Source of the DNA: a virus
DNA: 47,011 nt
Direction: 5' to 3' (one strand)
IMG/VR virus record: IMGVR_UViG_3300050821_002127
Span: 1 to 47,011 of that record
In this document: piece by piece, positions 1-47,011 of the stretch
How positions within the stretch are numbered: the first letter of the stretch is position 1
Layout of the letters: every line of letters begins with the position of its first letter
The notes under the pieces: model-generated
The model's input: the letters and a program-made list of their open reading frames with translations, nothing else
What the model was told of the DNA's origin: nothing
Database searches by the model: none
Made by a program: the position numbers and the translations under genes

Positions 1-97
1 ACCCCACCTTGGACGACCTCGGCCTTTCAAAGTACTGCTACGTGTTCGACCCACGTCGCATCAAGCTCCAGCCGATGGAAGGCGAGGACAACAAGCT
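1..97. repeat. Terminal direct repeat, left copy
   Basis: These 97 bases are identical to the last 97 of the window. The reading frame of the capsid gene continues across the join, so the two ends are the same piece of DNA seen twice. A circular or circularly permuted genome opened at an arbitrary point explains this better than true terminal repeats, because the repeat sits inside a gene. Confidence 0.97.
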
Positions 98-209
98 CAG
101 AATGCCTGAACGCCCCTATAACTACTTCGTCTTCCTCAAGTCGATGACGTGGACGGGCGCTATGACGGCTTCACAGCTCAACTGCAACGGCGTCTACGCT
201 ATCGCATAA
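3..209 (+). CDS. Major capsid protein, C-terminal part
   Basis: This is the end of the capsid gene whose start lies at 46080. Joined across the repeat, it encodes 347 residues. The frame enters from the window edge with no start codon of its own and stops at a TAA. The segment seen here contains a FDPRRIKL stretch and a YNYFVF stretch before a short C-terminal tail ending in YAIA. The exported-protein gene starts 1 base after the stop, so the two are probably translated from one transcript. Confidence 0.93.
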   Translation, partial: PTLDDLGLSKYCYVFDPRRIKLQPMEGEDNKLRMPERPYNYFVFLKSMTWTGAMTASQLNCNGVYAIA

Positions 210-210
210 T

Positions 211-957
211 ATGAAGAAAACACTTCTCTCAATCGGGCTGGCTTGCATTGCAACGCTAGCGCATGGTGCTGGTGCCCTTTGGGCGTCTCAGTCGTTTCTT
301 AACGGCCAGACCCTTTGGATTACCAATAACACCACCGTCACCAATCCGGGTTATTATAACTTCATCAACCACTTCGCATCGGGCGATAATGGTAACTGGT
401 TTATAACTCTCTCCGGCGCGAACGTTCAATCGGGTCTAACCAACACCGTGCTATCAACTAATGGCACGACTGTTATCACCAACCTAATAACGCTTCTTCC
501 TTATTGGAGCGCGTTCCCCAATCCCATCATCCCTTCCAACAACAATGGCGATGCTCAAAACAACGCCGCTATTTGGGTTGCAATGGACTACACCAACATC
601 CTGCTTGGGCCTAATCAGAACACATTCCCAACGCAGTATGCCACACCAACCAACTATATCTCCCCCGGCAATAGTAATGTTAACGTCGTAACATTCTACT
701 TTGCCCTCGGAGCTAATAGTGCTTACGGCGATAGCTATATGAATTATGACACCTTTAACACCAACGACTTCTTCTCCTTTGCGGTGACGAATCAAGGTGC
801 GGCGGGCGTCACATATCGTTATCAGCTTCCAACACAGTTCACCACTGGTGCCAACCGCATCATGTTTTGGAAAGCAACTGTTAGCAACATCAGCACCAAC
901 ACCCCCGGTATCCAGCTTAACCAGCTTTGGCTTGGGTCTTTCGGTAACGCACAGTAA
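211..957 (+). CDS. Exported protein of unknown function next to capsid gene
   Basis: The 248-residue product starts with a classic Sec signal peptide: two lysines, a hydrophobic core of about 15 residues, and an Ala-His-Gly-Ala cleavage region near residue 20. The mature part is rich in Asn, Thr, Gly and aromatic residues and looks all-beta. I recognise no family. It is co-transcribed with the capsid gene (1 base apart) and the transcript ends at a strong terminator 7 bases downstream, so it should be made in large amounts late in infection. Candidates are a decoration or virion surface protein, or a protein sent to the host envelope. The signal peptide favours the second. No Shine-Dalgarno sequence precedes the start. 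Confidence 0.8.
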   Translation: MKKTLLSIGLACIATLAHGAGALWASQSFLNGQTLWITNNTTVTNPGYYNFINHFASGDNGNWFITLSGANVQSGLTNTVLSTNGTTVITNLITLLPYWSAFPNPIIPSNNNGDAQNNAAIWVAMDYTNILLGPNQNTFPTQYATPTNYISPGNSNVNVVTFYFALGANSAYGDSYMNYDTFNTNDFFSFAVTNQGAAGVTYRYQLPTQFTTGANRIMFWKATVSNISTNTPGIQLNQLWLGSFGNAQ

Positions 958-963
958 TGGGTT

Positions 964-1000
964 GGGCCAGAGGGTTCGTGGTTGTCCCTCTGGCCCTTTT
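964..1000 (+). terminator. Strong intrinsic terminator after the capsid operon
   Basis: A perfect 11-bp stem (964-974 with 986-996, GGGCCAGAGGG and its complement) has an 11-base loop and is followed directly by TTTT. It lies between the exported-protein gene and the next virion gene. It should cut much of the read-through from the capsid genes into the tail genes. Confidence 0.9.
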
Positions 1001-1018
1001 CAACAATCGAATAAAATT

Positions 1019-1468
1019 ATGGAACTAGCGACATTGACACTCAAGTTGAATCATAATGGAACAGATGTTCGCAAGACCGATATCACTCCAGCGGAAGCAC
1101 AGGTCTTGCGGAGAATGTTCGAACCTCTTTGCGGCACTAATCCAATTTGTGACCTCAAGGTAACAGGCAAAGCTCTCACCAGCGAACACACCGGCCAAGG
1201 CGAAGACGCTGAAGTAGAGAGCCGCGACCGCACACCCGAAGAAGAGATTATGCGTCTGCGTGGCATGTATGATAGTAGGCTGATTGAGAAGATGTTTCCC
1301 GGCGAGAACCCCAATCTGCCTGAGACCTTCGCCAAGGCCCGAATACCTGTCGGCCAAGGATGGCAACAGCCGGTCAAAGCACCCGAGTCCAAGCGCATGA
1401 GCTTTCCGCGCTCCGACTCCAAAGAAGAAGTCGAACAATTCGAGGAGTCGTTAGTGGCTAAGATGTAA
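1019..1468 (+). CDS. Hypothetical late protein, possible virion component
   Basis: This 149-residue protein is not recognised. The chosen ATG follows the terminator; the frame is open further upstream, but that would run through the terminator hairpin. The N-terminal half looks like a small beta-alpha domain (ELATLTLKLNHNG, then a helix), and the C-terminal half is charged with helices and a Lys/Glu-rich tail. It is the first gene after the capsid terminator and 4 bases before the next gene, in the place where podoviruses often carry small head-completion or connector proteins. That role is inferred from position only. Confidence 0.7.
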   Translation: MELATLTLKLNHNGTDVRKTDITPAEAQVLRRMFEPLCGTNPICDLKVTGKALTSEHTGQGEDAEVESRDRTPEEEIMRLRGMYDSRLIEKMFPGENPNLPETFAKARIPVGQGWQQPVKAPESKRMSFPRSDSKEEVEQFEESLVAKM

Positions 1469-1472
1469 ACTT

Positions 1473-1781
1473 ATGAGCAAGCCTATTGAAATAATCAAGG
1501 TTGAGAAATTGACCATTAACCTGAATGGAAAACGTCTTGAACTCTCAATTGAAGACGCAAGAAAGCTTCACACGGAACTGGAGTCTGCTTTGGGCCTATC
1601 GCCAAGAGTTGTTACTTACATTCCGGCTCCACAAGTTACATACATTGGGCCGACTTATTACCCCCCGCAACCGTCAATCTGGCCTACCGTTTGGTGCGGT
1701 TCGGGGCAACACACTAGCGGAGCGCTTGGGGTAAGCCCTAATCAAGCTATAAATATGGGTGGCCTTAACCAACTAACCTAA
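1473..1781 (+). CDS. Small late protein with Pro/Tyr-rich centre
   Basis: The 102-residue protein is unrecognised. An N-terminal beta-alpha segment of about 45 residues is followed by a Pro/Tyr-rich linker (YIPAP, TYYPPQP) and a Gly/Asn-rich tail. Its stop codon touches the start of the adaptor gene with no gap. A shadow frame inside it is shorter and has a poor composition. It is probably a minor virion or assembly protein by position. Confidence 0.65.
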   Translation: MSKPIEIIKVEKLTINLNGKRLELSIEDARKLHTELESALGLSPRVVTYIPAPQVTYIGPTYYPPQPSIWPTVWCGSGQHTSGALGVSPNQAINMGGLNQLT

Positions 1782-2861
1782 ATGGCTCGCGGCACTCCAT
1801 TGGCACAGCTCCGCCAGATGCTTCAAGCTGAGGTCGGCGACTCCATAGTCGTCACTAACACCAACGCAAACAACGTCTACAACCTACTCCTAGCCAGCAC
1901 ACAAAAATGGCTAGGAGTAGAATACGACTGGCCGGTGTTAGAGCAACCAATGGACGTAACGACTGGAGGCGGCGCACGCTTCTTAACAATGCCCAACATT
2001 AACTGGGAACGCCCCACGCAGGTCTTTGTCAAATGGAACAACGTCTACGAAAGTGTTGACGTCGGTATCGGAGTAGACCAATATAACACTCTCGACCCCG
2101 ACCAAGGTCAAGCTTCCGACCCCGTGCAAAACTGGCGCATAGCAGAACAAATGGAAGTGCCGCCGCCGTTAACAGCACCTACCCTAGCCACTAGCGGCAC
2201 TGGCTTAACCGGTACCTACCAATACGCTATAACCTACGTTACCAACTTTGGCGAAACAAGCATTGGCCCGTCTGCCTCCATCGTTCTGGCGAACCAAGGA
2301 GTGGCATTGACCAACATACCATTGGCACCCTTTGGAACTATCCAAAGCGGCATTGACACCACGGCCAACACGTTTCCCTTAGTAACCGCCCGAAAGGTTT
2401 ATCGCACGACCGCGGGCGGTTCGGCTTTTCTCTTGTTAGGAACGATTCCTAACAACACAGCAACCACATTTACCGACACCGGCATAGCTGATATTGCTTT
2501 GGGAAGTGCCGCGCCAATCTACAGCACAGCCGAGGTAACAGCTTTCGAGATATGGCCCGTGACCGTAACCAGCCAAATAATCCGCTTCGTCGGCCAACGT
2601 ATAGTTAATCCTCTCGTTAACGATACCGACACCGCCGACCTCGACGACCTCTGCATAGTCTACTATGCCGCCGCTCACATTCTAGCTAGGAAAAAACAAC
2701 AAGACGCACCACTTATGCTACAAAGAGCGCAGAGCCGCCTCGCCCATGTCCGCGCCAACTACCCTCGAACCGACAAGCATATAGTCTTCGGTGGCGTCCA
2801 AGACACCCGCTCTCTTCGTCGCATCGTCCCGATGATAGTTGTCGCTGGCAATAAACAATAA
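1782..2861 (+). CDS. Podovirus head-tail adaptor (tail tube/adaptor) protein with Ig/Fn3-like insert
   Basis: The product has 359 residues. The N-terminal helices (LRQMLQAEVGDS, NVYNLLLASTQKWL) and the C-terminal helical segment (DLDDLCIVYYAAAHILARKK, then QRAQSRLAHVRANYP) match the helical-bundle adaptor that docks under the portal in podoviruses, like T7 gp11. Between them, roughly residues 125-250, sits an inserted beta-rich segment with Fn3/Ig-like features (YQYAITYVTNFGETSIGPS, RKVYRTTAGG). Position after the capsid and ahead of the fibre fits. Three perfect inverted repeats lie inside the coding sequence. Adaptor assignment is by pattern and order; the exact family was not checked. Confidence 0.75.
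   Translation: MARGTPLAQLRQMLQAEVGDSIVVTNTNANNVYNLLLASTQKWLGVEYDWPVLEQPMDVTTGGGARFLTMPNINWERPTQVFVKWNNVYESVDVGIGVDQYNTLDPDQGQASDPVQNWRIAEQMEVPPPLTAPTLATSGTGLTGTYQYAITYVTNFGETSIGPSASIVLANQGVALTNIPLAPFGTIQSGIDTTANTFPLVTARKVYRTTAGGSAFLLLGTIPNNTATTFTDTGIADIALGSAAPIYSTAEVTAFEIWPVTVTSQIIRFVGQRIVNPLVNDTDTADLDDLCIVYYAAAHILARKKQQDAPLMLQRAQSRLAHVRANYPRTDKHIVFGGVQDTRSLRRIVPMIVVAGNKQ
1884..1920 (+). repeat. Perfect 13-bp intragenic inverted repeat
   Basis: Arms 1884-1896 and 1908-1920 are perfectly complementary with an 11-base loop (GCACACAAAAA). It lies about 100 bases inside the adaptor gene. No U-tract follows, so it is not a standard terminator. Confidence 0.9.
2384..2421 (+). repeat. Perfect 9-bp intragenic inverted repeat
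   Basis: Arms 2384-2392 (AACCGCCCG) and 2413-2421 are perfectly complementary with a 20-base loop. It is inside the adaptor gene, 11 bases before the next hairpin. Confidence 0.7.
2433..2455 (+). repeat. Perfect 10-bp intragenic hairpin
   Basis: TTGTTAGGAA at 2433-2442 pairs perfectly with 2446-2455 around a three-base loop, CGA. It is in the part of the adaptor gene that encodes the beta-rich insert. No U-tract follows. Confidence 0.85.
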
Positions 2862-2866
2862 CCCTT

Positions 2867-3691
2867 ATGACAAGAACATTCCCGATTCAATACCATATCA
2901 ATAGCTACTTGGTGCCATTGCCTTTAGCAATGTTTCCGGGCGGCATCTTCACCCTAGAAAAGCTTGAAGGCTACGTAATAGGCTCTGGCCCTGCCTACTT
3001 GCAGTTGTTTGACCTAGCAGCCACCGCTTCGCTTTCGTCTGGAGTGACGGTGCCCTTTAGGTCTATGCAACTCCAAGGAACCGACGGCTTCCTTTGGCAA
3101 TACGGAGACGACAACCTAGTCTTGCCTGAGCTACAAAATGGCCTCGTCATCGCCATTAGCTCGACCGACAACGTCTTCACCACCTATGCCTCGACCATGA
3201 ACCTTGTCGTCTCTATGGTCGAATGGGAGATGCAGTATACGCCTAATCCAACTAACCAAGCCTTGATAACTGTTGGCGATACAACGACGGCTATTTCTAG
3301 CCTCTCGGTGTGGACTAACGCTAATGCCACCGCTGGCGGCACTCAGCAGTCTCGCTTGGCCTTTGTCTATGTAATTAATGCTATCACCGCCGCCACCCAA
3401 AAGCTTTGGCTCCTGCTCTATGCCACCGACACTAGCCCCGCTGTCGGCACCCAAGCAATAGGCTCCTTCCCGATACCCCCTAAGGTCGGCACCGTTAATG
3501 GACAACTGAGCCTAAACTTCGGGTGGAATTCCAGTATAATCCCGACGCAGTATATACCTACCGACGCCACTGCTAATATCCAAGAAGCTGGCACGGTTAA
3601 GAGCGGATGCTTCTTACAGCTTTCCACTACTCCCGGTGTATATACAACTGCCGCGCCTCAAACAGTCACTATCAAAGCCCAATACTACTGA
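2867..3691 (+). CDS. Beta-rich virion protein, unrecognised
   Basis: The 274-residue protein is unrecognised. Composition and alternation suggest beta structure throughout, with no signal peptide, although residues 13-30 are fairly hydrophobic. It lies between the adaptor and the fibre, and its TGA overlaps the ATG of the fibre gene (TGATG), so the two are translationally coupled. A baseplate, fibre-attachment or head-fibre role is possible. Adjacent podoviral genes in this slot are usually structural, but I have no motif to prove it. Confidence 0.7.
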   Translation: MTRTFPIQYHINSYLVPLPLAMFPGGIFTLEKLEGYVIGSGPAYLQLFDLAATASLSSGVTVPFRSMQLQGTDGFLWQYGDDNLVLPELQNGLVIAISSTDNVFTTYASTMNLVVSMVEWEMQYTPNPTNQALITVGDTTTAISSLSVWTNANATAGGTQQSRLAFVYVINAITAATQKLWLLLYATDTSPAVGTQAIGSFPIPPKVGTVNGQLSLNFGWNSSIIPTQYIPTDATANIQEAGTVKSGCFLQLSTTPGVYTTAAPQTVTIKAQYY

Positions 3692-5574
3692 TGAAAAAGC
3701 TTCTTGCCCTTTTGGTCTTGTTAAGGTCTCTAACCGCCCTTGCTCAGCCCAATAGCCCCGGCCCTTACTGGAACGGCGGCGGGACAAATAGCGGTGGCGG
3801 AGGCGGTAGTACCACTACTAGCAATCTTGTAACTACTTCGTATACGAATATAATCTTCGCTACTAATCAAGCACTAGGAAACACATACACTAACTTATAC
3901 AATGTTCCAATAACAGTTTTTGGTGGAACTGTTAATCTAAACTCCAGTGGAACAGGTCAGCCGGTTTTATCGACAACAGTTCCTAGTCTTAGCGGTGCCA
4001 CATGGGGTGGAAATTCTGCAACTGGGCATTTAGCTATTAATCTGCCATCATTCTGCATTATTCCAAATGGCACATGGAGTTTCTCGGACTCCAGCACAGG
4101 AACTTCATCTTGTTCTATAATTCCTTCTAGTTTTCAGGTTTCAGTAATCCTGCCATTGAGTCAGACAAATACAATAGCCGGTTCTACTGCTGGTGGAACT
4201 AACGGAATTTTAATGCTTAATGGTTTTGGAACTAATACCACTCTCACAAATGCGACTCTTAATGGAAGCAACACAGTAAACGGAACGGTAGCATTCAACG
4301 CATCTGCATTCTTCGGATACAACGAGCAATTCATTTTTCAAAAGACTAATACGGCTGGGGGAAATAACATCATCGAGCTTACTGGAAGCACAAATAATTC
4401 AGGGCCGGGATTTGTATATGATATAATTGGACGAGCATTTAACGCGATTGACACCGGAATATGGGGAACGAATTTCTGGGGCTATGAAATATGGGACATC
4501 CCTCAAACCGCTGGCGTTCCATATTACGCTCCTTATGGAGATTTACCGCTAACTTACTTGGATGTTTCAGAGAGTGTGGGGCGCGTTTTCGCTCAAGGCG
4601 GTTCTCATGGTAACATTCCCGTATCTTGGCAGATGGTTGACCCCAAATACGGAATGCATTTTGGACTAGGCTACCTAGGTTCTACCAATAGTTCAGGAAA
4701 CGGTGGCACAAATAATCGTCTTTACGGGACAACGGTGAAGCAGAACGGAACTAACTTAGCTGATATACCAGCAGATGCTCCTTTGTTTGTGGACTGGGAC
4801 TTATTCAATGCAACATTTGATGTTTATGTTGGCACGTTCAGACTAGATAATGGAGTTACATTGAAAACCACGAATGGAGTATTAATTAAATCTAATGGGA
4901 CATTAGCCAATAATGTAGCCTTTGATTCCGCAGATACTTCATTAGTCAATCTATCCGCTGCTCAAATAGATGGAAAACGATTTGTTACTGGCTCTGATTC
5001 AGCCGTAACCGGTGCAACGGGGTTTTATGATGGTGGTGTTGCTCAGGGATTTAATATGACTGGTGGCAGCTTCGGTGTAACCGGTATGGATAACAATACC
5101 GTCATGTTTTGTTTCGGCGTAGCAGGAGATACTTTTGCGGACGGCGGCATATTTCCATGCGGCCCTCAGGGAAGTTTTTTTACGCATGATAATACTTGGG
5201 ATTTAGGAACATTGCTCAATGCTGCGGTCAGCACAAACAACCAAGTATATACGACAAACACTCAGGCTTGGAAAGTTATTGCTGGTTATCAGTTTCAGAG
5301 TCCGTTTGTAAGGCAAATAGCCGGACAGACAGGAGCCAAAACCGTCAACTTTCCTTCGGGGAGCATCCGCATCGCCGCGGCTGGCTCAAGCGTCGTATTG
5401 ACGGACAGCTACATCACAACGAACTCGATTGTGCTTCCAGTGTTGGCCACCCACGACACAACCGCATTCTCGGTATCTGCCGTCCCTGCCGCTGGAAGCT
5501 GCACGTTCTTTCTGAACGCGGCTGCCACTGGCGAAGTTGAGATTCGGTGGCTTGTGTGGAACGCAAACCAATAA
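3691..5574 (+). CDS. Tail fibre or spike protein with N-terminal signal-like peptide
   Basis: The 627-residue product has a fibre-like composition rich in Gly, Asn, Ser and Thr. The C-terminal 70 residues form a compact beta segment (IRIAAAGSSVVLTDSYI, PAAGSCTFFLNAA, EVEIRWLVWN) of the type that ends many phage receptor-binding fibres. The N-terminus reads as a Sec signal peptide: MKKLLALLVLLRSL followed by TALAQ, with an AxA-type cleavage site near residue 19, then a Gly-rich linker. The ATG at 3691 is chosen over one 84 bases upstream because it overlaps the preceding stop and gives the signal-like start. A signal peptide on a tail fibre is unexpected. Confidence 0.75.
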   Translation: MKKLLALLVLLRSLTALAQPNSPGPYWNGGGTNSGGGGGSTTTSNLVTTSYTNIIFATNQALGNTYTNLYNVPITVFGGTVNLNSSGTGQPVLSTTVPSLSGATWGGNSATGHLAINLPSFCIIPNGTWSFSDSSTGTSSCSIIPSSFQVSVILPLSQTNTIAGSTAGGTNGILMLNGFGTNTTLTNATLNGSNTVNGTVAFNASAFFGYNEQFIFQKTNTAGGNNIIELTGSTNNSGPGFVYDIIGRAFNAIDTGIWGTNFWGYEIWDIPQTAGVPYYAPYGDLPLTYLDVSESVGRVFAQGGSHGNIPVSWQMVDPKYGMHFGLGYLGSTNSSGNGGTNNRLYGTTVKQNGTNLADIPADAPLFVDWDLFNATFDVYVGTFRLDNGVTLKTTNGVLIKSNGTLANNVAFDSADTSLVNLSAAQIDGKRFVTGSDSAVTGATGFYDGGVAQGFNMTGGSFGVTGMDNNTVMFCFGVAGDTFADGGIFPCGPQGSFFTHDNTWDLGTLLNAAVSTNNQVYTTNTQAWKVIAGYQFQSPFVRQIAGQTGAKTVNFPSGSIRIAAAGSSVVLTDSYITTNSIVLPVLATHDTTAFSVSAVPAAGSCTFFLNAAATGEVEIRWLVWNANQ

Positions 5575-5577
5575 CCT

Positions 5578-5832
5578 ATGCAACTCAAAAAAGAAATCTC
5601 CGTCGGAAATATAGTCTCCATTTTCTCTTCCTTCGTTATGATAGGAATAGTATGGGGCACCGACCATGCTAGGCTTGACGGCCATGACAAAGTGCTTGAC
5701 AACCAAGCCGCCGATATTCATAAGCTGCAAGATGAGAACATAAAAGAAACAGAAGCCCGCGCCAGTCTATCTCAAGCCCTTGCAGTCTTAGCCACGACTG
5801 TCAACGACAATATAAAACAAAAGCATGACTGA
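5578..5832 (+). CDS. Small membrane protein with coiled coil, lysis or spanin candidate
   Basis: The 84-residue protein has one hydrophobic helix at about residues 10-27 (VGNIVSIFSSFVMIGIVWG) and a charged C-terminal helix likely to form a coiled coil (about 30-80). This N-in membrane anchor plus coiled coil is the layout of inner-membrane spanins and of XhlA-like lysis accessories. It is first in a run of three small membrane-protein genes that overlap by 4-8 bases. Which of them is the spanin cannot be decided from sequence. Confidence 0.7.
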   Translation: MQLKKEISVGNIVSIFSSFVMIGIVWGTDHARLDGHDKVLDNQAADIHKLQDENIKETEARASLSQALAVLATTVNDNIKQKHD

Positions 5833-6082
5833 TAATCGTAAAACCGATTGGACAGCCGTTGCCGTAGCCATAGTAACCGCCATCGGCTTCTTCATCATGC
5901 GGGACATAGACCAACTTTCAGCGGCCATAAAAGAAGAGCATACGTCAAACCAACACCAAGTAGAACTCGCCTTTCAAGCCGCAGAGAAAGATAACTTGCG
6001 CCTAGAAAACGAAGTCAAAGAACTAAAAGACTGGCGTGACTTTATTATCAAGCAACAGCTAGAACAACTAACAAACAAATGA
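5825..6082 (+). CDS. Second small membrane protein with coiled coil
   Basis: The 85-residue protein repeats the layout of its upstream neighbour: an N-terminal hydrophobic helix at about residues 10-25 (VAVAIVTAIGFFIM) and a long charged helix with heptad spacing to the end. It overlaps the preceding gene by 8 bases and the holin-like gene by 4. It may be the inner-membrane spanin partner of the lipoprotein encoded at 7378, or a paralogue of its neighbour. No sequence identity to a named family is claimed. Confidence 0.7.
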   Translation: MTDNRKTDWTAVAVAIVTAIGFFIMRDIDQLSAAIKEEHTSNQHQVELAFQAAEKDNLRLENEVKELKDWRDFIIKQQLEQLTNK

Positions 6083-6351
6083 AATGGAAACAATGGAAGG
6101 CGGGCCTTGGCATCGCAATGCTGACAGGCATATTTCAAGCCCTAGTTGGTCTTGGCGTAGGGTTAAAGTGGCAGCAGTTGCTAGTATTGTTTGCCTTTAA
6201 CATAGGCACGTCAGGGCTAGCCTACCTCAAATCCCATCCCGAAGATGATATTAAATTCGACACTACTATCACGACTAAAACATCGGTTGTGCAATCTACG
6301 GTCAAAACTCCTTCCGCCACGGAAGGCTCAACAACGCAAGAAAACAAATGA
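6079..6351 (+). CDS. Holin-like protein with two membrane segments
   Basis: The 90-residue protein has a short basic N-terminus, two hydrophobic segments (about 8-29, GLGIAMLTGIFQALVGLGVGL, and 33-49, QLLVLFAFNIGTSGLAYL) and a polar Thr/Ser-rich tail. This size and topology fit a class II-type holin, which would form lesions in the inner membrane at lysis. It overlaps its neighbours on both sides by 4 bases, within the membrane-protein cluster and 0.6 kb before a peptidoglycan-hydrolase candidate. Confidence 0.65.
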   Translation: MKWKQWKAGLGIAMLTGIFQALVGLGVGLKWQQLLVLFAFNIGTSGLAYLKSHPEDDIKFDTTITTKTSVVQSTVKTPSATEGSTTQENK

Positions 6352-6935
6352 AAAAACTAATCATTACGCTGGCAATCGTCGGAGTGGCCTTGGTAGGTAA
6401 GGCCCAGTCAACAGGTCTTAACGCTATTTGGCAAGGTATTCAAAACTCAGGTTTCCTTAGCGCCACTAACTATAGCTTTGAGCCTTACTATACCTATGCG
6501 CCAACAGCGCCGAAGCATAATGGCGGCGGCTTCTTAGCTATTTACAATGTCAATAACTATGTCGGTCTTGGCCTAGGCGGCGACGAACTTGGCCGCTTTA
6601 ATATGCTTTCAGTTAATGCGACCTTACAAGTACCGACTCAGCCGTTGACATTTATCAATAACTTCACTCATACCACCAATGGGATTCTTTATACTATCTC
6701 TCAAGTATACGTTACTCCTTTTACTCTTGGCGGCTTTGGCAAGCCTCTTAGTGGAACAAGCGTAGCTTCCACTAGTGGTGCAGCTACCATAACCGATACT
6801 GGTGCTTATGTCCAATTTGGACACGTCCTCGGTGGTCAATTTAACCTAGGCGCTTGTTATGGCCAATGGGATAATGCAGGTCTTTATAGCGGCAAACGCT
6901 ATCATGGCTTCTTCGGCTGGTCAAGAGGTTTCTAA
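6348..6935 (+). CDS. Exported protein resembling a small outer-membrane beta-barrel
   Basis: The 195-residue product begins with a Sec signal peptide (MKKLIITLAIVGVALVGKAQS, cleavage after KA or KAQ). The mature chain alternates polar and hydrophobic residues with many Gly and aromatic residues and ends in a Phe (GWSRGF), the C-terminal signature of outer-membrane barrels. I recognise no family. It overlaps the holin-like gene by 4 bases and the hydrolase gene by 1. Possible roles are changing the host surface to block superinfection, as known for phage-encoded outer-membrane proteins, or a part in lysis. Both are inference. Confidence 0.7.
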   Translation: MKKLIITLAIVGVALVGKAQSTGLNAIWQGIQNSGFLSATNYSFEPYYTYAPTAPKHNGGGFLAIYNVNNYVGLGLGGDELGRFNMLSVNATLQVPTQPLTFINNFTHTTNGILYTISQVYVTPFTLGGFGKPLSGTSVASTSGAATITDTGAYVQFGHVLGGQFNLGACYGQWDNAGLYSGKRYHGFFGWSRGF

Positions 6936-7381
6936 TGCGCTTCGTCCTTAAAAAGGGCACGACTACTTTGGATGATGCCATTAAATGGTTCACTAGAGGC
7001 GCCTATAGTCACGCATCGTTACTAACTCCAGACGACCGCATTATAGAGGCCGTTTGGCCAAAGGTGCGCGAACAAGCTTTTTTAGAATCATACCCCGAAA
7101 AGTGCAAGTATAATGAGTTTGAGGTTAAAACTACTCCATATCAAGATGCCTTGATAACGGAGTTTGCTAGAAAACAAGTCGGCAAGCCTTATGACCTTAT
7201 TGGGGACTTGCGATTCGTAACTCGACAGAACTATCAAAGCCAGCCGGACAATAAGTGGTTTTGTTCCGAACTAGTCTTTCAGAGCTTTTTAGCTGGTGGC
7301 GTGACTTTGTTCAACAAAACCGAAGGTTGGGAGGTTTGTCCTGACCTATTAAAGAGAAGTCCTTTGGCAAAGATGTTGTGA
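6935..7381 (+). CDS. Permuted NlpC/P60-like (YiiX/YaeF-type) cysteine hydrolase
   Basis: The 148-residue protein has the layout of circularly permuted papain-fold amidases of the YiiX/LRAT-like group: SHASLL with His26, IIEAVWP with Glu38, then GKPYDLIGDL and WFCSELV with Cys110 as the likely nucleophile. In this group the His comes before the Cys. Family members cleave amide or ester bonds, and phages often carry them near lysis genes. With no muramidase in the window it is the best endolysin candidate. A spaced purine run (AAGAGG) precedes the ATG, and the stop overlaps the next start (GTGA). Confidence 0.75.
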   Translation: MRFVLKKGTTTLDDAIKWFTRGAYSHASLLTPDDRIIEAVWPKVREQAFLESYPEKCKYNEFEVKTTPYQDALITEFARKQVGKPYDLIGDLRFVTRQNYQSQPDNKWFCSELVFQSFLAGGVTLFNKTEGWEVCPDLLKRSPLAKML

Positions 7382-7641
7382 AGCTAATGGCTTTAATTTC
7401 TAGCACCGCCTTGCTATTGGTGGGGTGTGTTACGACCGCTCCACCAATAGCCGCGCCGCCGGTGATTTCGCTGGAGGTGAAGTGGCCCGGCATCGTGCAG
7501 CCGATTACGGCTTCTCACGGCTACGTCGAGAAGTGCACCAACAGCTTTCCGCCGATGCCTGGCAGCACGAATGGCGGAAGTGGGTGCTTTGTAGACATTC
7601 AAACTAATAGTCAACGCTTTTACAGTCTCCTAGTACTATGA
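7378..7641 (+). CDS. Small lipoprotein, outer-membrane spanin candidate
   Basis: The 87-residue product has a short signal peptide ending in a lipobox (LLVGC, lipidated Cys at about residue 17), then a Pro/Thr-rich stretch. Such short phage lipoproteins near holin and hydrolase genes are usually outer-membrane spanins that link to an inner-membrane coiled-coil partner. Two such partners lie 1.5 kb upstream. The GTG start overlaps the previous stop; an ATG three codons later is an alternative. A perfect 11-bp inverted repeat covers the lipobox region. The C-terminal half has two further cysteines. Confidence 0.7.
   Translation: MKLMALISSTALLLVGCVTTAPPIAAPPVISLEVKWPGIVQPITASHGYVEKCTNSFPPMPGSTNGGSGCFVDIQTNSQRFYSLLVL
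7413..7451 (+). repeat. Perfect 11-bp intragenic inverted repeat
   Basis: GCTATTGGTGG at 7413-7423 is perfectly complementary to 7441-7451 with a 17-base loop. It lies in the lipoprotein gene about 35 bases after its start. There is no U-tract. Confidence 0.85.
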
Positions 7642-9296
7642 GCTACATTCAACTATCAAACTTCCGTTTCGGCCTTGACACTAGGAAGAGCGAGTTAACC
7701 TCCGTCGCTGGGACGTTAGAGCAAGCAACCGATGTGGCAGTGAACCAAGGCGGCGAACTTGAGGTCAGGAAGGCGTTTGTTCCTATCTTAGAGTTAGTAG
7801 ACACTAACCCAAGCACTCATGCCGGTAATTGTTTTTTCGGTCTTCAAGAAACAAGCACAGGTATTAACACATATTTCTCAATTCCCGGAGTAACTCTTGG
7901 CGCTAGTTCACCCAATATAAATCCAATCTTCGTTCACCATCCAGCTACCCTTGTAGGACTTTCTACTATAGAGCCAATTACTGCCGTGCTATATAGCACA
8001 TGCTTTAACGGAAGAGACTGGGTAGTTGTGCAATTCTCCGATGGCTCTGTTTTTCCTTACTATAACAGTTCGGGCGGCGGCATTCTGGTTGTGCCTGAGT
8101 TTGTAAATGGCCTCTTTTTAGCTGGCACAGCAACTCAGCATCCAGCTAATAGGTTTAACATCACGTACTTACAAGGTTTGATTGCTGCTCTACAAGGATT
8201 CCATACAAGTGCCGTCACCAACCCAAGCGGAAATCAGTTTACCTTTCAAATGTGGTCAGACCCAGGGTTGGCGTATAGTGTTACGGATTCCGTGACTAGC
8301 GCAGCCGGCACTTTAGTAGCAAGTCTTATTTATAGCTCCGTGCCAGGTGTAGCACCTGTTGCAGCCCAAGCAAGCTTCCAAGTCACCGGCGGGAGTTTTA
8401 CTGGTGGCGCTCAGATAACGAGCATAAAGATTAATGGCGTTGAAGTGCTTAATACTACTGGCTCGAATCCGTTTATTTTCCCGGTTACAACCGGCAACCT
8501 TACTAACGATAACCAAATAGCAGCGGCGAACCTTGCAAACCTAATAAGTCTTGCTATTTCAAATCCTGACTACACAGCGGCAGCTAACGGCAACCTAGTT
8601 TCAATTATTGATAATAGCAGTCAAGGCGCGGCTGATAATGGCTTTGTATTGCAAATAACCTCCGCAGGAAACATGATGGTCGATAACGCTTCATTTGCTA
8701 TAACAGGCACGGGGTCAACTACAAGCATTATAGCTGGCGGCATAACAGTAGGAGCGACGTCTATCATCAATAGCACGGTAACGGAAGGCGGAGGCGGCAC
8801 AGATGTAACTTATGCGGCCCAACTTGTCGCGGCTATCCAAGCCTTTAGTGGAACGTCTGGTTACACAGCTTTTGCTGTAGGCGGAACCGACCCGACAGTC
8901 TGCATCTCAAAGCTAGTCCGCAATAGCAATGACCCTGTATTAGCTTTAACGGTAGTTATAAACGCTGGCCCCGGCACCATTGGTGCCGGCACAGGCGGCG
9001 GCACGGTAGTAACAGGTGCCCTTAACGTCACGCCTCAGTCTAGCGCAGTTACGACTGGTCCTACAGGCGGAACCTCTCCCGTAGTTTCCTTAACCGTTTC
9101 CGGCGGCACGGCTCCTTATACCTATGCGTGGTCAGGGCCACCTGCGTTTACTATTAATAGTCCTAATGCGTCGGCTACGTCATTCTCTCGTCCTCTCGGA
9201 GGTGCCTTTAGTCAAGGACAATACCAATGTGTAATAACCGATAGCACCACTCCTAAGCAGCAGGTGTTTGCGTATTGCACTGTTTCTACAAACTAA
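7638..9296 (+). CDS. Tail nozzle protein, N-terminal piece, with Ig-like C-terminus
   Basis: The 552-residue protein starts with FRFGLDTRKSELTSVAGTLE and NQGGELEVRKAF, the characteristic opening of podoviral tail nozzle (T7 gp12-like) proteins. The middle is a beta-rich region with Gly/Thr/Asn repeats, and residues about 455-550 form an Ig/PKD-like domain (GGTAPYTYAWSG, GQYQCVITDST). The usual C-terminal part of the nozzle is missing here and appears in the next gene, 1 base downstream. It overlaps the lipoprotein gene by 4 bases. Product name is by pattern recognition of the N-terminus. Confidence 0.75.
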   Translation: MSYIQLSNFRFGLDTRKSELTSVAGTLEQATDVAVNQGGELEVRKAFVPILELVDTNPSTHAGNCFFGLQETSTGINTYFSIPGVTLGASSPNINPIFVHHPATLVGLSTIEPITAVLYSTCFNGRDWVVVQFSDGSVFPYYNSSGGGILVVPEFVNGLFLAGTATQHPANRFNITYLQGLIAALQGFHTSAVTNPSGNQFTFQMWSDPGLAYSVTDSVTSAAGTLVASLIYSSVPGVAPVAAQASFQVTGGSFTGGAQITSIKINGVEVLNTTGSNPFIFPVTTGNLTNDNQIAAANLANLISLAISNPDYTAAANGNLVSIIDNSSQGAADNGFVLQITSAGNMMVDNASFAITGTGSTTSIIAGGITVGATSIINSTVTEGGGGTDVTYAAQLVAAIQAFSGTSGYTAFAVGGTDPTVCISKLVRNSNDPVLALTVVINAGPGTIGAGTGGGTVVTGALNVTPQSSAVTTGPTGGTSPVVSLTVSGGTAPYTYAWSGPPAFTINSPNASATSFSRPLGGAFSQGQYQCVITDSTTPKQQVFAYCTVSTN

Positions 9297-9297
9297 C

Positions 9298-10524
9298 ATG
9301 GCTACCCTCCCTTATGCGATAACGGCGACCAGTATGGCTGGTGGCGTTGCGGGCGTGACTGGCCAAGGGCCGACGTATCAAGTGACTCTTGATGGAAACT
9401 GGGTTCAGTATGACCAATACGTGTTTGATATCATCACGGCTTCCCAGACAATCGAGCTTGGAGCAAACGAGGTAACAGGTCTTGTGCCCATTGACCCTCA
9501 GCCGGTGGGAGATAAGATACAGTTCGTCGCTGGGCAGGAATGGATATTTTCCGCGGTTGATAGCGCGACCGGATTTGCTCAACAAGATATTGGAGCGGGA
9601 CAGGTTTCAATGGCTACGCAGGTTCCTATGCCGGATAATATGACTGGGCTTTGTCTATACCAAGGTAGGTTAGCACTATTAGCGCGGCGCTTTATTCAAA
9701 TATGGACAGTTAATGACGACCCGACCCAACAGGCTATCCAACAAGTTTTGCTCAACATCGGCACTCTCGCTCCGCTTTCGATACAAGGTCTAGGTCAGTT
9801 AGATGTTTTATTCCTCAGCGACACAGGCATACGCTCTCTACGCATTCACGACATCACATTGAATGCTAGTGTTAATGACATAGGCAGTCCTGTTGATAGC
9901 CTTGTGCTAGCTGACCTTAGAGCCATTAGTCCTACGACAGCAACTAATGCCTGTGCCATAGTTGAGCCAGCGTCGGGCCGTTATTGGCTTTACTTGAATA
10001 ACGACATATACGTTTATAGTTACTATCCACAATCTAAGATTCAGGCATGGTCTAAATATACGCCTCAAATGCTTTTGAGTAACGTAGTAACTGCCTTTGT
10101 GCCGCAAAAGTTTTTAGTCTACCAAGGACAAGTCTATGGATATGTTAGTGCTGGCGGCAATAACTACGCCATAGTCTATGGCGGCACCAATAACGCCACA
10201 TGGGACGCGAGCGTTCAGGCGGAGTTCGAGTCTCCTTGGTTGGATGCTAAAAAGCCCGCAACCAAAAAGACCTTCTCTGAAATAGACTACGCCATTACTG
10301 GCCCGTGGCAGATTTATTTTGGATACGACTATCGGGATGAGTTAACAGCCTTAGCCACTGACCAAGCCCAAACAGTCTCAAGCTATGACCAAGGCGCGAT
10401 ACCAGTTCAAGGAATAGGAACCCACTTCAAGGTTAAGGCTACCTGCACTGGGGCAAGCACTATGACAAGCGCGCCATTGTTTAGTGCTGCTGCCGTGCAC
10501 TTCACCGAAGGAGATGAAAAATGA
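9298..10524 (+). CDS. Tail nozzle protein, C-terminal piece
   Basis: The 408-residue protein carries the part normally found in the C-terminal half of podoviral nozzle proteins: GLCLYQGRLALLARR, IWTVNDDPTQQA, LDVLFLSDTGIRSLR. It starts with an ATG just after the stop of the N-terminal piece. A start 30 bases earlier would overlap that gene. Together the two proteins (about 960 residues) are longer than a typical one-chain nozzle because of the Ig-like domain at the junction. It overlaps the next gene by 4 bases. Confidence 0.7.
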   Translation: MATLPYAITATSMAGGVAGVTGQGPTYQVTLDGNWVQYDQYVFDIITASQTIELGANEVTGLVPIDPQPVGDKIQFVAGQEWIFSAVDSATGFAQQDIGAGQVSMATQVPMPDNMTGLCLYQGRLALLARRFIQIWTVNDDPTQQAIQQVLLNIGTLAPLSIQGLGQLDVLFLSDTGIRSLRIHDITLNASVNDIGSPVDSLVLADLRAISPTTATNACAIVEPASGRYWLYLNNDIYVYSYYPQSKIQAWSKYTPQMLLSNVVTAFVPQKFLVYQGQVYGYVSAGGNNYAIVYGGTNNATWDASVQAEFESPWLDAKKPATKKTFSEIDYAITGPWQIYFGYDYRDELTALATDQAQTVSSYDQGAIPVQGIGTHFKVKATCTGASTMTSAPLFSAAAVHFTEGDEK

Positions 10525-10910
10525 GCGACATGTTTGATAAGCTAGCAATGATGCGTTTGATTGAGGATAATATCGACGCGGAGGATATTAATAGGTTAGC
10601 TAGAGACAACGGGCATTCGTGTCCGTTACCTACTCATAAGGTGGTTAAGGCTGGGCAGATAGTCGGTGCCGTGTCGATGGGCATTATACCAGTAGTGCTG
10701 GCGTGGCAACATACCGAGCTGGTTAATGCTAGAGATAGTATTAATCTACTAGCCGTGACCGAGAGCTTAATGAGCCAAAAATTCACCACATGGCTAATGC
10801 CTTGCTCCAAGACCTCGCCTTATTATAGTCTAATGACCAGGTTCGGCTATCAACCCGGCGGCGATTTCACCTTGTTTTTCAAACAACCCTCAACAAAAGC
10901 GACCAAGTAA
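10521..10910 (+). CDS. Acetyltransferase-like (GNAT-like) small protein
   Basis: The 129-residue protein resembles the short GNAT-like proteins that many podoviruses encode between tail and internal virion genes. It has a beta strand around GQIVGAVSMG, a helix, then CSKTSPYYSLMTRFGYQ followed by a final strand, FTLFFKQ, as in the fold's C-terminal motif. I do not see a clear acetyl-CoA binding RxxGxG/A loop, so activity is uncertain. It has one of the few strong Shine-Dalgarno sequences of the late unit (GGAGATGAAAA before the ATG). Confidence 0.5.
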   Translation: MSDMFDKLAMMRLIEDNIDAEDINRLARDNGHSCPLPTHKVVKAGQIVGAVSMGIIPVVLAWQHTELVNARDSINLLAVTESLMSQKFTTWLMPCSKTSPYYSLMTRFGYQPGGDFTLFFKQPSTKATK

Positions 10911-10911
10911 G

Positions 10912-11517
10912 ATGTGCTTAGGAGGAAACAACAGTGCTGCGAATGACGCGAGTAACCTTGCCGCGCAACAACAAGCTGGCGTAGCGCAGGGCACACAGGC
11001 CGTCAATCAGGCGTTTTCAGGCTTCACTCCCCAGTTCTACCAAGGCCGCACCCAAGCCTATATTAATGCGGCGGAGCCACAGTTGCAGAACCAGTATCAG
11101 AACACCTTACAGAATCTTACCTACCGACTAGGTAACCAAGGGCTTACTAACTCTAGCGCCGGTAACTATCTTGGAAACCAGCTTAACCAGTATACTAACC
11201 AGCAACAACAAAACATCGGCAACCAAGCCTACGCTGCCACGCAAGGGTTGGAGCAACAAGTCGCTAATAGTCAGAATCAAATTCTTGGCCAGTTAAGTGC
11301 AAGCTATAACCCCACCATAGCCAGCCAGCAAGCCCTGAATGCGGCGGCGAACTTCGCAACACCTTCTCCCGCACCGGCCATAGGCAACTTGTTCCAAGAC
11401 TGGACTAACATCTACGGCACTCAGCAGCAATCAAGTATAGCCGCGCAGTATCCGTATTACTACGGCCAATCCGCCTATGGGCCTTCGGCTGGTTCGTCTC
11501 AGTCTGTTATATACTAA
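10912..11517 (+). CDS. Gln/Asn/Ala-rich internal virion protein
   Basis: The 201-residue protein is very rich in Gln, Asn, Ala and Tyr, begins MCLGGNN, and is mostly helical by pattern. Proteins of this composition beside the MCDP protein are usual in the ejection-protein block of podoviruses. It has no signal peptide. It is followed with 1 base of spacing by the next internal virion gene. Role in DNA ejection is inferred from position and composition. Confidence 0.65.
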   Translation: MCLGGNNSAANDASNLAAQQQAGVAQGTQAVNQAFSGFTPQFYQGRTQAYINAAEPQLQNQYQNTLQNLTYRLGNQGLTNSSAGNYLGNQLNQYTNQQQQNIGNQAYAATQGLEQQVANSQNQILGQLSASYNPTIASQQALNAAANFATPSPAPAIGNLFQDWTNIYGTQQQSSIAAQYPYYYGQSAYGPSAGSSQSVIY

Positions 11518-11518
11518 T

Positions 11519-12157
11519 ATGTGCGACCCAGTAACATTAATAACCGGGGCTAGTCTGTTGGCTAGCCTTGGCGGGACGGCGGCCTCTGTTATAGGCAGTA
11601 ATAATGCTAGTCGCCAAGCTAACAACGCAGCGGAGAATGCTCTCCAACAGACGCAGAACTATCAAACTCAAGCCTCGAATGTCTGGCAGCAGTCGATGAA
11701 TCAGTCGACTCCGGCAGCGGCACAGCAACAAATTGGTAGTGGGCAGGCACAAGCCCTAGCAGCGACTCAGGCAGCGCAGGCCACGCCGTTGTCGTTAAGC
11801 TCTAGCCCAGTGCCGCAAGGAACGGTGTCGGACAAGGCTCAGAACGTTATTAGCAACCAAGCTAATGCCGCGAACCAAGGGTATAGTGAATATGGCTTAC
11901 AACAAGGTATTAAGAACTTGCTAGCGAACCAGAACCTTAACCTGTTAAGTGGTCAAGCCCAAACGGCTGCCGGAGTCCTGCCTATGCAGTTAGCTAGTGC
12001 TAATAATAATGCTCAAGGTACAATGGGTCTTGGGTCGTTATTGCAGACGGGCGGCTATCTCGGCGGCCTTTACGGAGCCTCACAGCCCAAAAGTTTTAAC
12101 AACTACCCCGCAAACGCGCCGGGCTTTAGCCCCGGTGGAATATCACTCTTTGGATAA
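11519..12157 (+). CDS. Internal virion (ejection) protein, T7 gp14-like
   Basis: The 212-residue product begins MCDPVTLITGASLLASLGGT, a start typical of T7 gp14-like internal core proteins in podoviruses: a short N-terminus, a hydrophobic glycine-rich segment, then Gln/Ala-rich helices. Such proteins are ejected into the cell envelope and help make the DNA channel. The ATG after the previous stop is chosen over an in-frame start 42 bases upstream, because it gives the conserved MCDP opening. The C-terminus is Gly/Pro/Asn-rich. Confidence 0.75.
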   Translation: MCDPVTLITGASLLASLGGTAASVIGSNNASRQANNAAENALQQTQNYQTQASNVWQQSMNQSTPAAAQQQIGSGQAQALAATQAAQATPLSLSSSPVPQGTVSDKAQNVISNQANAANQGYSEYGLQQGIKNLLANQNLNLLSGQAQTAAGVLPMQLASANNNAQGTMGLGSLLQTGGYLGGLYGASQPKSFNNYPANAPGFSPGGISLFG

Positions 12158-12162
12158 AAACT

Positions 12163-12879
12163 ATGCCACTCGTTAATTCTAGTCCTTGGGCGGATGCCGC
12201 GAACTATGGTCAGGGGTTTGGACAAGCTCTTGGGAATATACTAATGAATCAGCCGCAGATGCGTTTGCAAGCGGCGCAGAAGGCCGCAGAGTTACAACAG
12301 TCCAACGCTCTTAACCAAGCACAGATAGGCGAGCTTGGTGCTAGACAGCGCCTATACCAGCAGCAGGCTGCTCCAGTGGGCCAAGTGCAAGGCTTGCCGC
12401 AAGGAGTCGGTAATCTTGACCCGCAACAAGCTGCGATGATAGGAAACGTTTTAGCACGTATAATGGGGGCTAATACTCAGGCCGCAAAGGGACAAGTCAT
12501 TCCTCGCGGCGGTACGTTAGTTCAGCCCGGAGGTAATACTATTCAGGGCCAACCGTATAGCTATCAGCCCCGTGTTCAAGGCCCGACTATGGGCCAAGAA
12601 GCACAGGGGATTGATGCTATTACTAAGGCGCAGACGTTGGGAATGGATACCAATCCTGCCGTGCAAGCCTTGATACAGGCTTTGACTAATGGACTGCCGC
12701 AAGGTCAGTCACAGGCATTTAGTAGTCCAGGTGCCCCGGCACAACCTGGTCAAATGCCTCAGCGGCCTATGCGTGGTCAGCAGCCTGTTCAAGTAAACGA
12801 CCAAGCTACCTATGACGCCTTGCCGCCCGGTTCTATTTACATAGACTCTTCTGGTCAAACAAAACGCAAAGGACAATAA
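12163..12879 (+). CDS. Gln-rich internal virion protein
   Basis: The 238-residue protein has an Ala/Gln-rich N-terminal helical part with repeated QAAQK-like heptads (about 10-70) and a long Gly/Pro/Gln-rich linker. It ends in a short polar segment (YDALPPGSIYIDSSGQ) seen in several phage structural proteins. It sits between the gp14-like gene and the giant ejection protein and is most likely part of the same internal complex. No enzymatic motif is visible. Confidence 0.65.
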   Translation: MPLVNSSPWADAANYGQGFGQALGNILMNQPQMRLQAAQKAAELQQSNALNQAQIGELGARQRLYQQQAAPVGQVQGLPQGVGNLDPQQAAMIGNVLARIMGANTQAAKGQVIPRGGTLVQPGGNTIQGQPYSYQPRVQGPTMGQEAQGIDAITKAQTLGMDTNPAVQALIQALTNGLPQGQSQAFSSPGAPAQPGQMPQRPMRGQQPVQVNDQATYDALPPGSIYIDSSGQTKRKGQ

Positions 12880-12880
12880 T

Positions 12881-15800
12881 ATGCCTTTTGTTGGCCCTGA
12901 CCAACCAATATCACAAGGCTTCGTAGGCCCTGATAAGCCGCTTGGCTTTGTCGGTCCTGACCAGCCTATAGCTTCTCCTAGTGGAGTTTCGCCTAGAAAC
13001 TCCACCGATAGAGCCAGCAGAATAGCCGCGATTACGGCTGACGTTAATGCCAAGTCTGCGCCGCCGACACAACTATCATGGCTTGATAAGGTGCTAGCTA
13101 GCGGGCCGGTACAGACAAGCGTCGGCACGTTAGCTCATCCTATCACAGCGGGCTACGACATTGGCGCGGCTATTAACAACCTTCTTGGCGGTAACCTACC
13201 TCAAGTAGACGTAACCCAAGGCTTGCCTCCCCTTCTCAATCTTCGTGTTAATCCCGAAAGCGTTGCACCGGGCTGGCAACCAGCCGCCGAAGAAGTGGCT
13301 AGTCAGGTTAGTGGATTCACGGCTCCTGACGCTCTTGGCACGGTGCCGCTTATGGGAGCGGAAGCGTTAGGACAGAAGGCGTTACTTGGCAAGGTGTTAA
13401 CTGGTCTAATGGGCGGTCAAGCGGCGGGACAAAGTGTGCCTCTAGCTCAAGCAGTGGTGCAAGGAGATAACGACACCGCTAAGAGGCAGGCAGTTGATAT
13501 TGGACTTGGTGGAACTTTGGCAGCCATTGGTATCCATGACTTTTACCCCAACGTAGACTTTGCCCCCGACCCTAGTGCTCGTCTTAGAGGCCAGATTATA
13601 GCTAGTCGTATTTCAGCAGCCGCTACTAAGTTGAAACAGGCTACTGACTCGGGTGCTAGTCCAGATGTCATATCTAATCTTCGTTCCCAAATCGACGAGG
13701 AAATGTCTTTGGCACAGGCTGCTGGAAGTAGTTACAGTGGGGATATAAATCAACGTCAGTCTCGTAAGACAATCCTACCTGGGTTTTTGGTAGGAAGACC
13801 GACATATAAAGAACAGTTAACAGACGAGGATTGGCAAAAGCTACATGCCGAAAACGCCGCTAAAGAACTACTCTCTCAAGCGGAGCCTATACCTCGAAGC
13901 CGACAACTTAAGTCTTCGACTCAGTATCAAGTAACTCCTGAGGGCAATACAGTTGACATTAACCAACTATCTCCGTCAGAACAAAGGGAGTTTCAAAGGT
14001 CTGCCCAAGCTCAGTCTAGGCAAGCCGACCAGTCGTCGGCTACTCGACCAGTCAATACCATTGCCGCTGCATTAGAGCGTCCTGAAATTAGCAAAGCTAA
14101 GGTTGAAGAAACTACTGGCCAAACCTTTCCCAAGTCTAAGGTAAGCACAACCGCTCCCGAGTTAGTCTTTCGCGAGGCGTGGGAGAAGAAAGAGAACCAA
14201 CGTTGGGCTAGTCCTGCTAACGAATACGGGCCGGGAGGGGAGTTGTCCCTTACGCAGGTTCAAAAGCTTTGGAACTTTCGCCAGTGGCTTAAAGACCCTA
14301 ATGTGCCGATTGGACAGATAGAAAGGTTGGCGGCTAGTGTTTCGGACGTAAAGCCGGAAGCTAAGTATGATATGTTATTTAAAAACATGTTGGATACTAG
14401 GCTTAAACAAATGGGTCGTAAGCCAGCGGAGGTTTTGAAAGCACCACCCAATTTTCCGTTAGAACAACCTACCGTCATTCCTGCTATTCAGGTTGAAGGG
14501 CAAACTTTTACTGGCCAAGACCATGTGGAAGCTTATGCTAATGCCAAGCAACAAGGACAAGCCGATACGAGTGGTGCGCAAGAAGGCTTTGTCGATAAGC
14601 AAGGAAGGTTTTTAACAAGAGAGCAGGCTGCTCAAGTAACTGGTTTGCCTACAACCGTCGAACCAGGTAAGCTTCATAGCGAAGACTTGCCTAAGCTAGG
14701 CGGTGGAGAGTCTCAGCTATCAGAAGCCGACCGAACCAAGAGCCGCGAGAACAACAGTCGTGAAGCTTTCCTACGAGCTAACAAGGGCAAGCTACCAGCC
14801 CCCCAAAAACCTAAGGAGGTGATTCCATCTGAAACCCAAGAAAAAGAAAAAGAGCAAGATGTGCTAAGGGTTGAACCCGGTATGCACACTGCCGACCTTC
14901 TCACTCAGATAGCAGAGAATCCTGAAACACATGGCCGTAAGGAAGCCCTGCTAGCTGGGTGGTTGGTCGATAAGTTTCCCACACTAATGTCGTCGCCCGT
15001 AGACCTAGGCGAGCATCCCTCAGGTGGCGCGGCGTATGAGCCTAACACCCATACCGTGCACATGGCAATGGGCGATGGTAATAGTCCGGTATGGAAAGCT
15101 TTGCATGAGGGTGCCCACGCTGCAACCGTATGGGCCTATAATCATCCCCTTAGTGCAGAGCAATCAGCCGCCAAGGTTGAGCTCGACCGTCTCTTCGACA
15201 TGGCTAAGAAGGCTTTGCCCGACACTGTCAGGGCGCATCTCGAAGAAACCTTTGGCCCCGAAATGGCCAAGCGTCAAGCAGGTAGGCCGCACTTGTCGCC
15301 TGAGCAGATGGACGCTGTTACTAGTAGGTATGGCTGGCGTAGCAGCGACTGGGGGCAGGTTATGTATGCCTTGACTAGTCCGGATGAGTTCATTGCCCAA
15401 GTGTTTTCTAGCGAAGAGTTCAGGGAGTTTTTGGACAATATCAAAGACCCCAAGGGGCCGTCGTTGTTACAGCGCACATGGAATAGCTTTAAGGCTTTGT
15501 TAGGGATTAGTGGGAATCAGTCTGCGTTATCTACTGCCTTTGATGCTATTGCTGGCCTGTCAGAGAACACTAGCGACTTCACCGGGCCTGAGAGACCGAG
15601 ACTTGCGCCGCCAAAGTTTAAGGAGGAAGCTAGTAAGGACGTCTTAGAAAAGGTCAGCGGCCGCATTCCGCTAGGCAAACAGGTAGAGAAAAAGCTCAAC
15701 AAATGGGCAGGGTTTTCAGCGCCTCGCACTATGGCAGCGGGCCGCGAACTAGGCAATAAGCTAGTGCGCTACGCTAGTGCTAGAATAGCCGCTCCAAAGA

Positions 15801-18160
15801 TAGCGAAGTCTAAGGCGACCGACGTCCTCGGTTCTCATTGGAAAGATGAAGGGTTTAATGAGAGGCTTGGAGCTACAATAGTCGAGGACTTGCTCCGCCA
15901 GATTAAGAAGACTAGTGAGGCACCCGATAAGGTTGAGACGATTGTGGGTAAAGAACATTCGCCCTTTCAATCTGAGACTCAGTTTCAGGCAGCACTCAAA
16001 GACCCCGAAATTCAAGCCGCCATAGCTAGGCATAAGGAGATTGTGCAAGGTAAGGCAGAGCAGATGCATGTGGCGTTGGGTGGAAAGCTAGCCGCGAGCG
16101 GAGAAGAGACTGGGGCGTTTGTTAACCTTAAGAATATACTGACTGACCCCGACAGCCAAGAGCCGGTTAATATGGCTGACGTGGTTAATAGTGGTCGCAA
16201 GGGTAACCTGACTAATCCTATTCAACGCGGCTCGGTCTTTAGCCGCGAGCGCAAGGGCACGGGCAAGAATTACGTGCTTGACTACCGCACGCTAGCAGAG
16301 CGCATGATTCGTAATAATTACGAAGAGTATGCTAAGAAACAACTTTATGACGAGTATGTCAAGAGCGGTATGGGGGTGGTAGAAAGGCCCGGCAAACCGC
16401 CTTTGATTGGCGGCAAACCAACCGCCAGCGTGCCTATCAAACTAGGCAAGACATGGCAAGAGCTTAAGGTTAGGGCTGACCTAGCGCCCGAGTTAAGGCA
16501 AGCCCTTCAAACCGACAGTCCGATAGAACATGCAGGCTTGCAGCACTTGTTAGACCTTGCTACTGATGTGCAAGTCGTGGGGCCGACTGACGTGGTTTAT
16601 CACATGGCCAACATGCTTTCGTCTATAGCGGGGTCGCAAGGACGCGGAGGCTTCATAAGGGACATTATCGGTAGGCAGCTTGGCATTAGGGAACTGGATG
16701 CTATTGGACGCATTACCTATAACGCTATGCGGGTTATACATGACGGGCCTGAGGTGCAAAAGGCTCTTGCCCAACTAGCAGCTATCGGGGCTGGTAGGTC
16801 AAAAAGCGTGGCTAGTCACGGTCTTTTGAAGAACATTAATGCTGTTACGGCTAAGCTTATTAACTTCACTGACAAGGCTGGTCGCTTAGCTCTTAACCAG
16901 ATGTATAATGACTTGGTTAAGCGTGGCATAACAAAGGCAAGTGAAGAAGGCCGCAGGGAGTTTGTTAACAAGATGGGTCAGTATAATGAGAGGTTGATGA
17001 CTAAGCGACAACAGGCGGCGAGAGAGTATAGCATCGCGCCGTTCAACGTAGCAGGCCGCACGTTCAACCGGCTCGCCATGCAAAGGCTTATGCTTAACCC
17101 TGGTGTCAAGGCCGCGAACCCGTCAGCTTGGTTTAAGCTTCGGTTGAATGACGCTTTGGCTTTTAGGGTTGTGCCGTTTGTGTTAGGAGTTGTGGCGAAT
17201 CAGGCTATCACGGGGACTAACTTTGGCCGCAAAGGGGTTCCCGCTGGGGCAATCGATACTGGTAAGAACGACAAAGACGGACGCCCTATCTATTGGGACA
17301 TGGAGCAGACGTCATTGCTACGGCGCGGCGAACGCATCACCGGCATTAGTGCCTTGGAGCATGGTTTAGAGACAGGGCAGTCAGCCAAGCAGATTGCTAA
17401 CCGGGCGGGGAATGACATCGTTGCTGGCGTGCTGCATCCTTGGGTCGGCCCGGCGGTTAGTGCCATTGGGCAGGTCGGCTTCCCCGCCCTTGCGGGCAAG
17501 AGTCCTAATCAGTTTGGCGCTAACGTCCAGCAGGCTTTGCAGGGCATGAACCCGACGATGGCTAAGGTTATTGAAGGTGGCGGAAAGGCAGGAGACACTA
17601 GCTTTGGCCAGCAAATGAAAGCTGGCGGGAAAGAGGCGCTGGCTAGCCTAGCAGGAGCCGTGGGCTTGAAGCGTGGTGCCTTTCCCACTAAGGAGGATAA
17701 AGAGACGGCTAAAGCGCAGGAGCTTTATGGAAAGCCGTTAGAGCAGTTGAGCAAAGCTGAACGCGCCAAGGTCCAAAAAGCCTTGCCTAAGCAAGAGGTA
17801 AGCGATGCCGACAAAGCCGCTGGCGCTAAGGCCGCGATAGACAAAGAGCTAGAGCGCAAGCAAGCCTTAGAGCAGGCGTTGCCGTCCGACATAAAGGACT
17901 GGCTTAAGGCTAACAGGCTAGAGCTTCCCGGCTATGGGGATAGTGAGAGTGTGAATAAGGTTAGAGTGCCGTTCACGGAAGCAGAAGAGGCTCGCTATGG
18001 GAAAGCGGTAGCGGAAGGCTACGAGCGTGAAATTAGGAAGCTTATGGCCGACCAAGGGTTTCAGAGCAAGTTGCCTAGTGCTAAGAATTTGATACTGACA
18101 GCTAGGCTGAACATGGTCAAGAACCAAGCTCGCCGTCTTGTCTTAGGCGCACAACAATAG
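12881..18160 (+). CDS. Giant polyvalent internal virion protein with HExxH metallopeptidase domain
   Basis: The 1759-residue protein is the largest in the phage and closes the late unit. The N-terminus has three copies of FVGPDxP within 35 residues. Around residues 690-870 lies a zincin-like domain: HEGAH at 742-746 gives the HExxH zinc site, and SPDEFIAQVFSSEEFREF supplies a likely third ligand Glu. This arrangement is typical of phage and mobile-element polyvalent proteins. The rest is long helical and charged, with a Lys/Glu/Ala-rich C-terminus. It probably enters the cell with the DNA, possibly cleaving a host target or a virion partner. AAAGGA precedes the ATG. The last 44 bases overlap the opposing early gene. 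Confidence 0.8.
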   Translation: MPFVGPDQPISQGFVGPDKPLGFVGPDQPIASPSGVSPRNSTDRASRIAAITADVNAKSAPPTQLSWLDKVLASGPVQTSVGTLAHPITAGYDIGAAINNLLGGNLPQVDVTQGLPPLLNLRVNPESVAPGWQPAAEEVASQVSGFTAPDALGTVPLMGAEALGQKALLGKVLTGLMGGQAAGQSVPLAQAVVQGDNDTAKRQAVDIGLGGTLAAIGIHDFYPNVDFAPDPSARLRGQIIASRISAAATKLKQATDSGASPDVISNLRSQIDEEMSLAQAAGSSYSGDINQRQSRKTILPGFLVGRPTYKEQLTDEDWQKLHAENAAKELLSQAEPIPRSRQLKSSTQYQVTPEGNTVDINQLSPSEQREFQRSAQAQSRQADQSSATRPVNTIAAALERPEISKAKVEETTGQTFPKSKVSTTAPELVFREAWEKKENQRWASPANEYGPGGELSLTQVQKLWNFRQWLKDPNVPIGQIERLAASVSDVKPEAKYDMLFKNMLDTRLKQMGRKPAEVLKAPPNFPLEQPTVIPAIQVEGQTFTGQDHVEAYANAKQQGQADTSGAQEGFVDKQGRFLTREQAAQVTGLPTTVEPGKLHSEDLPKLGGGESQLSEADRTKSRENNSREAFLRANKGKLPAPQKPKEVIPSETQEKEKEQDVLRVEPGMHTADLLTQIAENPETHGRKEALLAGWLVDKFPTLMSSPVDLGEHPSGGAAYEPNTHTVHMAMGDGNSPVWKALHEGAHAATVWAYNHPLSAEQSAAKVELDRLFDMAKKALPDTVRAHLEETFGPEMAKRQAGRPHLSPEQMDAVTSRYGWRSSDWGQVMYALTSPDEFIAQVFSSEEFREFLDNIKDPKGPSLLQRTWNSFKALLGISGNQSALSTAFDAIAGLSENTSDFTGPERPRLAPPKFKEEASKDVLEKVSGRIPLGKQVEKKLNKWAGFSAPRTMAAGRELGNKLVRYASARIAAPKIAKSKATDVLGSHWKDEGFNERLGATIVEDLLRQIKKTSEAPDKVETIVGKEHSPFQSETQFQAALKDPEIQAAIARHKEIVQGKAEQMHVALGGKLAASGEETGAFVNLKNILTDPDSQEPVNMADVVNSGRKGNLTNPIQRGSVFSRERKGTGKNYVLDYRTLAERMIRNNYEEYAKKQLYDEYVKSGMGVVERPGKPPLIGGKPTASVPIKLGKTWQELKVRADLAPELRQALQTDSPIEHAGLQHLLDLATDVQVVGPTDVVYHMANMLSSIAGSQGRGGFIRDIIGRQLGIRELDAIGRITYNAMRVIHDGPEVQKALAQLAAIGAGRSKSVASHGLLKNINAVTAKLINFTDKAGRLALNQMYNDLVKRGITKASEEGRREFVNKMGQYNERLMTKRQQAAREYSIAPFNVAGRTFNRLAMQRLMLNPGVKAANPSAWFKLRLNDALAFRVVPFVLGVVANQAITGTNFGRKGVPAGAIDTGKNDKDGRPIYWDMEQTSLLRRGERITGISALEHGLETGQSAKQIANRAGNDIVAGVLHPWVGPAVSAIGQVGFPALAGKSPNQFGANVQQALQGMNPTMAKVIEGGGKAGDTSFGQQMKAGGKEALASLAGAVGLKRGAFPTKEDKETAKAQELYGKPLEQLSKAERAKVQKALPKQEVSDADKAAGAKAAIDKELERKQALEQALPSDIKDWLKANRLELPGYGDSESVNKVRVPFTEAEEARYGKAVAEGYEREIRKLMADQGFQSKLPSAKNLILTARLNMVKNQARRLVLGAQQ
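12981..13005 (+). repeat. Perfect 10-bp intragenic hairpin
   Basis: GTGGAGTTTC at 12981-12990 pairs perfectly with 12996-13005 around a 5-base loop. It lies 100 bases inside the giant ejection-protein gene, much like the 13-bp repeat in the adaptor gene. There is no U-tract. Confidence 0.85.
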
Positions 18161-18326
18161 CTTGGTCCTCTGGAGACATCTTTTCGATTATTACTGAATG
18201 GTCTTTGAAGTGCATAGGCTTTTTCCAGTAGTAAAGCTTTTCTAGTTCTTCTAGTAGGTTATTCCATTGCTTCCATTGTTCGTCGTCTTTTTCGTTGGTG
18301 AATCGTGGTGTTATTTTAATGTTCAT
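18117..18326 (-). CDS. Small last gene of the early operon
   Basis: The 69-residue protein is acidic-basic mixed and helical (WKQWNNLLEELEKLYYW), with no recognised family. Its ATG overlaps the helicase stop (ATGA), which supports it as real. It overlaps the end of the opposing giant late gene by 44 bases, so there is no room for a terminator between the two units here and converging transcripts would be complementary. Confidence 0.6.
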   Translation of the reverse strand: MNIKITPRFTNEKDDEQWKQWNNLLEELEKLYYWKKPMHFKDHSVIIEKMSPEDQAIVVRLRQDGELGS

Positions 18327-19597
18327 TTTATTTCCCCATTTCTACGTTTCTTCTCCATCTCAATCCCGGCCATAGTCCAGATTATGTGGGTTCGATTGTT
18401 AGTTGAGGATGGGTCAGAATTAGTTATCACAATCTGGCCGATAGTCTGCAAGTGAACTAGGACTTCTTCCAATCCCCTGACTCCGTTAGGAAAATCCCTA
18501 TAGTGTAAAGCTTCTAGCTTGGGCCGAGTTATACGCTGGCCTAGGCTCTGTGTCAAGGTGGCCATTATTAGAGCCGCGCAGCCTGCTAGTTCATTCTTCC
18601 CTACGCCGCTGGTTAAGCGTAAGACGTCCTTCTCAAGTCCATCCACTAAGGCTAAGGCTCCCTCTAGTTTCTCCGTCTTCATATCAGCTTGAAAGCCCGG
18701 CTCGGACATATGCAAGCCTAGGGCGACCTTCAAAAGCTGGACGTGCTTACGCCCGTGGAACTGTCCAAGGATAGGGTCTTCGGGCCGGTTCTGTTTATGT
18801 TTATGATACCAGTCCTTGAACCAGTTCATAGCATCGGGCGTGCGGCGAACTCGGCCATAGAAGTCCTCCGACTCGACTTGTTTTAGATGGGAGATAACGC
18901 GAGCAAGGGCTTCCTTAGCGCCGGGTGGCCGGCGAGGGTCGTCGATAACCTTGGTTGATTTACTATTAACAATGATTAGCCGCGAGCCTAGACCGCCGCT
19001 AAATAGGTCTAGCTTGAGATTGTGCATGAACCAAGTCGGGACTGCGCCAGCTATTAGCGATAGGTGCGGGTTAGCGAACCATTGTTTAGCATTAGGATTC
19101 TCTCGCCGCTGACCCTTGAAGCCCGTGCCAAAGTATTTGCTATCGAACACGTCGACTAAGAACTCGACAGTCTTGCCCTTGTCGACTGAGAGAAAGCTTG
19201 CTAGCTCGTTGTTGAGGATATAAAAGGGACGGTATTCGTAGATTGCCCCGGCCAACCCGTATTCGCCCTTAACGTCCTTCCACGTCTTACAACATCCATC
19301 CGAGGCCATAATGTCGGCTATGTCTTCACGACTCTGTATCGAGGCTGAGACATGCAAGTGAGGAAAGTGCTCAACCATTACGTCTTTGTTACAAGACATA
19401 GCGGTGTTCTTCCCACTCGCTGGGTCACCGACTAGGCAGACAAAAAGGTTCGGGTGAAAGCGGAAGCGGTCACCGTGCTCGACCCAGACTTTGCCGCCGG
19501 CTATTGCGCCTAGTAGGGAGAGAGCAGCCCAACGCAGGTATTCATCGGGGCATTCTGTTCCGCTATTATACAGAATATAGTCCGAAAGGTAGCTCAT
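18323..19597 (-). CDS. DUF3987-type replicative helicase/ATPase
   Basis: The 424-residue protein has a P-loop GDPASGKNT at about 57-65 (Walker A with Asn before Thr), an acidic strand YRPFYILNNELASFLS as likely Walker B, and the WFANPHLSLIAGAVPTWF and GGLGSRLIIV segments of DUF3987 proteins. These are hexameric-helicase-like ATPases often paired with primases in phages and plasmids. No separate primase gene is evident. It overlaps its neighbours by 4 bases on each side, directly after the polymerase, which fits a replication fork module. Confidence 0.8.
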   Translation of the reverse strand: MSYLSDYILYNSGTECPDEYLRWAALSLLGAIAGGKVWVEHGDRFRFHPNLFVCLVGDPASGKNTAMSCNKDVMVEHFPHLHVSASIQSREDIADIMASDGCCKTWKDVKGEYGLAGAIYEYRPFYILNNELASFLSVDKGKTVEFLVDVFDSKYFGTGFKGQRRENPNAKQWFANPHLSLIAGAVPTWFMHNLKLDLFSGGLGSRLIIVNSKSTKVIDDPRRPPGAKEALARVISHLKQVESEDFYGRVRRTPDAMNWFKDWYHKHKQNRPEDPILGQFHGRKHVQLLKVALGLHMSEPGFQADMKTEKLEGALALVDGLEKDVLRLTSGVGKNELAGCAALIMATLTQSLGQRITRPKLEALHYRDFPNGVRGLEEVLVHLQTIGQIVITNSDPSSTNNRTHIIWTMAGIEMEKKRRNGEIK

Positions 19598-19767
19598 TTG
19601 TACTTGAGCTTTAGTTCTTCGATTCTTTTAAGGACTTCCTCGGTAAAGACTTTCCACTGTTCTTCCGTGGGCTTCCCTTCTCCTATTATGTGCTTGCTGC
19701 CAGAAACTGTCGGGCAGCCGTCTTTGTCAAAGCCAGAGTCAACGCCTATTGCTATATAGTTTGTCAT
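19594..19767 (-). CDS. Small conserved-looking protein between polymerase and helicase
   Basis: The 57-residue protein (MTNYIAIGVDSGFDKDG at its start) is unrecognised: a beta start, then a C-terminal helix rich in Glu and Lys. The ATG overlapping the polymerase stop is chosen over a start nine codons upstream. It overlaps the helicase start by 4 bases. Tight coupling on both sides suggests an accessory to replication, but nothing in the sequence shows what it does. Confidence 0.6.
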   Translation of the reverse strand: MTNYIAIGVDSGFDKDGCPTVSGSKHIIGEGKPTEEQWKVFTEEVLKRIEELKLKYK

Positions 19768-22565
19768 ATTTTTCCTTCGCTCAGGTTGCCCCATGACGGG
19801 CCGTATGCACCATCAAAAGGGATGGTTATTGTCTGGCCCGCGATAGTTATTGGGTTAGCAAAGTAGGATTTAATGCGAGCAATCGCCCAAGCGGTATCGG
19901 ACTTCTTGAATTGCCCTGCAAGGGCGTCGTGGATTTGATGGAGGGGTTCGATTCGTAGCTTGGTGCCCAACCGCAATTTTGACACGGCATCATCTTGAAT
20001 ATTCCTATACAAGTCCCCGGATAGACGTGGTCTCTGAATACCTTGGGAGTCCTTCGGTTCCTGAATGGCGTCGAGCACTTCGGGCATTTCCATACATGGG
20101 CCGGCGATGTGAACCCTATTATTATGGTCGCACCACAGATTCCGCATGGCGAGGTTTGTGACATAACTGGTATTGGCTTGGGGTTCATAGGCTACTGCTT
20201 GAGTTAGTATTTTATCTGGCCTTCCGAAGAACACTCGCCGTTGGCCAGAAGCAGCGGTGAGGACTGGTTCACAGGTTTTCTTACCATTGATAAAGCGAGG
20301 CGATAGCTGCGCGGCTGTCCAGTTGTGCCATCGTGGAACGCCCCAATAGCGGCGCATGAAGAATTGTTTTAGCAAAGCGCATTCCCTTGGAGCCAGCACA
20401 AGCTTGCCCTCCGAGTCCTTTAAGATGTTGCGGCTAATGGTTATCTCACCCTCAAGATAATCCGCGCCGTGATGGACACGCTTACACGCGAAGTATTCCC
20501 ATGAGTCCTTTTTAACGGCCTTAGCTGCCTCGCGTATGGAGTCTCGGTCAGTGAAGTCACAAGGATAGCCTGCCATTTTGACAGCAAGAACCTTAGCAGG
20601 CTTAAGGCCAGCAAGGTAATCGTCCATCATCGTCGGGTCGCCAAGCATCTTGCAATACGCGGCGACTGTCCACCCGTCCGCTCCCTCTAAGTCGCATTGG
20701 AAGAACCAGTGGTCGAGGTCGGCAAGGAACAAGTCTCTGTCACCAAGAACCTGACCAGGTGCTTCAACTGTGGAAGTGTAGTTGGGAATTGTTTGTAAGT
20801 TGTACCCTGAGCCTGTGGGAGATTCATAGCAAGAGATACGACCAGTCTCCGAACCAACGATATTGTAGCCGCATCGTATTCTGCCGTCGTCATCAGTACC
20901 AATGGATAGCATGGTTTGGCGGGTATTAAGACTTTGGATGGTGATAGCCGCAAGAATGATGTTTTGCCTTGGGTCTTTGTCGAGGATTTTTGAGAGTTTG
21001 AGTAGTGCTTCATAGTCCGTTGTGATTCGCTTATTACCTTCTTTGTCTTCTTTATACTGCGGCGGGAGTGCGAGTGTTTCATAGAGGTAGGTTTTGAAGT
21101 CTTGGCTTTTGACGTTTAGGCTTTTCTGGCATAGGGTTTCGACCTCTCCAATAGACGAGAGAGAAGGATTTTGTTGATTAACAACTTCTCTGTAGCGGTT
21201 CCAGTTTTCGACTTCTTGAGAATAAAGTCTGTCGCCTTTCTTAGTAAGCATTGCCGCTTTAGCAGCTTCTTCGGCTTCGTGAAAGGAGGTCCAACTAAGG
21301 CCGCAGCCTGCCAGTCTATTAAGCCTTGCTTGCTCTTCATATAGTTTTTGTTGTAATGCTTTACGGCGACTCGCTGCCCCCTCTATATCATACCGGATGC
21401 CGCGAAGCTCCATGTAGCGAAGCGGCTCTAGTAGTTGGAGGTTTAGTTTGTAGTGTTCACGGCTCGCGCCTTCTATCTGACCGTCCAAGACTTGGGAAAT
21501 CTCAAGCGTGACCGCGGAGTCTTTGCAACAGTATTCATAAAACTCTTGGTCATTATTGCTCTTCCGCTCGGACTTGTAGTAAGGTTCTCTAGTGTATATT
21601 GAAGTCTGAACTCCAAGGGCTTTAGGAAGTTCGCAGTACAACTCCCAATGCGCCAGCATGGTATCGTGAACAATACCTCGGACTCGAATGTTATAGCTAA
21701 ACTGAAGGACGAAGGTATCATATAGGCAGTTTTGTAGTATCTTAGGGACGTTAGGGTCTTCGAGGGTTTGGGCTAGCGCTTTCCATATCAGGCACTCTTC
21801 GGAAGCAGGCCAGTAGCGTTTGCCGCTTTTGAGGACTAGCGGCACGATGAAGGCTTCGCTCGGTGAGGTAGCAAAACTAATACAAGACATCGTGCCGATG
21901 CCGCCTTCAATGTCTAGGGCGACTGGGCTTTTAGAATCCCTTATGGCCTTTAGTCTGCCAAGCAATTCTTCGCAACTCAGTGAGGTTATGAGAGAACGCT
22001 GCGGAATTACAAGCGTTGAAGAGAAGCTGTCTGCCACGGCTTTCTTTAAGTCTAACTGCAATAGTGGGGCGTCTTCGTAGTTTCTTAAAACCGATGCAGG
22101 ATGAAGAGTTGAGATACACTTCATACCATTCATCGCGGAGCCGTCCGCCGTCGATACGAATAAAGACCCGCGCCAGTTTCCTACCTTGTCTTGGAACCGT
22201 GCAGGCTTTAAGGGATGAACAGTCGTAGGGTTTCTTGCGGCTTTTAGGGCTGTGTTTCCCACAAGTACAACTATATTCGGCTGATACTTTTGCAGGTCGT
22301 TTTTTAGTTGGCATAGTCCTTCTTGTATTTCAGGGCCATCCCATTTGAATTTTGAGATGTCGTTTTCAGGTGGTTGGTGTTGAGAGACGTTACCGAGATA
22401 GCATTCGTCAAGGCTTGCGCCAGCACGCGATAGCAAGGCCGCGAGGAAGCGGCCTGACATGCCAACGAAGGGCCGTTGTAGTTGGACTTCATCATTTCCC
22501 GGCGACTCCCCTATAATCGCTATACGGTTGCCCTGGCCTATGGGGAAGTAGTTTGGGCATATCAT
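19764..22565 (-). CDS. Family A DNA polymerase fused to an N-terminal uracil-DNA-glycosylase domain
   Basis: The 933-residue protein has three parts. Residues 13-180 are a UDG-superfamily domain (GESPGNDE 19-26, PFVG 32-35, HPASVL 155-160), without the N-terminal CxxC of family 4 enzymes. Residues 205-390 are a 3'-5' exonuclease with all four metal residues (Asp218, Glu220, Asp283, Asp349). Residues 400-933 are the polymerase: TGR near 574, motif A with Asp625, motif B with Lys695 and Tyr703, motif C with His879-Asp880. Motif C reads HDA instead of the usual HDE, and motif A has Asp630 where Glu is common. UDG-PolA fusions are known from SPO1-like phages. It is the replicative polymerase of this phage. 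Confidence 0.93.
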   Translation of the reverse strand: MICPNYFPIGQGNRIAIIGESPGNDEVQLQRPFVGMSGRFLAALLSRAGASLDECYLGNVSQHQPPENDISKFKWDGPEIQEGLCQLKNDLQKYQPNIVVLVGNTALKAARNPTTVHPLKPARFQDKVGNWRGSLFVSTADGSAMNGMKCISTLHPASVLRNYEDAPLLQLDLKKAVADSFSSTLVIPQRSLITSLSCEELLGRLKAIRDSKSPVALDIEGGIGTMSCISFATSPSEAFIVPLVLKSGKRYWPASEECLIWKALAQTLEDPNVPKILQNCLYDTFVLQFSYNIRVRGIVHDTMLAHWELYCELPKALGVQTSIYTREPYYKSERKSNNDQEFYEYCCKDSAVTLEISQVLDGQIEGASREHYKLNLQLLEPLRYMELRGIRYDIEGAASRRKALQQKLYEEQARLNRLAGCGLSWTSFHEAEEAAKAAMLTKKGDRLYSQEVENWNRYREVVNQQNPSLSSIGEVETLCQKSLNVKSQDFKTYLYETLALPPQYKEDKEGNKRITTDYEALLKLSKILDKDPRQNIILAAITIQSLNTRQTMLSIGTDDDGRIRCGYNIVGSETGRISCYESPTGSGYNLQTIPNYTSTVEAPGQVLGDRDLFLADLDHWFFQCDLEGADGWTVAAYCKMLGDPTMMDDYLAGLKPAKVLAVKMAGYPCDFTDRDSIREAAKAVKKDSWEYFACKRVHHGADYLEGEITISRNILKDSEGKLVLAPRECALLKQFFMRRYWGVPRWHNWTAAQLSPRFINGKKTCEPVLTAASGQRRVFFGRPDKILTQAVAYEPQANTSYVTNLAMRNLWCDHNNRVHIAGPCMEMPEVLDAIQEPKDSQGIQRPRLSGDLYRNIQDDAVSKLRLGTKLRIEPLHQIHDALAGQFKKSDTAWAIARIKSYFANPITIAGQTITIPFDGAYGPSWGNLSEGKI

Positions 22566-22747
22566 GTGAACAATGGTTTTGAGCCTTGTTTGGTGAACGC
22601 GAATATAACCTCGTAGTCGATTACCTCAGGGAAGGTATCAAGAGCATAGCCGCGGTCAACAAGGTATTGAGCTAGGCGTTCCTTGGTTTCTTCGACTAGG
22701 TTGGGTGGGTCGGAGGCTTGGCCTGTTACTTTTATTTCGATTATCAT
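22562..22747 (-). CDS. Small hypothetical protein upstream of polymerase
   Basis: The 61-residue protein is unrecognised, with a beta-alpha-beta look (MIIEIKVTG, a helix rich in Glu and Leu, then DYEVIFAFTKQG). It overlaps both neighbours by 4 bases. The coupling with the polymerase gene makes it part of the replication module by position. Confidence 0.55.
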   Translation of the reverse strand: MIIEIKVTGQASDPPNLVEETKERLAQYLVDRGYALDTFPEVIDYEVIFAFTKQGSKPLFT

Positions 22748-23064
22748 ATTAGGCGTTTAACCATATCGGGGAGTTGACTATATCGAATGTCGAAGCTCTC
22801 TTCACCCTCATGCAAGGTGATGCGTTGCAAGGTGCCGTGAGACCAGAAGAACTCATAAGCTTTGTTTCCGTATGCGATTCGAGTAGTCTGCGGGTCTTCG
22901 GGCACTGGTTCGATTGTCCATTGGTTTGATTCTAAGTGGGCACGGACATCGGGCCAGTAGCGACCCTTGAGGCCGGAGAGTAAGGTGCCGGTTTCGATGA
23001 CGTAGTCCGATTCGACTAGGAACTCGGAGCTATGGCGGCCGTCGAAGATAAGGTAGCGGGTCAT
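22744..23064 (-). CDS. Hypothetical early protein
   Basis: The 106-residue protein is unrecognised. It appears to be alpha/beta, beginning RYLIFDGRHSSEFLVES and ending in an amphipathic helix, with no cysteine cluster or P-loop. It overlaps the methyltransferase gene and the next small gene by 4 bases each, within the fully packed stretch that leads to the polymerase. Confidence 0.6.
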   Translation of the reverse strand: MTRYLIFDGRHSSEFLVESDYVIETGTLLSGLKGRYWPDVRAHLESNQWTIEPVPEDPQTTRIAYGNKAYEFFWSHGTLQRITLHEGEESFDIRYSQLPDMVKRLI

Positions 23065-23660
23065 TTTCCTACTTTCTGGAAAAGGCTTAGGCAGCGAAAA
23101 CGATTGCCCGTTGAGCGCACGTAGCTGATAACGCCTACAAGCGCGAGTTGTTTGTTTGAGAATAACGGCAAGCAGCCATCCATCCAGACTATGTAGCCGC
23201 CGGGCTGGAGGACGTTATGGCATTCGCTTAGCACTTTTTGGCGATTGCACAAGCAGGTGCCGTATATTTCTGCCTTGTCTTCACTGTAGGGAGGGTCGCA
23301 GTATATGAGGTCAGGTTTGAAGGACAAGTGGCTTGAGAGTTCTTCGACGTTGATTTCGAGGTCGCTTTTGTACTTACCAGTATGGTCAATGCCTACGCGA
23401 GTATATTTGTCCGAGCTAGGCAACGAGCCGGAGAACAAGTGCACAACCTTGGTAGCGTCCTCGAAGAGAGTGCCCATACGTTTTAGGTATTCTATTTGGT
23501 AAGAGCCATAGTATTCCGAGACATTACCGCCGCCGACAAACCAGAAGCCTGTGATAAAGGGCCTAGGTGGTGTGCCGAACTGGTCGACGTGTAGGGGATT
23601 TAGGTGGGGGAAGGAGCGGTTGTAACAATCGGCCCGTTGGTAGAGAGATAGGGGTTTCAT
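23061..23660 (-). CDS. DNA N6-adenine/N4-cytosine methyltransferase
   Basis: The 199-residue protein has the SAM-binding motif region VVHLFSGSLP and the catalytic DPPY in DLIYCDPPYSEDKAEIYG, followed by the LQPGGYIVWMD strand seen in this phage methyltransferase group. It should methylate an exocyclic amino group of adenine or cytosine; the target site cannot be read from sequence. It overlaps the ParB-like gene by 4 bases. ParB-like and methyltransferase modules are often adjacent or fused in phages. Whether it protects phage DNA from restriction is open. Confidence 0.82.
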   Translation of the reverse strand: MKPLSLYQRADCYNRSFPHLNPLHVDQFGTPPRPFITGFWFVGGGNVSEYYGSYQIEYLKRMGTLFEDATKVVHLFSGSLPSSDKYTRVGIDHTGKYKSDLEINVEELSSHLSFKPDLIYCDPPYSEDKAEIYGTCLCNRQKVLSECHNVLQPGGYIVWMDGCLPLFSNKQLALVGVISYVRSTGNRFRCLSLFQKVGK

Positions 23661-24883
23661 ACTAGCTCCACCTCTCCAAGTTTTTCCCTATACCATTCTA
23701 CTATTTCGGCTTGCTTCTCCGCGAAGTATTCGTCGCTATCATAAAACCACACTGGGGTGTTTCCACAATCCAGCACATGCAAGGGGTCGATGCCACTGAC
23801 ACATAGAACTGGCTTATCCCTCGACGCGAGGTTTGTTACCAACCACTGCACAACTGGCGCGGGCAAGAAGGCATCGTTAGTTGGTAGGCAAGACATAATA
23901 GAGGTAAAGGGCTGAGGGCGTTCTGTCGCCACGTGTTTGCAAACCAAAAGGCCAGCGAGGTAGTTCAATGCTGTCGGCCAGCCACTAGGCTTGAAGCCGC
24001 CAACCTGATTCCATATCAAGGGCCAAGGTTGGACGTTGTAGCCAAGGTCAGTCAACAACAACCGGTCATCGTCAAAGCTCTTAGGGTCGCGCCATAGGAC
24101 TAGGTAGCCGGTTGGACTGAGGGCTTTGAGCGCGGCAGATATGTCTTTGTCCGAGGCGTCAAAAGCTAAGACTAGCTCATATTGCTCCGTAAAAGAGCCT
24201 TCGCTTAGACGGCCTTTGTGGGCGTGGATTGATATTAAGGTCGGCCCGTCTCCTATCCCCGGCATAAGGTCTTCGCCTTCGATGCTTCCCTCGGTGGGGT
24301 TTCTAACAAAAACCTCACTAGGCAAGGCAGCTTTGCGTCTGCGCTCTAGCTCTGCATTAACCTCTCTTTCTTTAGGTTCAAGCACCATGCCTTTGTATGC
24401 GCCGTAGATTGAGGTGTAGGTTTTGGCTTCGTCTGGTCGTTCTTTAATCGCATCCGCCACCTGCAAGGCTTTGGAGATTTCGCCCACGGTTAGGTCGGTT
24501 AGCACCGCTAGCTTGGTGGTTGTCCAAGCATCATCAGGCGTGCCCGCGAGGGATTTAATAGCGTGAAGGCGTTTGAGAGCAAGGGCTTTTTCCCACCAGG
24601 TGCGCTCCTTGCGATGAATATCCTCGGCGAGTTCGAGTTCTTCTTTTTGCAACGGCGTCAAAGTGCCAATGTCCCAAGCTTCGATTTCTGTCCAGCCTAG
24701 GCTGGTGGCGGCGGCGATTCGGCGGCGACCTGTTACTAGTTTGAACCGTCCATTTGTTTGTAAGCTAACGGTAATTGCTTCGGCCTGCCCAGTCTCTTTA
24801 AGGCTCTCAGCTAGGGAAGCTATGTCGCCTAGGTCAACACGCTGACGCGGGCCGAAGTCTACTTTATCGATGAGGATTTTCAT
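23657..24883 (-). CDS. ParB-like protein with degenerate methyltransferase-like C-terminus
   Basis: The 408-residue protein starts with a ParB/Srx N-terminal domain (residues 1-70; LAESLKETGQ, LVTGRRRIAAA). A helical part with HTH-like character follows (to about 180; KLAVLTDLTVGEISKAL). From about 205 to 380 the pattern (LISIHAHKGR, YELVLAFDASD, SPTGYLVLWRDP, GYNVQPWPLIWNQ) resembles the methyltransferase half of phage ParB-methyltransferase fusions, but the catalytic DPPY position is lost. It probably binds DNA, and may steer the active methyltransferase encoded next to it. A 14-bp palindrome lies inside the gene (24692-24705). Confidence 0.75.
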   Translation of the reverse strand: MKILIDKVDFGPRQRVDLGDIASLAESLKETGQAEAITVSLQTNGRFKLVTGRRRIAAATSLGWTEIEAWDIGTLTPLQKEELELAEDIHRKERTWWEKALALKRLHAIKSLAGTPDDAWTTTKLAVLTDLTVGEISKALQVADAIKERPDEAKTYTSIYGAYKGMVLEPKEREVNAELERRRKAALPSEVFVRNPTEGSIEGEDLMPGIGDGPTLISIHAHKGRLSEGSFTEQYELVLAFDASDKDISAALKALSPTGYLVLWRDPKSFDDDRLLLTDLGYNVQPWPLIWNQVGGFKPSGWPTALNYLAGLLVCKHVATERPQPFTSIMSCLPTNDAFLPAPVVQWLVTNLASRDKPVLCVSGIDPLHVLDCGNTPVWFYDSDEYFAEKQAEIVEWYREKLGEVELV

Positions 24884-24888
24884 TTTGT

Positions 24889-25152
24889 TTAAAAAGGGTC
24901 TTCTACTTTATCGTTTTTTCTTGAATTGCACTGTGAACAAAGCACTTGAAGGTTTCCTTTCAGGTACTCTCGTTTATAAAAAGACATACGGCTTGACCAT
25001 TCTTTTTTATGGTGTTCTTTTGGGTCTCCAACCGGCACGATGACGTCAAACTCAAGCTCTTCGTCTGAACCGCATTCGACGCATTTTCTACCCATTTTTT
25101 CAAAGAGCCAATCACGTACGGTTCTTGCCCAAGCCTTCTGACGCTTTCCCAT
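24889..25152 (-). CDS. Small HNH endonuclease-like protein
   Basis: The 87-residue protein has a zinc frame CVEC ... CSQC (two CxxC pairs) and the HNH core pattern FDVIVPVGDPKEHHKK, then GNLQVLCSQCNSRKND. The usual DH at the first motif reads DV. I recall other small phage HNH proteins with a similar change, followed by HH. Such proteins may nick DNA near packaging or replication sites, or act as homing nucleases. Its start abuts the stop of the preceding gene, with 5 bases to the ParB-like gene. Confidence 0.75.
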   Translation of the reverse strand: MGKRQKAWARTVRDWLFEKMGRKCVECGSDEELEFDVIVPVGDPKEHHKKEWSSRMSFYKREYLKGNLQVLCSQCNSRKNDKVEDPF

Positions 25153-25406
25153 TATTCAACCCTCCAAACGCGCCAGCCTTCGCCGTTGACCTTGCTAGTC
25201 CTAATCTTAATCCCCGCTTTCTTGGCGGCCTTATATGGGGCGGTGTTGTTATTAGGATAAACAAACGAATCTCCGATGGCCATGTTGCGAATGGTTATGG
25301 TCATCTTACTCCATTGCGTTGTGCCGAGCTTAGGAATAGGGACGTTAGTCTCTATGGGAAACGGCCTTATTTGTTTATAACGTCTAAATCTAGAACTCGA
25401 TTCCAT
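25152..25406 (-). CDS. Small phage protein ending in WRVWRVE
   Basis: The 84-residue protein has a basic N-terminus and a C-terminal domain with NMAIGDSFVYPNNN and a GEGWRVWRVE end. I recognise that pattern from many short uncharacterised phage proteins. Function is unknown. GGAGGG lies nine bases before the start. It overlaps the ATP-grasp gene by 17 bases, and its stop abuts the HNH start. An internal ATG at residue 35 would leave only the conserved part. Confidence 0.65.
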   Translation of the reverse strand: MESSSRFRRYKQIRPFPIETNVPIPKLGTTQWSKMTITIRNMAIGDSFVYPNNNTAPYKAAKKAGIKIRTSKVNGEGWRVWRVE

Positions 25407-26622
25407 GTTTTTTACCCTCCGGTATTGTTTCGTCTATCATACGGTCGAAAGAAGACCAATCGAAAGATAGTTCTTTACCCTTGACCTCCTTAGCATGTTT
25501 CATGCAATCATTAGCCGCCGCACGGGGTGTTTCGCCTAGGCCAACGACTTGTACGGGGAAGTTTTTACTTGGTATAGTATAGTAGATGTCGCCGTTCTTC
25601 CAAGCCTTTGCGAGCTTAACGTATCGGCGATAGCGTTCAGGAAACCTTATCTCCATGCGATGTTCCTCGGCCCAACCGGAAGAGCCGCATAGCACCGCGG
25701 CATAGTTAGCATTTGGAAGGATGTTTTCGATATAGCCCTTGGAGCCACGTGTGATTATGTCAGATATATTAACTATGCATTCGAGCATGGCGGCTAAAGG
25801 TGGGTGAGCCGCGCGAATAGTAAGGTCTATGGGGTAGCCTTTTTTGTCGGGCGTCACCCTTGCCTCGGTTGAAACAAAGCTAATGGCGTTGGTTAGTTCT
25901 TTGTCAATAACCTTATTAATCTTGGCTAGACAATCGGGCAACACCTTGCTATTAAAGCGTCCGATATAGCTAGTGTCTTTATCCTCGTAGCCGTAGGGTT
26001 GGATGGCTGGTCGGATGCCGTTGATTACTAAGCTATCAGACCCAACCTCTTGCGCCGGGTCGATAGGCGTGACTATCATAAACTCCAGCTTAGGGTCGGT
26101 TCCGTACTCGTATAGCAGGGGAGCGATGTAGGTTTCTTGCGTAGCAAGCCAATCTTCATGGAAGAAAGTTTCTAGCTCACGCGTGCCAGAGCATTTAATC
26201 CAACGCTTCTTATAGCCGGGCTTTTGAAGCTTTTCGATTAGCGTTGGGACTCCGACGACATGCTCGGCATCAGCACTGGGCAGGCCAGCGTCATGCATCT
26301 TGCTGTAGGCGTACCAGCGGTCTAGCTCTAGTCGTTCGGCGGCTTGGCCTGCTCCCCAGACTTTATGGCCTTTGGCTCTAAGCCAATCAACCTCGCCGCC
26401 GGAGTAGGTGTCCATGCAGACGACGTAATCAGCATAGGAAAGAGCGGTGTAGAAGTCGACTTTTTCGACGCCCTCTTTTTCAAAGCCGCTACCCATCTGG
26501 ACGATGTCGTGGTGGGAGTGTTTGTCGGTGCTGGAGATTGAATAACCCACTTTATGACCGGCCCTAGCGAGCGTTATAGCAGCTTCAATGCATAACCCGT
26601 GGTCGGATACTAATATTTTCAT
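25390..26622 (-). CDS. PurD-like ATP-grasp ligase
   Basis: The 410-residue protein opens with MKILVSDHGLCIEAAITLARAG, a Rossmann-like N-terminal domain as in PurD. Then come VWGAGQAAERLELDRWYAYSKMHDAGLP (the segment that precedes the ATP-grasp domain), a central ATP-grasp region, and STEARVTPDKKGYPIDLTIR with acidic and Asn metal ligands. It ends with the VVGLGETPRAAANDCM segment of the C-terminal domain. PurD joins glycine to phosphoribosylamine in purine synthesis; phage relatives usually diverge and may ligate another amine. The chosen ATG overlaps the HNH stop (ATGA). No other purine genes are present. The substrate is unknown. Confidence 0.8.
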   Translation of the reverse strand: MKILVSDHGLCIEAAITLARAGHKVGYSISSTDKHSHHDIVQMGSGFEKEGVEKVDFYTALSYADYVVCMDTYSGGEVDWLRAKGHKVWGAGQAAERLELDRWYAYSKMHDAGLPSADAEHVVGVPTLIEKLQKPGYKKRWIKCSGTRELETFFHEDWLATQETYIAPLLYEYGTDPKLEFMIVTPIDPAQEVGSDSLVINGIRPAIQPYGYEDKDTSYIGRFNSKVLPDCLAKINKVIDKELTNAISFVSTEARVTPDKKGYPIDLTIRAAHPPLAAMLECIVNISDIITRGSKGYIENILPNANYAAVLCGSSGWAEEHRMEIRFPERYRRYVKLAKAWKNGDIYYTIPSKNFPVQVVGLGETPRAAANDCMKHAKEVKGKELSFDWSSFDRMIDETIPEGKKHGIEF

Positions 26623-27086
26623 AGGTGCCCCCAAGATAAGCCTCGTTTTATGTTACTTATGGTTCTCGAACTTACTCCAAAAATAGGCCCAAGTCTTTTT
26701 TCTTTTACCCCCTTAGCTAGTAACCTTTTTATTTCAAGGACATTTGCTTCATTTAAAATAGCTCTAGCACTATTCGACCCTCTAGTTTTTTCGGGATTGT
26801 TTCTTTTTTTATTTATCATGTCTTGTATGTTATCTTTTTCTGTGCCCGCAAAAAGATGTTTTGGATTAACGCATAAAGGTGTATCGCAACGATGACATAC
26901 GTCGAGATTAGTAGCCCCGTTAAAGGCTTCGTATACTACTCTATGTGTTGGATAAACTTTATACTCTATTTTTATGCTTCCGTAGCCACCACTTGTCTTT
27001 GCTCCTTGCCAAAGCCAGCAGCCGTCTTCTCCGTTTGGTTTAGATATACGAGCAAAGATTCTTTGTGCGTAAAATTCTGCATTCAC
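26619..27086 (-). CDS. HNH homing-type endonuclease with C-terminal HTH
   Basis: The 155-residue protein has the HNH_3 pattern: GCWLWQGAKTSGGYG, then HRVVYEAFNG, DVCHRCDTPLCVNPKHLFAGTEKDN with the catalytic histidines and cysteines. A C-terminal helix-turn-helix follows (EIKRLLAKGVKEKRLGPIFG, SSRTISNIKRG). Free-standing nucleases of this type usually home between phage genomes. The GTG start chosen overlaps the stop of the tiny membrane gene and follows a long GGAGG-rich stretch. A GTG seven codons upstream is possible. The AT-rich composition differs from its neighbours, consistent with recent transfer. Confidence 0.8.
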   Translation of the reverse strand: MNAEFYAQRIFARISKPNGEDGCWLWQGAKTSGGYGSIKIEYKVYPTHRVVYEAFNGATNLDVCHRCDTPLCVNPKHLFAGTEKDNIQDMINKKRNNPEKTRGSNSARAILNEANVLEIKRLLAKGVKEKRLGPIFGVSSRTISNIKRGLSWGHL

Positions 27087-27193
27087 TTCCCCCTCCCCTT
27101 CCTCCACCGTTCTATGGCGGCTAGTATTGAGTTTAGTATTAGAAGACAGTTGAAGACTAAGGCGATGCCTAGAAAGATGTTTTGGATTGTCAT
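27083..27193 (-). CDS. Tiny single-membrane-segment protein
   Basis: The 36-residue open frame encodes a hydrophobic helix (IFLGIALVFNCLLILNSILAA) and a basic tail (RWRKGRGK). Its TGA overlaps the GTG of the HNH gene. No good Shine-Dalgarno precedes the ATG. The clean membrane-plus-basic-tail design supports a real small membrane protein, but the length makes chance possible. Confidence 0.45.
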   Translation of the reverse strand: MTIQNIFLGIALVFNCLLILNSILAAIERWRKGRGK

Positions 27194-27237
27194 AAAATAA
27201 AATGCCCGCTTACCGTTATCCGGACGCGTGATGTCGT

Positions 27238-27261
27238 CGTGGGAGAAAGTATAAGCCCACG
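27238..27261 (-). other. 6-bp hairpin in a noncoding gap
   Basis: CGTGGG at 27238-27243 pairs with CCCACG at 27256-27261 around a 12-base loop. It lies in the 104-base gap after the ssDNA-binding-like gene and before the tiny membrane gene. No U-tract follows on the minus strand. It may be a weak terminator, processing site or chance. Confidence 0.3.
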
Positions 27262-27297
27262 TAACGGACGCTCGGCTCTTATGGCCGAAAGTTAGGG

Positions 27298-27738
27298 TTA
27301 GGAACGTTTCTCGACCGCAAGGATATTGTTCCTTGTGCCGCGCCAGACTCCGTCCTTGCCGGTACCCTCTGCTTCAACACCTACCCGGCATCGAAGAGTC
27401 TTGCCTTGTGCAAGAGCGGGATTAGCAAGAATCTCGCGGATGTTTTTGAACGGCAAGCCGCCCTGAATCAACTCCCCGGCCCGCTTAGCTACCATGTCCG
27501 GCGTAGCTTTACCAGTAGCCGCCAAATTAGCGGTGTGAAAAATCTTAATGCCTGCATTAAGAGTGTCGCCCTTGGTGCTTTGAGTTGGCCCTGTGGTGGT
27601 AAGCTCAAGCTTCCAAGTCTGAGCATCGTTAGTCATAACCTCGGACTTGCTGACCAAAAGGTCAAGCATTACCGGGCCAGCTACGACTGGGAAGTTTGTG
27701 TCCACTGTTGCTAAGTCTATGTCTAATAGGTCTGTCAT
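27298..27738 (-). CDS. Probable single-stranded-DNA-binding protein (OB-fold, DUF669-like)
   Basis: The 146-residue protein is placed in the recombination and replication block. Beta-rich segments (AQTWKLELTTTGPT, DTLNAGIKIFHTANL), a helical insertion and a final strand (KTLRCRVGVEAEG) resemble phage OB-fold ssDNA-binding or DUF669-type proteins. There is no acidic C-terminal tail as in bacterial SSB. It is the first of the genes between the ATPase side and the HNH block. The identification rests on pattern and context, not on a conserved signature. Confidence 0.5.
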   Translation of the reverse strand: MTDLLDIDLATVDTNFPVVAGPVMLDLLVSKSEVMTNDAQTWKLELTTTGPTQSTKGDTLNAGIKIFHTANLAATGKATPDMVAKRAGELIQGGLPFKNIREILANPALAQGKTLRCRVGVEAEGTGKDGVWRGTRNNILAVEKRS

Positions 27739-27793
27739 TTTGTTTTGTTTGTTAGTTGTTGCTTTGCGTTACTTCGCGTTGGTGCGTAGTAAA

Positions 27794-28180
27794 TTATGAT
27801 TCAAGAAGCTTAAGGTCATCGACAAAGGCTTTGTCTTGCTTGACCTCTTGCTCGACCTTATAGCCTTGCTCGTCTGATTTCCAGACTGATTTTCCAGCCT
27901 CGCGGAGAATTAGTTTAGAGCAAGGCATTTCGATGTCTCTGAAAGAACGCACGTCGCAAAATACTGCGACTAGTGAGTCGTTGCTTTTTGCTTCGTATAT
28001 TCGCAACGAATAACCAGAGACGGCGTCGGACGGGTAAGGAATGTTCCCTTTATTTCTACCGCCCGGAATGGTAGGTCCAAAGGTTATTCTTGCGTTAGGC
28101 GGCAGTACTATTTTCAAGTCTTTTCCGTCCGCCATGTTTAGTAGTAATGTTCTTTGCTTTATTTGTTGTTTTGTTTTCAT
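27794..28180 (-). CDS. Hypothetical early protein
   Basis: The 128-residue protein is not recognised. It looks beta-rich (LKIVLPPNARITFGP, GYSLRIYEAKSNDSLVAVFCDVRSF) with a Lys-rich helical end. The upstream sequence lacks a Shine-Dalgarno. It lies between two replication-linked genes with short gaps of 17 and 55 bases. An accessory role in recombination is possible only by position. Confidence 0.6.
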   Translation of the reverse strand: MKTKQQIKQRTLLLNMADGKDLKIVLPPNARITFGPTIPGGRNKGNIPYPSDAVSGYSLRIYEAKSNDSLVAVFCDVRSFRDIEMPCSKLILREAGKSVWKSDEQGYKVEQEVKQDKAFVDDLKLLES

Positions 28181-28197
28181 TGGTTGTTTGTTGCTAA

Positions 28198-28560
28198 CTA
28201 AAAAATGCCTTGCTCATGTGCGTCCTTCACCGCCAACATCAGCATCCCGCTTTGTAAGGCGCAGAGTAGTTGTAGTAAATCATCCTTATTCCACTTTGAA
28301 AAGGCGTCTAGGAACAAGGTGTTAACTGTTGCCTCAGCCATGGCGTAATCAAAAGCATGCCCTGCTTCTTCGGCGGCTGAAAGAACGGTCGTTATCTGGT
28401 TCTTAACCAAGTAGCTCGCCTCAGAGCCACGAAGGATAAGCTTGCCGACCTCGGTTGTAGGCTGCTTGGGAGCGTGGTCGACGTAGAAGTCCTTAAGGGC
28501 ATGGTCGACCATTCTACGTCTCTCTTCTGGCGAAGGAATATTGTTTTTATGCTTGCTCAT
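28198..28560 (-). CDS. Hypothetical helical early protein
   Basis: The 120-residue protein is mostly alpha-helical (SYLVKNQITTVLSAAEEAGHAFDYAM, LDAFSKWNKDDLLQLLCALQSGML), without a recognised motif. Its ATG shares a base with the stop of the nucleotidyltransferase gene (TAATG), so it is coupled to it. Confidence 0.6.
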   Translation of the reverse strand: MSKHKNNIPSPEERRRMVDHALKDFYVDHAPKQPTTEVGKLILRGSEASYLVKNQITTVLSAAEEAGHAFDYAMAEATVNTLFLDAFSKWNKDDLLQLLCALQSGMLMLAVKDAHEQGIF

Positions 28561-29492
28561 TAGAAAATCCTATCTATGATTGTCATTAAGTAAGCCGTGT
28601 CCACCCTATCCTTATCATGCTCACGTAGCCTTGAAAGGACTTGTTGAAAGTACGCGGCATCAACTCCTATCATTTGGTCTTGTAGAACTTCAAGCTTATT
28701 AAGGTCAAAGCTTTGAAGCTGCATAACCATCTTGAGAATTTGACCCGCATTAATTGTCCATCCACGAGCAACAAATTTACGAATACGAATAATGGAGCAA
28801 AGCGGATACTTTGAGCCAACGTATCTTAGTTCTCGTGTTATAATGGCTTGAAGGGCTTCCGGTGAAGTAACTAATTCATCGTCCCATGACTTCCAGTAAC
28901 AGGTGCAATGAATATAGTCGTAGTTTTTATGAATCTCTTCTGGCTCACCGAAGAACCTTACTATAAGCTGAACCTTTCCTGAAAGGGTCAGGGCGTTTGA
29001 TGAAATAAATACAGGTCTAAACGGCTCGTCAAGCTCAAGTTCGTCGGCACTTTTGTTGTCAAGCTCCGTAACCTGTTTCATAGCATCGTCAGTGAAGTCT
29101 TCTCCGGCTCTGTCTGAGACGGACTCGAAGTACTGGTAGTCGTCCGCGCCACCTTCGGCTGCTATGCCAGCAGACTTGATAAAGACGTGGATGCGGTCTT
29201 CTTTTTCTTGGACTTCAATCTCGACTTGCTTGTTTTCATTACCCGCAAACGTGACTTTGCTATTCTTCAAAAACTCCTTGACATAGTATTCCGCGACTTG
29301 TTTGGCGCAGTCCTTTGTCTTGAAGTAAATGTCATAGTCGTTAATCTTCTCTTGCAAGAGCATCGAGACTATACAGCCACCTGTAATGATGCTGTTTTTA
29401 GCTACTAGTTTCCTTAGGTCTTCGTCTTCAATGCTGTTTGTCCACGAATCGAACTTCTTTCTTAATTGCTTTTTGATGGTTTTTATTTTCAT
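28560..29492 (-). CDS. Nucleotidyltransferase-like protein (Pol-beta superfamily)
   Basis: The 310-residue protein has the GG...DxD signature of Pol-beta-type nucleotidyltransferases: SIITGGCIVSML with Gly38-Gly39, then NDYDIYF with Asp52 and Asp54. A later acidic position (KNYDYIHC) is a candidate third metal ligand. I recall related proteins from other environmental phages, often near recombination genes. They may add nucleotides to RNA or small molecules; none has a role I can name. It overlaps the Sak4-like ATPase by 4 bases. A charged insertion (about 120-170) separates the core from a helical C-terminal domain. Confidence 0.7.
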   Translation of the reverse strand: MKIKTIKKQLRKKFDSWTNSIEDEDLRKLVAKNSIITGGCIVSMLLQEKINDYDIYFKTKDCAKQVAEYYVKEFLKNSKVTFAGNENKQVEIEVQEKEDRIHVFIKSAGIAAEGGADDYQYFESVSDRAGEDFTDDAMKQVTELDNKSADELELDEPFRPVFISSNALTLSGKVQLIVRFFGEPEEIHKNYDYIHCTCYWKSWDDELVTSPEALQAIITRELRYVGSKYPLCSIIRIRKFVARGWTINAGQILKMVMQLQSFDLNKLEVLQDQMIGVDAAYFQQVLSRLREHDKDRVDTAYLMTIIDRIF

Positions 29493-30271
29493 AATTCAAT
29501 CTCTCCACTCTTAATCGCCGCGCCATAGATGTTCTGGAATGTTGGAGGACTAATGCTGACGGGCAGGTCGCTTGGCCACCTTGCTCCAATGCCCTTGACG
29601 AAGCCTGTGGCCTTGGTTAGCACCGTAGGCTGACCGTTGACCATGGTTTGATAGAAGAACTGTGATAGCAAGGAGCCAATAGTCTCTCGGACAGAGCTAT
29701 ATATCAAAGGCAACGTGCTTATCTCGCTAGTTATCTCATTCTTGTCTGTGAACTGGTGCATTATAATAACGGTATGGCAAGGGAGCTTGCCAAGGATAAC
29801 GACCAAGTGTTGAATCTTCGCACCTATCGCGGGCGCCCACTTGCGTGGGTCAGCATTGCCGCCAAAGTTAATGGCGGCTTGGTGTTGTTGGATGGCATCG
29901 CTTAGGTCGCTGGTGTTATCAAACACAACGGTCTTCCAAGGACAGCCCTTGGTGGTGATGGTGTTGACGGCTTTGACCACGTTAGGCCATGACGTAGGGT
30001 CTTTGGGCATTTGATACAAAGGTTCTAGTTGGTAGTCTTTGCCTGTCATGCCTAGGTCGATGGCCGCTAAAGGATGCATGTCCTTGGTGGACTGCTTGCA
30101 AGCATCCTCAAGTTTGTCTTGGTCAATCCAGAAGACAGGCTCTCGGACAATGTCTAACTCTTCGCGTTTAAGGGCGAGGGCTAGAAGTGGACGGGGGTAG
30201 GAGCTATAAATAGAGCCAGACTTCCATGACTTAGGCGGCCCAAAGCGACCTTCGCGTATGAGCTTAGACAT
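29489..30271 (-). CDS. RecA/Sak4-like AAA ATPase with atypical Walker A
   Basis: The 260-residue protein follows the pattern of phage Sak4-like recombinases: a P-loop near the N-terminus, a Walker B VVFDN with Asp118, then TVIIMHQF. Sak4 proteins pair homologous DNA with a phage SSB. Here the P-loop reads GPPKSWKS at 11-18, with Trp where the glycine before the lysine is expected. It lies with the Cas4-like nuclease, a small helical protein and an SSB-like gene, a standard recombination set. It overlaps the upstream small gene by 8 bases. Confidence 0.72.
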   Translation of the reverse strand: MSKLIREGRFGPPKSWKSGSIYSSYPRPLLALALKREELDIVREPVFWIDQDKLEDACKQSTKDMHPLAAIDLGMTGKDYQLEPLYQMPKDPTSWPNVVKAVNTITTKGCPWKTVVFDNTSDLSDAIQQHQAAINFGGNADPRKWAPAIGAKIQHLVVILGKLPCHTVIIMHQFTDKNEITSEISTLPLIYSSVRETIGSLLSQFFYQTMVNGQPTVLTKATGFVKGIGARWPSDLPVSISPPTFQNIYGAAIKSGEIEL

Positions 30272-30494
30272 TGGTCTGCTCCTTAGGAATTAAGAGGTTT
30301 ATGCTAACGACCTTATTGTAATAGCCGTGCCACAATAGACGTTGTGCTTCTTCTGCTTCCTTTAAGTACTCGTTTTCTGGATTCGAGTGCATAGCTGCTT
30401 CAAGAGTTTGATGCTGATGCCACATAATTTCTTGGACTTGGTCAAGCTTTAACTTGACTGATTTTGCTTCTTCTATTAGCTCTTTACTAAGCAT
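30264..30494 (-). CDS. Small helical protein between nuclease and ATPase
   Basis: The 76-residue protein is almost entirely helical (LIEEAKSVKLKLDQVQEIMW, LKEAEEAQRLLWHGYY) and could form a coiled coil. It overlaps the ATPase gene by 8 bases and starts 1 base after the nuclease stop. It probably works with the recombination proteins; there is no recognised family. Confidence 0.65.
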   Translation of the reverse strand: MLSKELIEEAKSVKLKLDQVQEIMWHQHQTLEAAMHSNPENEYLKEAEEAQRLLWHGYYNKVVSINLLIPKEQTNV

Positions 30495-30495
30495 A

Positions 30496-31437
30496 CTAAC
30501 TTTCCTTTTGTTGGTTGTTTTCGGGTTTGTTCAACGGACTCCAAACATTCTCCATAAAGCTTTCACCGTAAAGCTCGGTCATTCTTTGCTGGCGCGGCAA
30601 AGTGCATACGTTATAAAACTGGCACTTCCCATACTTGGTAACGCATTGTTCTTTATGGCGTTCAAAACGACCTCGGTCATATTGGAAGAGCAGGGTTGAG
30701 ACTCTATTCAGAGTATCCTCTTGCCATTCGTCGATTTCGTCCTGAGTCACGTGCCAAGGTAGGCGGGCAAAGTTATCTTCGCGGCCTTTTGCTTTCGCGC
30801 CATAGGCTGATAGTAGGGCTTCTTCTTTGGTAGGTGGGCGTGTGCGGATGCCATTAACGATATAGCCCATAGGCTTGCGGCCAAAGGCTTGTTGGTAAGA
30901 CCAACAATAGCCTCGCATTTGTGCAGAGACGAACATTTCATCGTCGAACGACTTACCAAACTGGCTGCTAGTCTTATGGTCAAGAATCCAGACGCCTTCT
31001 TGGTTCTCAACTATCAAGTCAATCCGGCCCGTGAAATATATATCAAGACTATGGACGGAGCCTAGCTTATGCATAAAGCTGGCTTCGATGCAAGGCTCGC
31101 CGTTGGTGTTAGGAACTATCTTGAAATCCTCCACAGGCCAACGCTTGCAATAGGCTTCCATTGTTGTAAGGGCGTAGTCTAGGGAGCGGTATTCGGTTGC
31201 GGGCTGAGGGTTTTCCTCAAAGTACTTAATCATTGGCGCGGCATAGGGTAGGCCGTGATAGTGAGCCGCGAGGCCGACATGGAGGCCCGCGCCGAAGTTC
31301 AGGGCCGGCCTATCACCTGCCGACAAGCGTCGTCTAAGCCACGAATATTCCATAAAGCGAGGACAAGCCTTTATGCTGCTGTTATCAATTAGCAGGGCAC
31401 CATCGAGTAGAGGTAGCGGTGGAAGGAGGTCACTCAT
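30496..31437 (-). CDS. Cas4/RecB-like PD-(D/E)XK exonuclease with Fe-S cysteines
   Basis: The 313-residue protein has the nuclease core GRIDLIV (Asp140), then WILDHKTSS (Asp153-His-Lys155), and a later QMRGYCWSYQQAFG helix with the conserved Gln and Tyr. Four cysteines, Cys25 and Cys265-x6-Cys272-x5-Cys278, match the 4Fe-4S frame of Cas4 and AddB-type nucleases. It should degrade DNA ends to feed the nearby recombinase. The start overlaps the previous gene by 8 bases. Confidence 0.85.
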   Translation of the reverse strand: MSDLLPPLPLLDGALLIDNSSIKACPRFMEYSWLRRRLSAGDRPALNFGAGLHVGLAAHYHGLPYAAPMIKYFEENPQPATEYRSLDYALTTMEAYCKRWPVEDFKIVPNTNGEPCIEASFMHKLGSVHSLDIYFTGRIDLIVENQEGVWILDHKTSSQFGKSFDDEMFVSAQMRGYCWSYQQAFGRKPMGYIVNGIRTRPPTKEEALLSAYGAKAKGREDNFARLPWHVTQDEIDEWQEDTLNRVSTLLFQYDRGRFERHKEQCVTKYGKCQFYNVCTLPRQQRMTELYGESFMENVWSPLNKPENNQQKES

Positions 31438-31693
31438 AGATGTCGGTGCTAGGCTTAGGTAGACTTGCCTTTTTTGACTTTTTTGGCGTCGCCAGGTACG
31501 CTGCCAGCGTTGGCGGGCTTTCCAGGTGGCGACGCAGATTGGCGTGCCATTGTTGTAGCTCCGTGTCGGTCATTTGACTGATTGGTTTGCCTCCGGGGTT
31601 CTGAGTCAATAGTGGTTCGTCCGTTTCCAAGGACAATGGTGCATTCTGAGATTGCTCGTTCAAATCCGGCGGGGTCGTAGTCGGTGTATCCAT
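31430..31693 (-). CDS. Small protein nested in overlap with upstream gene
   Basis: The 87-residue protein has a Pro/Thr/Gln-rich first half, then MTDTELQQWHANLRRHLESPPTL and a Lys-rich tail. The ELQQWHANLR segment resembles short phage proteins encoded near Cas4-like nucleases. Its first 239 bases are read in another frame as the C-terminal part of the upstream gene. Its TGA overlaps the nuclease ATG region (8 bases). Both frames look used; this one has the better protein-like C-terminal half. Confidence 0.65.
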   Translation of the reverse strand: MDTPTTTPPDLNEQSQNAPLSLETDEPLLTQNPGGKPISQMTDTELQQWHANLRRHLESPPTLAAYLATPKKSKKASLPKPSTDIYE

Positions 31694-31862
31694 TTGCTTT
31701 AAGGGTTTGTATTAGTTTGTCGATAAGAATGTTAGCAGAGCTTTGCACGACAGAGCCGGGATGAAGGGAGCGTAGGTAGCTTTTGGCGTGGTTGGCCACG
31801 CGAATTGTGGTGCGTTCCCTTTCACTGAAGGGTAGCTCGGCATAGGGGTCAATGAGGCTCAT
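31455..31862 (-). CDS. Early protein with overlapping C-terminal region
   Basis: The 135-residue frame starts with a convincing helical domain (residues 1-80: ERTTIRVANHAKSYLRSL, SSANILIDKLIQTLKANGY). It continues as a low-complexity Ser/Pro/Lys-rich tail where it shares 239 bases with the next gene in another frame. Either the tail is real and the genes truly overlap, or an upstream frameshift ended this gene earlier in an ancestor. The ATG overlaps the preceding stop by 4 bases. Function unknown. Confidence 0.65.
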   Translation of the reverse strand: MSLIDPYAELPFSERERTTIRVANHAKSYLRSLHPGSVVQSSANILIDKLIQTLKANGYTDYDPAGFERAISECTIVLGNGRTTIDSEPRRQTNQSNDRHGATTMARQSASPPGKPANAGSVPGDAKKVKKGKST

Positions 31863-32386
31863 AGTATTTTGAACTTCCCCGGTTGAGACTCGTGCGGCAC
31901 TATGCCGACGTTGTAGATTGATTCAAGGTATTGAATCTGTTTTTCTTCTAGGCCGGAGACAACAAATACGGGTTTACTAGGAAAATTTCCGCTTGAAATC
32001 ATGTTGCATAGTATTTCAATAGCCCGTTCTGCTCCTTCAAATAACACCTCTACCCCAGCTTCGCTAGTGGTGTTTCTAACCGAAACTCCACCTTGGGGGC
32101 TGGCTTTGCTTGCCTTTATAGCTGCCCTAGAGCCAACCACTACAAACTCCCCTTGCATTGAAACTTCCGTTTCATCCCATATTTCTCTTAGGCGGGCGGT
32201 GTTGATTTCATCTACAGGATAGTTGTATAGAAGCTGTGCATTGCAGGCGTCTCGAAAGCGTGACGCGAAAGTATCTACAGAACGTGGCTTAGGATTAAAA
32301 GTTACGATTCCGGGGTACTCCGCAATCACCGCGGCAATGTGGCGAGCGTAGTCCTTAACAGCACTAATGCGGTGACTATGTCTCAT
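31859..32386 (-). CDS. Hypothetical early protein
   Basis: The 175-residue protein is unrecognised. The N-terminal half is helical (AVKDYARHIAAVIAEYPG, RFRDACNAQLLYN). The C-terminal half is beta-alpha (EFVVVGSRAAIKAS, ERAIEILCNMISSGN, KPVFVVSGLEEKQIQYLESIY), without a P-loop. It overlaps both neighbours by 4 bases. Its place before the nuclease block suggests an early takeover or recombination accessory function. Confidence 0.65.
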   Translation of the reverse strand: MRHSHRISAVKDYARHIAAVIAEYPGIVTFNPKPRSVDTFASRFRDACNAQLLYNYPVDEINTARLREIWDETEVSMQGEFVVVGSRAAIKASKASPQGGVSVRNTTSEAGVEVLFEGAERAIEILCNMISSGNFPSKPVFVVSGLEEKQIQYLESIYNVGIVPHESQPGKFKIL

Positions 32387-32595
32387 ATCCGTTCGTCGTA
32401 AAACTCACTCGCCATGCCACTTTCGTCTTCTTCGATTATAGTGGAGTTGTCTTTGACAGCCACAGTGCCGTTAAGACCGGAGACGTTAAAGACGTAGTCT
32501 CCAAGGATATTGGGGTTGTCGGGCAGCGGCGTAATCTCTTGACCGGGATAAAGGGGGTGTAAAAGCTCAATCATTTTTTGCTCGGTTTTAGACAT
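32383..32595 (-). CDS. Small acidic early protein
   Basis: The 70-residue protein starts MSKTEQKMIELLHPLYPG and has an acidic C-terminus (IIEEDESGMASEFYDE). The ATG chosen lies inside the end of the previous gene (8-base overlap); the frame is open further upstream, but that part reads as a shadow. The acidic, partly disordered character is common in small phage inhibitors. No function can be assigned. Confidence 0.6.
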   Translation of the reverse strand: MSKTEQKMIELLHPLYPGQEITPLPDNPNILGDYVFNVSGLNGTVAVKDNSTIIEEDESGMASEFYDERI

Positions 32596-32812
32596 AGATA
32601 GATAGTAACTCCTTTCGGGTTGGTTTTTTAGTTTTAGGTTTGCGGCGAGGCTTTGGCATGATAGCTTGTTGGGCTTCGATTCCATAGCGACCAAGGCGTT
32701 GGTATTTGATAATCTGACGGTCAGTAAGCTCTTTGCCCGTTGGGTCTTTCCACGCTGGTGCAATGCCGTGACGCATAGGCGCTGACCAGTTTTCTTTTAT
32801 GCGTATGTTCAT
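32588..32812 (-). CDS. Small basic early protein
   Basis: The 74-residue protein is strongly basic toward its end (KPRRKPKTKKPTRKELL) with an N-terminal part MNIRIKENWSAPMRHGIAPAW. A helix LTDRQIIKYQRLGRYG lies between. It could bind nucleic acid by charge. No family is recognised. Confidence 0.6.
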   Translation of the reverse strand: MNIRIKENWSAPMRHGIAPAWKDPTGKELTDRQIIKYQRLGRYGIEAQQAIMPKPRRKPKTKKPTRKELLSIYV

Positions 32813-32815
32813 TTA

Positions 32816-32878
32816 TTAGACTTCTTGATTTTTGTCGCTCTCATCCGGCGTTGGTTCGTTGGTGGAGGGGGTGGTCAT
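32816..32878 (-). CDS. Possible 20-residue peptide
   Basis: An ATG overlapping the stop of the zinc-ribbon gene (ATGA) opens a 20-codon frame rich in Thr, Pro, Asp and Glu, ending with TAA TAA before the next ATG. It fills the gap and follows the coupling pattern of its neighbours, but its length and low complexity make it doubtful. Confidence 0.25.
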   Translation of the reverse strand: MTTPSTNEPTPDESDKNQEV

Positions 32879-33234
32879 GGGCAATGGCAGGTTGTGTGGC
32901 CACATTTGGGGCAGAGCAGTTTCACTTCTAGTTGTTCCAAGGTTTCAATGTTCAATTCCATGTGGCGCCTTTTAGCGGCACGTTGCTCAAGCATTAACAG
33001 GCATGTTTGAAGGTTGTAGATAATAACCTCGTTCTCCACACAAGGAATTTGGTTTTGTAGATAACGAACCCGGTTCAGCAAACAGTGAATAACGTCCTGT
33101 AAAGTTGTGCCCGGATAGGACGAGGTATTTCCCGGATACCTCAGTCCTTGACGCTTCACGAATTGAAGAACTTGTTTACATTTACCGTCTATTGAAAGAA
33201 GCTCATACTTGTGGCCTACGTCTATAATGTTCAT
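32875..33234 (-). CDS. Helical-hairpin protein with C-terminal zinc knuckle
   Basis: The 119-residue protein has a segment KCKQVLQFVKRQGLRYPGN followed by GTTLQDVIHCLLNRVRYLQNQIP and VENEVIIYNLQTCLLMLEQRAAKR, which form a likely two-helix hairpin. It ends in CPKCGHTTCHCP, a zinc-knuckle-like cysteine cluster. The hairpin resembles a widespread small phage family (GTT-QEV-RALIDR type). In shape it also recalls the Acb2/Tad1 anti-defence hairpin domain, though I cannot confirm homology. The ATG at 33234 follows GGAGGGGG by 5 bases and overlaps the preceding stop. Confidence 0.7.
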   Translation of the reverse strand: MNIIDVGHKYELLSIDGKCKQVLQFVKRQGLRYPGNTSSYPGTTLQDVIHCLLNRVRYLQNQIPCVENEVIIYNLQTCLLMLEQRAAKRRHMELNIETLEQLEVKLLCPKCGHTTCHCP

Positions 33235-33359
33235 ATTTTCCCCCTCCAATTCCACCGCAGGAATGCTTCGAGGCGTTGGTGTTCAGATTTCATTGAGCCT
33301 CGTAAATGCCAACCCTCATCTTCAGTCCACTTAATATGCTTGCAGCAAACATTTTTCAT
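33231..33359 (-). CDS. Tiny coupled early gene, 42 residues
   Basis: The frame encodes a small protein starting MKNVCCKHIKWTEDEGWHL and ending EAFLRWNWRGKI. Both ends overlap neighbouring genes as ATGA, the same stop-start design used on both sides. Cys-Cys-x-His near the start could bind metal. It is too short for standard gene callers but the coupling makes it credible. Confidence 0.55.
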   Translation of the reverse strand: MKNVCCKHIKWTEDEGWHLRGSMKSEHQRLEAFLRWNWRGKI

Positions 33360-33484
33360 TTCTCGTCCTTTCTGGCTTTGCGCCATAAGTAAAATCCGAG
33401 TTCAATCGTCAGATACAATGCCAAAACCGGAAAGAAGCTCGGCATCCCTACGCGGACAAGTTCACAGATGTATTGCCAAATCAT
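33356..33484 (-). CDS. Tiny membrane protein, 42 residues
   Basis: The product, starting MIWQYICELVRVG, has one hydrophobic segment (MPSFFPVLALYLTIELGFYLW) and a basic-charged tail (RKARKDEK). AAAGGA sits seven bases before the ATG. In-frame starts further upstream would overlap the coiled-coil gene. It overlaps the next gene by 4 bases. A small inner-membrane protein of unknown role. Confidence 0.55.
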   Translation of the reverse strand: MIWQYICELVRVGMPSFFPVLALYLTIELGFYLWRKARKDEK

Positions 33485-33578
33485 TTGTCGTCCTTTTGCT
33501 TTCGTTCGAGGGCGCGGAGACGTTCCTGAATTGAGCATCGTCAATCTGAGCCTGCAATGTTTTAAATGCTTGCTTCAT
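33481..33578 (-). pseudogene. Small coiled-coil gene with apparent -1 frameshift
   Basis: An ATG preceded by AAAGGA starts MKQAFKTLQAQIDDAQ. Stepping back one base at the CAA codon (33531-33533) continues as QERLRALERKQKDDK and ends in a TGA overlapping the next ATG, as elsewhere in this operon. The zero frame instead gives a poor 22-residue tail and overruns into the next gene. So either one base is wrong or lost, or the ribosome shifts. The end closely resembles that of the gene at 33821 (LERKEKEDGK). Confidence 0.4.
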
Positions 33579-33593
33579 ATTTCCTTTGAAGGG

Positions 33594-33824
33594 TCATTTG
33601 ATTGCTCCTGTTTCGATTAAGCCTTTGATACGGTCACAGAGCTTTTGACCAGATTCGATGTCAGACTTCACTTGAAAAAGAACGCGTCGGTAGTATGCCT
33701 TGTCCTCAACCGCTGAACTCTTAACTACGCCTTCAAGGGCAACCCGCGCTTTGTCAAGCCACACCAAATCGTAGTTCGTTTGATTGATGTCATTTTGCGC
33801 TTCGATTAACGATGGCAGGCTCAC
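33594..33824 (-). CDS. Small helical early protein, 76 residues
   Basis: The GTG start overlaps the previous stop (GTGA) and has a strong AAGGAGG seven bases upstream. The protein is helical (SLIEAQNDINQTNYDLVWLDKARVAL, YRRVLFQVKSDIESGQKLCDRIKGL) and could form a coiled coil. It is not recognised. Confidence 0.65.
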   Translation of the reverse strand: MSLPSLIEAQNDINQTNYDLVWLDKARVALEGVVKSSAVEDKAYYRRVLFQVKSDIESGQKLCDRIKGLIETGAIK

Positions 33825-33964
33825 TTCCCGTCCTCCTTTTCTTTGCGTTCGAGCATGTCCTTAATACGGGTCAATCTCTGTAATGCGGCGAACACACACA
33901 AGCCGACGATAACCGAATTGGCCTGTAACCCACACAACCATGCAAGTATGAGGTTTCCTATCAC
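33821..33964 (-). CDS. Tiny membrane protein with charged tail, 47 residues
   Basis: This frame fills the gap between two longer genes and is joined to both by GTGA overlaps. It encodes a hydrophobic region (NLILAWLCGLQANSVIVGLCVFAAL) followed by a charged tail ending LERKEKEDGK. It shares the tail pattern with the frameshifted gene at 33481. Topology suggests an inner-membrane protein with a cytoplasmic coiled tail; role unknown. Confidence 0.55.
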   Translation of the reverse strand: MIGNLILAWLCGLQANSVIVGLCVFAALQRLTRIKDMLERKEKEDGK

Positions 33965-35412
33965 TTCTCACCCCCGCGACTCGCTTGCCATTTGATGATG
34001 TGCGATAAGCGAGCCAGCAATTGTTTGGCAACATATTCTGCTTCGTCACCTGTAAATTCTTCGCCAAAGTCGTATTTTCCTTCGGCGATACATTGAAGGC
34101 CGATTTCCAGTCCTTTCAATTCTTCAAGGGCATCAAACTCCCCCTCGTCGTCGGCTTGTGGTGGGACATACTCTTTCAATCGTTCGTGAATCAGCTCGCG
34201 GATATGTTTTACACGACTAGCACCACGCATCCAACCTTGAACTCCTTCGAGTATCTCATCAGCTTTCTCAAGTGCTGACTTTTCTTCATGGCTTACCGGC
34301 AACCTCTCCTTCACGCTGAACGGCTTTGGGGGTTGGTGTTGTGATTCAGACTGCTTTAAACGGGCCTCCATATTCTCAAAACGGTTCCGTAACAAGAACC
34401 AATCAGGGTTGGCGGCTTTGCCTTTAATTTCAGTTGTGAGACTGTTAATAATGTTAATTGTTTCCCGTGTCCAAGGAAACTGTTCACCCTCCCCTTGCAG
34501 CGGTTGGGAGGGTGGCCCGTTAGTCACTCCCGGGCCTTTGCTGGCGCTTGGGATAGACTCCTCTTGGCTTGAGGAAGTCTGGGTCAATGTCGCGCATTTC
34601 GCATCACCTTCCTTTCGTGGTTTGAATTGTTGGCAAAGGCAGTATAAACAAACATGACTTTGTGAATCATGGCTCTGCTCCATGTGCCCACACTCACACA
34701 CCTGCTCGCTCTTGGGCTGGTTCTGCTCCATGATTGAAGTGGGCTTAGCGCCGGGAATTGCACCCAGTTCGTCAGAGGCGGATTTCACGGAATGTTCCTG
34801 ACTGCCAGCGCCAGCCTTCAGTCTCTCGTTCTCGTCTGCATTACTGTCATGCTCCGCTAAGATTGTCTGCCCCATGATGGCTTGGGCTTCGGTGGGGGTG
34901 ATTTCTTGCCATTCAACATGGTGTTTCCACTTTTCAATATCAGCGATACCGTGTTGAGGATACCACTGGTGAGGTGGCATCCAGCAAAAGAACTTTAGAT
35001 TTTGGTCGACTTTGAAAAGGTCTTTGCCCTCCTTCACAAAATGAATCCAATACCTCGGCCATTGCTCCTGCTTCTTTGGTCTGCGGATGGCGATGATGTT
35101 ATCATAATTCTTCAACAGCTCATTTGGAGTTGTATCAAGGTGATTCCACAGGCGTTTCCACTCGACGCCATCACTTGTAAATTCAGCGTCTTTGCTAATG
35201 CAAGTATCTCCTTCAACAATCTCCATCTCCTGCCCCGCAGCGTTGGTGCCGGGTTTAATGAGACGGCGATGCCTACTGTCACATGGCCATTTCTTTGTTT
35301 GTGGACAAACTCTCCATTCACCGTCATCATATAAACACTCATCCCCCTCCTTCGCATCCGGCGGGTTCATCCACCACCAACAGCCTTGTTCGTCTATTTC
35401 ACAATATGCCAT
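33961..35412 (-). CDS. Large hypothetical early protein with zinc-knuckle motif
   Basis: The 483-residue protein is unrecognised as a whole. The first 170 residues hold repeated short beta modules (DECLYDDGEWRVC, DAEFTSDGVEWKRLW, YWIHFVKEGKDLFKV). A middle Cys/His cluster (CECGHMEQSH ... CLYCLCQQF) fits a small zinc knuckle seen in several phage proteins. Later comes PFSVKERLPVSHEE (DUF551-like wording) and a helical acidic C-terminus. Low-complexity linkers separate the parts, giving a mosaic look. ACGAAAGG sits before the start. It may be several fused small domains. Confidence 0.65.
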   Translation of the reverse strand: MAYCEIDEQGCWWWMNPPDAKEGDECLYDDGEWRVCPQTKKWPCDSRHRRLIKPGTNAAGQEMEIVEGDTCISKDAEFTSDGVEWKRLWNHLDTTPNELLKNYDNIIAIRRPKKQEQWPRYWIHFVKEGKDLFKVDQNLKFFCWMPPHQWYPQHGIADIEKWKHHVEWQEITPTEAQAIMGQTILAEHDSNADENERLKAGAGSQEHSVKSASDELGAIPGAKPTSIMEQNQPKSEQVCECGHMEQSHDSQSHVCLYCLCQQFKPRKEGDAKCATLTQTSSSQEESIPSASKGPGVTNGPPSQPLQGEGEQFPWTRETINIINSLTTEIKGKAANPDWFLLRNRFENMEARLKQSESQHQPPKPFSVKERLPVSHEEKSALEKADEILEGVQGWMRGASRVKHIRELIHERLKEYVPPQADDEGEFDALEELKGLEIGLQCIAEGKYDFGEEFTGDEAEYVAKQLLARLSHIIKWQASRGGEK

Positions 35413-35446
35413 ATTAGCCTTTCGTTTGGTTCTAGGTTTAAGGCTA

Positions 35447-35463
35447 GAGCGGCTTTGCCGCTC
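35447..35463 (-). other. 7-bp hairpin in leader of the 483-residue gene
   Basis: GAGCGGC and GCCGCTC pair perfectly around a three-base loop, 35 bases upstream of the ATG. A weaker 5-bp hairpin lies at 35490-35507. On the minus strand neither is followed by a run of T. They may be a weak terminator of the upstream gene or a leader structure. The rest of this 186-base gap shows nothing else I can support. Confidence 0.4.
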
Positions 35464-35598
35464 CAGTTGTTAAAACTAGGATGGTTGGAGAGGGACTGAT
35501 TACCCTCATTGGTCGTCACCACTCGCGGAGCATGTTTCAGCGTGGGTTACGGCACCCCTGACGCGGCTGTCTATATTCCAGCATCCAACCATAAACCA

Positions 35599-36300
35599 TT
35601 ATGCGTACGTGTTCTTCTCTCTCCACGCCATGTGCGCCTTGATAGCATTGGCAAGATTGACTCGGTTAAGCGCCTTGTCCTCAGTGCGGAACGGCTCAAA
35701 CTCAATGCCGTCTTTCTTGAAGATTTTTTCAGCCTTCTCTTGCGAGCCATTGAGGATGTTTTGGTCGGCAAGAGCGAGCCACTTCTCGTTCGGCTCCTTG
35801 GTCTTGCGCTCGGCCTTGGGAGTCTCTTTGGCAGTAACGCGCAAGTGGATTTTGTCAGCCAAGTGTTGCAACTGCATCCAGAGGCTATCAATCTTTTTGT
35901 CTGCCTCCGCGCCTTGGTCGACGGTAAATCCCGGCGCCGTGAACTCGCCGTTGGCCACAGCCGCCACAAAGCGGTCAAGATACTTGGCCTCGGGTTCGTT
36001 CCAGACTTGCTTGGTTGACTTCTCTGTAAGCTTCTTGCCGTCAACTTCCTTTTCTGTTTCAACCTCAACTTCGTCCCAGATTGGTTGGAAGTTGGTCTTG
36101 GTGTAGACTGCCTCGGCGAGCTTGTCACGGCCTTCGACGAGGCATGACTTCTGGCGTCTGTCCATGTTCACGATATGAACGACGCGGGCAAGGCTACCGG
36201 CATCAGCCAGCACTTCCTTGAAGCCTTCGTCACTTGTCTCGTACTGTTCAATCAAAAAGCCCTTGGGGAGCTTGAGCGAACTAACGTGTTCTTTTTTCAT
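35599..36300 (-). CDS. Hypothetical early protein, 233 residues
   Basis: The protein starts MKKEHVSSLKLPKGFLIEQYETSDEGF and continues with mixed alpha/beta segments (EVLADAGSLARVVHIVNMDRRQKSC, EGRDKLAEAVY). A charged middle rich in Lys and Glu and a helical end (NRVNLANAIKAHMAWREK) follow. No motif is recognised. The ATG is chosen over one eight codons upstream because the extra residues are an unlikely start; the Shine-Dalgarno is weak. Its size and early position suggest a host-takeover or DNA-binding role, unproven. Confidence 0.65.
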   Translation of the reverse strand: MKKEHVSSLKLPKGFLIEQYETSDEGFKEVLADAGSLARVVHIVNMDRRQKSCLVEGRDKLAEAVYTKTNFQPIWDEVEVETEKEVDGKKLTEKSTKQVWNEPEAKYLDRFVAAVANGEFTAPGFTVDQGAEADKKIDSLWMQLQHLADKIHLRVTAKETPKAERKTKEPNEKWLALADQNILNGSQEKAEKIFKKDGIEFEPFRTEDKALNRVNLANAIKAHMAWREKNTYA

Positions 36301-36391
36301 CTTGTTTTGTTTTCTAATAGGCACTAAGGCCCGTTGGTTATGCCCTTACGAAGCGAGAGCGGTGACGCTTTTCTTAGACTAAGAAAGCTTG

Positions 36392-36664
36392 TTAGATAGA
36401 AAAGGTCTTGGCTTTTGCAACAAAATCGTCAATCTCTTTGATTCGCGCCATAAGGCGGTCGCGTTCAGCATCTAGGTTCAGTATCTCGGCATGAATGGCG
36501 CGTTGGTGTTCGCGGATTACGGCTAAGGGGCTGCCGTCGTTGATTATGGCAGGTTGCTTGTGCCGGCCACGGCAACGCTCCGGGTGCTTTTCCCGAACAT
36601 GCAAGGTCATCTGGTGCGGGTTCTTTGCGATATGGTCGCATGTTGTGCATTTACACTCTGGCAT
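36392..36664 (-). CDS. C2H2 zinc-finger protein with coiled coil
   Basis: The 90-residue protein has a classic C2H2 layout near the N-terminus: CTTC, then a 12-residue spacer, then HVREKH, with an extra Cys after it. The second half is a charged helix (EILNLDAERDRLMARIKEIDDFVAKA) likely to dimerise. Such proteins in phages are thought to bind DNA or RNA. AAAAGG precedes the start. It may be an early transcription regulator; the target is unknown. Confidence 0.65.
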   Translation of the reverse strand: MPECKCTTCDHIAKNPHQMTLHVREKHPERCRGRHKQPAIINDGSPLAVIREHQRAIHAEILNLDAERDRLMARIKEIDDFVAKAKTFSI

Positions 36665-36724
36665 ATTGGGCCTTTTCTTTCTAGTGAAGTTTCTATACGA
36701 AACCCCACGGGGTTGTTTTTTATG

Positions 36725-36961
36725 TTATACTTTCTTTACCGTGTAATTATTAACCATCCAAGCTCTTTTTCTAGCTTTGGTGCGGCGTCGACGAAGCGGC
36801 CTTACTACCAAGTGGTGGATAAGAACGAAGCCCACAACTCCGCCAGAGACAAAGGCTAGTACTATTGTATAGCGGAGTGTGAGCCATTCAAAAACCATTT
36901 CCTTAAGCGGCATTTCAAAGTCGACGCCAGAGAACAAACCTTTCTCTTCGTCGTTGGGCAT
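36725..36961 (-). CDS. Small membrane protein with basic tail
   Basis: The 78-residue protein has an acidic N-terminus, one hydrophobic helix (YTIVLAFVSGGVVGFVLIHHLVV) and a strongly basic tail (RPLRRRRTKARKRAW), so the tail should face the cytoplasm. It is unlikely to be the holin, being in the early unit. It could alter host membrane function or exclude other phages. Confidence 0.6.
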   Translation of the reverse strand: MPNDEEKGLFSGVDFEMPLKEMVFEWLTLRYTIVLAFVSGGVVGFVLIHHLVVRPLRRRRTKARKRAWMVNNYTVKKV

Positions 36962-36970
36962 TGGTGTTGT

Positions 36971-37231
36971 TCACGACATGCTCGCAATAAAATCCTTGGC
37001 CATTTCGCTGCTGAGGTGCGTAGCGACCATCTCTATAAGTTCTTCTTTGGAGTAATCGGCCAAGTGCCGGCGAAACTCGTTATGCAACACGGTAAAAGTA
37101 CAGCCGGCTTCGTACGACTTCTCAACAAAGTCCTCTGGCCCGCGTTCCATGATTGACGTTATAGCCTCACGCTTGACGGTTGTAAGCTTTTTACTGGTTT
37201 CCTTCACCATTTCGACTGTTAGCTTTTCCAT
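36971..37231 (-). CDS. Small helical early protein
   Basis: The 86-residue protein is helical and charged (VEMVKETSKKLTTVKREAITSI, FRRHLADYSKEELIEMVATHL). AAAGGAAAG precedes the ATG by about eight bases, a good Shine-Dalgarno. No family recognised. Confidence 0.65.
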   Translation of the reverse strand: MEKLTVEMVKETSKKLTTVKREAITSIMERGPEDFVEKSYEAGCTFTVLHNEFRRHLADYSKEELIEMVATHLSSEMAKDFIASMS

Positions 37232-37262
37232 ACTTTTCTTTCCTTTTGTTTGTGGTTGTTTA

Positions 37263-37499
37263 CTAAACAGAAATCATCGGAAAGCGTTCCACATGCCAAT
37301 GCTCACATGGCACCTCTGCATATAGTTCGTTAGGGCAAAAGTAGAGCAAAAACTTAACTCGGTTCTTAAGCTCTAGCTTGTCGCGTAGAGAAACAGGCAC
37401 GCGAGCTAGGGTGCAAGAAAGAGCAACTGATAGCTCGAAAGGCGACGGGCCAGAGGCAATTAGCTTGAGGCCGCTGCTATGCACGGCTAGCACAGTCAC
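37263..37499 (-). CDS. Small early protein, 78 residues
   Basis: GTG overlaps the preceding stop (GTGA) and opens a protein starting MTVLAVHSSGLKLIASG and including LRDKLELKNRVKFLLYFCPNEL. It appears alpha/beta with a Cys/His-containing end (CEHWHVERF). Not recognised. Confidence 0.6.
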   Translation of the reverse strand: MTVLAVHSSGLKLIASGPSPFELSVALSCTLARVPVSLRDKLELKNRVKFLLYFCPNELYAEVPCEHWHVERFPMISV

Positions 37500-37690
37500 A
37501 ACCCACACGCCTTTCTAAACTTGGCTTCGTTAAAGCGGGGGTTTTGTTTTGCCACTTTAATCACCATATCTATTTCGATTGCTCGAATGTCAGCATAGAC
37601 TGATTTGTCTATGTTAGGTACATGTGCAAACCTTTCGTATTGCTGGTAGATGTCTCGCGCAAACGCCTTAAAGTCTTTCTTGGTCATCAT
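37496..37690 (-). CDS. Small early protein, 64 residues
   Basis: The protein, starting MMTKKDFKAFARDIYQQYERF, is helical and basic. Its first ATG overlaps the stop of the previous tiny gene, which is why I choose it over a GTG 15 bases upstream. Unknown function. Confidence 0.6.
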   Translation of the reverse strand: MMTKKDFKAFARDIYQQYERFAHVPNIDKSVYADIRAIEIDMVIKVAKQNPRFNEAKFRKACGL

Positions 37691-37815
37691 TGCGTTGTCC
37701 CCCACATTTTGCCGTTCGGTTTGTTTTTACGTTTTTGGGCTTGTGGGTTCTTTCCGGTAGTAGCTCTGACTGTTTTACGCCACAATCTGATTCTAGCTTT
37801 GGTGTTATTGTTCAC
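37687..37815 (-). CDS. Tiny basic protein, 42 residues
   Basis: A GTG with GAAAGG seven bases upstream opens a very basic protein (MNNNTKARIRLWRKTVR, then AQKRKNKPNGK). Its stop overlaps the next ATG and its start overlaps the previous stop (GTGA). Small, highly basic early proteins in phages often bind nucleic acid or host RNA polymerase; nothing here proves it. Confidence 0.55.
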   Translation of the reverse strand: MNNNTKARIRLWRKTVRATTGKNPQAQKRKNKPNGKMWGTTQ

Positions 37816-37961
37816 TTTGATACCTTTCTTTGCTTGTTATTCCTAACACTCACCACTTGTCGCGCGGCAAGCTTTTTAGACATCCCTTTACCCACCGGCA
37901 CCATGACGCGGCCAAAGCGAGCGAAATATGTGCGGGGCTTGGTTGGCAAAATGCTATACAT
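37812..37961 (-). CDS. Tiny basic protein, 49 residues
   Basis: The frame starts MYSILPTKPRTYFARFGRV and ends in basic residues (SVRNNKQRKVSK). It overlaps the preceding gene by 8 bases and the next one by 4 (GTGA). It fills a gap otherwise left empty. Unknown function. Confidence 0.5.
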   Translation of the reverse strand: MYSILPTKPRTYFARFGRVMVPVGKGMSKKLAARQVVSVRNNKQRKVSK

Positions 37962-38268
37962 AAATATCCACGCTAGGCTTGGCCTTGCCACTAAGCTTTA
38001 CTCGCGCTTCGCGCTCAGGGCTGGATAACTGCTCGCGTTCTTGCTCTTCACACTCCAACCACTCCTTATGCACAGTTAGCACTTGGTTGTCGCTTCTAAC
38101 AATCGCGGCCAAGATACCATCCGTAGCCATTACTAACCCGTGCATATTTGACAGGCCGCAAGGGTGGGCGAGAAATGGCTTGGTTAGACGCCAATAGCCT
38201 TTGAGACGGCCAGGTGGACGGAAGCTGGTTGCGTGGCAAAATTGGCTGAATGAGCTATATTGCGACAT
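37954..38268 (-). CDS. Hypothetical early protein, 104 residues
   Basis: The protein starts MSQYSSFSQFCHATSFRPPG and contains a beta-like centre (HGLVMATDGILAAIVRSDNQVLTVH) followed by an acidic helix (EWLECEEQEREQL). It overlaps the genes on both sides by 8-14 bases. Not recognised. Confidence 0.65.
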   Translation of the reverse strand: MSQYSSFSQFCHATSFRPPGRLKGYWRLTKPFLAHPCGLSNMHGLVMATDGILAAIVRSDNQVLTVHKEWLECEEQEREQLSSPEREARVKLSGKAKPSVDIYV

Positions 38269-38518
38269 TATACTCCTTAGCGGCGTGCTTTAATAACTCT
38301 TCTTCACTACCGACATGTAAATGACAAAAGTCCCGCTTACGGCTCCAATATTCTAGTTTTTCTTCGTATGAAAGCTTGCCGTCACCTTGCATAAATTGAA
38401 CTTTAGTTCCAGTTCTTTTTGCTATACTGCAAATAACGGCCATATTGTAGTCCATACCAACGAAGCCGTTAAGCTTTAAATCCGATTTTGCTTTCTCCAT
38501 TAGGTCTATCATTGCCAT
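38255..38518 (-). CDS. Hypothetical early protein, 87 residues
   Basis: The protein is helical in the first half (MIDLMEKAKSDLKLNG, MAVICSIAKRTGTKV) and charged in the second (YEEKLEYWSRKRDFCHLHV, EEELLKHAAKEYN). No motif recognised. It overlaps the next gene by 14 bases. Confidence 0.65.
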   Translation of the reverse strand: MAMIDLMEKAKSDLKLNGFVGMDYNMAVICSIAKRTGTKVQFMQGDGKLSYEEKLEYWSRKRDFCHLHVGSEEELLKHAAKEYNVAI

Positions 38519-38552
38519 AAGTTACCCGGCGCACTGTCCAGGTAAATTTTGA

Positions 38553-38774
38553 TTATGATACTTTGACCAACCGGCCGTTCTCAACCACGCCAGTCGCATA
38601 CCACTTGTGCGGCTCTGGATAATGCGGGCCTTCGAGAGTAACTTTTCCACTGTAATCAGGCTTTGCGGCAGGGTTACCGAACATGTCGTTAGGCTGATAG
38701 ACCGTCAATTGCCTACCTTGCGCGATTGCTTCCTTGACCGCCTTTTTTGTTTTGAAGTTAACCGAAGTATACAT
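38553..38774 (-). CDS. Small widespread-type phage protein with EGPHYPEPHKWYA motif
   Basis: The 73-residue protein has a helix (KKAVKEAIAQG) then a beta part (LTVYQPNDMFG, VTLEGPHYPEPHKWYATGVVENGRLVKV). I recognise this wording from small uncharacterised proteins in many tailed phages. Function unknown. GAAAGG lies before the ATG, and a promoter-like pair of boxes lies 19-48 bases upstream. Confidence 0.7.
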   Translation of the reverse strand: MYTSVNFKTKKAVKEAIAQGRQLTVYQPNDMFGNPAAKPDYSGKVTLEGPHYPEPHKWYATGVVENGRLVKVS

Positions 38775-38792
38775 GCTTAGCCTTTCGTTTTT

Positions 38793-38822
38793 AGTTTACC
38801 GTCATTCAAATAACCCTTGCAA
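38793..38822 (-). promoter_or_regulatory. Candidate sigma70-like early promoter
   Basis: On the minus strand TTGCAA (38822-38817) and TAAACT (38798-38793) are spaced by 18 bases, giving a start about 12 bases before the gene at 38774. The match is moderate (four of six in each box). Confidence 0.4.
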
Positions 38823-39239
38823 TCGTTTGCGTTAGCAGCAGCAACCTAGAATTGGCTGCATTGTTAGTGTCCGTCGACGATAGCGAGCGCGTACCTTTGC
38901 AACGGCTTAACGAGCTAGTCTTTAGGATGGTTTGCATTGGATTGCAAGGGAAAGCTTGCATGACCTGGGCAGGCTTGCCCGGAGCGCGGCTGATAGGAAT
39001 AGGCTGGCTCATGCAATCGAAAGCTTGCCATACTCTATATGCAGGCGCAAGGGGAAAATCTGCATCGGTGCAATCTATATTTCGTATGCTTTTAGCTTTT
39101 TGGCATAGGCCATGCTTGCGCGGCAAGGGCTTAGCAAGAATCGGGCCAAAGGCATACCATGCTTGACCGCTCACAGCTTGGTCATGGCTCTATGGTCGCG
39201 CGGCCAATAGCAAGGCGAGGCTGAAAAGCGCGTCGCTGC

Positions 39240-39265
39240 GTGGTAGAGTGGCTTTTCATTTTGGC
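39240..39265 (+). repeat. Left arm of long inverted repeat
   Basis: The arm reads GTGGTAGAGTGG, C, TTTTC, ATTTTGGC. The right arm, on the opposite strand, carries the same three blocks in the same order, with an 11-base insert before the last block. Confidence 0.85.
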
Positions 39266-39309
39266 GCATTCTGCCATTCCTGAAAATGTCCAATTTTAGG
39301 ACACTACGT

Positions 39310-39355
39310 GTATATCCATATCTATATATACATCTCTCTCTATATATATATATAC
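39310..39355. repeat. TATA/TCTC microsatellite
   Basis: Alternating TA runs with a short CTCTCTCT run form an easily melted tract at the centre of the long inverted repeat. Confidence 0.9.
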
Positions 39356-39391
39356 CTACACACAAGCCTTTTTATAGCATTTTTCGAGAAA

Positions 39392-39427
39392 GCCAAAATG
39401 CCTAGAAATCGAAAACCACTCTACCAC
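39392..39427 (-). repeat. Right arm of long inverted repeat
   Basis: Read on the minus strand it gives GTGGTAGAGTGG, TTTTC, an 11-base insert, then ATTTTGGC, matching the left arm at 39240-39265. The first 12 bases are a perfect match. Confidence 0.85.
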
Positions 39428-39476
39428 AAAACAACGATTCTTTTTTATGGCTTTCTGTTAGAAACTTCACAAAGGA

Positions 39477-39513
39477 AAGAGCTATTAGCCTTTTAGTTCT
39501 AATAGCTCTTTTT
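39477..39513 (-). terminator. Strong 12-bp-stem terminator
   Basis: AAGAGCTATTAG (39477-39488) and its complement (39499-39510) form a perfect 12-bp stem with a 10-base loop. It lies just after the minus-strand gene at 39531. On the minus strand the stem is followed by TTTCCTTTG, on the plus strand by TTTTTG-like sequence, so it could work both ways. It would isolate the first early gene from the next promoter. Confidence 0.8.
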
Positions 39514-39530
39514 GATAGCTTTACCAAAGG

Positions 39531-39803
39531 CTATTGATATTCCGACGTCTTTTCGACACTTTCAGGAATGAGTTTCAGACTTTCAAGCCTTTTCTTCATA
39601 TTGCTAACAAAACCCCAAGGTTCGCTTTGCAAGCTAGAAGCTAATCCGGCTTTGTCCAAAACGCCATTGCTAATAGCGTTTTGCGCTAATGTCGCAATAG
39701 CCCAAGCATGAGCTTGTCCATCCCAGTGCTTGCTTTTCTGTTGACTAAGAATCTTGTCAACAGCTAGCTTTGCGCTAGGAGCTAGAGCTTTTGGCTCTGC
39801 CAT
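39531..39803 (-). CDS. First gene of the early unit, 90 residues
   Basis: The protein is Ala/Lys/Ser-rich and helical (SAKLAVDKILSQQKSKHWDG, HAWAIATLAQNAISNGVL), ending in a charged helix. ACGAAAGG lies before the ATG. It is alone between the control region and a strong terminator, so it may be an immediate-early product. No family recognised. Confidence 0.65.
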   Translation of the reverse strand: MAEPKALAPSAKLAVDKILSQQKSKHWDGQAHAWAIATLAQNAISNGVLDKAGLASSLQSEPWGFVSNMKKRLESLKLIPESVEKTSEYQ

Positions 39804-40074
39804 ATCTTTATACCTTTCGTTTCGAGCAAGCTTTATTACTTACTCTTGCCTAAGCCTAGCGTAGCCTTTCGAGCCTTGCAAGTACTGAAAGCGAGTTTAT
39901 TTGCACGGTGCTAGGAAAGCTGGCATACAGACTGCTTGCGGCCAAGCAAGGGCCATGCCATTTGGCCCGTGGGAAAGCAAATAAAGTTAGATTCCGTACT
40001 TGCATAGCAAAGGGCCACGAGCTAGGCTTAGGGCGTGGTAGCAATTTCGCTATCCACCAAGAGAAAGGCTCATT
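39804..40074. other. Noncoding divergent promoter region
   Basis: This stretch separates the first early gene from the small plus-strand gene. It contains TTGCAA at 39876 and the inverted pair TGCAAGTAC (about 39878-39886) and GTACTTGCA (about 39996-40004), which could be operator sites. Promoters for both directions should be here, but none is a clear match. No gene is seen. Confidence 0.45.
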
Positions 40075-40287
40075 ATGGCCATGTATAAACGGCTTGCAAT
40101 CGGGGAATCACAGATTGCCGCGCTACGGAGCGCGATAGAGATTCGATGCGTGTACCTTTGCCAGTTTCGGGATATGAGCAAAGAGAAAGGGTACCCGGCC
40201 GTAGCACAGAAGTTGCAGGATGACTTCTCTGCGCTGGTTCATATCCTTGATGATATGGACGAGAACCCTTGGGAGCGCATCCCGTAG
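40075..40287 (+). CDS. Small plus-strand protein in the control region
   Basis: The 70-residue protein is helical (IAALRSAIEIRCVYLCQF, AVAQKLQDDFSALVHILDDM), ending PWERIP. GAGAAAGG precedes the ATG. A hairpin follows the stop. It is alone in the intergenic region and could be a regulator of the switch between the two units. No motif recognised. Confidence 0.6.
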   Translation: MAMYKRLAIGESQIAALRSAIEIRCVYLCQFRDMSKEKGYPAVAQKLQDDFSALVHILDDMDENPWERIP

Positions 40288-40294
40288 CAAGCAC

Positions 40295-40320
40295 GGCACG
40301 CCGCTCGCATGGGGCGTGCC
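40295..40320 (+). terminator. Probable terminator after the small plus-strand gene
   Basis: GGCACGCC (40295-40302) and GGCGTGCC (40313-40320) form an 8-bp stem with a 10-base loop, followed by TATTTGCTGTT. The U-tract is weak, so termination may be partial. Confidence 0.5.
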
Positions 40321-40646
40321 TATTTGCTGTTCATGCATGACATGATATGGTAGCCCACCCCACCCCCCACCCCCAAGACCGGGCGGGGAGGTGCGCTATA
40401 GTGGGGCCCCCCTTTTTCAAACCGGAGAAATCCGGGGACTTTTTGGTTTATGTGTTGGGGCGATGGTATTATAGATTAGGACTAACGGAATCATGGTATG
40501 CCTTTTGCTTTTTAGGCCGGGCAGGCGCATTGAATGGCGCGGCGGCTTGCGATGGCTCCTAGGGCCATTTGCGCCCGATTGCGGGCCATCCTAGCCGCGC
40601 CAGATAAGGCTCATTTTACCCTATAGGTAGCGGCCAAAAATTTTCC
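40321..40646. other. Noncoding region upstream of terminase, packaging-site candidate
   Basis: About 325 bases with no convincing gene. They contain a C-rich run, GGGGCCCC followed by CCTTTTT (about 40403-40417), CCGG-AGAAAT-CCGG, and paired CCCTATAGGTAG / CCCCATAGGTAG blocks further on. GC-rich palindromes just upstream of small terminase are typical of cos or pac regions, so this is my candidate packaging site, with no direct proof. Confidence 0.35.
40443..40472 (+). promoter_or_regulatory. Second late promoter candidate
   Basis: TTGGTT and TATTAT are spaced by 18 bases. The -10 box matches five of six positions, the -35 only three. It lies 180 bases upstream of the better promoter. Confidence 0.35.
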
Positions 40647-40675
40647 TTGACCCCATAGGTAGGGCGTGCTATCTT
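40647..40675 (+). promoter_or_regulatory. Late sigma70-like promoter
   Basis: TTGACC (40647-40652) and TATCTT (40670-40675) are spaced by exactly 17 bases. It points into the terminase genes and would start near 40682. It is the best promoter match I see in the intergenic region. Confidence 0.6.
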
Positions 40676-40771
40676 GCCTCATAGTGAATGAAGCAAAAAG
40701 CATACAGCAAGGTTCTAGCTACAGCCTCGCAGAATGGCTGGCCGCGCAAGACCTTCAACCTTTGACCAAAG

Positions 40772-41380
40772 ATGTTCGACGACTTGACGCCATTGCCGGT
40801 TCAGCAGAGAAGGGGTCGCTCGATGTCGGAGCAGTGCTTATGGAAGAGGTCCAAGAACCGGCGGCGATACAACGGGATTAACTCTAAACTTGAGCGCGCA
40901 TTCTATAACGACTCCGACCCAGCATACCTTAGAGCAAGAGAGTTGCCACGCGACCGTGTTATGGTCTACATGGCCGCGCAAGGTAAGAGCAACAAAGAGA
41001 TTGCCGAATTATTCGGGGTTATTCCGTCAACAGTCGCTAATACTCTCAAGCAGCCTTGGGCGCGCCAACTTATGCAAGTAGAGCAAGAAGCTGTGGGCGT
41101 GGACGCCTTGACTGACCTTATCAAGCAACACGGCAAGGGGGCGTTTCTTAATATCGTCAAACTAGGTGAAGACCCTGATGCTCCTGCTAACGTTCGGCTT
41201 GAAGCCAATAAAGTTGTATTGGATAGGCTACTCGGTAAACCGAATACTCCTATTGAAGTGACCAATAAGAAACCCGCCGCCGAAAAAACAAGGGAAGAAC
41301 TTGAGCAATCCGTTGCAAATATCGCCGCAAGACTTGGAGGACTTGAAGGAGTTCCGTCTGCGGACGAAGATAAAGCATAG
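40772..41380 (+). CDS. terS: Small terminase subunit
   Basis: The 202-residue protein has a basic N-terminal region and a helix-turn-helix in RVMVYMAAQGKSNKEIAELF followed by GVIPSTVANTLKQPW, as in small terminases that recognise the packaging site. A central helical oligomerisation part and a Lys/Glu-rich tail follow. It directly precedes large terminase and overlaps it by 80 bases. An ATG 17 codons later (40823), preceded by AGAAGG, is an equally good start and would remove a basic N-terminal extension. Confidence 0.8.
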   Translation: MFDDLTPLPVQQRRGRSMSEQCLWKRSKNRRRYNGINSKLERAFYNDSDPAYLRARELPRDRVMVYMAAQGKSNKEIAELFGVIPSTVANTLKQPWARQLMQVEQEAVGVDALTDLIKQHGKGAFLNIVKLGEDPDAPANVRLEANKVVLDRLLGKPNTPIEVTNKKPAAEKTREELEQSVANIAARLGGLEGVPSADEDKA

Positions 41381-42812
41381 TTTCAGAGCGTGGGCTAGGC
41401 AATGTGGCTTCGAGCCAGCGTTGCATCACCTAAAACTAATCGATGAAATCGAAGCTGTCGAACGTGGCGAGGTTAAAAACCTTATCATTAACATGCCACC
41501 CGGAAGCGCGAAAAGTACGTATACCACAAAGCTCTTTCCCGGTTGGTACTTGGCTCGGCTACCCTACCGAACAATTCTTGCTTGCTCTTACTCTTACACG
41601 CTTGTCGAAGGCTTCGGACGCAACGCTAGGAATTTCGTAAAGCTGCATGAGCGTGTGCTTGAAACCAGTCTCAAGCCTGATAGTAAAAGTGCGGGCGAAT
41701 GGGAAACCACTAATGAAGGACGCTTCTTTTGCGCGGGCACTAATGCAGGTATCGCTGGCCACCGTGCCGACCTCGCCCTCATTGACGACCCAATCGGCAC
41801 CGAAGAAGACGCCAATAGTAAAAGCTACCGTGACAAACAATGGGACTGGTATTGGAACGACCTCATACCCCGCTTGAAGCCGAACGCGTCAGTAGTCATC
41901 ATAGCCAACCGCCGTCACGAAGATGACCTCGTAGGCCGTTTACTTGAAAACGAGCCGGGCAAATGGCGCGTCATCTCCTTTCCTATGGAGGCGGAGGAAA
42001 ACGATGTGCTTGGTCGCAAGCCCGGCGAACGCCTTTGGCCTGAGTACTTTACCGACGACATGGTTGCCACGGCCAAAAAGAATAGCAAGACATGGAACGG
42101 CCTTTACCAACAGCATCCGACTGCCGAGGAAGGTGACTTCTTTAAGCGTGAGTGGCTCTTGGGCTACACCAGCAAAGAGCTTGCCGCCGCGAACCTTCGA
42201 TACTACTGCACCTCCGACCATGCCATCGGAAAGGCTCAAACAAACGACCTTACCTGCCTCATGCCCTTTGGCGTCGACCAAGACGATAACATCTGGGTCT
42301 TGCCCGACGTTCGCTGGTCTCGCCTTGCAAGTGACGAAGCCGTTAACCAAATGTTCGAGCTAATGACCAAGTACCGCCCCATAACCTGGTACGCCGAAAA
42401 GGGCCACATCTCCACAGCTATCGGCCCCTTCCTTCGCAAACGAATGAGAGAAGACCATGTCTATTGTAATATCGAAGAACTCGTACCGGGCCGCGACAAA
42501 AGAGCGCGCGCTCAGGCTATTCACGGAAGAATGTCAAATCGAATGGTTCGCTTTCCAAAGTACACTGAATGGTGGCCGCGAGCCGAACACGAGCTTCTTT
42601 CATTCACCGGCTCTGGCGGCGATAAGCACGACGATTTCGTGGACGCAGTTGCCCTTATTGGATTGGGCTTGGACAAGTTCGTCGCACCATCAGCTAACAA
42701 AGCCCCGGTAGTGGAGAATCTTAATATAGACTTTGTGCCAACAATGAGGTGGATGAAGGGTATCGAGAAGCAACAAAGCTTTGTTCGCAAGTGCCGTTCG
42801 TTAGACTACTAA
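41301..42812 (+). CDS. terL: Large terminase subunit
   Basis: The 503-residue protein has the ATPase motor motifs: Walker A PPGSAKST at about 66-73 after NLIINM, and Walker B LALIDDP at about 158-164. The C-terminal RNase H-like nuclease carries acidic residues in CTSDHAIG and DKHDDFVDAVAL. It packages DNA into the prohead and cuts it. The start is a TTG inside the small-terminase gene, preceded by GGGAAGAA; no later start keeps the N-terminal domain whole. The portal gene follows after 1 base. Confidence 0.95.
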   Translation: MSNPLQISPQDLEDLKEFRLRTKIKHSFRAWARQCGFEPALHHLKLIDEIEAVERGEVKNLIINMPPGSAKSTYTTKLFPGWYLARLPYRTILACSYSYTLVEGFGRNARNFVKLHERVLETSLKPDSKSAGEWETTNEGRFFCAGTNAGIAGHRADLALIDDPIGTEEDANSKSYRDKQWDWYWNDLIPRLKPNASVVIIANRRHEDDLVGRLLENEPGKWRVISFPMEAEENDVLGRKPGERLWPEYFTDDMVATAKKNSKTWNGLYQQHPTAEEGDFFKREWLLGYTSKELAAANLRYYCTSDHAIGKAQTNDLTCLMPFGVDQDDNIWVLPDVRWSRLASDEAVNQMFELMTKYRPITWYAEKGHISTAIGPFLRKRMREDHVYCNIEELVPGRDKRARAQAIHGRMSNRMVRFPKYTEWWPRAEHELLSFTGSGGDKHDDFVDAVALIGLGLDKFVAPSANKAPVVENLNIDFVPTMRWMKGIEKQQSFVRKCRSLDY

Positions 42813-42813
42813 C

Positions 42814-44955
42814 ATGCCACAAGGCCCACCCATAGTTAATGCACAGCCGGCCGAAGGCCGAATGCGTGGTTCCGATAGCGAAGGCTCTTTGACCATTAAA
42901 GAGGATAGTGCTAAAGAAGCCCGCAAGCGTGCAGTGCGCCAATGGCAAACCCGTATCCGCGCGGCCAAGGTGTTCTTTGAAAAAGACTTCAAGCGTATGC
43001 GTTCCGATATGGACTTCGCCGCTGGCCTCCAATGGGTTGACCAGACTAGCTTGCAAGACCCGTCGGATAGGTATGTCGCTAATCTTACTATAAGAATGGT
43101 CAATCAAAAAGTCGCTAGCCTTTACGCCCGCGACCCCAAGGCTATAGCGCGGCGTCGTAAGCGGCTAGACTTCCAAATATGGGACGGCAACATGCAGTCT
43201 TTACTACAAGCCTTTCAATCCGCTTCAATGGCTCAGGCGGCAGGCGGAGTGGATGTGGCTAGCACCGCCCTAATGATGGACTATATGCAGGGCAAGCAAT
43301 GGCAGCAGTTGGTAGAGAAGGTCGGTCGCACCCTTGAGATTCTTTATCAGTATGAGTGCGACTCCCAAGACATACCCTTCAAGCTCGAAATGAAGCAACT
43401 AGTCCGCCGCATCGTAACCTGCGGCGTAGGCTATGTCTTCCTCGACATCAAGCATGACGAAACGGATGACTACAATGTCGAGTCCACTGGCCCCGGCAAT
43501 TCAATGTATGATAGGCTACAGCGAGTACAGGCGATTGCCGAAAAGCTCAAGGGCAAAGAAATAGAACCCGACGACCCTCTTATCGAGCAACTCCGCCTCA
43601 ATATCCAGTCTATACAAGAAAGCGCACAACGTGGCGAACAAGCCAACCTAGTGCAGAGGCTTGAGTTTGACTTTCCTCCGTCGGATAAAGTAATCGTCGA
43701 CCCCAACTGCCGCGCCCTTAAGGGCTTTATCGGAGCGCAGTGGATTGTCCGAGAGTTCATTCGCCCTATGGATGAGGTCAACACAATCTTTGGCCTTGAA
43801 GGTGATGATGCTGTCAAAGCGGGTAGCGACGAAGGAAGCGCAAAGCTCTTCACTGAGGACGGCAAGGAGTTGACGGGAACGGAGCGTGAACACACCAAAG
43901 ACCTTGAAGAAAAGAAAAAGCTCGTCACGTTATGGAAAGTCTACGACAAGCGGACGCGGCAACAGTTATATATCGTAGATGGCTGGCGCGATTACGTCTG
44001 CGAGCCTGAGGCCATTAGCCCGACCGTTCCAACTATCTTTAACGGCTTCGCTTGCACGTTTAATGACGTTGAAACCGACCCTCTTGGCAAAGCTAGTATC
44101 TATCCGCCGTCTGACGTTCAGCTAATCCGATGCGCGCAAAAAGAATACAATCGTGTGCGCGAGACTCTTCGCGGCCATCGTAAGGCGAATGCTCCTACCT
44201 ATGTGGCGAGCAAGGGAATGCTCACCGACAACGATAAGGACGCTCTGAAAGCCGGGGTGCCTAACGAACTAATTGAACTAGAAAACGTCCCCGCTGGCAC
44301 AGAAATCAACAAAGTCGTAGGCATCCTCCAAAAACAACCCGTTGACCCTAACCTTTATGACGCCCGTCCCATCGTTGATGACATTGAAAAAACAGTCGGC
44401 TTGCAGGATGCTAATTTAGGGCCTGCTAAACCCCACGTGACTGCAACCGTTGGTAACATAGCGGAGCAAAGCAGAGTGATACAGTCTTCCAGTAACGTGG
44501 ATGATTTAGATGACTTGCTCACTTCGTTGGCAAAGGCCAGCGGCTTTGCTATGTTGGGGGAATTTGATATTAGTACAGTCCAACGTATAGTCGGCAGAGG
44601 GACGGTCTGGCCCCAAGACCCTGCTATGCGTGCGGACTTTATGAATGAGATATTTCTAGAGGTCGTTGCCGCCTCAAGCGGCCGTCCCAATAAACAACTC
44701 GACGTGCAAAACTTTCAAGCCATAGCCCCGACTTTGGCCCAAGCCGGCGCTAACCCTTGGGGTCTTATCCAAGAAGGCGTCAAGCGCCTTGATGACCAAC
44801 TCGAACCTAGTGACTTCGCCCCATTGCCAGTTCCCACGCAAGGAGCCGCACCAGCACCGGGAGGACAGCCCACTCCCGGCCAGCCTGTTGGAAAGCCGGG
44901 TCAGCCACCTATGCCCAGTGGACCTCCGGGAGTAATGAATGGTCAGCGGCCGTAG
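42814..44955 (+). CDS. Portal protein
   Basis: The 713-residue protein lies between large terminase and scaffold, the canonical portal place. The N-terminal part FAAGLQWVDQTSLQDPSDRY and VANLTIRMVNQKVASLYARDPKAI is typical of podoviral portals. Long helices (wing and stem) fill the middle, and the C-terminus is Pro/Gly/Gln-rich and probably disordered. It forms the dodecameric DNA gate at one capsid vertex and binds the adaptor encoded at 1782. Confidence 0.92.
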   Translation: MPQGPPIVNAQPAEGRMRGSDSEGSLTIKEDSAKEARKRAVRQWQTRIRAAKVFFEKDFKRMRSDMDFAAGLQWVDQTSLQDPSDRYVANLTIRMVNQKVASLYARDPKAIARRRKRLDFQIWDGNMQSLLQAFQSASMAQAAGGVDVASTALMMDYMQGKQWQQLVEKVGRTLEILYQYECDSQDIPFKLEMKQLVRRIVTCGVGYVFLDIKHDETDDYNVESTGPGNSMYDRLQRVQAIAEKLKGKEIEPDDPLIEQLRLNIQSIQESAQRGEQANLVQRLEFDFPPSDKVIVDPNCRALKGFIGAQWIVREFIRPMDEVNTIFGLEGDDAVKAGSDEGSAKLFTEDGKELTGTEREHTKDLEEKKKLVTLWKVYDKRTRQQLYIVDGWRDYVCEPEAISPTVPTIFNGFACTFNDVETDPLGKASIYPPSDVQLIRCAQKEYNRVRETLRGHRKANAPTYVASKGMLTDNDKDALKAGVPNELIELENVPAGTEINKVVGILQKQPVDPNLYDARPIVDDIEKTVGLQDANLGPAKPHVTATVGNIAEQSRVIQSSSNVDDLDDLLTSLAKASGFAMLGEFDISTVQRIVGRGTVWPQDPAMRADFMNEIFLEVVAASSGRPNKQLDVQNFQAIAPTLAQAGANPWGLIQEGVKRLDDQLEPSDFAPLPVPTQGAAPAPGGQPTPGQPVGKPGQPPMPSGPPGVMNGQRP

Positions 44956-45005
44956 GCCGCGGCAAATGGTCCTCTATGGTCTGCATATAGAAAGACTAAC
45001 AATTT

Positions 45006-46067
45006 ATGAAAAAAGATACCACGGTCGCTAAGCAGGAAGAGAACTCGACCGACTCTTCAGTCGCTAACCGAGAGGAATCGACAACCTCTGATGAAAAACA
45101 CGAACCTACCTTTGCGGAAGCAATGGCGGCAGTTGCCGCGAAAGCACAAGACTCAAAGCCTGAGGGTGAAACCGATGACGATGAGGATAGCGGCGACGAA
45201 GAAGACTCATCCACTTCTGATAGTGAGGTTTCTAAGCGAAACACCACTGAGGGCGAAGAGGACAAGACCGAAGAGGATAAGGAAGACACCTCCAAAGTCG
45301 ATGCCTCTAAAGACGAAAAGCTCCCGTTCCATGACCATCCCCGCTGGAAGGAAGTTGTTGGTGAAAACCAACAGCTCAAGGCCCAAAAGCCTTTGATTGA
45401 ACAGGCGCAACAACTCAACAGCTTTTGTGAGCAAAACCGGATAACCCCGGAAGAACTCAACAACAGCCTTGAGTTTATGCGATTGTTCAAAACCGACCCC
45501 GAAGCGGCGAGGAAAATGCTTGAACCGACGTGGAAAAGCCTTGAGGGATACGTCGGCAACGAGCTTCCCGCCGACCTTCAAGCTAAGGTGGTTGAAGGAA
45601 AAATGGAAGAAGCCGACGCCCGCGAGCTTGCAAGGCTCCGTGCGCAGAACACTACCATTAAAAATGGCAACGCAAACAACGCCCAATGGCAAGCTCAACA
45701 GGCCGTCAAACAGACTGTCGAAGCTATGAACCAGTGGGATATGTCGCGTCGCGGCACCGACCCGGCCTTCAAGCCGAAAGGTGACGCTAGCCTGCCAGAT
45801 GGCAAGTGGGAGCTAGTGAACATGAAAGTAGCCTCGTTAATTCAGGCTACGCCCCCTAAAACCCAAGCCGAAGCTATTGCTTTGCTTGAGAAGGCGTATA
45901 CTGAAATCGGCAAGACCTACTCACAATTCATGCCCGCTCGTCGCAAGACCGCCCCGAACCTAAACTCCAATGGTTCTTCCAACACAACACGCGAAGTCTG
46001 GAAACCCAAAACCTTTGCCGACGTCATCAAAGGCGCAGCCGAAGGCCGTAAGCAGACTTACGCATAG
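45006..46067 (+). CDS. Capsid scaffold protein
   Basis: The 353-residue protein has a very acidic, Ser/Thr/Asp/Glu-rich first 100 residues. LPFHDHPRWKEVVGENQQLK follows, a wording common in podoviral scaffolds, then helical segments and a basic C-terminus (about 310-353) that should bind the capsid protein. It directs prohead assembly and leaves before or during packaging. It starts 50 bases after the portal and 12 bases before the capsid gene. Confidence 0.85.
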   Translation: MKKDTTVAKQEENSTDSSVANREESTTSDEKHEPTFAEAMAAVAAKAQDSKPEGETDDDEDSGDEEDSSTSDSEVSKRNTTEGEEDKTEEDKEDTSKVDASKDEKLPFHDHPRWKEVVGENQQLKAQKPLIEQAQQLNSFCEQNRITPEELNNSLEFMRLFKTDPEAARKMLEPTWKSLEGYVGNELPADLQAKVVEGKMEEADARELARLRAQNTTIKNGNANNAQWQAQQAVKQTVEAMNQWDMSRRGTDPAFKPKGDASLPDGKWELVNMKVASLIQATPPKTQAEAIALLEKAYTEIGKTYSQFMPARRKTAPNLNSNGSSNTTREVWKPKTFADVIKGAAEGRKQTYA

Positions 46068-46079
46068 GAAAACAACACT

Positions 46080-47011
46080 ATGGCATTAGGACTTGTCGTT
46101 GCAAACGACATCGTAAATGAAGCTCTAATCTATTATGTCAGGGGCAAAACCTTGCCTCAGACTATGGAAGAGCGGCCTTTGGTTAAAGTACTTCGGGAAA
46201 ACCAGAAGACTTTCCCATCGGGCAACCTTCAAATCAGCACTCCGATTCAGGGTGCTTACATGAGCGACACTGCTGGCTTCTTCTCTGGCTTTCAGGAAGA
46301 CGACCAGTTGACCTTCACGCAAGCTCAGAATGCGCTTCGCGCGGTCTATCCGTGGAAAGAAATGCACGCTGGACTTATCATTAGCGAAACAGAGCTAAAG
46401 AAAGACGGCATCTCGGTTAACGATAACATGAAGACCTCCGAACATTCGGGGGTTGAACTGACTCGCTTAACCGGCATCCTCGAAAACCGCCTCGATGACT
46501 TCGCTGAATCATGGGCGCGCATGTTTAACCTGACCTGTTGGAAGGACGGCTCGCAAGACGCCAAGGTCTTCCCCGGTCTGCAATCAATCCTGCCTGTTGG
46601 CGACCCTACCGTGGGCGTCACTGGAGGCTTGAATCGCGCCACCTACTTCTGGTGGAGGCATCGTTCGAATCAGACGCTTGTGCCTAACGGCGACACTCAG
46701 TTCTTAACAAGGTTCTTGCGGAACGAACTCCGCCAGCTTCGCCGGTACCAAGGCAAGCCGTCTGTTGTCCTCTGCGGGAACGACTTCATCAACGGCCTTG
46801 AAACCGAAATCGGCAACAAGGGACTCTACACCATGGAAGGTTGGACGTCCGACAAGAACACGGACTTTGGCTTCGCTGACATCCGCCTCAAAGGCTTGGG
46901 CAAGTTTCAATATGACCCCACCTTGGACGACCTCGGCCTTTCAAAGTACTGCTACGTGTTCGACCCACGTCGCATCAAGCTCCAGCCGATGGAAGGCGAG
47001 GACAACAAGCT
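46080..47011 (+). CDS. Major capsid protein, N-terminal part
   Basis: The frame runs off the window end and continues at position 3; the joined protein has 347 residues. It begins MALGLVVANDIVNEALIYYV and contains helix- and strand-rich capsid-like segments (ENRLDDFAESWARMFNLTCW, FLRNELRQLRRYQGKPSVVLCGNDF). It follows the scaffold gene, as is standard. AGGAAAA precedes the ATG by about 10 bases. Its fold is probably HK97-like by gene order; I did not see a diagnostic motif. Confidence 0.9.
   Translation, partial: MALGLVVANDIVNEALIYYVRGKTLPQTMEERPLVKVLRENQKTFPSGNLQISTPIQGAYMSDTAGFFSGFQEDDQLTFTQAQNALRAVYPWKEMHAGLIISETELKKDGISVNDNMKTSEHSGVELTRLTGILENRLDDFAESWARMFNLTCWKDGSQDAKVFPGLQSILPVGDPTVGVTGGLNRATYFWWRHRSNQTLVPNGDTQFLTRFLRNELRQLRRYQGKPSVVLCGNDFINGLETEIGNKGLYTMEGWTSDKNTDFGFADIRLKGLGKFQYDPTLDDLGLSKYCYVFDPRRIKLQPMEGEDNK
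46915..47011. repeat. Terminal direct repeat, right copy
   Basis: This is identical to bases 1-97. With the overlap removed the unit is 46,914 bp. Confidence 0.97.

Follow-up and report, generated by a model that had tools for sequence, protein, structure and literature searches.

Complete absence of GATC from an uncultured phage genome and lineage-dependent loss of other palindromes among its relatives

Why should a phage genome contain plenty of GATA, GATG and GATT and not a single copy of the palindrome GATC? In the window (the whole stretch of DNA analyzed here, 47,011 bases), GATC was counted zero times on both strands, as the first-pass annotation had claimed, against an expectation that depends on the null used, 95 sites by a trinucleotide Markov model (order 2) or 183 by base composition, the latter close to its figure of about 180. 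GATA, GATG and GATT are indeed common. The comparison of k-mer counts with a Markov expectation that it had suggested places GATC (0 versus 95) lowest of the 256 tetramers, and among palindromic tetramers no other is wholly absent. The features that define the extent of this absence are the following.

1..47011, no strand: virus record, GATC-free throughout; the window is the entire record, and a 97-bp repeat closes the 46,914-bp genome
1..97, no strand: left copy of the terminal repeat (the same sequence recurs at 46915-47011)
46915..47011, no strand: right copy of the terminal repeat (97-bp direct repeat)
46080..47011, plus strand: major capsid protein, split by the record end and continued at 98-209 (PHROG 9953 major head protein, E 2e-28)

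The capsid reading frame continues over the seam and the zero count holds across it too, so that, given the repeat, the absence of GATC applies to the complete circularly closed genome. No integrase or repressor was found among the window proteins searched, and the phage may be lytic, judging by a gene content in which many proteins have no assignment. No nucleotide-level relatives of the first 25 kb were found in the annotated phage collection. Three proteins (211-957, 3688-5574 and 6348-6935) have signal-peptide-like starts and Asn/Thr-rich bodies; they matched no family, had no homologues among the relatives compared, and are possibly related to host range. The segment 39804-40771, at the switch from the leftward to the rightward gene block, contains no convincing gene.

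The deficit is not explained by the proteins encoded or by their codon usage. When synonymous codons were re-dealt within each gene, keeping the proteins and the per-gene codon usage (300 replicates, 56 genes), 100 ± 8 GATC were expected (z = -12.1), and 0 of ca. 100 counts as elimination under the restriction-site criterion of Rusinov et al. 2018 (contrast ratio < 0.1, expected > 15). The ca. 4.2 kb of non-coding DNA has none either, with ca. 16 expected from composition. Within genes, all 135 Asp codons that precede a C are GAC, while elsewhere 41% of Asp is encoded by GAT, and the Ile codon ATC is never used after a codon ending in G. Seven relatives that keep GATC (see below) provided 52 GATC sites at dipeptides conserved in the window; none is kept there, compared with 31% for tetramers in general, and the usual replacement is the silent change of GATC to GACC. 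The loss is therefore evolutionary, and it has proceeded via silent changes.

Other palindromes are affected besides GATC, and the initial impression that it alone was missing does not hold. By observed over expected counts, the window is also poor in CCWGG (16/84), GGWCC (7/62), GRGCYC (2/30), AATT (82/175) and GTAC (42/103). Palindromic 6-mers without GATC number 343 versus 571 expected, and non-palindromic ones 41,191 versus 40,937. Both here and in the pooled relatives, the depleted words are those that are palindromic or resemble Type II sites, and words at large are spared. That GATC has such company strengthens a reading in terms of restriction.

Relatives were found, and a tree was built, with a polymerase as the marker. 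The genes involved are these.

19764..22565, minus strand: fusion of a family-4 UDG domain with a PolA-type DNA polymerase (NCBIfam TIGR00758, DNA polymerase I models)
18323..19597, minus strand: DUF3987 primase/helicase-like protein, conserved in the family (PF13148; PHROG 14296)
41301..42812, plus strand: terminase large subunit (PHROG 38, E 3e-99; PF17289, PF03237)

Querying IMG/VR with the UDG-polymerase recovered 46 loci, the nearest at ca. 60% identity. The terminase query of viral contigs found no relatives, and the portal query of viral contigs gave only distant kin, which were used as a control set; one of them (L009) has 0 of 42 expected GANTC, the CcrM site. Degenerate palindromes were enumerated without preselection against the same codon-shuffle null. 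Most of the purged words resemble Type II sites, namely GATC, GTAC, GCGC, GGWCC, CCWGG, CCSGG, GRGCYC, RGATCY and RCATGY, which we take to be sites of known Type II enzymes. Calling a word purged at a ratio of 0.25 or less, in members with at least 10 expected and with a few near-identical loci included, GRGCYC is purged in 26/35, RGATCY in 23/37, GTAC in 19/45, GGWCC in 8/44 and GATC in 3/45. The set differs from lineage to lineage: GCGC and GGCC are purged in L047, and GTAC, GGWCC, ACSGT, CCSGG and RCATGY in L039. A relative of the latter (L089-L091) has GTAC 0/117, GGWCC 1/47, ACSGT 4/60, CCSGG 9/51 and RCATGY 0/20, with normal GATC. The group thus shares a gap in RGATCY and GRGCYC, and the losses of GATC, GTAC, GGWCC, CCWGG and GCGC vary by lineage. 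When 38 dereplicated members were pooled, 6-mer palindromes had a median observed/expected ratio of 0.57 and other 6-mers one of 1.01, and the bottom of the ranking of 2080 pooled 6-mers consisted almost exclusively of palindromes together with words belonging to GRGCYC or RGATCY. Since palindromes are low as a class, the milder depletions may in part reflect general palindrome avoidance and not one named enzyme. ATCGAT (40/242) and TTCGAA (120/362) are strongly depleted in the pooled polymerase family, although TCGA overall is not (1.04).

The complete purge of GATC is confined to the window and two relatives (L015 and L016), in which every GATC context is lost. GATC-keeping sisters of the same clade have RGATCY at 0/39, 1/22, 2/28, 2/32, 5/43, 7/44 and 8/36; it is mainly this context that they have lost, and YGATCR and the mixed contexts are mostly retained. 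Because the sisters lack the RGATCY context only, we infer two pressures, a widespread one of RGATCY type and another of GATC type acting on the lineages of the window and of L015/L016. In the polymerase tree the window groups with L017 and L020, apart from L015 and L016. Parsimony on this tree favors two independent origins of the GATC loss, but the AU test does not reject a single one (p = 0.097).

The explanation that best accounts for these data, and which we hold to be very probable, is that GATC was purged by long selection from Type II restriction in past hosts, both the enzyme and the hosts being putative. Host Type II enzymes would make double-strand cuts at GATC, so that a mutation creating the site would make incoming unmethylated DNA cleavable and the variant would be lost, and silent changes destroying sites would be retained. 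GATC would then be the extreme case among several thinned Type II-type sites (RGATCY, GRGCYC, GTAC, GGWCC and CCWGG), with a GATC-type pressure (Sau3AI/MboI/DpnII-like) having been met by the phage of the window and by L015/L016. Counter-restriction, here through elimination of Type II sites, had been proposed at the outset, and it gains support from the other near-lost palindromes, from the lineage-specific purges and from T7 and phage K as controls. According to Rusinov and colleagues, elimination is found mainly in non-temperate dsDNA phages and concerns the sites of orthodox Type II systems (PMC6286503). All 46 phages with hosts encoding Type IIM GATC enzymes had a GATC ratio of <1 (PMC6286503), and GATC is the recognition site of Sau3A, an orthodox Type II system (PMC6346686, PMC6532042). 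A scan of bacterial genome contigs for the host gave two remote polymerase-like matches (Xanthocytophaga and Streptomyces), which were uninformative.

Selection could instead be linked to Dam, either through DpnI-like cutting of methylated GATC or through MutH nicking hemimethylated GATC during mismatch repair. T7, which grows in Dam+ E. coli, combines low GATC with low CCWGG, and CCWGG is low in the window as well. However, a Dam-linked cause should deplete only GATC and Dam-linked words, and GGWCC, GRGCYC, CCWGG, AATT and GTAC were found depleted too. It leaves unexplained why GGWCC, GRGCYC and GTAC have nearly vanished from members of this group, and equally why the sisters lost RGATCY and kept YGATCR. 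MutH and SeqA are not known outside a part of the Gammaproteobacteria. All this makes a Dam-linked origin improbable. It has been argued that, where avoidance of GATC was tied to modification-dependent enzymes, orthodox Type II systems are mostly behind it (PMC6286503).

Less credible still are explanations that look for the cause among the phage's own genes, of which four are relevant.

23061..23660, minus strand: DNA methyltransferase, 199 aa, DPPY motif (PHROG 3816, E 3e-40)
23657..24883, minus strand: ParB-like protein, adjoining the methyltransferase (PF02195; PHROG 3264)
24889..25152, minus strand: HNH endonuclease (PF01844)
26619..27107, minus strand: HNH endonuclease (PF13392; PHROG 1872)

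Besides the two HNH nucleases the window encodes one PD-(D/E)XK protein, and many of its proteins have no known function; a GATC-cutting nuclease of the phage that degrades host DNA, and whose site the phage does not carry, could be among them. Nevertheless, no window gene is common to the purged L015/L016 and missing from all GATC-keeping sisters, a comparison limited by the incomplete L015 sequence and by the chance that unrelated genes serve the same role. GATC-keeping L014, L018 and L019 all carry a homologue of the HNH gene at 24889, and neither L016 nor the L015 fragment has the HNH gene at 26619. The screen of window genes against the relatives, L015 being a fragment, thus turned up no nuclease peculiar to the phages that have purged GATC. 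We consider such self-avoidance very unlikely, and just as little weight attaches to its extension to the whole group, in which the parallel purges of the relatives would stem from swapped specificities of phage nucleases.

The methyltransferase, whose gene lies beside that of the polymerase, might similarly form one system with the loss, as a GATC methylase left over after its sites had gone. The first-pass annotation had suggested that it may belong to one arms race with the loss and had added that it could not be needed to protect GATC here. The second point is borne out, there being no site to protect, but no link to the loss was seen: homologues occur both in GATC-keeping members (L013, L014, L018, L019 and L021) and in the purged L015 and L016, so that the enzyme does not track GATC and was rejected as part of its history. 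That the two form one system is, like self-avoidance, scarcely plausible. The gene itself has a varied arrangement. In the window it and the ParB-like gene are separate, in L014, L015 and L016 they form one fused gene (both queries match a single ORF), and in L017 and L020 the ParB-like gene is present and no methyltransferase homologue was detected. No match to the methyltransferase was found among the solved structures or phage records searched.

As for a bias in composition or codon use, or an artifact of the assembly or the library, the general scarcity of palindromes in the family speaks for it, but the shuffle preserving amino acids and codon usage still yields ca. 100 GATC, the frames are open, the proteins align with relatives carrying GATC at the same codons, non-coding DNA is likewise free of it, and the 52 lost sites together with the GAC and ATC pattern rule it out for practical purposes.

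Type II restriction by past hosts is thus the reading that we carry forward. If it is right, the missing palindromes are a record of the restriction enzymes met by a phage lineage, readable for a whole uncultured group without any known host. Such fingerprints could help to pair uncultured phages with their hosts and to predict restriction by particular laboratory hosts. In our opinion the most interesting part is the group-wide fingerprint, with the RGATCY loss nested inside that of GATC. The loss of GATC is in itself an already known strategy (T7, phage K); what is reported here is that purge sets differ across a group of related phages.

Among described phages, Microcystis phage Mel-JY34, Caulobacter phage Kuura and Vibrio phage VS-ABTNL-3 have a distantly related polymerase and a comparable gene block, and they keep GATC (ratios of 1.23, 1.17 and 0.65, respectively); Kuura has purged CCWGG, VS-ABTNL-3 GGCC, and Mel-JY34 no word. 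Microcystis phage Mae-Yong1326-1 (L092) has GTAC 1/84 and GANTC 1/66, and its recorded host is Microcystis, yet its G+C content is 72%. The staphylococcal podovirus phiAGO1.3 has two GATC and no GGNCC, and elimination has been described as its main means of evading restriction (PMC6346686), although it belongs to another phage group, with a 17.6-kb genome and a known host. Staphylococcus phage K (Kayvirus) has, like the window, no GATC (0/77 in the 50 kb tested), a loss that has been attributed to restriction by Sau3A (PMC6532042). Phage K is a myovirus of low-G+C Staphylococcus in which host and enzyme are known, whereas the window belongs to an unrelated uncultured phage, and besides GATC the same test lists only one weak degenerate word for phage K. 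The nearest match to the set of depleted sites in the window is T7, with GATC at 5/120 (five or six sites left), CCWGG at a ratio of 0.04 and GRGCYC at 0.06; in T7, however, GGWCC (1.21) and GTAC (1.07) are normal, versus 0.11 and 0.43 in the window.
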